Source of the DNA: Delphinus delphis
Taxonomy: Eukaryota > Chordata > Mammalia > Artiodactyla > Delphinidae
Direction: 5' to 3'
NCBI RefSeq assembly: GCF_949987515.2
Contig: NW_027192658.1
Location: 3,596,001-3,660,000 of the forward strand
Length of the DNA stretch: 64,000 nt
Shown here piece after piece: positions 1 through 64,000 of this stretch. A program made the translations under genes and the position numbers. A model generated the notes under the pieces. It saw only the letters and a list, made by a program, of their open reading frames with translations. It ran no database searches and was not told where the DNA came from. Numbering within the stretch: the first letter of the stretch is position 1; every line of letters begins with the position of its first letter.

Positions 1-1579
1 ATTTACTTACAAAGCAATATCACTCAGCAATGAAATCTGTGTCATCAGGCCCTTAGCAGCACAATGAGTGGATTCAGGTATGATGATTCTAACTGAAGTA
101 AGTCACACAGAAAAAGAAACATCATAAGATATCAGTAATACACGGAATGTAAACTTGGCTACACAGGAACTGAATTACAGAACAGAACAGGGTCTCAAAT
201 TTAGAAAACCAACTTATGCTTGCTTAAGGGGAAAGGTGAGTTGGGGTGCTGCATAAAACCAGAGATTGAAATGAGCACAGATAAAGTTCCTTAAGTCAAA
301 TATGGAATAGACAAGAGCTACTCCTTGCTCAACGAAATGGACTCAACACCGCATATTAAACGCCTAAGAATGTACCTGACTAGTAAGTATCTTAAAACCT
401 ATGGATTGCTATGTCTCCGAAAGAGAATCAAGCATGTGTACAGGGGCATAAACGCAGCAGTGATAGGATTGGAGAGGTTCGGTGAGCAAATGAAGACCCT
501 TTGAAGTCATATTGCATGGTACCCATTACACGGGTCTTAACTCTCCAGGTTTAAGGTATTCTTCCTTCAGCTAAAACATGCATGTGGAACCCAAGTATGA
601 TCAACCATGTGAACGGGAGACGTGTTCAAATATGTCTCAGTTGTCCTCCCCTGGTACTCGGGTGCAACATTCCAGACGCTTTACTAACATTCTCCCCACT
701 TGGAGAGTCAGTGCCTTTAACCTCCTGTTTGGCCCAGTTTGCCATTTCTGCGGAAGATGAACAGGAATAGCGAGAACCAATGAGAGGCTAGCTGGAGGTG
801 TCTGGACGGGCAAATTTAACTCTCATTTCCCACCAGGAAGAGGAAATAACCAAAGGCTCAGCGTGCCGTGCCGGAACCAGATTAGGGCCTGAAGCCATCC
901 TGCGGTGTTGCGGCCAGGTCACAAGAAAGCGAGTTGAAGAAAGGAGCTCAGGGGCACTGTAATTCACAAACCTGCAGAGTTATAAATGACAGCTATCGTC
1001 CAAAAATAGACTGAAGTAAGGCTGCCAAGAGGACTTGAAAGCGGGGCAGAATTGCAGGAAACCGATTTCAGGAGGTAGACTGGAATTGCATTGAAAGCAT
1101 AGGAAAAGAGGCAGAACGTCCACAATGATGCACTTGGCCTAAAAGGGCGTATGCGTTTTTTCCTGAATATATTCAGGAAAAAACGCATACGCCCTTTTTG
1201 GCCAACCAAGCAATCTTGCAAAGGAAATCTGAACTACAATGAAGTCTCACTTCCCCCCGGTCAAAAGGGCCATCTGAAAAAAGTGTAAAATCCAGAAAGG
1301 CAGGACAGGCCATGGAGAACTGGGAGCCTTGTTATGCTGATGGGCGGGATGTAAATTGCCAACAACCACTCGGGAGAAGTGTATGGTGTTTCCTGAAACA
1401 TCTAAAAAACAAAGCAACAGAACCTAGGGCACTTCCACTTATGGTCCTATAGCTTAGGGAAATTAAAATCAAAAAGACACAGCCACCCCAAAGTTTGGAA
1501 CGGCTCTGTTTACAAGAACCTCGTTTACAGTACAAGTTCAACATCGCAGAAAGTGAAAAATGGATAAAGAAGTTGTGGT
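1..1579 (+). repeat. Satellite monomer M1 (type A)
   Basis: It is 1579 bp long with a type A 5' segment. The palindrome at 1134-1205 has one mismatch (ggcct on the left). It carries the rare variants ttgccatttctgc and aagcaatcttgc (common form aagcaagcttgc). Its partner is M19. Confidence 0.9.
460..1133. other. Unassigned middle part of the monomer, no gene seen
   Basis: This stretch of M1, repeated in every monomer, matches no gene, RNA or transposon that I recognise. It contains several CpG sites (for example in ctgcggtgttgcggcc) and is where many copy-specific variants fall. Short open frames of 60-62 codons on the plus strand near 578-770 recur in only part of the monomers and are broken by single-base changes in the others, so they are not treated as genes. 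Confidence 0.6.
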
Positions 1580-1840
1580 ATTTACTTACAAAGCAATATC
1601 ACTCAGCAATGAAATCTGTGTCATCAGGCCCTTAGCAGCACAATGAGTGGATTCAGGTATGATGATTCTAACTGAAGTAAGTCACACAGAAAAAGAAACA
1701 TCATAAGATATCAGTAATACACGGAATGTAAACTTGGCTACACAGGAACTGAATTACAGAACAGAACAGGGTCTCAAATTTAGAAAACCAACTTATGCTT
1801 GCTTAAGGGGAAAGGTGAGTTGGGGTGCTGCATAAAACCA
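1215..1840 (+). mobile_element. Decayed LINE-1 fragment (ORF2 end plus 3' UTR), recurring in every monomer
   Basis: Read on the plus strand across the M1/M2 boundary, this segment follows the 3' end of a mammalian L1. At 1558-1614 one frame reads KWIKKLWYLLTKQYHSAMK, close to the WIKKMWYIYTMEYYSA motif near the end of L1 ORF2. Upstream, the DNA follows the ORF2 order: tacaatgaagtctcac, ggccatctgaaaaa, gatgtaaattgccaac, gtatggtgtttcctg, atcaaaaagacaca, ccccaaagttt. Downstream, gaagtaagtcacacag, aagatatcag, aacttggctacacaggaac and aaaggggaaagg-like steps follow the 3' UTR of artiodactyl/cetacean L1. Frameshifts and stops make it non-coding. The alignment is from memory. The same segment recurs about every 1579 bp to the window end. 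Confidence 0.8.
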
Positions 1841-3157
1841 GAGATTGAAATGAGCAGATATAAAGTTCCTTAAGCCAAATATGGAATAGACAAGAGCTAC
1901 TCCTTGCTCAACGAAATGGACTCAACACCGCATATTAAACGCCTAAGAATGTACCTGACTAGTAAGTATCGTAAAACCTATGGATTGCTATGTCTCCGAA
2001 AGAGAATCAAGCGTGTGTACAGGGGCATAAACGCAGCAGTGATAGGATTGGAGATGTTCGGTGAGCAAATGAAGACCCTTTGAAGTCATATTGCATGGTA
2101 CCCATTCCACAGGTTTCAAATACCCAGGTTTAAGGTATTCTTCCTTCAGCTAAAACATGCATGTAGAACCTAGAGTATGATCAACCATGTGATCGGGAGA
2201 CGTGTTCAAATATGTCTCAATTTTCGTACCCTGGTACTCGGGTGCAACATTCCAGACGCTTTACTAACACTCTCCCCACTTGGAGAGTCAGCGCCTTTAA
2301 CCTCCTGTTTGGCCCAGTTTGCAATTTCTGCGGAAGATGAACAGGAATAGCGAGAACCAATGAGAGACTAGCTGGAGGTGTCTGGACGGGCAAATTTAAC
2401 TCTCATTTCCCACCAGGAAGAGGAATTAACCAAAGGCTCAGCGTGCCGTGCCGGAACCAGATTAGGGCCTGAAGCCATCCTGCGGTGTTGCGGCCACGTC
2501 ACAAGAAAGCGAGTTGAAGAAAGGAGCTCAGGGGCACTGTAATTCACAAACCTGCAGAGTTATAAATGACAGCTATCGTCCAAAAATAGACTGAAGTAAG
2601 GCTGCCAAGAGGACTTGAAAGCGGGGCAGAATTGCAAGAAACCGATTTCAGGAGGTAGACTGGAATTGCATTGAAAGCATAGGAAAAGAGGCAGAACGTC
2701 CACAATGATGCACTTGGCCAAAAAGGGCGTATGCGTTTTTTCCTGAATATATTCAGGAAAAAACGCATACGCCCTTTTTGGCCAACCAAGCAAGCTTGCA
2801 AAGGAAATCTGCACTACAATGAAGTCTCACTTCCCCCCGGTCAAAAGGGCCATCTGAAAAAAGTGTAAAATCCAGAAAGGCAACAGGCCATTGAGAACTG
2901 GGAGCCTTGTTATGCTGATGGGCGGGATGTAAATTGCCAACAGACACTTGGGAGAAGTGTATGGTGTTTCCTGAAACATCTAAAAAACAAAGCAACAGAG
3001 CCTAGGGCACTGCCACTTATGGTCCTATAGCTTAGGGAAATTAAAATCAAAAAGACACAGCCACCCCAAAGTTTGGGACGCCTCTGTTTACAAGAACCTC
3101 GTTTACAGTACAAGTTCAGCATCGCAGAAAGTGAAAAATGGATAAAGAAGTTGTGGT
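1580..3157 (+). repeat. Satellite monomer M2 (type A)
   Basis: It is 1578 bp long with a perfect palindrome at 2714-2785. It shows gagcagatata near 1852 in place of gagcacagata, atgttcgg in place of aggttcgg, tgtagaacc, and a gcaacaggccattgag 3' part. Its partner is M20. Confidence 0.9.
2714..2785. repeat. 72-bp perfect palindrome (reference copy, in M2)
   Basis: The two 36-base arms are exact reverse complements with no spacer. The outer edge is ttggccaaaaaggg on the left and ccctttttggccaa on the right, and the centre is gaatatattc at 2745-2754. The same structure lies about 1134 bp into every complete monomer. It is perfect in M2-M6, M13, M15-M18, M20, M22, M23, M26, M31, M33-M36 and M38-M40, and has one or two mismatches in the other 18. 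As DNA it could extrude a cruciform; as RNA it would fold into a long hairpin. It lies within about 30 bp of the upstream edge of the L1-derived part. Confidence 0.95.
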
Positions 3158-4735
3158 ATTTACTTACAAAGCAATATCACTCAGCAATGAAATCTGTGTC
3201 ATCAGGCCCTTAGCAGCACAATGAGTGGATTCAGGTATGATGATTCTAACTGAAATAAGTCACACAGAAAAGAAACATCATAAGATATCAGTAATACACG
3301 GAATGTAAACTTGGCTACACAGGAACTGAATTACAGAACAGAACAGGGTCTCAAATTTAGAAAACCAACTTAGGCTTGCTTAAGGGTAAAGGTGAGTTGG
3401 GGTTCTACATAAAACCAGAGATTGAAATGAGCACAGATAAAGTTCCTTAAGTCAAATATGGAATAGACAAGAGCTACTCCTTGCTCAACGAAATGGACTC
3501 AACACCGCATATTAAACGCCTAAGAATGTACCTGACTAGTAAGTATCGTAAAACCTATGTATTGCTATGTCTCCAAAAGAGAATCAAGCATGTGTACAGG
3601 GGCATAAACGCAGCAGTGATAGGATTGGAGAGGTTCGGTGAGCAAATGAAGACCCTTTGAAGTCATATTGCATGGTACCCATTCCACGGGTCTCAACTCT
3701 CCAGGTTTAAGGTATTCTTCCTTCAGCTAAAACATGCATGTGGAACCCAAGTATGATCAACCATGTGAACGGGAGACGTGTTCAAATATGTCTCAGTTTT
3801 CCTCCCCTGGTACTCGGGTGCAACATTCCAGACGCTTTACTAACACTCTCCCCACTTGGAGAGTCAGCGCCTTTAACCTCCTGTTTGGCCCAGTTTGCAA
3901 TTTCTGCGGAAGATGAACAGGAATAGTGAGAACCAATGAGAGACTAGCTGGAGGTGTCTGGACGGGCAAATTTAACTCTCATTTCCCACCAGGAAGAGGA
4001 ATTAACCAAAGGCTCAGCATGCCGGGCCGGAACCAGATTAGGGCCTGAAGCCATCCTGCGGTGTTGCGGCCAGGTCACAAGAAAGCGAGTTGAAGAAAGG
4101 AGCTCAGGGGCACTGTAATTCACAAACCTGCAGAGTTATAAATGACAGCTATCGTCCAAAAATAGACTGAAGTAAGGCTGCCAAGAGGACTTGAAAGCGG
4201 GGCAGAATTGCAAGAAACCGATTTCAGGAGGTAGACTGGAATTGCATTGAAAGCATAGGAAAAGAGGCAGAACGTCCACAATGATGCACTTGGCCAAAAA
4301 GGGCGTATGCGTTTTTTCCTGAATATATTCAGGAAAAAACGCATACGCCCTTTTTGGCCAACCAAGCAAGCTTGCAAAGGAAATCTGCACTACAATGAAG
4401 TCTCACTTCCCCCCGGTCAAAAGGGCCATCTGAAAAAAGTGTAAAATCCAGAAAGGCAGGACAGGCCATGGACAACTGGGAGCCTTGTTATGCTGATGGG
4501 CGGGATGTAAATTGCCAACAACCACTCGGGAGAAGTGTATGGTGTTTCCTGAAACATCTAAAAAACAAAGCAACAGAACCTAGGGCACTTCCACTTATGG
4601 TCCTATAGCTTAGGGAAATTAAAATCAAAAAGACACAGCCACCCCAAAGTTTGGAACGGCTCTGTTTACAAGAACCTCGTTTACAGTACAAGTTCAACAT
4701 CGCAGAAAGTGAAAAATGGATAAAGAAGTTGTGGT
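3158..4735 (+). repeat. Satellite monomer M3 (type A)
   Basis: It is 1578 bp long with a perfect palindrome at 4290-4361. It lacks one A in cacagaaaagaaac, and has ggttctacat and the atagtgagaacc change. Its partner is M21. Confidence 0.9.
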
Positions 4736-6314
4736 ATTTACTTACAAAGCAATATCACTCAGCAATGAAATCTGTGTCATCAGGCCCTTAGCAGCACAAT
4801 GAGTGGATTCAGGTATGATGATTCTAACTGAAGTAAGTCACACAGAAAAAGAAACATCATAAGATATCAGTAATACACGGAATGTAAACTTGGCTACACA
4901 GGAACTGAATTACAGAACAGAACAGGGTCTCAAATTTAGAAAACCAACTTATGCTTGCTTAAGGGTAAAGGTGAGTTGGGGTGCTGCATAAAACCAGAGA
5001 TTGAAATGAGCACAGATAAAGTTCCTTAAGCCAAATATGGAATAGACAAGAGCTACTCCTTGCTCAACGAAATGGACTCAACACCGCATATTAAACGCCT
5101 AAGAATGTACCTGACTAGTAAGTATCTTAAAACCTATGGATTGCTATGTCTCCGAAAGAGAATCAAGCATGTGTACAGGGGCATAAACGCAGCAGTGATA
5201 GGATTGGAGAGGTTCGGTGAGCAAATGAAGACCCTTTGAAGTCATATTGCATGGTACCCATTACACGGGTCTTAACTCTCCAGGTTTAAGGTATTCTTCC
5301 TTCAGCTAAAACATGCATGTGGAACCCAAGTATGATCAACCATGTGAACGGGAGACGTGTTCAAATATGTCTCAGTTTTCCTCCCCTGGTACTCGGGTGC
5401 AACATTCCAGACGCTTTACTAACACTCTCCCCACTTGGAGAGTCAGCGCCTTTAACCTCCTGTTTGGCCCAGTTTGCAATTTCTGCGGAAGATGAACAGG
5501 AATAGCGAGAACCAATGAGAGGCTAGCTGGAGGTGTCTGGACGGGCAAATTTAACTCTCATTTCCCACCAGGAAGAGGAAATAACCAAAGGCTCAGCGTG
5601 CCGTGCTGGAACCAGATTAGGGCCTGAAGCCATCCTGCGGTGTTGCGGCCAGGTCACAAGAAAGCAAGTTGAAGAAAGGAGCTCAGGGGCACTGTAATTC
5701 ACAAACCTGCAGATTTATAAATGACAGCTATCGTCCAAAAATAGACTGAAGTAAGGCTGCCAAGAGGACTTGAAAGCGGGGCAGAATTGCAGGAAACCGA
5801 TTTCAGGAGGTAGACTGGAATTGCATTGAAAGCATAGGAAAAGAGGCAGAACGTCCACAATGATGCACTTGGCCAAAAAGGGCGTATGCGTTTTTTCCTG
5901 AATATATTCAGGAAAAAACGCATACGCCCTTTTTGGCCAACCAAGCAAGCTTGCAAAGGAAATCTGCACTACAATGAAGTCTCACTTCCCCCCGGTCAAA
6001 AGGGCCATCTGAAAAAAGTGTAAAATCCAGAAAGGCAGGACAGGCCATGGAGAACTGGGAGCCTTGTTATGCTGATGGGCGGGATGTAAATTGCCAACAG
6101 ACACTCGGGAGAAGTGTATGGTGTTTCCTGAAACATCAAAAAAACAAAGCAACAGAGCCTAGGGCACTGCCACTTATGGTCCTATAGCTTAGGGAAATTA
6201 AAATCAAAAAGACACAGCCACCCCAAAGTTTGGGACGCCTCTGTTTACAAGAACCTCGTTTACAGTACAAGTTCAACATCGCAGAAAGTGAAAAATGGAT
6301 AAAGAAGTTGTGGT
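4736..6314 (+). repeat. Satellite monomer M4 (type A)
   Basis: It is 1579 bp long with a perfect palindrome at 5869-5940. It carries aagcaagttg (a CpG-type change), cagatttata and acatcaaaaaaac. Its partner is M22. Confidence 0.9.
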
Positions 6315-7894
6315 ATTTACTTACAAAGCAATATCACTCAGCAATGAAATCTGTGTCATCAGGCCCTTAGCAGCACAATGAGTGGATTCAGGTATGATGA
6401 TTCTAACTGAAATAAGTCACACAGAAAAAGAAACATCATAAGATATCAGTAATACACGGAATGTAAACTTGGCTACACAGGAACTGAATTACAGAACAGA
6501 ACAGGGTCTCCAATTTAGAAAACCAACTTATGCTTGCTTAAGGGGAAAGGTGAGTTGGGGTGCTGCATAAAACCAGAGATTGAAATGAGCACAGATAAAG
6601 TTCCTTAAGTCAAATATGGAATAGACAAGAGCTACTCCTTGCTCAACGAAATGGACTCAACACCGCATATTAAACGCCTAAGAATGTACCTGACTAGTAA
6701 GTATCGTAAAACCTATGGATTGCTATGTCTCCGAAAGAGAATCAAGCATGTGTACAGGGGCATAAACGCAGCAGTGATAGGATTGGAGAGGTTCGGTGAG
6801 CAAATGAAGACCCTTTGAAGTCATATTGCATGGTACCCATTCCACGGGTTTCAACTACCCAGGTTTTAGGTATTCTTCCTTCAGCTAAAACATGCATGTG
6901 GAACCCAGAGTATGATCAACCATGTGATCGGGAGACGTGTTCAAATATGTGTCAGTTTTCCTCCCCTGGTACTCGGGTGCAACATTCCAGACGCCTTACT
7001 AACTCTCTCCCCACTTGGAGAGTCAGCGCCTTTAACCTCCTGTTTGGCACAGTTTGCAATTTCTGCGGAAGATGAACAGGAATAGCGAGAACCAATGAGA
7101 GGCTAGCTGGAGGTGTCTGGACGGGCAAATTTAACTCTCATTTCCCACCAGGAAGAGGAATTAACCAAAGGCTCAGCGTGCCATGCCGGAACCAGATTAG
7201 GGCCTGAAGCCATCCTGCGGTGTTGCGGCCAGCTCAAAAGAAAGCGAGTTGAAGAAAGGAGCTCAGGGGCACTGTAATTCACAAACCTGCAGAGTTATAA
7301 ATGACAGCTATCGTCCAAAAATAGACTGAAGTAAGGCTGCCAAGAGGACTTGAAAGCGGGGCAGAATTGCAGGAAACCGATTTCAGGAGGTAGACTGGAA
7401 TTGCATTGAAAGCATAGGAAAAGAGGCAGAACGTCCACAATGATGCACTTGGCCAAAAAGGGCGTATGCGTGTTTTCCTGAATATATTCAGGAAAACACG
7501 CATACGCCCTTTTTGGCCAACCAAGCAAGCTTGCAAAGGAAATCTGCACTGCAATGAAGTCTCACTTCCCCCCGGTCAAAAGGGCCATCTGAAAAAAGTG
7601 TAAAATCCAGAAAGGCAGGACAGGCCATGGAGAACTGGGAGCCTTGTTATGCTGATGGGCGGGATGTAAATTGCCAACAACCACTCGGGAGAAGTGTATG
7701 GTGTTTCCTGAAACATCTAAAAAACAAAGCAACAGAACCTAGGGCACTTCCACTTATGGTCCTATAGCTTAGGGAAATTAAAATCAAAAAGACACAGCCA
7801 CCCCAAAGTTTGGAACGGCTCTGTTTACAAGAACCTCATTTACAGTACAAGTTCAACATCGCAGAAAGTGAAAAATGGATAAAGAAGTTGTGGT
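6315..7894 (+). repeat. Satellite monomer M5 (type A)
   Basis: It is 1580 bp long. The palindrome at 7449-7520 is perfect with both arms changed. It carries atgtgtcag, ctaactctctcc, tttggcacag, the gcaatg marker after the palindrome and cctcatttac. Its partner M23 looks identical by eye. Confidence 0.9.
7449..7520. repeat. Palindrome with matched changes in both arms (M5)
   Basis: The left arm reads gcgtgttttcc and the right arm ggaaaacacgc, where the common form has gcgttttttcc and ggaaaaaacgc. Both arms changed together, so the palindrome stays perfect over 72 bp. The same paired state occurs at 9029-9100, 35874-35945 and 40612-40683. Confidence 0.9.
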
Positions 7895-9474
7895 ATTCAC
7901 TTACAAAGCAATATCACTCAGCAATGAAATCTGTGTCATCAGTCCCTTAGCAGCACAATGAGTGGATTCAGGTATGATGATTCTAACTGAAATAAGTCAC
8001 ACAGAAAAAGAAACATCATAAGATATCAGTAATACACGGAATGGAAACTTGGCTACACAGGAACTGAATTACAGAACAGAACAGGGTCTCAAATTTAGAA
8101 AAACAACTTATGCTTGCTTAAGGGTAACGGTGAGTTGGGGTGCTGCATAAAACCAGAGATTGAAATGAGCACAGATAAAGTTCCTTAAGCCAAATATGGA
8201 ATAGACAAGAGCTACTCCTTGCTCAACGAAATGGACTCAACACCGCATATTAAACGCCTAAGAATGTACCTGACTTGTAAGTATCTTAAAACCTATGGAT
8301 TGCTATGTCTCCGAAAGAGAATCAAGCATGAGTACAGGGGCATAAACGCAGCAGTGATAGGATTGGAGAGGTGCGGTGAGCAAATGAAGACCCTTTGAAG
8401 TCATATTGCATGGTACCCATTCCACGGGTTTCAACTACAGAGGTTTAAGGTATTCTTCCTTCAGCTAAAACATGCATGTGGAACCTAGAGTATGATCAAC
8501 CATGTGATCGGGAGACGTGTTCAAATATGTCTCAGTTTTCGTACCCTGGTACTCGGGTGCAACATTCCAGACGCTTTACTAACACTCTCCCCACTTGGAG
8601 CGTCAGTCCCTTTAACATCCTGTTTGGCCCAGTTTGCAATTTCTGCGGAAGATGAACAGGAATAGCGAGAACCAATGAGAGGCTAGCTGGAGGTGTCTGG
8701 ACGGGCAAATTTAACTCTCATTTCCCACCAGGAAGAGGAAATAACCAAAGGCTCAGCGTGCCATGCCGGAACCATATTAGGGCCTGAAGCCATCCTGCGG
8801 TGTTGCGGCCAGCTCAAAAGAAAGCGAGTTGAAGAAAGGAGCTCAGGGGCACTGTAATTCACAAACCTGCAGAGTTATAAATGACAGCTATCGTCCACAA
8901 ATAGACTGAAGTAAGGCTGCCAAGAGGACTTGAAAGCGGGGCAGAATTGCAGGAAACCGATTTCAGGAGGTAGACTGGAATTGCATTGAAAGCATAGGAA
9001 AAGAGGCAGAACGTCCACAATGATGCACTTGGCCAAAAAGGGCGTATGCGTGTTTTCCTGAATATATTCAGGAAAACACGCATACGCCCTTTTTGGCCAA
9101 CCAAGCAAGCTTGCAAAGGAAATCTGCACTGCAATGAAGTCTCACTTCCCCCCGGTCAAAAGGGCCATCTGAAAAAAGTGTAAAATCCAGAAAGGCAGGA
9201 CAGGCCATGGAGAACTGGGAGCCTTGTTATGCTGATGGGCGGGATGTAAATTGCCAACAACCACTCGGGAGAAGTGTATGGTGTTTCCTGAAACATCTAA
9301 AAAACAAAGCAACAGAACCTAGGGCACTTCCACTTATGGTCCTATAGCTTAGGGAAATTAAAATCAAAAAGACACAGCCACCCCAAAGTTTGGGACGCCT
9401 CTGGTTACAAGAACCTCGTTTACAGTACAAGTTCAACATCGCAGAAAGTGAAAAATGGATAAAGAAGTTGTGGT
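7895..9474 (+). repeat. Satellite monomer M6 (type B, mosaic)
   Basis: It is 1580 bp long with a type B 5' segment (attcac, agtccc, acttgtaag, gtgcgg). The palindrome at 9029-9100 has both arms changed. It has M5-like sequence from the palindrome to about 9340, then the gggacgcctctgg ending of the M7 group. Its positional partner M24 lacks the M5-like tract. Confidence 0.9.
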
Positions 9475-11053
9475 ATTTACTTACAAAGCAATATCACTCA
9501 GCAATGAAATCTGTGTCATCAGGCCCTTAGCAGCACAATGAGTGGATTCAGGTATGATGATTCTAACTGAAATAAGTCACACAGAAAAAGAAACATCATA
9601 AGATATCAGTAATACACGGAATGGAAACTTGGCTACACAGGAACTGAATTACAGAACAGAACAGGGTCTCAAATTTAGAAAAACAACTTATGCTTGCTTA
9701 AGAGTAACGGTGAGTTGGGGTGCTGCATAAAACCAGAGATTGAAATGAGCACAGATAAAGTTCCTTAAGTCAAATATGGAATAGACAAGAGCTACTCCTT
9801 GCTCAACGAAATGGACTCAACACCGCATATTAAACGCCTAAGAATGTACCTGACTAGTAAGTATCGTAAAACCTATGGATTGCTATGTCTCCGAAAGAGA
9901 ATCAAGCATGTGTACAGGGGCATAAACGCAGCAGTGATAGGATTGGAGAGGTGCGGTGAGCAAATGAAGACCCTTTGAAGTCATATTGCATGGTACCCAT
10001 TCCACGGGTCTCAACTCTCCAGGTTTAAGGTATTCTTCCTTCAGCTAAAACATGCATGTGGAACCCAAGTATGATCAACCATGTGAACGGGAGACGTGTT
10101 CAAATATGTCTCAGTTTTCCTCCCCTGGTACTCGGGTGCAACATTCCAGATGCTTTACTAACACTCTCCCCACTTGGAGAGTCAGTGCCTTTAACCTCCT
10201 GTTTGGCCCAGTTTGCAATTTCTGCGGAAGATGAACAGGAATAGCGAGAACCAATGAGAGGCTAGCTGGAGGTGTCTGGACGGGCAAATTTAACTCTCAT
10301 TTCCCACCAGGAAGAGGAAATAACCAAAGGCTCAGCGTGCCGTACCGGAACCAGATTAGGGCCTGAAGCCATCCTGCGGTGTTGCGGCCAGCTCAAAAGA
10401 AAGCGAGTTGAAGAAAGGAGCTCAGGGGCACTGTAATTCACAAACCTGCAGAGTTATAAATGACAGCTATTGTCCAAAAATAGACTGAAGTAAGGCTGCC
10501 AAGAGGACTTGAAAGCGGGGCAGAATTGCAGGAAACCGATTTCAGGAGGTAGACTGGAATTGCATTGAAAGCATAGGAAAAGAGGCAGAACGTCCACAAT
10601 GATGCACTTGGCCAAAAAGGGCGTATGCATGTTTTCCTGAATATATTCAGGAAAAAACGCATACGCCCTTTTTGGCCAACCAAGCAAGCTTGCAAAGGAA
10701 ATCTGCACTACAATGAAGTCTCACTTCCCCCCGGTCAAAAGGGCCATCTGAAAAAAGTGTAAAATCCAGAAAGGCAGGACAGGCCATGGAGAACTGGGAG
10801 CCTTGTTATGCTGATGGGCGGGATGTAAATTGCCAACAACCACTCGGGAGAAGTGTATGGTGTTTCCTGAAACATCTAAAAAACAAAGCAACAGAGCCTA
10901 GGGCACTGCCACTTATGGTCCTATAGCTTAGGGAAATTAAAATCAAAAAGACACAGCCACCCCAAAGTTTGGGACGCCTCTGGTTACAAGAACCTCGTTT
11001 ACAGTACAAGTTCAACATCGCAGAAAGTGAAAAATGGATAAAGAAGTTGTGGT
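9475..11053 (+). repeat. Satellite monomer M7 (type A with a type B patch)
   Basis: It is 1579 bp long. It starts as type A, switches to type B markers (aatggaaac, aaaaac, agagtaacgg) near 9622-9712, returns to actagtaag, and has gtgcgg near 9953. The palindrome at 10608-10679 has two mismatches. Its positional partner M25 lacks the type B patch. Confidence 0.9.
10608..10679. repeat. Palindrome with left-arm variant only (M7)
   Basis: The left arm reads gcatgttttcc but the right arm keeps the common ggaaaaaacgc, giving two mismatches. The same half-changed form is at 37454-37525, 39033-39104 and 42191-42262. The left arm looks like the M5 form with a CpG-type G to A change. Confidence 0.9.
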
Positions 11054-12632
11054 ATTTACTTACAAAGCAATATCACTCAGCAATGAAATCTGTGTCATCA
11101 GGCCCTTAGCAGCACAATGAGTGGATTCAGGTATGATGATTCTAACTGAAATAAGTCACACAGAAAAAGAAACATCATAAGATATCAGTAATACACGGAA
11201 TGTAAACTTGGCTACACAGGAACTGAATTACAGAACAGAACAGGGTCTCAAATTTAGAAAACCAACTTATGCTTGCTTAAGGGTAAAGGTGAGTTGGGGT
11301 GCTGCATAAAACCAGAGATTGAAATGAGCACAGATAAAGTTCCTTAAGTCAAATATGGAATAGACAAGAGCTACTCCTTGCTCAACGAAATGGACTCAAC
11401 ACCGCATATTAAACGCCTAAGAATGTACCTGACTAGTAAGTATCGTAAAACCTATGGATTGCTATGTCTCCGAAAGAGAATCAAGCATGTGTACAGGGGC
11501 ATAAACGCAGCAGTGATAGGATTGGAGAGGTTCGGTGAGCAAATGAAGACCCTTTGAAGTCATATTGCATGGTACCCATTCCACGGGTCTCAACTCTCCA
11601 GGTTTAAGGTATTCTTCCTTCAGCTAAAACATGCATGTGGAACCCAAGTATGATCAACCATGTGAACGGGAGACGTGTTCAAATATGTCTCAGTTTTCCT
11701 CCCCTGGTACTCGGGTGCAACATTCCAGATGCTTTACTAACACTCTCCCCACTTGGAGAGTCAGTGCCTTTAACCTCCTGTTTGGCCCAGTTTGCAATTT
11801 CTGCGGAAGATGAACAGGAATAGCGAGAACCAATGAGAGGCTAGCTGGAGGTGTCTGGACGGGCAAATTTAACTCTCATTTCCCACCAGGAAGAGGAAAT
11901 AACCAAAGGCTCAGCGTGCCGTACCGGAACCAGATTAGGGCCTGAAGCCATCCTGCGGTGTTGCGGCCAGCTCAAAAGAAAGCGAGTTGAAGAAAGGAGC
12001 TCAGGGGCACTGTAATTCACAAACCTGCAGAGTTATAAATGACAGCTATCGTCCAAAAATAGACTGAAGTAAGGCTGCCAAGAGGACTTGAAAGCGGGGC
12101 AGAATTGCAGGAAACCGATTTCAGGAGGTAGACTGGAATTGCATTGAAAGCATAGGAAAAGAGGCAGAACGTCCACAATGATGCACTTGGCCAAAAAGGG
12201 CGTATGCGTTTTTTCCTGAATATATTCAGGAAAACACGCATACGCCCTTTTTGGCCAACCAAGCAAGCTTGCAAAGGAAATCTGCACTGCAATGAAGTCT
12301 CACTTCCCCCCGGTCAAAAGGGCCATCTGAAAAAAGTGTAAAATCCAGAAAGGCAGGACAGGCCATGGAGAACTGGGAGCCTTGTTATGCTGATGGGCGG
12401 GATGTAAATTGCCAACAACCACTCGGGAGAAGTGTATGGTGTTTCCTGAAACATCTAAAAAACAAAGCAACAGAACCTAGGGCACTTCCACTTATGGTCC
12501 TATAGCTTAGGGAAATTAAAATCAAAAAGACACAGCCACCCCAAAGTTTGGAACGGCTCTGTTTACAAGAACCTCGTTTACAGTACAAGTTCAACATCGC
12601 CGAAAGTGAAAAATGGATAAAGAAGTTGTGGT
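11054..12632 (+). repeat. Satellite monomer M8 (type A)
   Basis: It is 1579 bp long. The palindrome at 12187-12258 has a changed right arm only. It ends with catcgccgaaag. Its partner M26 differs in having both arms changed and a one-base deletion. Confidence 0.9.
12187..12258. repeat. Palindrome with right-arm variant only (M8)
   Basis: The left arm is the common gcgttttttcc, while the right arm is the M5 form ggaaaacacgc, giving one mismatch. It is the converse of the M7 form. The linked downstream marker gcaatg, in place of acaatg, follows the right arm. Confidence 0.9.
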
Positions 12633-14210
12633 ATTCACTTACAAAGCAATATCACTCAGCAATGAAATCTGTGTCATCAGTCCCTTAGCAGCACAATGAG
12701 TGGATTCAGGTATGATGATTCTAACTGAAATAAGTCACACAGAAAAAGAAACATCATAAGATATCAGTAATACACGGAATGGAAACTTGGCTACACAGGA
12801 ACTGAATTACAGAACAGAACAGGGTCTCAAATTTAGAAAAACAACTTATGCTTGCTTAAGAGTAACGGTGAGTTGGGGTGCTGCATAAAACCAGAGATTG
12901 AAATGAGCACAGATAAAGTTCCTTAAGCCAAATATGGAATAGACAAGAGCTACTCCTTGCTCAACGAAATGGACTCAACACCGCATATTAAACGCCTAAG
13001 AATGTACCTGACTTGTAAGTATCTTAAAACCTATGGATTGCTATGTCTCCGAAAGAGAATCAAGCATGAGTACAGGGGCATAAACGCAGCAGTGATAGGA
13101 TTGGAGAGGTGCGGTGAGCAAATGAAGACCCTTTGAAGTCATATTGCATGGTACCCATTCCACGGGTTTCAACTACAGAGGTTTAAGGTATTCTTCCCTC
13201 AGCTAAAACATGCATGTGGAACCTAGAGTATGATCAACCATGTGATCGGGAGACGTGTTCAAATATGTCTCAGTTTTCGTACCCTGGTACTCGGGTGCAA
13301 CATTCCAGACGCTTTCCTAACACTCTCCCCACTTGGAGATTCAGTCCCTTTAACCTCCTGTTTGGCCCAGTTTGCAATTTCTGCGGAAGATGAACAGGAA
13401 TAGCAAGAACCAATGAGAGGCTAGCTGGAGGTGTCTGGACGGGCAAATTTAACTCTCATTTCCCACCAGGAAGAGGAATTAACCAAAGGCTCAGCATGCC
13501 GGGCCGGAACCAGATTAGGGCCTGAAGCCATCCTGCGGTGTTGCGGCCAGCTCAAAAGAAAGCGAGTTGAAGAAAGGAGCTCAGGGGCACTGTAATTCAC
13601 AAACCTGCAGAGTTATAAATGACAGCTATCGTCCAAAAATAGACTGAAGTAAGGCTGCCAAGAGGACTTGAAAGCGGGGCAGAATTGCAGGAAACCGATT
13701 TCAGGAGGTAGACTGGAATTGCATTGAAAGCATAGGAAAAGAGGCAGAACGTCCACAATGATGCACTTGGCCAAAAAGGGCGTATGCGTTTTTTCCTGAA
13801 TATATTCAGGAAAAAACGCATATGCCCTTTTTGGCCAACCAAGCAAGCTTGCAAAGGAAATCTGCACTACAATGAAGTCTCACTTCCCCCCGGCCAAAAG
13901 GGCCATCTGAAAAAAGTGTAAAATCCAGAAAGGCAACAGGCCATTGAGAACTGGGAGCCTTGTTATGCTGATGGGCGGGATGTAAATTGCCAACAGACAC
14001 TTGGGAGAAGTGTATGGTGTTTCCTGAAACATCTAAAAAACAAAGCAACAGAGCCTAGGGCACTTCCACTTATGGTCCTATAGCTTAGGGAAATTAAAAT
14101 CAAAAAGACACAGCCACCCCAAAGTTTGGAACGGCTCTGTTTACAAGAACCTCGTTTACAGTACAAGTTCAACATCGCAGAAAGTGAAAAATGGATAAAG
14201 AAGTTGTGGT
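12633..14210 (+). repeat. Satellite monomer M9 (type B, mosaic)
   Basis: It is 1578 bp long. The 5' part up to about 13,197 is like M27, and from about 13,314 on it is like M28 (tttcctaac, gagattcag, agcaagaacc). The palindrome at 13767-13838 has one mismatch (catatg on the right). Confidence 0.9.
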
Positions 14211-15790
14211 ATTCACTTACAAAGCAATATCACTCAGCAATGAAATCTGTGTCATCAGTCCCTTAGCAGCACAATGAGTGGATTCAGGTATGATGATTCT
14301 AACTGAAATAAGTCACACAGAAAAAGAAACATCATAAGATATCAGTAATACACGGAATGGAAACTTGGCTACACAGGAACTGAATTACAGAACAGAACAG
14401 GGCCTCAAATTTAGAAAAACAACTTATGCTTGCTTAAGAGTAACGGTGAGTTGGGGTGCTGCATAAAACCAGAGATTGAAATGAGCACAGATAAAGTTCC
14501 TTAAGCCAAATATGGAATAGACAAGAGCTACTCCTTGCTCAACGAAATGGACTCAACACCGCATATTAAACGCCTAAGAATGTACCTGACTTGTAAGTAT
14601 CTTAAAACCTATGGATTGCTATGTCTCCGAAAGAGAATCCAGCATGTGTACAGGGGCATAAACGCAGCAGTGATAGGATTGGAGAGGTGCGGTGAGCAAA
14701 TGAAGACCCTTTGAAGTCATATTGCATGGTACCCATTCCACGGGTTTCAACTACAGAGGTTTAAGGTATTCTTCCTTCAGCTAAAACATGCATGTGGAAC
14801 CTAGAGTATGATCAACCATGTGAACGGGAGACGTGTTCAAATATGTCTCAGTTTTCCTCCCCTGGTACTCGGGTGCAACATTGCAGACGCTTTACTAACA
14901 CTCTCCCCACTTGGAGAGTCAGTGCCTTTAACCTCCTGTTTGGCCCAGTTTGCAATTTCTGTGGAAGATGAACAGGAATAGCGAGAACCAATGAGAGGCT
15001 AGCTGGAGGTGTCTGGACGGGCAAATTTAACTCTCATTTCCCACCAGGAAGAGGAATTAACCAAAGGCTCAGCATGCCGGGCCGGAACCAGATTAGGGCC
15101 TGAAGCCATCCTGCGGTGTTGCGGCCAGGTCACAAGAAAGCGAGTTGAAGAAAGGAGCTCAGGGGCACTGTAATTCACAAACCTGCAGAGTTATAAATGA
15201 CAGCTATCGTCCAAAAATAGACTGAAGTAAGGCTGCCAAGAGGACTTGAAAGCGGGGCAGAATTGCAGGAAACCGATTTCAGGAGGTAGACTGGAATTGC
15301 ATTGAAAGCATAGGAAAAGAGGCAGAACGTCCACAATGATGCACTTGGCCAAAAAGGGCGTATGCGTTTTCTCCTGAATATATTCAGGAAAAAACGCATA
15401 CGCCCTTTTTGGCCAACCAAGCAAGCTTGCAAAGGAAATCTGCACTACAATGAAGTCTCACTTCCCCCCGGCCAAAAGGGCCATCTGAAAAAAGTGTAAA
15501 ATCCAGAAAGGCAGGACAGGCCATGGAGAACTGGGAGCCTTGTTATGCTGATGGGCGGGATGTAAATTGCCAACAGACACTCGGGAGAAGTGTATGGTGT
15601 TTCCTGAAACATCTAAAAAACAAAGCAACAGAGCCTAGGGCACTGCCACTTATGGTCCTATAGCTTAGGGAAATTAAAATCAAAAAGACACAGCCACCCC
15701 AATGTTTGGAACGGCTCTGTTTACAAGAACCTCGTTTACAGTACAAGTTCAACATCGCCGAAAGTGAAAAATGGATAAAGAAGTTGTGGT
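14211..15790 (+). repeat. Satellite monomer M10 (type B)
   Basis: It is 1580 bp long. The palindrome at 15345-15416 has one mismatch (tctcc on the left). It has ggcctc, aatccagcatg, the rare acattgcagacg, ccaatgtttgg and catcgccgaaag. It is closest to M12, and then to M29/M30. Confidence 0.9.
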
Positions 15791-17369
15791 ATTCACTTAC
15801 AAAGCAATATCACTCAGCAATGAAATCTGTGTCATCAGTCCCTTAGCAGCACAATGAGTGGATTCAGGTATGATGATTCTAACTGAAATAAGTCACACAG
15901 AAAAAGAAACATCATAAGATATCAGTAATACACGGAATGGAAACTTGGCTACACAGGAACTGAATTACAGAACAGAACAGGGTCTCAAATTTAGAAAAAC
16001 AACTTATGCTTGCTTAAGAGTAACGGTGAGTTGGGGTGCTGCATAAAACCAGAGATTGAAATGAGCACAGATAAAGTTCCTTAAGCCAAATATGGAATAG
16101 ACAAGAGCTACTCCTTGCTCAACGAAATGGACTCAACACCGCATATTAAACGCCTAAGAATGTACCTGACTTGTAAGTATCTTAAAACCTATGGATTGCT
16201 ATGTCTCCGAAAGAGAATCAAGCATGTGTACAGGGGCATAATCGCAGCAGTGATAGGATTGGAGAGGTTCGGTGAGCAAATGAAGACCCTTTGAAGTCAT
16301 ATTGCATGGTACCCATTCCACGGGTTTCAACTACCCAGGTTTAAGGTATTCTTCCCTCAGCTAAAACATGCATGTGGAACCTAGAGTATGATCAACCATG
16401 TGATCGGGAGACGTGTTCAAATATGTCTCAGTTTTCGTACCCTGGTACTCGGGTGCAACATTCCAGACGCTTTCCTAACACTCTCCCCACTTGGAGATTC
16501 AGTCCCTTTAACCTCCTGTTTGGCCCAGTTTGCAATTTCTGCGGAAGATGAACAGGAATAGCAAGAACCAATGAGAGGCTAGCTGGAGGTGTCTGGACGG
16601 GCAAATTTAACTCTCATTTCCCACCAGGAAGAGGAATTAACCAAAGGCTCAGCATGCCGGGCCGGAACCAGATTAGGGCCTGAAGCCATCCTGCGGTGTT
16701 GCGGCCAGCTCAAAAGAAAGCGAGTTGAAGAAAGGAGCTCAGGGGCACTGTAATTCACAAACCTGCAGAGTTATAAATGACAGCTATCGTCCAAAAATAG
16801 ACTGAAGTAAGGCTGCCAAGAGGACTTGAAAGCGGGGCAGAATTGCAGGAAACCGATTTCAGGAGGTAGACTGGAATTGCATTGAAAGCATAGGAAAAGA
16901 GGCAGAACGTCCACAATGATGCCACATGGCCAAAAAGGGCGTATGCGTTTTTTCCTGAATATATTCAGGAAAAAACGCATATGCCCTTTTTGGCCAACCA
17001 AGCAAGCTTGCAAAGGAAATCTGCACTACAATGAAGTCTCACTTCCCCCCAGCCAAAAGGGCCATCTGAAAAAAGTGTAAAATCCAGAAAGGCAACAGGC
17101 CATTGAGAACTGGGAGCCTTGTTATGCTGATGGGCGGGATGTAAATTGCCAACAGACACTTGGGAGAAGTGTATGGTGTTTCCTGAAACATCTAAAAAAC
17201 AAAGCAACAGAGCCTAGGGCACTTCCACTTATGGTCCTATAGCTTAGGGAAATTAAAATCAAAAAGACACAGCCACCCCAAAGTTTGGAACGGCTCTGTT
17301 TACAAGAACCTCGTTTACAGTACAAGTTCAACATCGCAGAAAGTGAAAAATGGATAAAGAAGTTGTGGT
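15791..17369 (+). repeat. Satellite monomer M11 (type B, mosaic)
   Basis: It is 1579 bp long. The palindrome at 16926-16997 has two mismatches (atggcc at the left edge, catatg on the right). It carries ataatcgcag, tttcctaac and atgccacatgg. It is closest to M9, with one marker shared with M28. Confidence 0.9.
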
Positions 17370-18949
17370 ATTCACTTACAAAGCAATATCACTCAGCAAT
17401 GAAATCTGTGTCATCAGTCCCTTAGCAGCACAATGAGTGGATTCAGGTATGATGATTCTAACTGAAATAAGTCACACAGAAAAAGAAACATCATAAGATA
17501 TCAGTAATACACGGAATGGAAACTTGGCTACACAGGAACTGAATTACAGAACAGAACAGGGTCTCAAATTTAGAAAACCAACTTATGCTTGCTTAAGAGT
17601 AACGGTGAGTTGGGGTGCTGCATAAAACCAGAGATTGAAATGAGCACAGATAAAGTTCCTTAAGCCAAATATGGAATAGACAAGAGCTACTCCTTGCTCA
17701 ACGAAATGGACTCAACACCGCATATTAAACGCCTAAGAATGTACCTGACTTGTAAGTATCTTAAAACCTATGGATTGCTATGTCTCCGAAAGAGAATCCA
17801 GCATGTGTACAGGGGCATAAACGCAGCAGTGATAGGATTGGAGAGGTGCGGTGAGCAAATGAAGACCCTTTGAAGTCATATTGCATGGTACCCATTCCAC
17901 GGGTTTCAACTACAGAGGTTTAAGGTATTCTTCCTTCAGCTAAAACATGCATGTGGAACCTAGAGTATGATCAACCATGTGAACGGGAGACGTGTTCAAA
18001 TATGTCTCAGTTTTCCTCCCCTGGTACTCGGGTGCAACATTGCAGACGCTTTACTAACACTCTCCCCACTTGGAGAGTCAGTGCCTTTAACCTCCTGTTT
18101 GGCCCAGTTTGCAATTTCTGTGGAAGATGAACAGGAATAGCGAGAACCAATGAGAGGCTAGCTGGAGGTGTCTGGACGGGCAAATTTAACTCTCATTTCC
18201 CACCAGGAAGAGGAATTAACCAAAGGCTCAGCATGCCGGGCCGGAACCAGATTAGGGCCTGAAGCCATCCTGCGGTGTTGCGGCCAGGTCACAAGAAAGC
18301 GAGTTGAAGAAAGGAGCTCAGGGGCACTGTAATTCACAAACCTGCAGAGTTATAAATGACAGCTATCGTCCAAAAATAGACTGAAGTAAGGCTGCCAAGA
18401 GGACTTGAAAGCGGGGCAGAATTGCAGGAAACCGATTTCAGGAGGTAGACTGGAATTGCATTGAAAGCATAGGAAAAGAGGCAGAACGTCCACAATGATG
18501 CACTTGGCCAAAAAGGGCGTATGCGTTTTCTCCTGAATATATTCAGGAAAAAACGCATACGCCCTTTTTGGCCAACCAAGCAAGCTTGCAAAGGAAATCT
18601 GCACTACAATGAAGTCTCACTTCCCCCCGGCCAAAAGGGCCATCTGAAAAAAGTGTAAAATCCAGAAAGGCAGGACAGGCCATGGAGAACTGGGAGCCTT
18701 GTTATGCTGATGGGCGGGATGTAAATTGCCAACAGACACTCGGGAGAAGTGTATGGTGTTTCCTGAAACATCTAAAAAACAAAGCAACAGAGCCTAGGGC
18801 ACTGCCACTTATGGTCCTATAGCTTAGGGAAATTAAAATCAAAAAGACACAGCCACCCCAATGTTTGGAACGGCTCTGTTTACAAGAACCTCGTTTACAG
18901 TACAAGTTCAACATCGCCGAAAGTGAAAAATGGATAAAGAAGTTGTGGT
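17370..18949 (+). repeat. Satellite monomer M12 (type B)
   Basis: It is 1580 bp long. The palindrome at 18504-18575 has one mismatch (tctcc). It shares acattgcagacg with M10 alone, and ccaatgtttgg with M10 and M30. Confidence 0.9.
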
Positions 18950-20529
18950 ATTCACTTACAAAGCAATATCACTCAGCAATGAAATCTGTGTCATCAGTCC
19001 CTTAGCAGCACAATGAGTGGATTCAGGTATGATGATTCTAACTGAAATAAGTCACACAGAAAAAGAAACATCATAAGATATCAGTAATACACGGAATGGA
19101 AACTTGGCTACACAGGAACTGAATTACAGAACAGAACAGGGTCTCAAATTTAGAAAAACAACTTATGCTTGCTTAAGAGTAACGGTGAGTTGGGGTGCTG
19201 CATAAAACCAGAGATTGAAATGAGCACAGATAAAGTTCCTTAAGCCAAATATGGAATAGACAAGAGCTACTCCTTGCTCAACGAAATGGACTCAACACCG
19301 CATATTAAACGCCTAAGAATGTACCTGACTTGTAAGTATCTTAAAACCTATGGATTGCTATGTCTCCGAAAGAGAATCAAGCATGTGTACAGGGGCATAA
19401 ACGCAGCAGTGATAGGATTGGAGAGGTGCGGTGAGCAAATGAAGACCCTTTGAAGTCATATTGCATGGTACCCATTCCACGGGTTTCAACTACAGAGGTT
19501 TAAGGTATTCTTCCTTCAGCTAAAACATGCATGTGGAACCCAAGTATGATCAACCATGTGATCGGGAGACGTGTTCAAATATGTCTCAGTTTTCCTCCCC
19601 TGGTACTCGGGTGCAACATTCCAGACGCTTTACTAACACTCTCCCCACTTGGAGAGTCAGCGCCTTTAACCTCCTGTTTGGCCCAGTTTGCAATTTCTGC
19701 GGAAGATGAACAGGAATAGCGAGAACCAATGAGAGACTAGCTGGAGGTGTCTGGACGGGCAAATTTAAGTCTCATTTCCCACCAGGAAGAGGAAATAACC
19801 AAAGGCTCAGCAGGCCGGGCCGGAACCAGATTAGGGCCTGAAGCCATCCTGCGGTGTTGCGGCCAGCTCACAAGAAAGCGAGTTGAAGAAAGGAGCTCAG
19901 GGGCACTGTAATTCACAAACCTGCAGAGTTATAAATGACAGCTATTGTCCAAAAATAGACTGAAGTAAGGCTGCCAAGAGGACTTGAAAGCGGGGCAGAA
20001 TTGTAGGAAACCGATTTCAGGAGGTAGACTGGAATTGCATTGAAAGCATAGGAAAAGAGGCAGAACGTCCACAATGATGCACTTGGCCAAAAAGGGCGTA
20101 TGCGTTTTTTCCTGAATATATTCAGGAAAAAACGCATACGCCCTTTTTGGCCAACCAAGCAAGCTTGCAAAGGAAATCTGCACTACAATGAAGTCTCACT
20201 TCCCCCCGGTCAAAAGGGACCATCTGAAAAAAGTGTAAAATCCAGAAAGGCAGGACAGGCCATGGAGAACTGGGAGCCTTGTTATGCTGATGGGCGGGAT
20301 GTAAATTGCCAACAGACACTCGGGAGAAGTGTATGGTGTTTCCTGAAACATCTAAAAAACAAAGCAACAGAGCCTAGGGCACTGCCACTTATGGTCCTAT
20401 AGCTTAGGGAAATTAAAATCAAAAAGACACAGCCACCCCAAAGTTTGGGACGCCTCTGTTTACAAGAACCTCGTTTACAGTACAAGTTCAACATCGCAGA
20501 AAGTGAAAAATGGATAAAGAAGTTGTGGT
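18950..20529 (+). repeat. Satellite monomer M13 (type B 5' part)
   Basis: It is 1580 bp long with a perfect palindrome at 20083-20154. It carries gcaggccgggcc, gctattgtcc and ttgtaggaaacc, and one extra base in aaaagggacc near 20,219. Its partner is M31. Confidence 0.9.
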
Positions 20530-22107
20530 ATTTACTTACAAAGCAATATCACTCAGCAATGAAATCTGTGTCATCAGGCCCTTAGCAGCACAATGAGTGG
20601 ATTCAGGTATGATGATTCTAACTGAAATAAGTCACACAGAAAAAGAAACATCATAAGATATCAGTAATACACGGAATGTAAACTTGGCTACACAGGAACA
20701 GAATTAGAGAACAAACAGGGTCTCAAATTTAGAAAACCAACTTATGCTTGCTTAAGGGTAAAGGTGAGTTGGGGTGCTGCATAAAACCAGAGATTGAAAT
20801 GAGCACAGATAAAGTTCCTTAAGTCAAATATGGAATAGACAAGAGCTACTCCTTGCTCAACGAAATGGACACAACACCCCATATTAAACGCCTAAGAATG
20901 TACCTGACTAGTAAGTATCGTAAAACCTATGGATTGCTATGTCTCCAAAAGAGAATCAAGCATGTGTACAGGGGCATAAACGCAGCAGTGATAGGATTGG
21001 AGAGGTTCGGTGAGCAAATGAAGACCCTTTGAAGTCATATTGCATGGTACCCATTACACGGGTCTCAACTCTACAGGTTTAAGGTATTCTTCCTTCAGCT
21101 AAAACATGCATGTGGAACCCAAGTATGATCAACCATGTGAACGGGAGACGTGTTCAAATATGTCTCAGTTTTCCTCCCCTGGTACTCGGGTGCAACATTC
21201 CAGACGCTTTACTAACACTCTCCCCACTTGGAGAGTCAGCGCCTTTAACCTCCTGTTTGGCCCAGTTTGCAATTTCTGCGGAAGATGAACAGGAATAGCG
21301 AGAACCAATGAGAGGCTAGCTGGAGGTGTCTGGACGGGCAAATTTAACTCTCATTTCCCACCAGGAAGAGGAAATAACCAAAGGCTCAGCGTGCCGTACC
21401 GGAACCAGATTAGGGCCTGAAGCCATCCTGCGGTGTTGCGGCCAGCTCAAAAGAAAGCGAGTTGAAGAAAGGAGCTCAGGGGCACTGTAATTCACAAACC
21501 TGCAGAGTTATAAATGACAGCTATCGTCCAAAAATAGACTGAAGTAAGGCTGCCAAGAGGATTTGAAAGCGGGGCAGAATTGCAGGAAACCGATTTCAGG
21601 AGGTAGACTGGAATTGCATTGAAAGCATAGGAAAAGAGGCAGAAAGTCCACAATGATGCACTTGGGCAAAAAGGGCGTATGCGTTTTTTCCTGAATATAT
21701 TCAGGAAAAAACGCATACGCCCTTTTTGGCCAACCAAGCAAGCTTGCAAAGGAAATCTGCACTACAATGAAGTCTCACTTCCCCCCGGTCAAAAGGGCCA
21801 TCTGAAAAAAGTGTAAAATCCAGAAAGGCAGGACAGGCCATGGAGAACTGGGAGCCTTGTTATGCTGATGGGCGGGATGTAAATTGCCAACAACCACTCG
21901 GGAGAAGTGTATGGTGTTTCCTGAAACATCTAAAAAACAAAGCAACAGAACCTAGGGCACTTCCACTTATGGTCCTATAGCTTAGGGAAATTAAAATCAA
22001 AAAGACACAGCCACCCCAAAGTTTGGAACGGCTCTCTTTACAAGAACCTCGTTTACAGTACAAGTTCAACATCGCAGAAAGTGAAAAATGGATAAAGAAG
22101 TTGTGGT
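20530..22107 (+). repeat. Satellite monomer M14 (type A)
   Basis: It is 1578 bp long. The palindrome at 21662-21733 has one mismatch (ttgggc). It carries gaattagagaacaaac, ggacacaacacccc, gaggatttgaaag and ctctctttac. Its partner is M32. Confidence 0.9.
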
Positions 22108-23686
22108 ATTTACTTACAAAGCAATATCACTCAGCAATGAAATCTGTGTCATCAGGCCCTTAGCAGCACAATGAGTGGATTCAGGTATGATGATTCTAAC
22201 TGAAATAAGTCACACAGAAAAAGAAACATCATAAGATATCAGTAATACACGGAATGGAAACTTGGCTACACAGGAACTGAATTACAGAACAGAACAGGGT
22301 CTCAAATTTAGAAAACCAACTTATTCTTGCTTAAGGGTAAAGGTGAGTTGGGGTGCTGCATAAAACCAGAGATTGAAATGAGCACAGATAAAGTTCCTTA
22401 AGCCAAATATGGAATAGACAAGAGCTACTCCTTGCTCAACGAAATGGACTCAACACCCCATATTAAACGCCTAAGAATGTACCTGACTAGTAAGTATCTT
22501 AAAACCTATGGATTGCTATGTCTCCGAAGGAGAATCAAGCATGTGTACAGGGGAATAAACGCAGCAGTGATAGGATTGGAGAGGTTCGGTGAGCAAATGA
22601 AGACCCTTTGAAGTCATATTGCATGGTACCCATTCCACGGGTTTCAACTACCCAGGTTTAAGGTATTCTTCCTTCAGCTAAAACATGCATGTGGAACCTA
22701 GAGTATGATCAACCATGTGATCGGGAGACGTGTTCAAATATGTCTCAGTTTTCCTCCCCTGGTACTCGGGTGCAACATTCCAGACGCTTTCCTAACACTC
22801 TCCCCACTTGGAGAGTCAGTCCCTTTAACCTCCTGTTTGGCCCAGTTTGCAATTTCTGCGGAAGATGAACAGGAATAGCGAGAACCAATGAGAGACTAGC
22901 TGGAGGTGTCTGGACGGGCAAATTTAACTCTCATTTCCCACCAGGAAGAGGAATTAACCAAAGGCTCAGCATGCCGGGCCGGAACCAGATTAGGGCCTGA
23001 AGCCATCCTGCGGTGTTGCGGCCAGGTCACAAGAAAGCGAGTTGAAGAAAGGAGCTCAGGGGCACTGTAATTCACAAACCTGCAGAGTTATAAATGAGAG
23101 CTATCATCCAAAAATAGACTGAAGTAAGGCTGCCAAGAGGACTTGAAAGCGGGGCAGAATTGCAGGAAACCGATTTCAGGAGGTAGACTGGAATTGCATT
23201 GAAAGCATAGGAAAAGAGGCAGAACGTCCACAATGATGCCACTTGGCCAAAAAGGGCGTATGCGTTTTTTCCTGAATATATTCAGGAAAAAACGCATACG
23301 CCCTTTTTGGCCAACCAAGCAAGCTTGCAAAGGAAATCTGCACTACAATGAAGTCTCACTTCCCCCCGGCCAAAAGGGCCATCTGAAAAAAGTGTAAAAT
23401 CCAGAAAGACAACAGGCCACTGAGAACTGGGAGCCTTGTTATGCTGATGGGCGGGATGAAAATTGCCAACAGACACTTGTGAGAAGTGTATGGTGTTTCC
23501 TGAAACATCTAAAAAACAAAGCAACAGAGCCTAGGGCACTTCCACTTATGGTCCTATAGCTTAGGGAAATTAAAATGAAAAAGACACAGCCACCTCAAAG
23601 TTTGGAACGGCTCTGTTTACAAGAACCTCGTTTACAGTACAAGTTCAACATCGCAGAAAGTGAAAAATGGATAAAGAAGTTGTCGT
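22108..23686 (+). repeat. Satellite monomer M15 (type A)
   Basis: It is 1579 bp long with a perfect palindrome at 23243-23314. It carries cgaaggagaatc, aggggaataaac, gagagctatcatcc, gacaacaggccactgag and a ttgtcg ending. Its partner M33 looks identical by eye. Confidence 0.9.
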
Positions 23687-25266
23687 ATTTACTTACAAAG
23701 CAATATCACTCAGCAATGAAATCTGTGTCATCAGGCCCTTAGCAGCACAATGAGTGGATTCAGGTATGATGATTCTAACTGAAATAAGTCACACAGAAAA
23801 AGAAACATCATAAGATATCAGTAATACACGGAATGTAAACTTGGCTACACAGGAACTGAATTACAGAACAGAACAGGGTCTCAAATTTAGAAAACCAACT
23901 TATTCTTGCTTAAGGGTAAAGGTGAGTTGGGGTGCTGCATAAAACCAGAGATTGAAATGAGCACAGATAAAGTTCCTTAAGCCAAATATGGAATAGACAA
24001 GAGCTACTCCTTGCTCAACGAAATGGACTCAACACACCATATTAAACGCCTAAGAATGTACCTTACTAGTAAGTATCTTAAAACCTATGGATTGCTATGT
24101 CTCCGAAAGAGAATCAAGCATGTGTACAGGGGCATAAACGCAGCAGTGATAGGATTGGAGAGGTTCGGTGAGCAAATGAAGACCCTTTGAAGTCATATTG
24201 CATGGTACCCATTCCAAGGGTTTCAACTATCCAGGTTTAAGGTATTCTTCCTTCAGCTAAAACATGCATGTGGAACCTAGAGTATGATCAACCATGTGAT
24301 CGGGAGACGTGTTCAAATATGTCTCAGTTTTCCTCCCCTGGTACTCGGGTGCAACATTCCAGAAGCTTTACTAACACTCTCCCCACTTGGAGAGTCAGCG
24401 CCTTTAACCTCCTGTTTGGCCCAGTTTGCAATTTCTGCGGAAGATGAACAGGAATAGCGAGAACCAATGAGAGGCTAGCTGGAGGTGTCTGGACGGGCAA
24501 ATTTAACTCTCATTTCCCACCAGGAAGAGGAATTAACCAAAGGCTCAGCATGCCGGGCCGGAACCAGATTAGGGCCTGAAGCCATCCTGCGGTGTTGCGG
24601 CCAGGTCACAAGAAAGCGAGTTGAAGAAAGGAGCTCAGGGGCACTGTAATTCACAAACCTGCAGAGTTATAAATGACAGCTATCGTCCAAAAATAGACTG
24701 AAGTAAGGCTGCCAAGAGGACTTGAATGCGGGGCAGAATTGCAGGAAACCGATTTCAGGAGGTAGACTGGAATTGCATTGAAAGCATAGGAAAAGAGGCA
24801 GAAGGTCCACAATGATGCACTTGGCCAAAAAGGGCGTATGCGTTTTTTCCTGAATATATTCAGGAAAAAACGCATACGCCCTTTTTGGCCAACCAAGCAA
24901 GCTTGCAAAGGAAATCTGCACTACAATGAAGTCTCACTTCCCCCCGGTCAAAAGGGCCATCTGAAAAAAGTGTAAAATCCAGAAAGGCAGGACAGGCCAT
25001 GGAGAACTGGGAGCCTTGTTATGCTGATGGGCGGGAAGTAAATTGCCAACAACCACTCGGGAGAAGTGTATGGTGTTTCCTGAAACATCTAAAAAACAAA
25101 GCAACAGAACCTAGGGCACTTCCACTTATGGTCCTATAGCTTAGGGAAATTAAAATCAAAAAGACACAGCCACCCCAAAGTTTGGTACGGCTCTGTTTAC
25201 AAGAACCTCGTTTACAGTACAAGTTCAACATCGCAGAAAGTGAAAAATGGATAAAGAAGTTGTGGT
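23687..25266 (+). repeat. Satellite monomer M16 (type A, block edge)
   Basis: It is 1580 bp long with a perfect palindrome at 24821-24892. It matches M34 up to 24,726 (caacacaccat, taccttactag, ccagaagctt), then diverges: cttgaatgcg, gaaggtcc, and a gcaggacag 3' part where M34 has gcaacag. Confidence 0.9.
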
Positions 25267-26845
25267 ATTTACTTACAAAGCAATATCACTCAGCAATGAA
25301 ATCTATGTCATCAGGCCCTTAGCATCACAATGAGTGGATTCAGGTATGATGATTCTAACTGAAATAAGTCACACAGAAAAAGAAACATCATAAGATATCA
25401 GTAATACACGGAATGTAAACTTGGCTACACAGGAACTGAATTACAGAACAGAACAGGGTCTCAAATTTAGAAAACCAACTTATGCTTGCTTAAGGGTAAA
25501 GGTGAGTTGGGGTGCTGCATAAAACCAGAGATTGAAATGAGCACAGATAAAGTTCCTTAAGTCAAATATGGAATAGACAAGAGCTACTGCTTGCTCAACG
25601 AAATGAACTCAACACCGCATATTAAACGCCTAAGAATGTACTTGACTAGTAAGTATCTTAAAACCTATGGATTGCTATGTCTCCGAAAGAGAATCAAGCA
25701 TGTGTACAGGGGCATAAACGCAGCAGTGATAGGATTGGAGAGGTTCGGTGAGCAAATGAAGACCCTTTGAAGTCATATTGCATGGTACCCATTACACGGG
25801 TCTTAACTCTCCAGGTTTAAGGTATTCTTCCTTCAGCTAAAACATGCATGTGGAACCCAAGTATGATCAACCATGTGAACGGGAGACGTGTTCAAATATG
25901 TCTCAGTTGTCCTCCCCTGGTACTCGGGTGCAACATTCCAGACGCTTTACTAACACTCTCCCCACTTGGAGAGTCAGTCCCTTTAACCTCCTGTTTGGCC
26001 CAGTTTGCAATTTCTGCGGAAGATGAACAGGAATAGCGAGAACCAATGAGAGACTAGCTGGAGGTGTCTGGACGGGCAAATTTAACTCTCATTTCCCACC
26101 AGGAAGAGGAATTCACCAAAGGCTCAGCGTGCCGTGCCAGAACCAGATTAGGGCCTGAAGCCATCCTGCGGTGTTGCGGCCAGGTCACAAGAAAGCGAGT
26201 TGAAGAAAGGAGCTCAGGGGCACTGTAATTCACAAACCTGCAGACTTATAAATGACAGCTATCGTCCAAAAATAGACTGAAGTAAGGCTGCCAAGAGGAC
26301 TTGAAAGCGGGGCAGAATTGCAGGAAACCGATTTCAGGAGGTAGACTGGAATTGCATTGCAAGCATAGGAAAAGAGGCAGAACGTCCACAATGATGCACT
26401 TGGCCAAAAAGGGCGTATGCGTTTTTTCCTGAATATATTCAGGAAAAAACGCATACGCCCTTTTTGGCCAACCAAGCAAGCTTGCAAAGGAAATCTGCAC
26501 TACAATGAAGTCTCACTTCCCCCCGGTCAAAAGGGCCATCTGAAAAAAGTGTAAAATCCAGAAAGACAAGACAGGCCATGGAGAACTGGGAGCCTTGTTA
26601 TGCTGATGGGCGGGATGTAAATTGCCAACAACCACTCGGGAGAAGTGTATGGTGTTTCCTGAAACATGTAAAAAACAAAGCAACAGAACCTAGGGCACTT
26701 CCACTTATGGTCCTATAGCTTAGGGAAATTAAAATCAAAAAGACACAGCCACCCCAAAGTTTGGAACGGCTCTGTTTACAAGAACCTCGTTTACAGTACA
26801 AGTTCAACATTGCAGAAAGTGAAAAATGGATAAAGAAGTTGTGGT
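25267..26845 (+). repeat. Satellite monomer M17 (type A)
   Basis: It is 1579 bp long with a perfect palindrome at 26400-26471. It carries ctatgtcatc and tagcatcac near the start, which are shared with M37 and M39-M41, plus cagacttata, ttgcaagcatag and acatgtaaaaaac. It has no match 28.4 kb downstream. Confidence 0.9.
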
Positions 26846-28425
26846 ATTTACTTACAAAGCAATATCACTCAGCAATGAAATCTGTGTCATCAGGCCCTTA
26901 GCAGCACAATGAGTGGATTCAGGTATGATGATTCTAACTGAAGTAAGTCACACAGAAAAAGAAACATCATAAGATATCAGTAATACACGGAATGTAAACT
27001 TGGCTACACAGGAACTGAATTACAGAACAGAACAGGGTCTCAAATTTAGAAAACCAACTTATGCTTGCTTAAGGGTAAAGGTGAGTTGGGGTGCTGCATA
27101 AAACCAGAGATTGAAATGAGCACAGATAAAGTTCCTTAAGCCAAATATGGAATAGACAAGAGCTACTCCTTGCTCAACGAAATGGACTCAACACCGCATA
27201 TTAAACTCCTAAGAATGTACCTGACTAGTAAGTATCGTAAAACCTATGGATTGCTATGTCTCCGAAAGAGAATCAAGCGTGTGTACAGGGGCATAAACGC
27301 AGCAGTGATAGGATTGGAGATGTTCGGTGAGCAAATGAAGACCCTTTGAAGTCATATTGCATGGTACCCATTCCACAGGTTTCAAATACCCAGGTTTAAG
27401 GTATTCATCCTTCAGCTAAAACATGCATGTAGAACCTAGAATATGATCAACCATGTGATCGGGAGACGTGTTCAAATATGTCTCAATTTTCGTACCCTGG
27501 TACTCGGGTGCAACATTCCAGACGCTTTACTAACACTCTCCCCACTTGGAGAGTCAGTCCCTTTAACCTCCTGTTTGGCCCAGTTTGCAATTTCTGCGGA
27601 AGATGAACAGGAATAGCGAGAACCAATGAGAGACTAGCTGGAGGTGTCTGGACGGGCAAATTTAACTCTCATTTCCCACCAGGAAGAGGAATTAACCAAA
27701 GGCTCAGCGTGCCGTGCCAGAACCAGATTAGGGCCTGAAGCCATCCTGCTGTGTTGCGGCCAGCTCAAAAGAAAGCGAGTTGAAGAAAGGAGCTCAGGGG
27801 CACTGTAATTCACAAACCTGCAGAGTTATAAATGACAGCTATCGTCCAAAAATACACTGAAGTAAGGCTGCCAAGAGGACTTGAAAGCGGGGCAGAATTG
27901 CAGGAAACCGATTTCAGGAGGTAGACTGGAATTGCATTGAAAGCATAGGAAAAGAGGCAGAACGTCCACAATGATGCACTTGGCCAAAAAGGGCGTATGC
28001 GTTTTTTCCTGAATATATTCAGGAAAAAACGCATACGCCCTTTTTGGCCAACCAAGCAAGCTTGCAAAGGAAATCTGCACTACAATGAAGTCTCACTTCC
28101 CCCCGGTCAAAAGGGCCATCTGAAAAAAGTGTAAAATCCAGAAAGGCAGGACAGGCCATGGAGAACTGGGAGCCTTGTTATGCTGATGGGCGGGATGTAA
28201 ATTGCCAACAACCACTCGGGAGAAGTGTATGGTGTTTCCTGAAACATCTAAAAAACAAAGCAACAGAACCTAGGGCACTTCCACTTATGGTCCTATAGCT
28301 TAGGGAAATTAAAATCAAAAAGACACAGCCACCCCAAAGTTTGGTACGGCTCTGTTTACAAGAACCTCGTTTACAGTACAAGTTCAACATCGCAGAAATT
28401 GAAAAATGGATAAAGAAGTTGTGGT
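26846..28425 (+). repeat. Satellite monomer M18 (type A)
   Basis: It is 1580 bp long with a perfect palindrome at 27980-28051. Its 5' part resembles M2 (atgttcgg, tgtagaacc, ctcaattttcg). It also has attaaactcc and cctgctgtgttg. Its 3' part has the tttggtacgg variant that M16 carries. Confidence 0.9.
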
Positions 28426-30004
28426 ATTTACTTACAAAGCAATATCACTCAGCAATGAAATCTGTGTCATCAGGCCCTTAGCAGCACAATGAGTGGATTC
28501 AGGTATGATGATTCTAACTGAAGTAAGTCACACAGAAAAAGAAACATCATAAGATATCAGTAATACACGGAATGTAAACTTGGCTACACAGGAACTGAAT
28601 TACAGAACAGAACAGGGTCTCAAATTTAGAAAACCAACTTATGCTTGCTTAAGGGGAAAGGTGAGTTGGGGTGCTGCATAAAACCAGAGATTGAAATGAG
28701 CACAGATAAAGTTCCTTAAGTCAAATATGGAATAGACAAGAGCTACTCCTTGCTCAACGAAATGGACTCAACACCGCATATTAAACGCCTAAGAATGTAC
28801 CTGACTAGTAAGTATCTTAAAACCTATGGATTGCTATGTCTCCGAAAGAGAATCAAGCATGTGTACAGGGGCATAAACGCAGCAGTGATAGGATTGGAGA
28901 GGTTCGGTGAGCAAATGAAGACCCTTTGAAGTCATATTGCATGGTACCCATTACACGGGTCTTAACTCTCCAGGTTTAAGGTATTCTTCCTTCAGCTAAA
29001 ACATGCATGTGGAACCCAAGTATGATCAACCATGTGAACGGGAGACGTGTTCAAATATGTCTCAGTTGTCCTCCCCTGGTACTCGGGTGCAACATTCCAG
29101 ACGCTTTACTAACACTCTCCCCACTTGGAGAGTCAGTGCCTTTAACCTCCTGTTTGGCCCAGTTTGCCATTTCTGCGGAAGATGAACAGGAATAGCGAGA
29201 ACCAATGAGAGGCTAGCTGGAGGTGTCTGGACGGGCAAATTTAACTCTCATTTCCCACCAGGAAGAGGAAATAACCAAAGGCTCAGCGTGCCGTGCCTGA
29301 ACCAGATTAGGGCCTGAAGCCATCCTGCGGTGTTGCGGCCAGGTCACAAGAAAGCGAGTTGAAGAAAGGAGCTCAGGGGCACTGTAATTCACAAACCTGC
29401 AGAGTTATAAATGACAGCTATCGTCCAAAAATAGACTGAAGTAAGGCTGCCAAGAGAACTTGAAAGCGGGGCAGAATTGCAGGAAACCGATTTCAGGAGG
29501 TAGACTGGAATTGCATTGAAAGCATAGGAAAAGAGGCAGAACGTCCACAATGATGCACTTGGCCTAAAAGGGCGTATGCGTTTTTTCCTGAATATATTCA
29601 GGAAAAAACGCATACGCCCTTTTTGGCCAACCAAGCAATCTTGCAAAGGAAATCTGAACTACAATGAAGTCTCACTTCCCCCCGGTCAAAAGGGCCATCT
29701 GAAAAAAGTGTAAAATCCAGAAAGGCAGGACAGGCCATGGAGAACTGGGAGCCTTGTTATGCTGATGGGCGGGATGTAAATTGCCAACAACCACTCGGGA
29801 GAAGTGTATGGTGTTTCCTGAAACATCTAAAAAACAAAGCAACAGAACCTAGGGCACTTCCACTTATGGTCCTATAGCTTAGGGAAATTAAAATCAAAAA
29901 GACACAGCCACCCCAAAGTTTGGAACGGCTCTGTTTACAAGAACCTCGTTTACAGTACAAGTTCAACATCGCAGAAAGTGAAAAATGGATAAAGAAGTTG
30001 TGGT
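28426..30004 (+). repeat. Satellite monomer M19 (pairs with M1)
   Basis: It is 1579 bp long. The palindrome at 29559-29630 has the same ggcct mismatch as M1. Differences from M1 that I noticed are at 29115, 29298 and 29457. Confidence 0.9.
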
Positions 30005-31582
30005 ATTTACTTACAAAGCAATATCACTCAGCAATGAAATCTGTGTCATCAGGCCCTTAGCAGCACAATGAGTGGATTCAGGTATGATGATTCTAACTGA
30101 AGTAAGTCACACAGAAAAAGAAACATCATAAGATATCAGTAATACACGGAATGTAAACTTGGCTACACAGGAACTGAATTACAGAACAGAACAGGGTCTC
30201 AAATTTAGAAAACCAACTTATGCTTGCTTAAGGGGAAAGGTGAGTTGGGGTGCTGCATAAAACCAGAGATTGAAATGAGCAGATATAAAGTTCCTTAAGC
30301 CAAATATGGAATAGACAAGAGCTACTCCTTGCTCAACGAAATGGACTCAACACCGCATATTAAACGCCTAAGAATGTACCTGACTAGTAAGTATCGTAAA
30401 ACCTATGGATTGCTATGTCTCCGAAAGAGAATCAAGCGTGTGGACAGGGGCATAAACGCAGCAGTGATAGGATTGGAGATGTTCGGTGAGCAAATGAAGA
30501 CCCTTTGAAGTCATATTGCATGGTACCCATTCCACAGGTTTCAAATACCCAGGTTTAAGGTATTCTTCCTTCAGCTAAAACATGCATGTAGAACCTAGAG
30601 TATGATCAACCATGTGATCGGGAGACGTGTTCAAATATGTCTCAATTTTCGTACCCTGGTACTCGGGTGCAACATTCCAGACGCTTTACTAACACTCTCC
30701 CCACTTGGAGAGTCAGCGCCTTTAACCTCCTGTTTGGCCCAGTTTGCAATTTCTGCGGAAGATGAACAGGAATAGCGAGAACCAATGAGAGACTAGCTGG
30801 AGGTGTCTGGACGGGCAAATTTAACTCTCATTTCCCACCAGGAAGAGGAATTAACCAAAGGCTCAGCGTGCCGTGCCGGAACCAGATTAGGGCCTGAAGC
30901 CATCCTGCGGTGTTGCGGCCACGTCAAAAGAAAGCGAGTTGAAGAAAGGAGCTCAGGGGCACTGTAATTCACAAACCTGCAGAGTTATAAATGACAGCTA
31001 TCGTCCAAAAATAGACTGAAGTAAGGCTGCCAAGAGGACTTGAAAGCGGGGCAGAATTGCAAGAAACCGATTTCAGGAGGTAGACTGGAATTGCATTGAA
31101 AGCATAGGAAAAGAGGCAGAACGTCCACAATGATGCACTTGGCCAAAAAGGGCGTATGCGTTTTTTCCTGAATATATTCAGGAAAAAACGCATACGCCCT
31201 TTTTGGCCAACCAAGCAAGCTTGCAAAGGAAATCTGCACTACAATGAAGTCTCACTTCCCCCCGGTCAAAAGGGCCATCTGAAAAAAGTGTAAAATCCAG
31301 AAAGGCAACAGGCCATTGAGAACTGGGAGCCTTGTTATGCTGATGGGCGGGATGTAAATTGCCAACAGACACTTGGGAGAAGTGTATGGTGTTTCCTGAA
31401 ACATCTAAAAAACAAAGCAACAGAGCCTAGGGCACTGCCACTTATGGTCCTATAGCTTAGGGAAATTAAAATCAAAAAGACACAGCCACCCCAAAGTTTG
31501 GGACGCCTCTGTTTACAAGAACCTCGTTTACAGTACAAGTTCAGCATCGCAGAAAGTGAAAAATGGATAAAGAAGTTGTGGT
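30005..31582 (+). repeat. Satellite monomer M20 (pairs with M2)
   Basis: It is 1578 bp long with a perfect palindrome at 31139-31210. It differs from M2 by gtggacagg (M2 gtgtacagg) and by cgtcaaaag (M2 cgtcacaag). Confidence 0.9.
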
Positions 31583-33160
31583 ATTTACTTACAAAGCAAT
31601 ATCACTCAGCAATGAAATCTGTGTCATCAGGCCCTTAGCAGCACAATGAGTGGATTCAGGTATGATGATTCTAACTGAAATAAGTCACACAGAAAAGAAA
31701 CATCATAAGATATCAGTAATACACGGAATGTAAACTTGGCTACACAGGAACTGAATTACAGAACAGAACAGGGTCTCAAATTTAGAAAACCAACTTAGGC
31801 TTGCTTAAGGGTAAAGGTGAGTTGGGGTTCTACATAAAACCAGAGATTGAAATGAGCACAGATAAAGTTCCTTAAGTCAAATATGGAATAGACAAGAGCT
31901 ACTCCTTGCTCAACGAAATGGACTCAACACCGCATATTAAACGCCTAAGAATGTACCTGACTAGTAAGTATCGTAAAACCTATGTATTGCTATGTCTCCA
32001 AAAGAGAATCAAGCATGTGTACAGGGGCATAAACGCAGCAGTGATAGGATTGGAGAGGTTCGGTGAGCAAATGAAGACCCTTTGAAGTCATATTGCATGG
32101 TACCCATTCCACGGGTCTCAACTCTCCAGGTTTAAGGTATTCTTCCTTCAGCTAAAACATGCATGTGGAACCCAAGTATGATCAACCATGTGAACGGGAG
32201 ACGTGTTCAAATATGTCTCAGTTTTCCTCCCCTGGTACTCGTGTGCAACATTCCAGACGCTTTACTAACACTCTCCCCACTTGGAGAGTCAGCGCCTTTA
32301 ACCTCCTGTTTGGCCCAGTTTGCAATTTCTGCGGAAGATGAACAGGAATAGTGAGAACCAATGAGAGACTAGCTGGAGGTGTCTGGACGGGCAAATTTAA
32401 CTCTCATTTCCCACCAGGAAGAGGAATTAACCAAAGGCTCAGCATGCCGGGCCGGAACCAGATTAGGGCCTGAAGCCATCCTGCGGTGTTGCGGCCAGGT
32501 CACAAGAAAGCGAGTTGAAGAAAGGAGCTCAGGGGCACTGTAATTCACAAACCTGCAGAGTTATAAATGACAGCTATCGTCCAAAAATAGACTGAAGTAA
32601 GGCTGCCAAGAGGACTTGAAAGCGGGGCAGAATTGCAAGAAACCGATTTCAGGAGGTAGACTGGAATTGCATTGAAAGCATAGGAAAAGAGGCAGAACGT
32701 CCACAATGATGCACTTGGCCAAAAAGGGCGTATGCGTTTTTTCCTGAATATATTCAGGAAAAAACGCATACGCCCTTTTTGGACAACCAAGCAAGCTTGC
32801 AAAGGAAATCTGCACTACAATGAAGTCTCACTTCCCCCCGGTCAAAAGGGCCATCTGAAAAAAGTGTAAAATCCAGAAAGGCAGGACAGGCCATGGACAA
32901 CTGGGAGCCTTGTTATGCTGATGGGCGGGATGTAAATTGCCAACAACCACTCGGGAGAAGTGTATGGTGTTTCCTGAAACATCTAAAAAACAAAGCAACA
33001 GAACCTAGGGCACTTCCACTTATGGTCCTATAGCTTAGGGAAATTAAAATCAAAAAGACACAGCCACCCCAAAGTTTGGAACGGCTCTGTTTACAAGAAC
33101 CTCGTTTACAGTACAAGTTCAACATCGCAGAAAGTGAAAAATGGATAAAGAAGTTGTGGT
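31583..33160 (+). repeat. Satellite monomer M21 (pairs with M3)
   Basis: It is 1578 bp long. The palindrome at 32715-32786 has one mismatch (ggacaa on the right), unlike M3. It also has ctcgtgtgc where M3 has ctcgggtgc. Confidence 0.9.
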
Positions 33161-34739
33161 ATTTACTTACAAAGCAATATCACTCAGCAATGAAATCTGT
33201 GTCATCAGGCCCTTAGCAGCACAATGAGTGGATTCAGGTATGATGATTCTAACTGAAGTAAGTCACACAGAAAAAGAAACATCATAAGATATCAGTAATA
33301 CACGGAATGTAAACTTGGCTACACAGGAACTGAATTACAGAACAGAACAGGGTCTCAAATTTAGAAAACCAACTTATGCTTGCTTAAGGGTAAAGGTGAG
33401 TTGGGGTGCTGCATAAAACCAGAGATTGAAATGAGCACAGATAAAGTTCCTTAAGCCAAATATGGAATAGACAAGAGCTACTCCTTGCTCAACGAAATGG
33501 ACTCAACACCCCATATTAAACGCCTAAGAATGTACCTGACTAGTAAGTATCTTAAAACCTATGGATTGCTATGTCTCCGAAAGAGAATCAAGCATGTGTA
33601 CAGGGGCATAAACGCAGCAGTGATAGGATTGGAGAGGTTCGGTGAGCAAATGAAGACCCTTTGAAGTCATATTGCATGGTACCCATTACACGGGTCTTAA
33701 CTCTCCAGGTTTAAGGTATTCTTCCTTCAGCTAAAACATGCATGTGGAACCCAAGTATGATCAACCATGTGAACGGGAGACGTGTTCAAATATGTCTCAG
33801 TTTTCCTCCCCTGGTACTCGGGTGCAACATTCCAGACGCTTTACTAACACTCTCCCCACTTGGAGAGTCAGCGCCTTTAACCTCCTGTTTGGCCCAGTTT
33901 GCAATTTCTGCGGAAGATGAACAGGAATAGCGAGAACCAATGAGAGGCTAGCTGGAGGTGTCTGGACGGGCAAATTTAACTCTCATTTCCCACCAGGAAG
34001 AGGAAATAACCAAAGGCTCAGCGTGCCGTGCTGGAACCAGATTAGGGCCTGAAGCCATCCTGCGGTGTTGCGGCCAGGTCACAAGAAAGCAAGTTGAAGA
34101 AAGGAGCTCAGGGGCACTGTAATTCACAAACCTGCAGATTTATAAATGACAGCTATCGTCCAAAAATAGACTGAAGTAAGGCTGCCAAGAGGACTTGAAA
34201 GCGGGGCAGAATTGCAGGAAACCGATTTCAGGAGGTAGACTGGAATTGCATTGAAAGCATAGGAAAAGAGGCAGAACGTCCACAATGATGCACTTGGCCA
34301 AAAAGGGCGTATGCGTTTTTTCCTGAATATATTCAGGAAAAAACGCATACGCCCTTTTTGGCCAACCAAGCAAGCTTGCAAAGGAAATCTGCACTACAAT
34401 GAAGTCTCACTTCCCCCCGGTCAAAAGGGCCATCTGAAAAAAGTGTAAAATCCAGAAAGGCAGGACAGGCCATGGAGAACTGGGAGCCTTGTTATGCTGA
34501 TGGGCGGGATGTAAATTGCCAACAGACACTCGGGAGAAGTGTATGGTGTTTCCTGAAACATCAAAAAAACAAAGCAACAGAGCCTAGGGCACTGCCACTT
34601 ATGGTCCTATAGCTTAGGGAAATTAAAATCAAAAAGACACAGCCACCCCAAAGTTTGGGACGCCTCTGTTTACAAGAACCTCGTTTACAGTACAAGTTCA
34701 ACATCGCAGAAAGTGAAAAATGGATAAAGAAGTTGTGGT
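33161..34739 (+). repeat. Satellite monomer M22 (pairs with M4)
   Basis: It is 1579 bp long with a perfect palindrome at 34294-34365. It has acaccccat where M4 has acaccgcat. Confidence 0.9.
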
Positions 34740-36319
34740 ATTTACTTACAAAGCAATATCACTCAGCAATGAAATCTGTGTCATCAGGCCCTTAGCAGCA
34801 CAATGAGTGGATTCAGGTATGATGATTCTAACTGAAATAAGTCACACAGAAAAAGAAACATCATAAGATATCAGTAATACACGGAATGTAAACTTGGCTA
34901 CACAGGAACTGAATTACAGAACAGAACAGGGTCTCCAATTTAGAAAACCAACTTATGCTTGCTTAAGGGGAAAGGTGAGTTGGGGTGCTGCATAAAACCA
35001 GAGATTGAAATGAGCACAGATAAAGTTCCTTAAGTCAAATATGGAATAGACAAGAGCTACTCCTTGCTCAACGAAATGGACTCAACACCGCATATTAAAC
35101 GCCTAAGAATGTACCTGACTAGTAAGTATCGTAAAACCTATGGATTGCTATGTCTCCGAAAGAGAATCAAGCATGTGTACAGGGGCATAAACGCAGCAGT
35201 GATAGGATTGGAGAGGTTCGGTGAGCAAATGAAGACCCTTTGAAGTCATATTGCATGGTACCCATTCCACGGGTTTCAACTACCCAGGTTTTAGGTATTC
35301 TTCCTTCAGCTAAAACATGCATGTGGAACCCAGAGTATGATCAACCATGTGATCGGGAGACGTGTTCAAATATGTGTCAGTTTTCCTCCCCTGGTACTCG
35401 GGTGCAACATTCCAGACGCCTTACTAACTCTCTCCCCACTTGGAGAGTCAGCGCCTTTAACCTCCTGTTTGGCACAGTTTGCAATTTCTGCGGAAGATGA
35501 ACAGGAATAGCGAGAACCAATGAGAGGCTAGCTGGAGGTGTCTGGACGGGCAAATTTAACTCTCATTTCCCACCAGGAAGAGGAATTAACCAAAGGCTCA
35601 GCGTGCCATGCCGGAACCAGATTAGGGCCTGAAGCCATCCTGCGGTGTTGCGGCCAGCTCAAAAGAAAGCGAGTTGAAGAAAGGAGCTCAGGGGCACTGT
35701 AATTCACAAACCTGCAGAGTTATAAATGACAGCTATCGTCCAAAAATAGACTGAAGTAAGGCTGCCAAGAGGACTTGAAAGCGGGGCAGAATTGCAGGAA
35801 ACCGATTTCAGGAGGTAGACTGGAATTGCATTGAAAGCATAGGAAAAGAGGCAGAACGTCCACAATGATGCACTTGGCCAAAAAGGGCGTATGCGTGTTT
35901 TCCTGAATATATTCAGGAAAACACGCATACGCCCTTTTTGGCCAACCAAGCAAGCTTGCAAAGGAAATCTGCACTGCAATGAAGTCTCACTTCCCCCCGG
36001 TCAAAAGGGCCATCTGAAAAAAGTGTAAAATCCAGAAAGGCAGGACAGGCCATGGAGAACTGGGAGCCTTGTTATGCTGATGGGCGGGATGTAAATTGCC
36101 AACAACCACTCGGGAGAAGTGTATGGTGTTTCCTGAAACATCTAAAAAACAAAGCAACAGAACCTAGGGCACTTCCACTTATGGTCCTATAGCTTAGGGA
36201 AATTAAAATCAAAAAGACACAGCCACCCCAAAGTTTGGAACGGCTCTGTTTACAAGAACCTCATTTACAGTACAAGTTCAACATCGCAGAAAGTGAAAAA
36301 TGGATAAAGAAGTTGTGGT
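34740..36319 (+). repeat. Satellite monomer M23 (pairs with M5)
   Basis: It is 1580 bp long. The palindrome at 35874-35945 has both arms changed, as in M5. I noticed no difference from M5. Confidence 0.9.
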
Positions 36320-37899
36320 ATTCACTTACAAAGCAATATCACTCAGCAATGAAATCTGTGTCATCAGTCCCTTAGCAGCACAATGAGTGGATTCAGGTAT
36401 GATGATTCTAACTGAAATAAGTCACACAGAAAAAGAAACATCATAAGATATCAGTAATACACGGAATGGAAACTTGGCTACACAGGAACTGAATTACAGA
36501 ACAGAACAGGGTCTCAAATTTAGAAAAACAACTTATGCTTGCTTAAGAGTAACGGTGAGTTGGGGTGCTGCATAAAACCAGAGATTGAAATGAGCACAGA
36601 TAAAGTTCCTTAAGCCAAATATGGAATAGACAAGAGCTACTCCTTGCTCAACGAAATGGACTCAACACCGCATATTAAACGCCTAAGAATGTACCTGACT
36701 TGTAAGTATCTTAAAACCTATGGATTGCTATGTCTCCGAAAGAGAATCAAGCATGAGTACAGGGGCATAAACGCAGCAGTGATAGGATTGGAGAGGTGCG
36801 GTGAGCAAATGAAGACCCTTTGAAGTCATATTGCATGGTACCCATTCCACGGGTTTCAACTACAGAGGTTTAAGGTATTCTTCCTTCAGCTAAAACATGC
36901 ATGTGGAACCTAGAGTATGATCAACCATGTGATCGGGAGACGTGTTCAAATATGTCTCAGTTTTCGTACCCTGGTACTCGGGTGCAACATTCCAGACGCT
37001 TTACTAACACTCTCCCCACTTGGAGCGTCAGTCCCTTTAACATCCTGTTTGGCCCAGTTTGCAATTTCTGCGGAAGATGAACAGGAATAGCGAGAACCAA
37101 TGAGAGGCTAGCTGGAGGTGTCTGGACGGGCAAATTTAACTCTCATTTCCCACCAGGAAGAGGAATTAACCAAAGGCTCAGCGTGCCATGCCGGAACCAT
37201 ATTAGGGCCTGAAGCCATCCTGCGGTGTTGCGGCCAGCTCAAAAGAAAGCGAGTTGAAGAAAGGAGCTCAGGGGCACTGTAATTCACAAACCTGCAGAGT
37301 TATAAATGACAGCTATCGTCCAAAAATAGACTGAAGTAAGGCTGCCAAGAGGACTTGAAAGCGGGGCAGAATTGCAGGAAACCGATTTCAGGAGGTAGAC
37401 TGGAATTGCATTGAAAGCATAGGAAAAGAGGCAGAACGTCCACAATGATGCACTTGGCCAAAAAGGGCGTATGCATGTTTTCCTGAATATATTCAGGAAA
37501 AAACGCATACGCCCTTTTTGGCCAACCAAGCAAGCTTGCAAAGGAAATCTGCACTACAATGAAGTCTCACTTCCCCCCGGTCAAAAGGGCCATCTCAAAA
37601 AAGTGTAAAATCCAGAAAGGCAGGACAGGCCATGGAGAACTGGGAGCCTTGTTATGCTGATGGGCGGGATGTAAATTGCCAACAACCACTCGGGAGAAGT
37701 GTATGGTGTTTCCTGAAACATCTAAAAAACAAAGCAACAGAGCCTAGGGCACTGCCACTTATGGTCCTATAGCTTAGGGAAATTAAAATCAAAAAGACAC
37801 AGCCACCCCAAAGTTTGGGACGCCTCTGGTTACAAGAACCTCGTTTACAGTACAAGTTCAACATCGCAGAAAGTGAAAAATGGATAAAGAAGTTGTGGT
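36320..37899 (+). repeat. Satellite monomer M24 (type B, positional partner of M6)
   Basis: It is 1580 bp long. The palindrome at 37454-37525 has two mismatches (left-arm variant only). It shares catgagtac, gagcgtcag, taacatcc and accatattag with M6, but has acaatg, gagcctag and ctgcc after the palindrome, where M6 carries an M5-like tract. Confidence 0.9.
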
Positions 37900-39478
37900 A
37901 TTTACTTACAAAGCAATATCACTCAGCAATGAAATCTGTGTCATCAGGCCCTTAGCAGCACAATGAGTGGATTCAGGTATGATGATTCTAACTGAAATAA
38001 GTCACACAGAAAAAGAAACATCATAAGATATCAGTAATACACGGAATGTAAACTTGGCTACACAGGAACTGAATTACAGAACAGAACAGGGTCTCAAATT
38101 TAGAAAACCAACTTATGCTTGCTTAAGGGTAAAGGTGAGTTGGGGTGCTGCATAAAACCAGAGATTGAAATGAGCACAGATAAAGTTCCTTAAGTCAAAT
38201 ATGGAATAGACAAGAGCTACTCCTTGCTCAACGAAATGGACTCAACACCGCATATTAAACGCCTAAGAATGTACCTGACTAGTAAGTATCGTAAAACCTA
38301 TGGATTGCTATGTCTCCGAAAGAGAATCAAGCATGTGTACAGGGGCATAAACGCAGCAGTGATAGGATTGGAGAGGTTCGGTGAGCAAATGAAGACCCTT
38401 TGAAGTCATATTGCATGGTACCCATTCCACGGGTCTCAACTCTCCAGGTTTAAGGTATTCTTCCTTCAGCTAAAACATGCATGTGGAACCCAAGTATGAT
38501 CAACCATGTGAACGGGAGACGTGTTCAAATATGTCTCAGTTTTCCTCCCCTGGTACTCGGGTGCAACATTCCAGATGCTTTACTAACACTCTCCCCACTT
38601 GGAGAGTCAGTGCCTTTAACCTCCTGTTTGGCCCAGTTTGCAATTTCTGCGGAAGATGAACAGGAATAGCGAGAACCAATGAGAGGCTAGCTGGAGGTGT
38701 CTGGACGGGCAAATTTAACTCTCATTTCCCACCAGGAAGAGGAAATAACCAAAGGCTCAGCGTGCCCTACCGGAACCAGATTAGGGCCTGAAGCCATCCT
38801 GCGGTGTTGCGGCCAGCTCAAAAGAAAGCGAGTTGAAGAAAGGAGCTCAGGGGCACTGTAATTCACAAACCTGCAGAGTTATAAATGACAGCTATTGTCC
38901 AAAAATAGACTGAAGTAAGGCTGCCAAGAGGACTTGAAAGCGGGGCAGAATTGCAGGAAACCGATTTCAGGAGGTAGACTGGAATTGCATTGAAAGCATA
39001 GGAAAAGAGGCAGAACGTCCACAATGATGCACTTGGCCAAAAAGGGCGTATGCATGTTTTCCTGAATATATTCAGGAAAAAACGCATACGCCCTTTTTGG
39101 CCAACCAAGCAAGCTTGCAAAGGAAATCTGCACTACAATGAAGTCTCACTTCCCCCCGGTCAAAAGGGCCATCTGAAAAAAGTGTAAAATCCAGAAAGGC
39201 AGGACAGGCCATGGAGAACTGGGAGCCTTGTTATGCTGATGGGCGGGATGTAAATTGCCAACAACCACTCGGGAGAAGTGTATGGTGTTTCCTGAAACAT
39301 CTAAAAAACAAAGCAACAGAGCCTAGGGCACTGCCACTTATGGTCCTATAGCTTAGGGAAATTAAAATCAAAAAGACACAGCCACCCCAAAGTTTGGGAC
39401 GCCTCTGGTTACAAGAACCTCGTTTACAGTACAAGTTCAACATCGCAGAAAGTGAAAAATGGATAAAGAAGTTGTGGT
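37900..39478 (+). repeat. Satellite monomer M25 (type A, positional partner of M7)
   Basis: It is 1579 bp long. The palindrome at 39033-39104 has two mismatches, as in M7. It has a pure type A 5' segment and gtgccctacc near 38,765. Confidence 0.9.
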
Positions 39479-41056
39479 ATTTACTTACAAAGCAATATCA
39501 CTCAGCAATGAAATCTGTGTCATCAGGCCCTTAGCAGCACAATGAGTGGATTCAGGTATGATGATTCTAACTGAAATAAGTCACACAGAAAAAGAAACAT
39601 CATAAGATATCAGTAATACACGGAATGTAAACTTGGCTACACAGGAACTGAATTACAGAACAGAACAGGGTCTCAAATTTAGAAAACCAACTTATGCTTG
39701 CTTAAGGGTAAAGGTGAGTTGGGGTGCTGCATAAAACCAGAGATTGAAATGAGCACAGATAAAGTTCCTTAAGTCAAATATGGAATAGACAAGAGCTACT
39801 CCTTGCTCAACGAAATGGACTCAACACCGCATATTAAACGCCTAAGAATGTACCTGACTAGTAAGTATCGTAAAACCTATGGATTGCTATGTCTCCGAAA
39901 GAGAATCAAGCATGTGTACAGGGGCATAAACGCAGCAGTGATAGGATTGGAGAGGTTCGGTGAGCAAATGAAGACCCTTTGAAGTCATATTGCATGGTAC
40001 CCATTCCACGGGTCTCAACTCTCCAGGTTTAAGGTATTCTTCCTTCAGCTAAAACATGCATGTGGAACCCAAGTATGATCAACCATGTGAACGGGAGACG
40101 TGTTCAAATATGTCTCAGTTTTCCTCCCCTGGTACTCGGGTGCAACATTCCAGATGCTTTACTAACACTCTCCCCACTTGGAGAGTCAGTGCCTTTAACC
40201 TCCTGTTTGGCCCAGTTTGCAATTTCTGCGGAAGATGAACAGGAATAGCGAGAACCAATGAGAGGCTAGCTGGAGGTGTCTGGACGGGCAAATTTAACTC
40301 TCATTTCCCACCAGGAAGAGGAAATAACCAAAGGCTCAGCGTGCCGTACCGGAACCAGATTAGGGCCTGAAGCCATCCTGCGGTGTTGCGGCCAGCTCAA
40401 AAGAAAGCGAGTTGAAGAAAGGAGCTCAGGGGCACTGTAATTCACAAACCTGCAGAGTTATAAATGACAGCTATCGTCCAAAAATAGACTGAAGTAAGGC
40501 TGCCAAGAGGACTTGAAAGCGGGGCAGAATTGCAGGAAACCGATTTCAGGAGGTAGACTGGAATTGCATTGAAAGCATAGGAAAAGAGGCAGAACGTCCA
40601 CAATGATGCACTTGGCCAAAAAGGGCGTATGCGTGTTTTCCTGAATATATTCAGGAAAACACGCATACGCCCTTTTTGGCCAACCAAGCAAGCTTGCAAA
40701 GGAAATCTGCACTGCAATGAAGTCTCACTTCCCCCCGGTCAAAAGGGCCATCTGAAAAAAGTGTAAAATCCAGAAAGGCAGGACAGGCCATGGAGAACTG
40801 GGAGCCTTGTTATGCTGATGGGCGGGATGTAAATTGCCAACAACCACTCGGGAGAAGTGTATGGTGTTTCCTGAAACATCTAAAAAACAAAGCAACAGAA
40901 CCTAGGGCACTTCCACTTATGGTCCTTAGCTTAGGGAAATTAAAATCAAAAAGACACAGCCACCCCAAAGTTTGGAACGGCTCTGTTTACAAGAACCTCG
41001 TTTACAGTACAAGTTCAACATCGCCGAAAGTGAAAAATGGATAAAGAAGTTGTGGT
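39479..41056 (+). repeat. Satellite monomer M26 (type A, positional partner of M8)
   Basis: It is 1578 bp long. The palindrome at 40612-40683 has both arms changed. A one-base deletion at about 40,926 opens a chance plus-strand frame through the L1-derived part at 40790-41044. Confidence 0.9.
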
Positions 41057-42636
41057 ATTCACTTACAAAGCAATATCACTCAGCAATGAAATCTGTGTCA
41101 TCAGTCCCTTAGCAGCACAATGAGTGGATTCAGGTATGATGATTCTAACTGAAATAAGTCACACAGAAAAAGAAACATCATAAGATATCAGTAATACACG
41201 GAATGGAAACTTGGCTACACAGGAACTGAATTACAGAACAGAACAGGGTCTCAAATTTAGAAAAACAACTTATGCTTGCTTAAGAGTAACGGTGAGTTGG
41301 GGTGCTGCATAAAACCAGAGATTGAAATGAGCACAGATAAAGTTCCTTAAGCCAAATATGGAATAGACAAGAGCTACTCCTTGCTCAACGAAATGGACTC
41401 AACACCGCATATTAAACGCCTAAGAATGTACCTGACTTGTAAGTATCTTAAAACCTATGGATTGCTATGTCTCCGAAAGAGAATCAAGCATGTGTACAGG
41501 GGCATAAACGCAGCAGTGATAGGATTGGAGAGGTGCGGTGAGCAAATGAAGACCCTTTGAAGTCATATTGCATGGTACCCATTCCACGGGTTTCAACTAC
41601 AGAGGTTTAAGGTATTCTTCCCTCAGCTAAAACATGCATGTGGAACCTAGAGTATGATCAACCATGTGATCGGGAGACGTGTTCAAATATGTCTCAGTTT
41701 TCGTACCCTGGTACTCGGGTGCAACATTCCAGACGCTTTACTAACACTCTCCCCACTTGGAGCGTCAGTCCCTTTAACATCCTGTTTGGCCCAGTTTGCA
41801 ATTTCTGCGGAAGATGAACAGGAATAGCGAGAACCAATGAGAGGCTAGCTGGAGGTGTCTGGACGGGCAAATTTAACTCTCATTTCCCACCAGGAAGAGG
41901 AATTAACCAAAGGCTCAGCGTGCCATGCCGGAACCATATTAGGGCCTGAAGCCATCCTGCGGTGTTGCGGCCAGCTCAAAAGAAAGCGAGTTGAAGAAAG
42001 GAGCTCAGGGGCACTGTAATTCACAAACCTGCAGAGTTATAAATGACAGCTATCGTCCAAAAATAGACTGAAGTAAGGCTGCCAAGAGGACTTGAAAGCG
42101 GGGCAGAATTGCAGGAAACCGATTTCAGGAGGTAGACTGGAATTGCATTGAAAGCATAGGAAAAGAGGCAGAACGTCCACAATGATGCACTTGGCCAAAA
42201 AGGGCGTATGCATGTTTTCCTGAATATATTCAGGAAAAAACGCATACGCCCTTTTTGGCCAACCAAGCAAGCTTGCAAAGGAAATCTGCACTACAATGAA
42301 GTCTCACTTCCCCCCGGTCAAAAGGGCCATCTGAAAAAAGTGTAAAATCCAGAAAGGCAGGACAGGCCATGGAGAACTGGGAGCCTTGTTATGCTGATGG
42401 GCGGGATGTAAATTGCCAACAACCACTCGGGAGAAGTGTATGGTGTTTCCTGAAACATCTAAAAAACAAAGCAACAGAGCCTAGGGCACTGCCACTTATG
42501 GTCCTATAGCTTAGGGAAATTAAAATCAAAAAGACACAGCCACCCCAAAGTTTGGGACGCCTCTGGTTACAAGAACATCGTTTACAGTACAAGTTCAACA
42601 TCGCAGAAAGTGAAAAATGGATAAAGAAGTTGTGGT
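41057..42636 (+). repeat. Satellite monomer M27 (type B)
   Basis: It is 1580 bp long. The palindrome at 42191-42262 has two mismatches. The body is like M24 (gagcgtcag, taacatcc, accatattag) but with cttccctcag and catgtgtac. It has the private change gaacatcg near 42,573. Confidence 0.9.
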
Positions 42637-44214
42637 ATTTACTTACAAAGCAATATCACTCAGCAATGAAATCTGTGTCATCAGGCCCTTAGCAGCACAA
42701 TGAGTGGTTTCAGGTATGATGATTCTAACTGAAATAAGTCACACAGAAAAAGAAACATCATAAGATATCAGTAATACACGGAATGTAAACTTGGCTACAC
42801 AGGAACTGAATTACAGAACAGAACAGGGTCTCAAATTTAGAAAACCAACTTATGCTTGCTTAAGGGTAAAGGTGAGTTGGGGTGCTGCATAAAACCAGAG
42901 ATTGAAATGAGCACAGATAAAGTTCCTTAAGCCAAATATGGAATAGACAAGAGCTACTCCTTGCTCAACGAAATGGACTCAACACCCCATATTAAACGCC
43001 TAAGAATGTTCCTGACTAGTAAGTATCTTAAAACCTATAGATTGCTATGTCTCCGAAAGAGAATCAAGCATGTGTACAGGGGCATAATCGCAGCAGTGAT
43101 AGGATTGGAGAGGTTCGGTGAGCAAATGAAGACCCTTTGAAGTCATATTGCATGGTACCCATTCCACGGGTTTCAACTACCCAGGTTTAAGGTATTCTTC
43201 CCTCAGCTAAAACATGCATGTGGAACCTAGAGTATGATCAACCATGTGATCGGGAGACGTGTTCAAATATGTCTCAGTTTTCGTACCCTGGTACTCGGGT
43301 GCAACATTCCAGACGCTTTCCTAACACTCTCCCCACTTGGAGATTCAGTCCCTTTAACCTCCTGTTTGGCCCAGTTTGCAATTTCTGTGGAAGATGAACA
43401 GGAATAGCAAGAACCAATGAGAGGCTAGCTGGAGGTGTCTGGACGGGCAAATTTAACTCTCATTTCCCACCAGGAAGAGGAATTAACCAAAGGCTCAGCA
43501 TGCCGGGCCGGAACCAGATTAGGGCCTGAAGCCATCCTGCGGTGTTGCGGCCAGCTCAAAAGAAAGCGAGTTGAAGAAAGGAGCTCAGGGGCACTGTAAT
43601 TCACAAACCTGCAGAGTTATAAATGACAGCTATCGTCCAAAAATAGACTGAAGTAAGGCTGCCAAGAGGACTTGAAAGCGGGGCAGAATTGCAGGAAACC
43701 GATTTCAGGAGGTAGACTGGAATTGCATTGAAAGCATAGGAAAAGAGGCAGAACGTCCACAATGATGCACTTGGCCAAAAAGGGCGTATGCGTTTTTTCC
43801 TGAATATATTCAGGAAAAAACGCATATGCCCTTTTTGGCCAACCAAGCAAGCTTGCAAAGGAAATCTGCACTACAATGAAGTCTCACTTCCCCCCGGCCA
43901 AAAGGGCCATCTGAAAAAAGTGTAAAATCCAGAAAGGCAACAGGCCATTGAGAACTGGGAGCCTTGTTATGCTGATGGGCGGGATGTAAATTGCCAACAG
44001 ACACTTGGGAGAAGTGTATGGTGTTTCCTGAAACATCTAAAAAACAAAGCAACAGAGCCTAGGGCACTGCCACTTATGGTCCTATAGCTTAGGGAAATTA
44101 AAATCAAAAAGACACAGCCACCCCAAAGTTTGGAACGGCTCTGTTTACAAGAACCTCGTTTACAGTACAAGTTCAACATCGCAGAAAGTGAAAAATGGAT
44201 AAAGAAGTTGTGGT
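42637..44214 (+). repeat. Satellite monomer M28 (type A 5' part)
   Basis: It is 1578 bp long. The palindrome at 43771-43842 has one mismatch (catatg). It carries gtggtttcagg, aatgttcc, cctatagatt, ataatcgcag and tttcctaac. Its 3' part matches M9. Confidence 0.9.
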
Positions 44215-45794
44215 ATTCACTTACAAAGCAATATCACTCAGCAATGAAATCTGTGTCATCAGTCCCTTAGCAGCACAATGAGTGGATTCAGGTATGATGA
44301 TTCTAACTGAAATAAGTCACACAGAAAAAGAAACATCATAAGATATCAGTAATACACGGAATGGAAACTTGGCTACACAGGAACTGAATTACAGAACAGA
44401 ACAGGGCCTCAAATTTAGAAAAACAACTTATGCTTGCTTAAGAGTAACGGTGAGTTGGGGTGCTGCATAAAACCAGAGATTGAAATGAGCACAGATAAAG
44501 TTCCTTAAGCCAAATATGGAATAGACAAGAGCTACTCCTTGCTCAACGAAATGGACTCAACACCGCATATTAAACGCCTAAGAATGTACCTGACTTGTAA
44601 GTATCTTAAAACCTATGGATTGCTATGTCTCCGAAAGAGAATCCAGCATGTGTACAGGGGCATAAACGCAGCAGTGATAGGATTGGAGAGGTGCGGTGAG
44701 CAAATGAAGACCCTTTGAAGTCATATTGCATGGTACCCATTCCACGGGTTTCAACTACAGAGGTTTAAGGTATTCTTCCTTCAGCTAAAACATGCATGTG
44801 GAACCTAGAGTATGATCAACCATGTGAACGGGAGACGTGTTCAAATATGTCTCAGTTTTCCTCCCCTGGTACTCGGGTGCAACATTCCAGACGCTTTACT
44901 AACACTCTCCCCACTTGGAGAGTCAGTGCCTTTAACCTCCTGTTTGGCCCAGTTTGCAATTTCTGTGGAAGATGAACAGGAATAGCGAGAACCAATGAGA
45001 GGCTAGCTGGAGGTGTCTGGACGGGCAAATTTAACTCTCATTTCCCACCAGGAAGAGGAATTAACCAAAGGCTCAGCATGCCGGGCCGGAACCAGATTAG
45101 GGCCTGAAGCCATCCTGCGGTGTTGCGGCCAGGTCACAAGAAAGCGAGTTGAAGAAAGGAGCTCAGGGGCACTGTAATTCACAAACCTGCAGAGTTATAA
45201 ATGACAGCTATCGTCCAAAAATAGACTGAAGTAAGGCTGCCAAGAGGACTTGAAAGCGGGGCAGAATTGCAGGAAACCGATTTCAGGAGGTAGACTGGAA
45301 TTGCATTGAAAGCATAGGAAAAGAGGCAGAACGTCCACAATGATGCACTTGGCCAAAAAGGGCGTATGCGTTTTCTCCTGAATATATTCAGGAAAAAACG
45401 CATACGCCCTTTTTGGCCAACCAAGCAAGCTTGCAAAGGAAATCTGCACTACAATGAAGTCTCACTTCCCCCCGGCCAAAAGGGCCATCTGAAAAAAGTG
45501 TAAAATCCAGAAAGGCAGGACAGGCCATGGAGAACTGGGAGCCTTGTTATGCTGATGGGCGGGATGTAAATTGCCAACAGACACTCGGGAGAAGTGTATG
45601 GTGTTTCCTGAAACATCTAAAAAACAAAGCAACAGAGCCTAGGGCACTGCCACTTATGGTCCTATAGCTTAGGGAAATTAAAATCAAAAAGACACAGCCA
45701 CCCCAAAGTTTGGAACGGCTCTGTTTACAAGAACCTCGTTTACAGTACAAGTTCAACATCGCAGAAAGTGAAAAATGGATAAAGAAGTTGTGGT
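44215..45794 (+). repeat. Satellite monomer M29 (type B)
   Basis: It is 1580 bp long. The palindrome at 45349-45420 has one mismatch (tctcc). It has ggcctc and aatccagcatg, but acattccagacg and ccaaagtttgg, so it lacks the M10/M12 rare variants. M30 is an almost identical tandem copy. Confidence 0.9.
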
Positions 45795-47374
45795 ATTCAC
45801 TTACAAAGCAATATCACTCAGCAATGAAATCTGTGTCATCAGTCCCTTAGCAGCACAATGAGTGGATTCAGGTATGATGATTCTAACTGAAATAAGTCAC
45901 ACAGAAAAAGAAACATCATAAGATATCAGTAATACACGGAATGGAAACTTGGCTACACAGGAACTGAATTACAGAACAGAACAGGGCCTCAAATTTAGAA
46001 AAACAACTTATGCTTGCTTAAGAGTAACGGTGAGTTGGGGTGCTGCATAAAACCAGAGATTGAAATGAGCACAGATAAAGTTCCTTAAGCCAAATATGGA
46101 ATAGACAAGAGCTACTCCTTGCTCAACGAAATGGACTCAACACCGCATATTAAACGCCTAAGAATGTACCTGACTTGTAAGTATCTTAAAACCTATGGAT
46201 TGCTATGTCTCCGAAAGAGAATCCAGCATGTGTACAGGGGCATAAACGCAGCAGTGATAGGATTGGAGAGGTGCGGTGAGCAAATGAAGACCCTTTGAAG
46301 TCATATTGCATGGTACCCATTCCACGGGTTTCAACTACAGAGGTTTAAGGTATTCTTCCTTCAGCTAAAACATGCATGTGGAACCTAGAGTATGATCAAC
46401 CATGTGAACGGGAGACGTGTTCAAATATGTCTCAGTTTTCCTCCCCTGGTACTCGGGTGCAACATTCCAGACGCTTTACTAACACTCTCCCCACTTGGAG
46501 AGTCAGTGCCTTTAACCTCCTGTTTGGCCCAGTTTGCAATTTCTGTGGAAGATGAACAGGAATAGCGAGAACCAATGAGAGGCTAGCTGGAGGTGTCTGG
46601 ACGGGCAAATTTAACTCTCATTTCCCACCAGGAAGAGGAATTAACCAAAGGCTCAGCATGCCGGGCCGGAACCAGATTAGGGCCTGAAGCCATCCTGCGG
46701 TGTTGCGGCCAGGTCACAAGAAAGCGAGTTGAAGAAAGGAGCTCAGGGGCACTGTAATTCACAAACCTGCAGAGTTATAAATGACAGCTATCGTCCAAAA
46801 ATAGACTGAAGTAAGGCTGCCAAGAGGACTTGAAAGCGGGGCAGAATTGCAGGAAACCGATTTCAGGAGGTAGACTGGAATTGCATTGAAAGCATAGGAA
46901 AAGAGGCAGAACGTCCACAATGATGCACTTGGCCAAAAAGGGCGTATGCGTTTTCTCCTGAATATATTCAGGAAAAAACGCATACGCCCTTTTTGGCCAA
47001 CCAAGCAAGCTTGCAAAGGAAATCTGCACTACAATGAAGTCTCACTTCCCCCCGGCCAAAAGGGCCATCTGAAAAAAGTGTAAAATCCAGAAAGGCAGGA
47101 CAGGCCATGGAGAACTGGGAGCCTTGTTATGCTGATGGGCGGGATGTAAATTGCCAACAGACACTCGGGAGAAGTGTATGGTGTTTCCTGAAACATCTAA
47201 AAAACAAAGCAACAGAGCCTAGGGCACTGCCACTTATGGTCCTATAGCTTAGGGAAATTAAAATCAAAAAGACACAGCCACCCCAATGTTTGGAACGGCT
47301 CTGTTTACAAGAACCTCGTTTACAGTACAAGTTCAACATCGCCGAAAGTGAAAAATGGATAAAGAAGTTGTGGT
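45795..47374 (+). repeat. Satellite monomer M30 (type B)
   Basis: It is 1580 bp long. The palindrome at 46929-47000 has one mismatch (tctcc). It is nearly identical to M29 until its end, where it has ccaatgtttgg and catcgccgaaag as in M10 and M12. Confidence 0.9.
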
Positions 47375-48953
47375 ATTCACTTACAAAGCAATATCACTCA
47401 GCAATGAAATCTGTGTCATCAGTCCCTTAGCAGCACAATGAGTGGATTCAGGTATGATGATTCTAACTGAAATAAGTCACACAGAAAAAGAAACATCATA
47501 AGATATCAGTAATACACGGAATGGAAACTTGGCTACACAGGAACTGAATTACAGAACAGAACAGGGTCTCAAATTTAGAAAAACAACTTATGCTTGCTTA
47601 AGAGTAACGGTGAGTTGGGGTGCTGCATAAAACCAGAGATTGAAATGAGCACAGATAAAGTTCTTTAAGCCAAATATGGAATAGACAAGAGCTACTCCTT
47701 GCTCAACGAAATGGACTCAACACCGCATATTAAACGCCTAAGAATGTACCTGACTTGTAAGTATCTTAAAACCTATGGATTGCTATGTCTCCGAAAGAGA
47801 ATCAAGCATGTGTACAGGGGCATAAACGCAGCAGTGATAGGATTGGAGAGGTGCGGTGAGCAAATGAAGACCCTTTGAAGTCATATTGCATGGTACCCAT
47901 TCCACGGGTTTCAACTACAGAGGTTTAAGGTATTCTTCCTTCAGCTAAAACATGCATGTGGAACCCAAGTATGATCAACCATGTGATCGGGAGACGTGTT
48001 CAAATATGTCTCAGTTTTCCTCCCCTGGTACTCGGGTGCAACATTCCAGACGCTTTACTAACACTCTCCCCACTTGGAGAGTCAGCGCCTTTAACCTCCT
48101 GTTTGGCCCAGTTTGCAATTTCTGCGGAAGATGAACAGGAATAGCGAGAACCAATGAGAGACTAGCTGGAGGTGTCTGGACGGGCAAATTTAAGTCTCAT
48201 TTCCCACCAGGAAGAGGAAATAACCAAAGGCTCAGCAGGCCGGGCCGGAACCAGATTAGGGCCTGAAGCCATCCTGCGGTGTTGCGGCCAGCTCACAAGA
48301 AAGCGAGTTGAAGAAAGGAGCTCAGGGGCACTGTAATTCACAAACCTGCAGAGTTATAAATGACAGCTATTGTCCAAAAATAGACTGAAGTAAGGCTGCC
48401 AAGAGGACTTGAAAGCGGGGCAGAATTGTAGGAACCCGATTTCAGGAGGTAGACTGGAATTGCATTGAAAGCATAGGAAAAGAGGCAGAACGTCCACAAT
48501 GATGCACTTGGCCAAAAAGGGCGTATGCGTTTTTTCCTGAATATATTCAGGAAAAAACGCATACGCCCTTTTTGGCCAACCAAGCAAGCTTGCAAAGGAA
48601 ATCTGCACTACAATGAAGTCTCACTTCCCCCCGGTCAAAAGGGCCATCTGAAAAAAGTGTAAAATCCAGAAAGGCAGGACAGGCCATGGAGAACTGGGAG
48701 CCTTGTTATGCTGATGGGCGGGATGTAAATTGCCAACAGACACTCGGGAGAAGTGTATGGTGTTTCCTGAAACATCTAAAAAACAAAGCAACAGAGCCTA
48801 GGGCACTGCCACTTATGGTCCTATAGCTTAGGGAAATTAAAATCAAAAAGACACAGCCACCCCAAAGTTTGGGACGCCTCTGTTTACAAGAACCTCGTTT
48901 ACAGTACAAGTTCAACATCGCAGAAAGTGAAAAATGGATAAAGAAGTTGTGGT
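47375..48953 (+). repeat. Satellite monomer M31 (pairs with M13)
   Basis: It is 1579 bp long with a perfect palindrome at 48508-48579. It differs from M13 by gttctttaag, by ggaacccg, and by lacking the extra base in aaaagggacc. Confidence 0.9.
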
Positions 48954-50531
48954 ATTTACTTACAAAGCAATATCACTCAGCAATGAAATCTGTGTCATCA
49001 GGCCCTTAGCAGCACAATGAGTGGATTCAGGTATGATGATTCTAACTGAAATAAGTCACACAGAAAAAGAAACATCATAAGATATCAGTAATACACGGAA
49101 TGTAAACTTGGCTACACAGGAACAGAATTAGAGAACAAACAGGGTCTCAAATTTAGAAAACCAACTTATGCTTGCTTAAGGGTAAAGGTGAGTTGGGGTG
49201 CTGCATAAAACCAGAGATTGAAATGAGCACAGATAAAGTTCCTTAAGTCAAATATGGAATAGACAAGAGCTACTCCTTGCTCAACGAAATGGACACAACA
49301 CCCCATATTAAACGCCTAAGAATGTACCTGACTAGTAAGTATCGTAAAACCTATGGATTGCTATGTCTCCAAAAGAGAATCAAGCATGTGTACAGGGGCA
49401 TAAACGCAGCAGTGATAGGATTGGAGAGGTTCGGTGAGCAAATGAAGACCCTTTGAAGTCATATTGCATGGTACCCATTACACGGGTCTCAACTCTACAG
49501 GTTTAAGGTATTCTTCCTTCAGCTAAAACATGCATGTGGAACCCAAGTATGATCAACCATGTGAACGGGAGACGTGTTCAAATATGTCTCAGTTTTCCTC
49601 CCCTGGTACTCGGGTGCAACATTCCAGACGCTTTACTAACACTCTCCCCACTTGGAGAGTCAGCGCCTTTAACCTCCTGTTTGGCCCAGTTTGCAATTTC
49701 TGCGGAAGATGAACAGGAATAGCGAGAACCAATGAGAGGCTAGCTGGAGGTGTCTGGACGGGCAAATTTAACTCTCATTTCCCACCAGGAAGAGGAAATA
49801 ACCAAAGGCTCAGCGTGCCGTACCGGAACCAGATTAGGGCCTGAAGCCATCCTGCGGTGTTGCGGCCAGCTCAAAAGAAAGCGAGTTGAAGAAAGGAGCT
49901 CAGGGGCACTGTAATTCACAAACCTGCAGAGTTATAAATGACAGCTATCGTCCAAAAATAGACTGAAGTAAGGCTGCCAAGAGGATTTGAAAGCGGGGCA
50001 GAATTGCAGGAAACCGATTTCAGGAGGTAGACTGGAATTGCATTGAAAGCATAGGAAAAGAGGCAGAACGTCCACAATGATGCACTTGGGCAAAAAGGGC
50101 GTATGCGTTTTTTCCTGAATATATTCAGGAAAAAACGCATACGCCCTTTTTGGCCAACCAAGCAAGCTTGCAAAGGAAATCTGCACTACAATGAAGTCTC
50201 ACTTCCCCCCGGTCAAAAGGGCCATCTGAAAAAAGTGTAAAATCCAGAAAGGCAGGACAGGCCATGGAGAACTGGGAGCCTTGTTATGCTGATGGGCGGG
50301 ATGTAAATTGCCAACAACCACTCGGGAGAAGTGTATGGTGTTTCCTGAAACATCTAAAAAACAAAGCAACAGAACCTAGGGCACTTCCACTTATGGTCCT
50401 ATAGCTTAGGGAAATTAAAATCAAAAAGACACAGCCACCCCAAAGTTTGGAACGGCTCTCTTTACAAGAACCTCGTTTACAGTACAAGTTCAACATCGCA
50501 GAAAGTGAAAAATGGATAAAGAAGTTGTGGT
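48954..50531 (+). repeat. Satellite monomer M32 (pairs with M14)
   Basis: It is 1578 bp long. The palindrome at 50086-50157 has the same ttgggc mismatch as M14. It has gaacgtcc where M14 has gaaagtcc. Confidence 0.9.
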
Positions 50532-52110
50532 ATTTACTTACAAAGCAATATCACTCAGCAATGAAATCTGTGTCATCAGGCCCTTAGCAGCACAATGAGT
50601 GGATTCAGGTATGATGATTCTAACTGAAATAAGTCACACAGAAAAAGAAACATCATAAGATATCAGTAATACACGGAATGGAAACTTGGCTACACAGGAA
50701 CTGAATTACAGAACAGAACAGGGTCTCAAATTTAGAAAACCAACTTATTCTTGCTTAAGGGTAAAGGTGAGTTGGGGTGCTGCATAAAACCAGAGATTGA
50801 AATGAGCACAGATAAAGTTCCTTAAGCCAAATATGGAATAGACAAGAGCTACTCCTTGCTCAACGAAATGGACTCAACACCCCATATTAAACGCCTAAGA
50901 ATGTACCTGACTAGTAAGTATCTTAAAACCTATGGATTGCTATGTCTCCGAAGGAGAATCAAGCATGTGTACAGGGGAATAAACGCAGCAGTGATAGGAT
51001 TGGAGAGGTTCGGTGAGCAAATGAAGACCCTTTGAAGTCATATTGCATGGTACCCATTCCACGGGTTTCAACTACCCAGGTTTAAGGTATTCTTCCTTCA
51101 GCTAAAACATGCATGTGGAACCTAGAGTATGATCAACCATGTGATCGGGAGACGTGTTCAAATATGTCTCAGTTTTCCTCCCCTGGTACTCGGGTGCAAC
51201 ATTCCAGACGCTTTCCTAACACTCTCCCCACTTGGAGAGTCAGTCCCTTTAACCTCCTGTTTGGCCCAGTTTGCAATTTCTGCGGAAGATGAACAGGAAT
51301 AGCGAGAACCAATGAGAGACTAGCTGGAGGTGTCTGGACGGGCAAATTTAACTCTCATTTCCCACCAGGAAGAGGAATTAACCAAAGGCTCAGCATGCCG
51401 GGCCGGAACCAGATTAGGGCCTGAAGCCATCCTGCGGTGTTGCGGCCAGGTCACAAGAAAGCGAGTTGAAGAAAGGAGCTCAGGGGCACTGTAATTCACA
51501 AACCTGCAGAGTTATAAATGAGAGCTATCATCCAAAAATAGACTGAAGTAAGGCTGCCAAGAGGACTTGAAAGCGGGGCAGAATTGCAGGAAACCGATTT
51601 CAGGAGGTAGACTGGAATTGCATTGAAAGCATAGGAAAAGAGGCAGAACGTCCACAATGATGCCACTTGGCCAAAAAGGGCGTATGCGTTTTTTCCTGAA
51701 TATATTCAGGAAAAAACGCATACGCCCTTTTTGGCCAACCAAGCAAGCTTGCAAAGGAAATCTGCACTACAATGAAGTCTCACTTCCCCCCGGCCAAAAG
51801 GGCCATCTGAAAAAAGTGTAAAATCCAGAAAGACAACAGGCCACTGAGAACTGGGAGCCTTGTTATGCTGATGGGCGGGATGAAAATTGCCAACAGACAC
51901 TTGTGAGAAGTGTATGGTGTTTCCTGAAACATCTAAAAAACAAAGCAACAGAGCCTAGGGCACTTCCACTTATGGTCCTATAGCTTAGGGAAATTAAAAT
52001 GAAAAAGACACAGCCACCTCAAAGTTTGGAACGGCTCTGTTTACAAGAACCTCGTTTACAGTACAAGTTCAACATCGCAGAAAGTGAAAAATGGATAAAG
52101 AAGTTGTCGT
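50532..52110 (+). repeat. Satellite monomer M33 (pairs with M15)
   Basis: It is 1579 bp long with a perfect palindrome at 51667-51738. It shares all the M15 markers (cgaaggagaatc, aggggaataaac, gagagctatcatcc) and the ttgtcg ending. Confidence 0.9.
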
Positions 52111-53688
52111 ATTTACTTACAAAGCAATATCACTCAGCAATGAAATCTGTGTCATCAGGCCCTTAGCAGCACAATGAGTGGATTCAGGTATGATGATTCT
52201 AACTGAAATAAGTCACACAGAAAAAGAAACATCATAAGATATCAGTAATACACGGAATGTAAACTTGGCTACACAGGAACTGAATTACAGAACAGAACAG
52301 GGTCTCAAATTTAGAAAACCAACTTATTCTTGCTTAAGGGTAAAGGTGAGTTGGGGTGCTGCATAAAACCAGAGATTGAAATGAGCACAGATAAAGTTCC
52401 TTAAGCCAAATATGGAATAGACAAGAGCTACTCCTTGCTCAACGAAATGGACTCAACACACCATATTAAACACCTAAGAATGTACCTTACTAGTAAGTAT
52501 CTTAAAACCTATGGATTGCTATGTCTCCGAAAGAGAATCAAGCATGTGTACAGGGGCATAAACGCAGCAGTGATAGGATTGGAGAGGTTCGGTGAGCAAA
52601 TGAAGACCCTTTGAAGTCATATTGCATGGTACCCATTCCAAGGGTTTCAACTATCCAGGTTTAAGGTATTCTTCCTTCAGCTAAAACATGCATGTGGAAC
52701 CTAGAGTATGATCAACCATGTGATCGGGAGACGTGTTCAAATATGTCTCAGTTTTCCTCCCCTGGTACTCGGGTGCAACATTCCAGAAGCTTTACTAACA
52801 CTCTCCCCACTTGGAGAGTCAGCGCCTTTAACCTCCTGTTTGGCCCAGTTTGCAATTTCTGCGGAAGATGAACAGGAATAGCGAGAACCAATGAGAGGCT
52901 AGCTGGAGGTGTCTGGACGGGCAAATTTAACTCTCATTTCCCACCAGGAAGAGGAATTAACCAAAGGCTCAGCATGCCGGGCCGGAACCAGATTAGGGCC
53001 TGAAGCCATCCTGCGGTGTTGCGGCCAGGTCACAAGAAAGCGAGTTGAAGAAAGGAGCTCAGGGGCACTGTAATTCACAAACCTGCAGAGTTATAAATGA
53101 CAGCTATCGTCCAAAAATAGACTGAAGTAAGGCTGCCAAGAGGACTTGAAAGCGGGGCAGAATTGCAGGAAACCGATTTCAGGAGGTAGACTGGAATTGC
53201 ATTGAAAGCATAGGAAAAGAGGCAGAACGTCCACAATGATGCACTTGGCCAAAAAGGGCGTATGCGTTTTTTCCTGAATATATTCAGGAAAAAACGCATA
53301 CGCCCTTTTTGGCCAACCAAGCAAGCTTGCAAAGGAAATCTGCACTACAATGAAGTCTCACTTCCCCCCGGCCAAAAGGGCCATCTGAAAAAAGTGTAAA
53401 ATCCAGAAAGGCAACAGGCCATTGAGAACTGGGAGCCTTGTTATGCTGATGGGCGGGATGTAAATTGCCAACAGACACTTGGGAGAAGTGTATTGTGTTT
53501 CCTGAAACATCTAAAAAACAAAGCAACAGAGCCTAGGGCACTTCCACTTATGGTCCTATAGCTTAGGGAAATTAAAATCAAAAAGACACAGCCACCCCAA
53601 AGTTTGGAACGGCTCTGTTTACAAGAACCTCGTTTACAGTACAAGTTCAACATCGCAGAAAGTGAAAAATGGATAAAGAAGTTGTCGT
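52111..53688 (+). repeat. Satellite monomer M34 (type A, block edge)
   Basis: It is 1578 bp long with a perfect palindrome at 53245-53316. The 5' part pairs with M16 up to 53,150. The 3' part (ggccaaaag, gcaacaggccattgag, ttgtcg ending) resembles M15/M33 instead. It has the private change gtattgtg near 53,494. Confidence 0.9.
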
Positions 53689-55266
53689 ATTTACTTACAA
53701 AGCAATATCACTCAGCAATGAAATCTGTGTCATCAGGCCCTTAGCAGCACAATGAGTGGATTCAGGTATGATGATTCTAACTGAAATAAGTCACACAGAA
53801 AAAGAAACATCATAAGATATCAGTAATACACGGAATGTAAACTTGGCTACACAGGAACTGAATTACAGAACAGAACAGGGTCTCAAATTTAGAAAACCAA
53901 CTTATTCTTGCTTAAGGGTAAAGGTGAGTTGGGGTGCTGCATAAAACCAGAGATTGAAATGAGCACAGATAAAGTTCCTTAAGCCAAATATGGAATAGAC
54001 AAGAGCTACTCCTTGCTCAACGAAATGGACTCAACACCCCATATTAAACGCCTAAGAATGTACCTGACTAGTAAGTATCTTAAAACCTATGGATTGCTAT
54101 GTCTCCGAAAGAGAATCAAGCATGTGTACAGGGGCATAAACGCAGCAGTGATAGGATTGGAGAGGTTCGGTGAGCAAATGAAGACCCTTTGAAGTCATAT
54201 TGCATGGTACCCATTACACGGGTCTTAACTCTCCAGGTTTAAGGTATTCTTCCTTCAGCTAAAACATGCATGTGGAACCCAAGTATGATCAACCATGTGA
54301 ACGGGAGACGTGTTCAAATATGTCTCAGTTTTCCTCCCCTGGTACTCGGGTGCAACATTCCAGACGCTTTCCTAACACTCTCCCCACTTGGAGAGTCAGC
54401 GCCTTTAACCTCCTGTTTGGCCCAGTTTGCAATTTCTGCGGAAGATGAACAGGAATAGCGAGAACCAATGAGAGACTAGCTGGAGGTGTCTGGACGGGCA
54501 AATTTAACTCTCATTTCCCACCAGGAAGAGGAAATAACCAAAGGCTCAGCAGGCCGGGCCGGAACCAGATTAGGGCCTGAAGCCATCCTGCGGTGTTGCG
54601 GCCAGCTCACAAGAAAGCGAGTTGAAGAAAGGAGCTCAGGGGCACTGTAATTCACAAACCTGCAGAGTTATAAATGACAGCTATTGTCCAAAAATAGAGT
54701 GAAGTAAGGCTGCCAAGAGGACTTGAAAGCGGGGCAGAATTGCAGGAAACCGATTTCAGGAGGTAGACTGGAATTGCATTGAAAGCATAGGAAAAGAGGC
54801 AGAACGTCCACAATGATGCACTTGGCCAAAAAGGGCGTATGCGTTTTTTCCTGAATATATTCAGGAAAAAACGCATACGCCCTTTTTGGCCAACCAAGCA
54901 AGCTTGCAAAGGAAATCTGCACTACAATGAAGTCTCACTTCCCCCCGGTCAAAAGGGCCATCTGAAAAAAGTGTAAAATCCAGAAAGGCAGGACAGGCCA
55001 TGGAGAACTGGGAGCCTTGTTATGCTGATGGGCGGGATGTAAATTGCCAACAGACACTCGGGAGAAGTGTATGGTGTTTCCTGAAACATCTAAAAAACAA
55101 AGCAAAAGAGCCTAGGGCACTGCCACTTATGGTCCTATAGCTTAGGGAAATTAAAATCAAAAATCACAGGCACCCCAAAGTTTGGGACGCCTCTGTTTAC
55201 AAGAACCTCGTTTACAGTACAAGTTCAACATCGCAGAAAGTGAAAAATGGATAAAGAAGTTGTGGT
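53689..55266 (+). repeat. Satellite monomer M35 (type A, mosaic)
   Basis: It is 1578 bp long with a perfect palindrome at 54822-54893. The 5' part resembles M16/M34 (cttattcttgc). The 3' part resembles M13/M31 (gcaggccgggcc, gctattgtcc). It has the private changes tagagtgaag (shared with M37), agcaaaagag and aatcacaggcacc. Confidence 0.9.
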
Positions 55267-56844
55267 ATTTACTTACAAAGCAATATCACTCAGCAATGAA
55301 ATCTGTGTCATCAGGCCCTTAGCAGCACAATGAGTGGATTCAGGTATGATGATTCTAACTGAAATAAGTCACACAGAAAAAGAAACATCATAAGATATCA
55401 GTAATACACGGAATGTAAACTTGGCTACACAGGAACTGAATTAGAGAACAAACAGGGTCTCAAATTTAGAAAACCAACTTATGCTTGCTTAAGGGTAAAG
55501 GTGAGTTGGGGTGCTGCATAAAACCAGAGATTGAAATGAGCACAGATAAAGTTCCTTAAGTCAAATATGAAATAGACAAGAGCTACTCCTTGCTCAACGA
55601 AATGGACACAACACCCCATATTAAACGCCTAAGAATGTACCTGACTAGTAAGTATCGTAAAACCTATGGATTGCTATGTCTCCAAAAGAGAATCAAGCAT
55701 GTGTACAGGGGCATAAACGCAGCAGTGATAGGATTGGAGAGGTTCGGTGAGCAAATGAAGACCCTTTGAAGTCATATTGCATGGTACCCATTACACGGGT
55801 CTCAACTCTACAGGTTTAAGGTATTCTTCCTTCAGCTAAAACATGCATGTGGAACCCAAGTATGATCAACCATGTGAACGGGAGACGTGTTCAAATATGT
55901 CTCAGTTTTCCTCCCCTGGTACTCGGGTGCAACATTCCAGATGCTTTACTAACACTCTCCCCACTTGGAGAGTCAGCGCCTTTAACCTCCTGTTTGGCCC
56001 AGTTTGCAATTTCTGCGGAAGATGAACAGGAATAGCGAGAACCAATGAGAGGCTAGCTGGAGGTGTCTGGACGGGCAAATTTAACTCTCATTTCCCACCA
56101 GGAAGAGGAAATAACCAAAGGCTCAGCGTGCCATACCGGAACCAGATTAGGGCCTGAAGCCATCCTGCGGTGTTGCGGCCAGGTCACAAGAAAGCGAGTT
56201 GAAGAAAGGAGCTCAGGGGCACTGTAATTCACAAACCTGCAGAGTTATAAATGACAGCTATTGTCCAAAAATAGACTGAAGTAAGGCTGCCAAGAGGACT
56301 TGAAAGCGGGGCAGAATTGCAGGAAACCGATTTCAGGAGGTAGACTGGAATTGCATTGAAAGCATAGGAAAAGAGGCAGAACGTCCACAATGATGCACTT
56401 GGCCAAAAAGGGCGTATGCGTTTTTTCCTGAATATATTCAGGAAAAAACGCATACGCCCTTTTTGGCCAAGCAAGCAAGCTTGCAAAGGAAATCTGCACT
56501 ACAATGAAGTCTCACTTCCCCCCGGTCAAAAGGGCCACCTGAAAAAAGTGTAAAATCCAGAAAGGCAGGACAGGCCATGGAGAACTGGGAGCCTTGTTAT
56601 GCTGATGGGCGGGATGTAAATTGCCAACAGACACTCGGGAGAAGTGTATGGTGTTTCCTGAAACATCTAAAAAACAAAGCAACAGAGCCTAGGGCACTGC
56701 CACTTATGGTCCTATAGCTTAGGGAAATTAAAATCAAAAAGACACAGCCACCCCAAAGTTTGGGACGCCTCTGTTTACAAGAACCTCGTTTACAGTACAA
56801 GTTCAACATCGCAGAAAGTGAAAAATGGATAAAGAAGTTGTGGT
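55267..56844 (+). repeat. Satellite monomer M36 (type A, M14-like)
   Basis: It is 1578 bp long. The palindrome at 56398-56471 is extended to 74 bp. Its 5' part shares gagaacaaac, ggacacaacacccc and ctccaaaag with M14/M32, while its 3' part is like M13/M31. It has the private changes atatgaaatag and gggccacctg. Confidence 0.9.
56398..56471. repeat. Extended 74-bp palindrome (M36)
   Basis: A C to G change just outside the right arm (ggccaagcaag for ggccaaccaag) pairs with the C before the left arm, lengthening the perfect palindrome by one base pair to 74 bp. No other monomer in the window shows this. Confidence 0.9.
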
Positions 56845-58424
56845 ATTTACTTACAAAGCAATATCACTCAGCAATGAAATCTATGTCATCAGGCCCTTAG
56901 CATCACAATGAGTGGATTCAGGTATGATGATTCTAACTGAACTAAGTCACACAGAAAAAGAAACATCATAAGATATCAGTAATACACGGAATGTAAACTT
57001 GGCTACACAGGAACTGCATTACAGAACAGAACAGGGTCTCAAATTTAGAAAACCATCTTATTCTTGCTTAAGGGTAAAGGTGAGTTGGGGTGCTGCATAA
57101 AACCAGAGATTGAAATGAGCACAGATAAAGTTCCTTAAGTCAAATATGGAATAGACAAGAGCTACTCCTTGCTCAACGAAATGGACTCAACCCCGCATAT
57201 TAAACGGATAAGAATGTACCTGACTTGTAAGTATCTTAAAACCTATGGATTGCTATGTCTCCAAAAGAGAATCAAGCATGTGTACAGGGGCATAAACGCA
57301 GCAGTGATAGGATTGGAGAGGTTCGGTGAGCAAATGAAGACCCTTTGAAGTCATATTGCATGGTACCCATTCCACGGGTTTCAACTACCCAGGTTTAAGG
57401 TATTCTTCCTTCAGCTAAAACATGCATGTGGAACCTAGAGTATGATCAACCATGTGATCGGGAGACGTGTTCAAATATGTCTCAGTTTTCCTCCCCTGGT
57501 ACTCGGGTGCAACATTCCAGATGCTTTCGTAACACTCTCCCCACTTGGAGAGTCAGTCCCTTTAACATACTGTTTTGCCCAGTTTGCAATTTCTGCGGAA
57601 GATGAACAGGAATAGCGAGAACCAATGAGAGGCTAGCTGGATGTGTCTGGACGGGCAAATTTAACTCTCATTTCCCACCAGGAAGAGGAATTAACCAAAG
57701 GCTCAGCAGGCCGGGCTGGAACCAGATTAGGGCCTGAAGCCATCCTGCGGTGTTGCGGCCAGGTCACAAGAAAGCGAGTTGAAGAAAGGAGGTCAGGAGC
57801 ACTGTAATTCACAAACCTGCAGAGTTATAAATGACAGCTATCGTCCAAAAATAGAGTGAAGTAAGGCTGCCAAGAGGACTTGAAAGCGGGGCAGAATTGC
57901 AGGAAACCGATTTCAGGAGGTAGACTGGAATTGCATTGAAAGCATAGGAAAAGAGGCAGAACGTCCACAATGATGCACTTGGCCAAAAAGGGCGTATGCG
58001 TTTTCTCCTGAATATATTCAGGAAAAAACGCATACGCCCTTTTTGGCCAACCAAGCAAGCTTGCAAAGGAAATCTGCACTACAATGAAGTCTCACTTCCC
58101 CCCGGTCAAAAGGGCCATCTGAAAAAAGTGTAAAATCCAGAAAGGCAGGACAGGCCATTGAGAACTGGGAGCCTTGTTATGCTGATGGGCGGGATGTAAA
58201 TTGCCAACAGACACTTGGGAGAAGTGTATGGTGTTTCCTGAAACATCTAAAAAACAAAGCAACAGAGCCTAGGGCACTTCCACTTATGGTCCTGTAGCTT
58301 AGGGAAATTAAAATCAAAAAGACACAGCCACCCCAAAGTTTGGAACGGCTCTGTTTACAAGAACCTCGTTTACAGTACAAGTTCAACATCACAGAAAGTG
58401 AAAAATGGATAAAGAAGTTGTGGT
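56845..58424 (+). repeat. Satellite monomer M37 (M17-like start, many private changes)
   Basis: It is 1580 bp long. The palindrome at 57979-58050 has one mismatch (tctcc). It carries ctatgtcatc, tagcatcac, actaagtcac and aaccatctta, the last two shared with M41, plus the private changes caaccccgc, aaacggata, tttcgtaac, taacatactg, ggatgtgtc and aggtcaggagc. Confidence 0.9.
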
Positions 58425-60004
58425 ATTCACTTACAAAGCAATATCACTCAGCAATGAAATCTGTGTCATCAGGCCCTTAGCAGCACAATGAGTGGATTCA
58501 GGTATGATGATTCTAACTGAAATAAGTCACACAGAAAAAGAAACATCATAAGATATCAGTAATACACGGAATGGAAACTTGGCTACACAGGAACTGAATT
58601 ACAGAACAGAACAGGGTCTCAAATTTAGAAAAGCAACTTATGCTTGCTTAAGGGTAAAGGTGAGTTGGGGTGCTGCATAAAACCAGAGATTGAAATGAGC
58701 ACAGATAAAGTTCCTTAAGCCAAATATGGAATAGACAAGAGCTACTCCTTGCTCAACGAAATGGACTCAACACCGCATATTAAACGCCTAAGAATGTACC
58801 TGACTAGTAAGTATCTTAAAACCTATGGATTGCTATGTCTCCGAAAGAGAATCAAGCATGTGTACAGGGGCATAAACGCAGCAGTGATAGGATTGGAGAG
58901 GTTCGGTGAGCAAATGAAGACCCTTTGAAGTCATATTGCATGGTACCCATTCCACGGGTTTCAACTACCTAGGTTTAAGGTATTCTTCCTTCAGCTAAAA
59001 CATGCATATGGAACCTAGAGTATGATCAACCATGAGATCGGGAGACGTGTTCAAATATGTCTCAGTTTTCCTCCCCTGGTACTCGGGTGCAACATTCCAG
59101 ATGCTTTACTAACACTCTCCCCACTTGGAGAGTCAGTCCCTTTAACCTCCTGTTTGGCCCAGTTTGCAATTTCTGCGGAAGATGAACAGGAATAGCGAGA
59201 ACCAATGAGAGGCTAGCTGGAGGTGTCTGGACGGGCAAATTTAACTCTCATTCCCCACCAGGAAGAGGAATTAACCAAAGGCTCAGCGTGCCGGGCCGGA
59301 ACCAGATTAGGGCCTGAAGCCATCCTGCGGTGTTGCAGCCAGGTCACAAGAAAGCGAGTTGAAGAAAGGAGCTCAGGGGCACTGTAATTCACAAACCTGC
59401 AGAGTTATAAATGACAGCTATCGTCCAAAAATAGACTGAAGTAAGGCTGCCAAGAGGACTTGAAAGCGGGGCAGAATTGCAGGAAACCGATTTCAGGAGG
59501 TAGACTGGAATTGCATTGAAAGCATAGGAAAAGAGGCAGAACGTCCACAATGATGCACTTGGCCAAAAAGGGCGTATGCGTTTTTTCCTGAATATATTCA
59601 GGAAAAAACGCATACGCCCTTTTTGGCCAACCAAGCAAGCTTGCAAAGGAAATCTGCACTACAATGAAGTCTCACTTCCCCCCGGTCAAAAGGGCCATCT
59701 GAAAAAAGTGTAAAATCCAGAAAGGCAGGACAGGCCATGGAGAACTGGGAGCCTTGTTATGCTGATGGGCGGGATGTAAATTGCCAACAGACACTCGGGA
59801 GAAGTGTATGGTGTTTCCTGAAACATCTAAAAAACAAAGCAACAGAGCCTAGGGCACTGCCACTTATGGTCCTATAGCTTAGGGAAATTAAAATCAAAAA
59901 GACACAGCCACCTGAATGTTTGGAACGGCTCTGTTTACAAGAACCTCGTTTACAGTACAAGTTCAACATCGCAGAAAGTGAAAAATGGATAAAGAAGTTG
60001 TGGT
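58425..60004 (+). repeat. Satellite monomer M38 (intermediate type)
   Basis: It is 1580 bp long with a perfect palindrome at 59559-59630. It starts attcac but has aggccc and actagtaag, so it is between types A and B. It has the private changes gcatatggaacc, catgagatcg, attccccacc, ttgcagcc and cacctgaatg. Confidence 0.9.
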
Positions 60005-61584
60005 ATTCACTTACAAAGCAATATCACTCAGCAATGAAATCTATGTCATCAGGCCCTTAGCATCACAATGAGTGGATTCAGGTATGATGATTCTAACTGA
60101 AATAAGTCACACAGAAAAAGAAACATCATAAGATATCAGTAATACACGGAATGGAAACTTGGCTACACAGGAACTGAATTACAGAACAGAACAGGGCCTC
60201 AAATTTAGAAAAACAACTTATGCTTGCTTAAGGGTAAAGGTGAGTTGGGGTGCTGCATAAAACCAGAGATTGAAATGAGCACAGATAAAGTTCCTTAAGT
60301 CAAATATGGAATAGACAAGAGCTACTCCTTGTTCAACGAAATGGACTCAACACCGCATATTAAACGCCTAAGAATGTACCTGACTTGTAAGTATCTTAAA
60401 ACCTATGGATTGCTATGTCTCCAAAAGAGAATCAAGCATGTGTACAGGGGCATAAACGCAGCAGTGATAGGATTGGAGAGGTTCGGTGAGGAAATGAAGA
60501 CCCTTTGAAGTCATATTGCATGGTACCCATTCCACGGGTTTCAACTACCCAGGTTTAAGGTATTCTTCCTTCAGCTAAAACATGCATGTGGAACCTAGAG
60601 TATGATCAACCATGTGATCGGGAGACGTGTTCAAATATGTCTCAGTTTTCCTCCCCTGGTACTCGGGTGCAACATTCCAGACGCTTTACTAACACTCTCC
60701 CCACTTGAAGAGTCAGCGCCTTTAACCTCCTGTTTGGCCCAGTTTGCAATTTCTGCGGAAGATGAACAGGAATAGCGAGAACCAATGAGAGGCTAGCTGG
60801 AGGTGTCTGGACGGGCAAATTTAACTCTCATTTCCCACCAGGAAGAGGAAATAACCAAAGGCTCAGCGTGCCGTACCGGAACCAGATTAGGGCCTGAAGC
60901 CATCCTGCGGTGTTGCGGCCAGCTCAAAAGAAAGCGAGTTGAAGAAAGGAGCTCAGGGGCACTGTAATTCACAAACCTGCAGAGTTATAAATGACAGCTA
61001 TCGTCCAAAAATAGACTGAAGTAAGGCTGCCAAGAGGACTTGAAAGCGGGGCAGAATTGCAGGAAACCGATTTCAGGAGGTAGACTGGAATTGCATTGAA
61101 AGCATAGGAAAAGAGGCAGAACGTCCACAATGATGCACTTGGCCAAAAAGGGCGTATGCGTTTTTTCCTGAATATATTCAGGAAAAAACGCATACGCCCT
61201 TTTTGGCCAACCAAGCAAGCTTGCAAAGGAAATCTGCACTACAATGAAGTCTCACTTCCCCCCGGTCAAAAGGGCCATCTGAAAAAAGTGTAAAATCCAG
61301 AAAGGCAGGACAGGCCATGGAGAACTGGGAGCCTTGTTATGCTGATGGGCGGGATGTAAATTGCCAACAACCACTCCGGAGAAGTGTATGGTGTTTCCTG
61401 AAACATCTAAAAAACAAAGCAACAGAGCCTAGGGCACTTCCACTTATGGTCCTATAGCTTAGGGAAATTAAAATCAAAAAGACACAGCCACCCCAAAGTT
61501 TGGGACGCCTCTGTTTACAAGAACCTCGTTTACAGTACAAGTTCAACATCGCAGAAAGTGAAAAATGGATAAAGAAGTTGTGGT
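60005..61584 (+). repeat. Satellite monomer M39 (intermediate type)
   Basis: It is 1580 bp long with a perfect palindrome at 61139-61210. It has attcac, ctatgtcatc, tagcatcac, ggcctc and acttgtaag, but gttcgg. It has the private changes cttgttcaac, gtgaggaaatg, cttgaagag and cactccgg. Confidence 0.9.
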
Positions 61585-63162
61585 ATTTACTTACAAAGCA
61601 ATATCACTCAGCAATGAAATCTATGTCATCAGGCCCTTAGCATCACAATGAGTGGATTCAGGTATGATGATTCTAACTGAACTAAGTCACACAGAAAAAG
61701 AAACATCATAAGATATCAGTAATACACGGAATGTAAACTTGGCTACACAGGAACTGAATTACAGAACAGAACAGGGTCTCAAATTTAGAAAACCAACTTA
61801 TGCTTGCTTAAGGGTAAAGGTGAGTTGGGGTGCTGCATAAAACCAGAGATTGAAATGAGCACAGATAAAGTTCCTTAAGTCAAATATGGAATAGACAAGA
61901 GCTACTCCTTGCTCAACGAAATGGACTCAACACCGCATATTAAACGCCTAAGAATGTACCTGACTAGTAAGTATCGTAAAACCTATGGATTGCTATGTCT
62001 CCAAAAGAGAATCAAGCATGTGTACAGTGGCATAAACGCAGCAGTGATAGGATTGGAGAGTTTCGGTGAGCAAATGAAGACCCTTTGAAGTCATATTGCA
62101 TGGTACCCATTACACGGGTCTCAACTCTCCAGGTTTAAGGTATTCTTCCTTCAGCTAAAACATGCATGTGGAACCCAAGTATGATCAACCATGTGAACGG
62201 GAGACGTGTTCAAATATGTCTCAGTTTTCCTCCCCTGGTACTCGGGTGCAACATTCCAGATGCTTTACTTACACTCTCCCCACTTGGAGAGTCATTCCCT
62301 TTAACCTCCTGTTTGGCCCAGTTTGCAATTTCTGCGGAAGATGAACAGGAATAGCGAGAACCAATGAGAGGCTAGCTGGAGGTGTCTGGACGGGCAAATT
62401 TAACTCTCATTTCCCACCAGGAAAAGGAAATAACCAAAGGCTCAGTGTGCCGTACCGGAAACAGATTAGGGCCTGAAGCCATCCTGCGGTGTTGCGGCCA
62501 GCTCAAAAGAAAGCGAGTTGAAGAAAGGAGCTCAGGGGCACTGTAATTCACAAATTGCAGAGTTATAAATGACAGCTATCGTCCAAAAATAGACGGAAGT
62601 AAGGCTGCCAAGAGGACTTGAAAGCGGGGCAGAATTGCAGGAAACCGATTTCAGGAGGTAGACTGGAATTGCATTGAAAGCATAGGAAAAGAGGCAGAAC
62701 GTCCACAATGATGCACTTGGCCAAAAAGGGCGTATGCGTTTTTTCCTGAATATATTCAGGAAAAAACGCATACGCCCTTTTTGGCCAACCAAGCAAGCTT
62801 GCAAAGGAAATCTGCACTACAATGAAGTCTCACTTCCCCCCGGTCAAAAGGGCCATCTGAAAAAAGTGTAAAATCCAGAAAGGCAGGACAGGCCATGGAG
62901 AACTGGGAGCCTTGTTATGCTGATGGGCGGGATGTAAATTGCCAACAACCACTCGGGAGAAGTGTATGGTGTTTCCTGAAACATCTAAAAAACAAAGCAA
63001 CAGAGCCTAGGGCACTTCCACTTATGGTCCTATAGCTTAGGGAAATTAAAATCAAAAAGACACAGCCACCCCAAAGTTTGGGACGCCTCTGTTTACAAGA
63101 ACCTCGTTTACAGTACAAGTTCAACATCGCAGAAAGTGAAAAATGGATAAAGAAGTTGTGGT
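61585..63162 (+). repeat. Satellite monomer M40 (type A, M17-like start)
   Basis: It is 1578 bp long with a perfect palindrome at 62717-62788. It carries ctatgtcatc, tagcatcac and actaagtcac. It has the private changes gtacagtggc, gagtttcgg, actttactta, gtcattccc, gaaaaggaaa, ggaaacag and a two-base loss in cacaaattgcag near 62,553. Confidence 0.9.
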
Positions 63163-64000
63163 ATTTACTTACAAAGCAATATCACTCAGCAATGAAATCT
63201 ATGTCATCAGGCCCTTAGCATCACAATGAGTGGATTCAGGTATGATGATTCTAACTGAACTAAGTCACACAGAAAAAGAAACATCATAAGATATCAGTAA
63301 TACACGGAATGTAAACTTGGCTACACAGGAACTGAATTACAGAACAGAACAGGGTCTCAAATTTAGAAAACCATCTTATTCTTGCTTAAGGGTAAAGGTG
63401 AGTTGGGGTGCTGCATAAAACCAGAGATTGAAATGAGCACAGATAAAGTTCCTTAAGTCAAATATGGAATAGACAAGAGCTACTCCTTGCTCAACGAAAT
63501 GGACTCAACACCGCATATTAAACGCCTAAGAATGTACCTGACTAGTAAGTATCTTAAAACCTATGGATTGCTATGTCTCCGAAAGAGAATCAAGCATGTG
63601 TACAGGGGCATAAACGCAGCAGTGATAGGATAGGGGAGGTTCGGTGAGCAAATGAAGACCCTTTGAAGTCATATTGCATGGTACCCATTACACGGGTCTC
63701 AACTCTCCAGGTTTAAGGTATTCTTCCTTCAGCTAAAACATGCATGTGGAACCCAAGTATGATCAACCATGTGAACGGGAGACGTGTTCAAATATGTCTC
63801 AGTTTTCCTCCCCTGGTACTCGGGTGCAACATTCCAGACGCTTTACTAACACTCTCCCCACTTGGAGAGTCAGTGCCTTTAACCTCCTGTTTGGCCCAGT
63901 TTGCAATTTCTGCGGAAGATGAACAGGAATAGCGAGAACCAATGAGAGGTTAGCTGGAGGTGTCTGGACGGGCAAATTTAACTCTCATTTCCCACCAGGA
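63163..64000 (+). repeat. Satellite monomer M41 (partial, 838 bp)
   Basis: It is cut by the window end before the palindrome. The 5' part is like M37 (ctatgtcatc, tagcatcac, actaagtcac, aaccatctta). It has the private changes gataggggagg near 63,632 and gaggttagc near 63,949. Confidence 0.9.

Follow-up and report, generated by a model that had tools for sequence, protein, structure and literature searches.

The satellite array and its monomers

The window, the whole stretch of 64,000 bp of Delphinus delphis DNA analysed here, is a single unbroken head-to-tail array of 40 full monomers and one partial monomer, with monomer boundaries set by local alignment. A 61-base segment occurs 40 times in the window, always on the forward strand and with at most two mismatches each. 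Neighbouring monomers differ on average at 33.9 columns (39 pairs), and monomer pairs at lags other than 18 at 37.1 columns (2.35%; n = 758). Among M1-M18, monomers one to three apart are more alike than in shuffled order (mean 33.5 differing columns; 0.4% of 5,000 shuffles gave so low a mean), which favours local exchange. The overall correlation between distance and difference is weak (0.13, p 0.077) and counts against it.

Judged from its period and a resemblance to L1, the repeat probably belongs to the common cetacean satellite (period 1,579 bp), with which it shares the period and the arrangement in a long head-to-tail array. The start of the Delphinus delphis monomer presumably resembles the 3' end of L1, as seen by eye. 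In the killer whale, the common cetacean satellite is the highly repetitive 1,579-bp component of Widegren, Arnason and Akusjarvi (1985), and the resemblance of this satellite to the 3' end of L1 is noted in a review (PMC9659126). A 28-kb ordered block is a point of difference, as no report of ordered blocks in the common cetacean satellite was found among the titles and abstract openings listed or in the passages searched, a body of text that takes in the primary papers (Widegren 1985; Arnason and Widegren 1989; Gretarsdottir and Arnason 1992; Kapitonov 1998) by title.

The 17-bp CENP-B box, expected in a centromeric satellite bound by CENP-B, has no match to its consensus on either strand even when one mismatch is allowed, and no Rfam family reaches its gathering score in the first 6,400 of the 64,000 bases. 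Tandem Repeats Finder, whose longest period (500) is below the monomer length, returned no rows, and one 34-base segment has no exact match in viral_contigs or in genome_contigs.

The 18-monomer correspondence and where it ends

An ungapped self-comparison at lags of 50-44,999 peaks at exactly 28,425 bp, where 59.7% of the letters match; 1,579 bp comes second (54.9%). M1-M8 differ from M19-M26 at 3, 2, 2, 1, 0, 9, 6 and 2 columns, and M12-M15 from M30-M33 at 3, 3, 1 and 0. Differences thus number 0-9 (in ~1580 columns) in 12 of the first 16 lag-18 slots, or 12 of the 22 lag-18 pairs overall, and 15-36 in the remaining four slots. With a close pair defined by nine or fewer differences, 12 such pairs share one lag, against a maximum of seven in 10,000 shuffles of monomer order. 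Of the 40 full monomers, 49 alleles are each carried by two and no more, and for 43 of these alleles the two carriers are exactly 18 apart. Among 528 diagonal runs of eight monomers (lags 1-32) the lowest count at lag 18 is 25 differences, against 187 for the closest run at any other lag, so that no long-range order is seen away from lag 18.

Table 1. Features of the array and of the two copies of the 18-monomer block
Feature	Position	Strand	Description
Satellite array	1-64,000	+	M1-M40 complete, 1578-1580 bp each, then an incomplete M41; all head to tail in the same orientation
Copy 1, left matching part	1-13,315	+	M1 to M9 column 682; 26 of 13,315 columns (0.20%) differ from 28,426-41,739
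Copy 1, non-matching island	13,316-17,224	+	M9 column 683 to M11 column 1436; 87 of 3,913 columns (2.22%) differ from copy 2 (41,740-45,649)
Copy 1, right matching part	17,225-24,726	+	M11 column 1437 to M16 column 1039; 8 of 7,502 columns (0.11%) differ
Match end in M16	24,048-24,727	+	M16 equals M34 at columns 362-1039 and differs from column 1040
M16 3' end, M17, M18	24,727-28,425	+	No lag +18 counterpart; 100 of 3,699 columns (2.70%) differ from M34-M36
Copy 2, left matching part	28,426-41,739	+	M19 to M27 column 682
Copy 2, likely out-of-register conversion tract	37,318-38,378	+	M24 column 998 to M25 column 478
Alternative shorter tract in copy 1 (M6)	8,776-9,393	+	Five sites (columns 1156-1436) are M5/M8-type; the flanks are M6-type
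Copy 2, non-matching island	41,740-45,649	+	M27 like M24; M28 mosaic; M29 like M30 with another 3' end
Copy 2, right matching part	45,650-53,150	+	M29 column 1437 to M34 column 1039
M34 3' end to M41	53,151-64,000	+	No detected order

From the differences by segment (Table 1), ~20.8 of 24.7 kb obeys the 28,425-bp correspondence, which is genuine as far as the assembled sequence goes. The sequence-only reading had described rare variants recurring in the same order at this distance over more than 24 kb; that description holds except for an island of 3.9 kb at 2.2% divergence. Its statement that paired monomers differ little, made for the pairs it compared, is borne out by 12 of the 15 pairs between M1-M15 and M19-M33, the exceptions being M9/M27, M10/M28 and M11/M29. 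Likewise, its proposed refutation by an identity matrix, in which M1-M15 would be no closer to M19-M33 than to random monomers, fails for those 12 pairs, while the other three of 15 fall within the unrelated range. It was right that neighbouring monomers differ far more (mean 33.9) than the copies do from each other, the four discrepant slots among the first 16 apart.

The lag-18 match stops inside M16/M34, at 24,727/53,151. Fourteen of the 15 differences between these two monomers are at column 1040 or beyond; the other, at column 361, reflects an M34-private allele and sets no limit for the junction of a duplication, which would lie at or before 24,727 and whose left limit needs upstream sequence. 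Past this in-register end the monomers are unrelated (M17/M35, 37 differences; M18/M36, 49), as in a tandem duplication. Beyond M36 the lag-18 order does not continue into a third copy, in agreement with the sequence-only reading: M19-M22 differ from M37-M40 at 160 of 6,319 columns (2.5%). No order was found in the tail (53,151-64,000), where the nearest relatives of M35-M40 are 18-39 differences away and painted tracts are short and at shifting lags.

The island and proposed later local exchanges

Within the ~3.9-kb island, M9/M27, M10/M28 and M11/M29 have 25, 36 and 27 differences, which is the range of unrelated monomers. In copy 1, monomer types B and C are each present twice (M9-M10 and M11-M12), and the close pairs are M9/M11 (8 differences) and M10/M12 (2); in copy 2 they are M24/M27 (4) and M29/M30 (2). 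M29 is of C-type up to column 1436 and not at the diagnostic sites 1494 and 1550, where its alleles are those of B-type but are present in other types too. A C-type monomer whose 3' end is not C-type at these sites, placed before the full C-type M30, is the pattern expected from a one-monomer unequal exchange.

The order of some of these steps can be partly read from shared alleles. A G at column 672 is confined to M10 and M12 among the 40 monomers, and a C at column 751 and a T at column 1436 are common to M9 and M11, M28 having T and G there; these alleles indicate that the two-monomer duplication in copy 1 postdates the block duplication. In conflict with this dating, M10 has the alleles of M29 and M30 (copy 2) at columns 192 and 208, where M12 differs from it; M10 is also nearer to M30 (1 difference) than to M12 (2).

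Outside the island, painting assigned the tract at 37,318-38,378 to M7-M8, a shift of one monomer, with a single mismatch over its 1,061 bp, which explains 10 of the 15 differences of M6/M24 and M7/M25; the painting permitted in-register switches only and is therefore uninformative on whether register is kept. Alternatively, the M6/M24 differences may reflect the shorter tract in M6. The shared alleles suggest that, after the duplication, one to three monomers at a time were exchanged and a tract of ~1 kb was converted. A palindrome lies at columns 1135-1206 of the monomer. Its role as a driver of the exchanges finds no support, because the placed breakpoint intervals (columns 545-565, 565-683, 233-391, 402-429 and 1436-1494) do not cluster there. 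The palindrome does fall within the tract in M24 or M6.

Origin of the two copies

The explanation we favour, and consider rather likely, is that a single tandem duplication of 18 monomers by unequal exchange, followed by local reshuffling, occurred in an otherwise unordered array, most likely of the common cetacean satellite of a dolphin-like whale. Two arrays lying 18 monomers out of step would have exchanged unequally and left a tandem duplication of the 28,425-bp block. Copy 1 would start ~3.7 kb before the window, because the match ends inside M16, and copy 2 would extend from mid-M16 to mid-M34; the 3.7 kb that precede window base 1 should accordingly match positions 24,727-28,425. Afterwards, each copy may separately have taken one- to three-monomer exchanges, with at least one conversion tract of ~1 kb or less, and such local events could have produced the island that is now unmatched. 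The stop in M16/M34, with two unrelated monomers following, is as predicted by a tandem duplication with its junction there. All 40 full monomers being 1578-1580 bp, the window contains no out-of-register junction, a mark of homology-driven exchange. The event would have been an exchange rather than replication template switching and would have happened once, in a region where the assembly is presumably correct. Against this explanation, the altered island leaves the count at exactly 18 monomers in both copies; had each gained and lost monomers locally and independently, this equal count would be a coincidence.

Another explanation is a false join in the assembly, which would have placed two haplotypes of a single locus, or else two different loci, one after the other, the second copy being an allele and no real tandem copy. 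The 0.1-0.2% difference in the matching parts is comparable to ordinary allelic difference in some cetaceans, and a haplotype join gives the same topology as unequal exchange, with the junction partner upstream of the window and the shared length of the two sides thereby unbounded. The copies are, however, not one stretch placed twice, as they are separated by private substitutions, single-base indels and the rearranged island, and the sharp end of the match at column 1040 means that an assembler would have to bridge the 2.7% difference beyond; we regard such a join as unlikely. Two colinear copies whose matching parts differ by 0.1-0.2%, against ~2.35% for other monomer pairs, would also be expected of a true higher-order repeat, the block being the unit of a longer ordered array upstream and the window its right edge, and the opening of the window inside a copy leaves room for this. 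Yet only two ordered copies lie in the window, where three or more in succession characterize such a repeat: M37-M40 already depart from M19-M22 at the start of what would be a third round, the interior of the unit differs between the copies over 3.9 kb, and the order stops in mid-monomer before the unordered tail (M35-M41). This makes a higher-order repeat unlikely, and it is quite improbable that the satellite forms one on at least one chromosome, with a unit of ~28.4 kb (18 monomers) and the window as its degrading edge. The sequence-only reading had held duplication and higher-order repeat to be equally likely; recent duplication in an unordered array is now favoured, well ahead of the other, and the parity is given up. 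That ongoing conversion over 18 monomers, instead of recent common origin, keeps the copies alike is scarcely credible: conversion-like tracts do occur in the array, but those that can be placed are ~0.3-1.3 kb long, against 13.3 kb for the longest matching part, and nothing evident would favour one 28-kb lag.

Read as a large tandem duplication followed by one- to three-monomer exchanges and a ~1-kb conversion tract, the window offers a resolved example of the evolution of a satellite with kilobase monomers, and it is from blocks of this sort that a higher-order repeat can develop. Assembly checks in cetacean heterochromatin, a setting in which a false haplotype join would give an identical picture, could use the window as a test case. 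As in primate alpha-satellite higher-order repeats, in the passages available on them (PMC10153287), distinct monomers recur in order and the copies are far closer than neighbours. Here, in contrast, there are two copies, the match is interrupted, and the 28-kb unit is built of 1.58-kb and not 171-bp monomers. The array fits what is expected of satellite evolution and is ordinary satellite biology, not a new kind of structure. Unequal crossing over is the general model for block duplication in tandem arrays, and one large tandem duplication in monomer register with later local reshuffling does not differ from it in kind; the great length of the block in bases follows from that of its monomer.

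An ordered correspondence between monomers 18 apart

The window is a single satellite array over all 64,000 bases. Aligned locally along it, its first 150 bases delimit 40 complete monomers (M1 to M40, each 1578–1580 bp long) and part of a 41st. A 61-base segment occurs 40 times, always on the forward strand and with at most two mismatches. Across the 40 monomers 1375 of 1582 alignment columns are invariant, and two full monomers differ on average by 36.5 columns (all 780 pairs). The start of the monomer presumably resembles an L1 3' end. The array shares its period with the common cetacean satellite, named for the killer whale as a highly repetitive component of 1,579 bp (title of Widegren et al. 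1985, cited in PMC7763226), for which a likeness to the L1 3' end is stated in PMC9659126. By period and presumed L1 likeness, the array is likely this satellite. An exact scan of viral and genome contig sets with a 34-base monomer segment returned no match in either.

In an ungapped self-comparison over lags of 50 to 44,999, the strongest lag was 28,425 bp, or 18 monomers. M1–M8 differ from M19–M26 by 3, 2, 2, 1, 0, 9, 6 and 2 columns in order, and M12–M15 from M30–M33 by 3, 3, 1 and 0, against the mean of 36.5. Close pairs (at most nine differences) number 19 among the 780, and 12 of them fall among the 22 pairs at this lag, while no more than seven fell at any one lag when the monomers were permuted 10,000 times. 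Likewise, 43 of the 49 alleles held by exactly two monomers are held by a pair 18 apart. The correspondence proposed in the sequence-only reading is thus real in the given sequence and far beyond chance.

Its claim of a shared order over more than 24 kb stands on both sides of an island, but the match is interrupted. Between M9 column 683 and M11 column 1436 the two copies of the block differ by 2.2% (87 of 3,913 columns), the level of unrelated monomers; the matching parts to the left and right differ by 0.195% (26 of 13,315) and 0.107% (8 of 7,502). The match ends in M16 and M34, at 24,727 and 53,151, so that the limit of 53,150 proposed earlier is the last matching base of copy 2. Beyond these points the two sequences have no special relationship, with differences at 100 of 3,699 columns, and no third copy follows, as had been noticed, M19–M22 having no likeness to M37–M40 (160 of 6,319). 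Private changes within the close lag-18 pairs seem unevenly spread, with four in copy 1 and ten in copy 2, but are too few to mean much. M37 is at least 39 differences from its nearest relative among the 40 monomers and carries 13 singleton alleles, M40 carries ten and M17 nine; these three may originate from another part of the array.

Coordinates of features within the window
Feature	Location	Positions	Remark
Palindrome	M1	1,134-1,205	one arm mismatch
Palindrome	M2	2,714-2,785	
Folded stretch	M2	2,712-2,787	
Island	copy 1	13,316-17,224	
Island	copy 2	41,740-45,649	
Conversion tract (putative)	M24-M25	37,318-38,378	
Divergent monomer	M37	56,845-58,424	

Origin of the two copies

The best explanation, and a reasonably probable one, is a tandem duplication of the block by exchange between arrays offset by 18 monomers. 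Such an exchange would leave a match ending in register within one monomer with unrelated sequence beyond, and this is what is present at M16. The 3.7 kb before window base 1 would then match 24,727–28,425; within the window the junction is bounded on its right side only, at 24,727. An assembly join of two haplotypes would have the same topology as unequal exchange, but private substitutions, indels and the rearranged 3.9-kb island set the copies apart, and we consider such a join improbable. Slightly less credit still is given to a true higher-order repeat with the 18-monomer block as its unit, which would require further ordered copies upstream and finds no support for a third copy within the window. 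That the copies were kept alike by conversion alone is unlikely, because the tracts that can be placed measure about 0.3–1.3 kb and the longest matching part 13.3 kb.

On a smaller scale, monomers one to three apart within M1–M18 differ less than after permutation of their order (0.4% of 5,000 permutations gave so low a value), whereas overall, difference correlates weakly with distance (0.13, p 0.077); short-range exchange thus has modest support. Ordered monomer blocks are known from alpha satellite (PMC10153287), and the window is a new example of block duplication in a long-monomer satellite, not a new kind. A literature search that did not extend to the primary papers on the cetacean satellite found no report of ordered blocks in it.

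Changes within the block

Each monomer was modelled as a mosaic of the others, the hidden state being the lag in whole monomers. This painting is blind to out-of-register switches, for which the 40 lengths, all 1578–1580 bp, leave no room. The copy 1 island holds a pair of monomer types, B and C, twice (M9–M10 and M11–M12), with eight differences between the B monomers and two between the C monomers. A G at column 672 is present in both C monomers and absent from the other 38 of the 40; both B monomers have cytosine at column 751 and T at 1436, where M28 has T and G. These few sites (columns 672, 751 and 1436) would make the pair duplication younger than the block duplication; to the contrary, M10 shares its alleles at columns 192 and 208 with the copy 2 monomers M29 and M30 but not with M12. 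In the copy 2 island, M27 is a second M24-like monomer (four differences), M28 is a mosaic, and type C is doubled as M29 and M30 (two differences). M29 is of type C to column 1436 and then carries non-C alleles at two sites, columns 1494 and 1550, a pattern expected from unequal exchange of a single monomer with the one before it.

Outside the island, M6/M24 and M7/M25 together hold 15 differing sites, ten of which would be explained by a single tract in copy 2 (M24 column 998 to M25 column 478); in the painting it has one mismatch in 1,061 bp to M7–M8, one monomer further on. Alternatively, two shorter tracts may lie in copy 1: five sites of M6, columns 1156–1436 (at least 280 and at most 618 bp), are M5/M8-like between flanks that are both M6-like, and five of M7 span columns 149–478. 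Despite the island changes the block measures 18 monomers in both copies. This seems compatible with an ancestor of 17 monomers and a net gain of one in each copy, and equally with an ancestor of 18 in which gains and losses compensated.

Substitutions and a palindrome in the monomer

Mammalian variation usually shows more transitions than transversions. Among the 40 full monomers transversions are in excess, with 134 against 75 over all variants, 52 against 25 among singletons and 123 against 52 outside CpG sites; candidate causes are the mutation process, repair during exchange, or data error. The consensus monomer contains a perfect 72-bp palindrome (columns 1135–1206, 36-bp arms, no spacer), and the 76-base M2 stretch that includes it has a predicted single-stranded DNA fold of -43.3 kcal/mol (z -15.5). 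Palindrome columns 1158 and 1183 carry matching changes on both arms in M5, M6, M23 and M26; M8 is changed on one arm only, and other monomers have unmatched arm changes.
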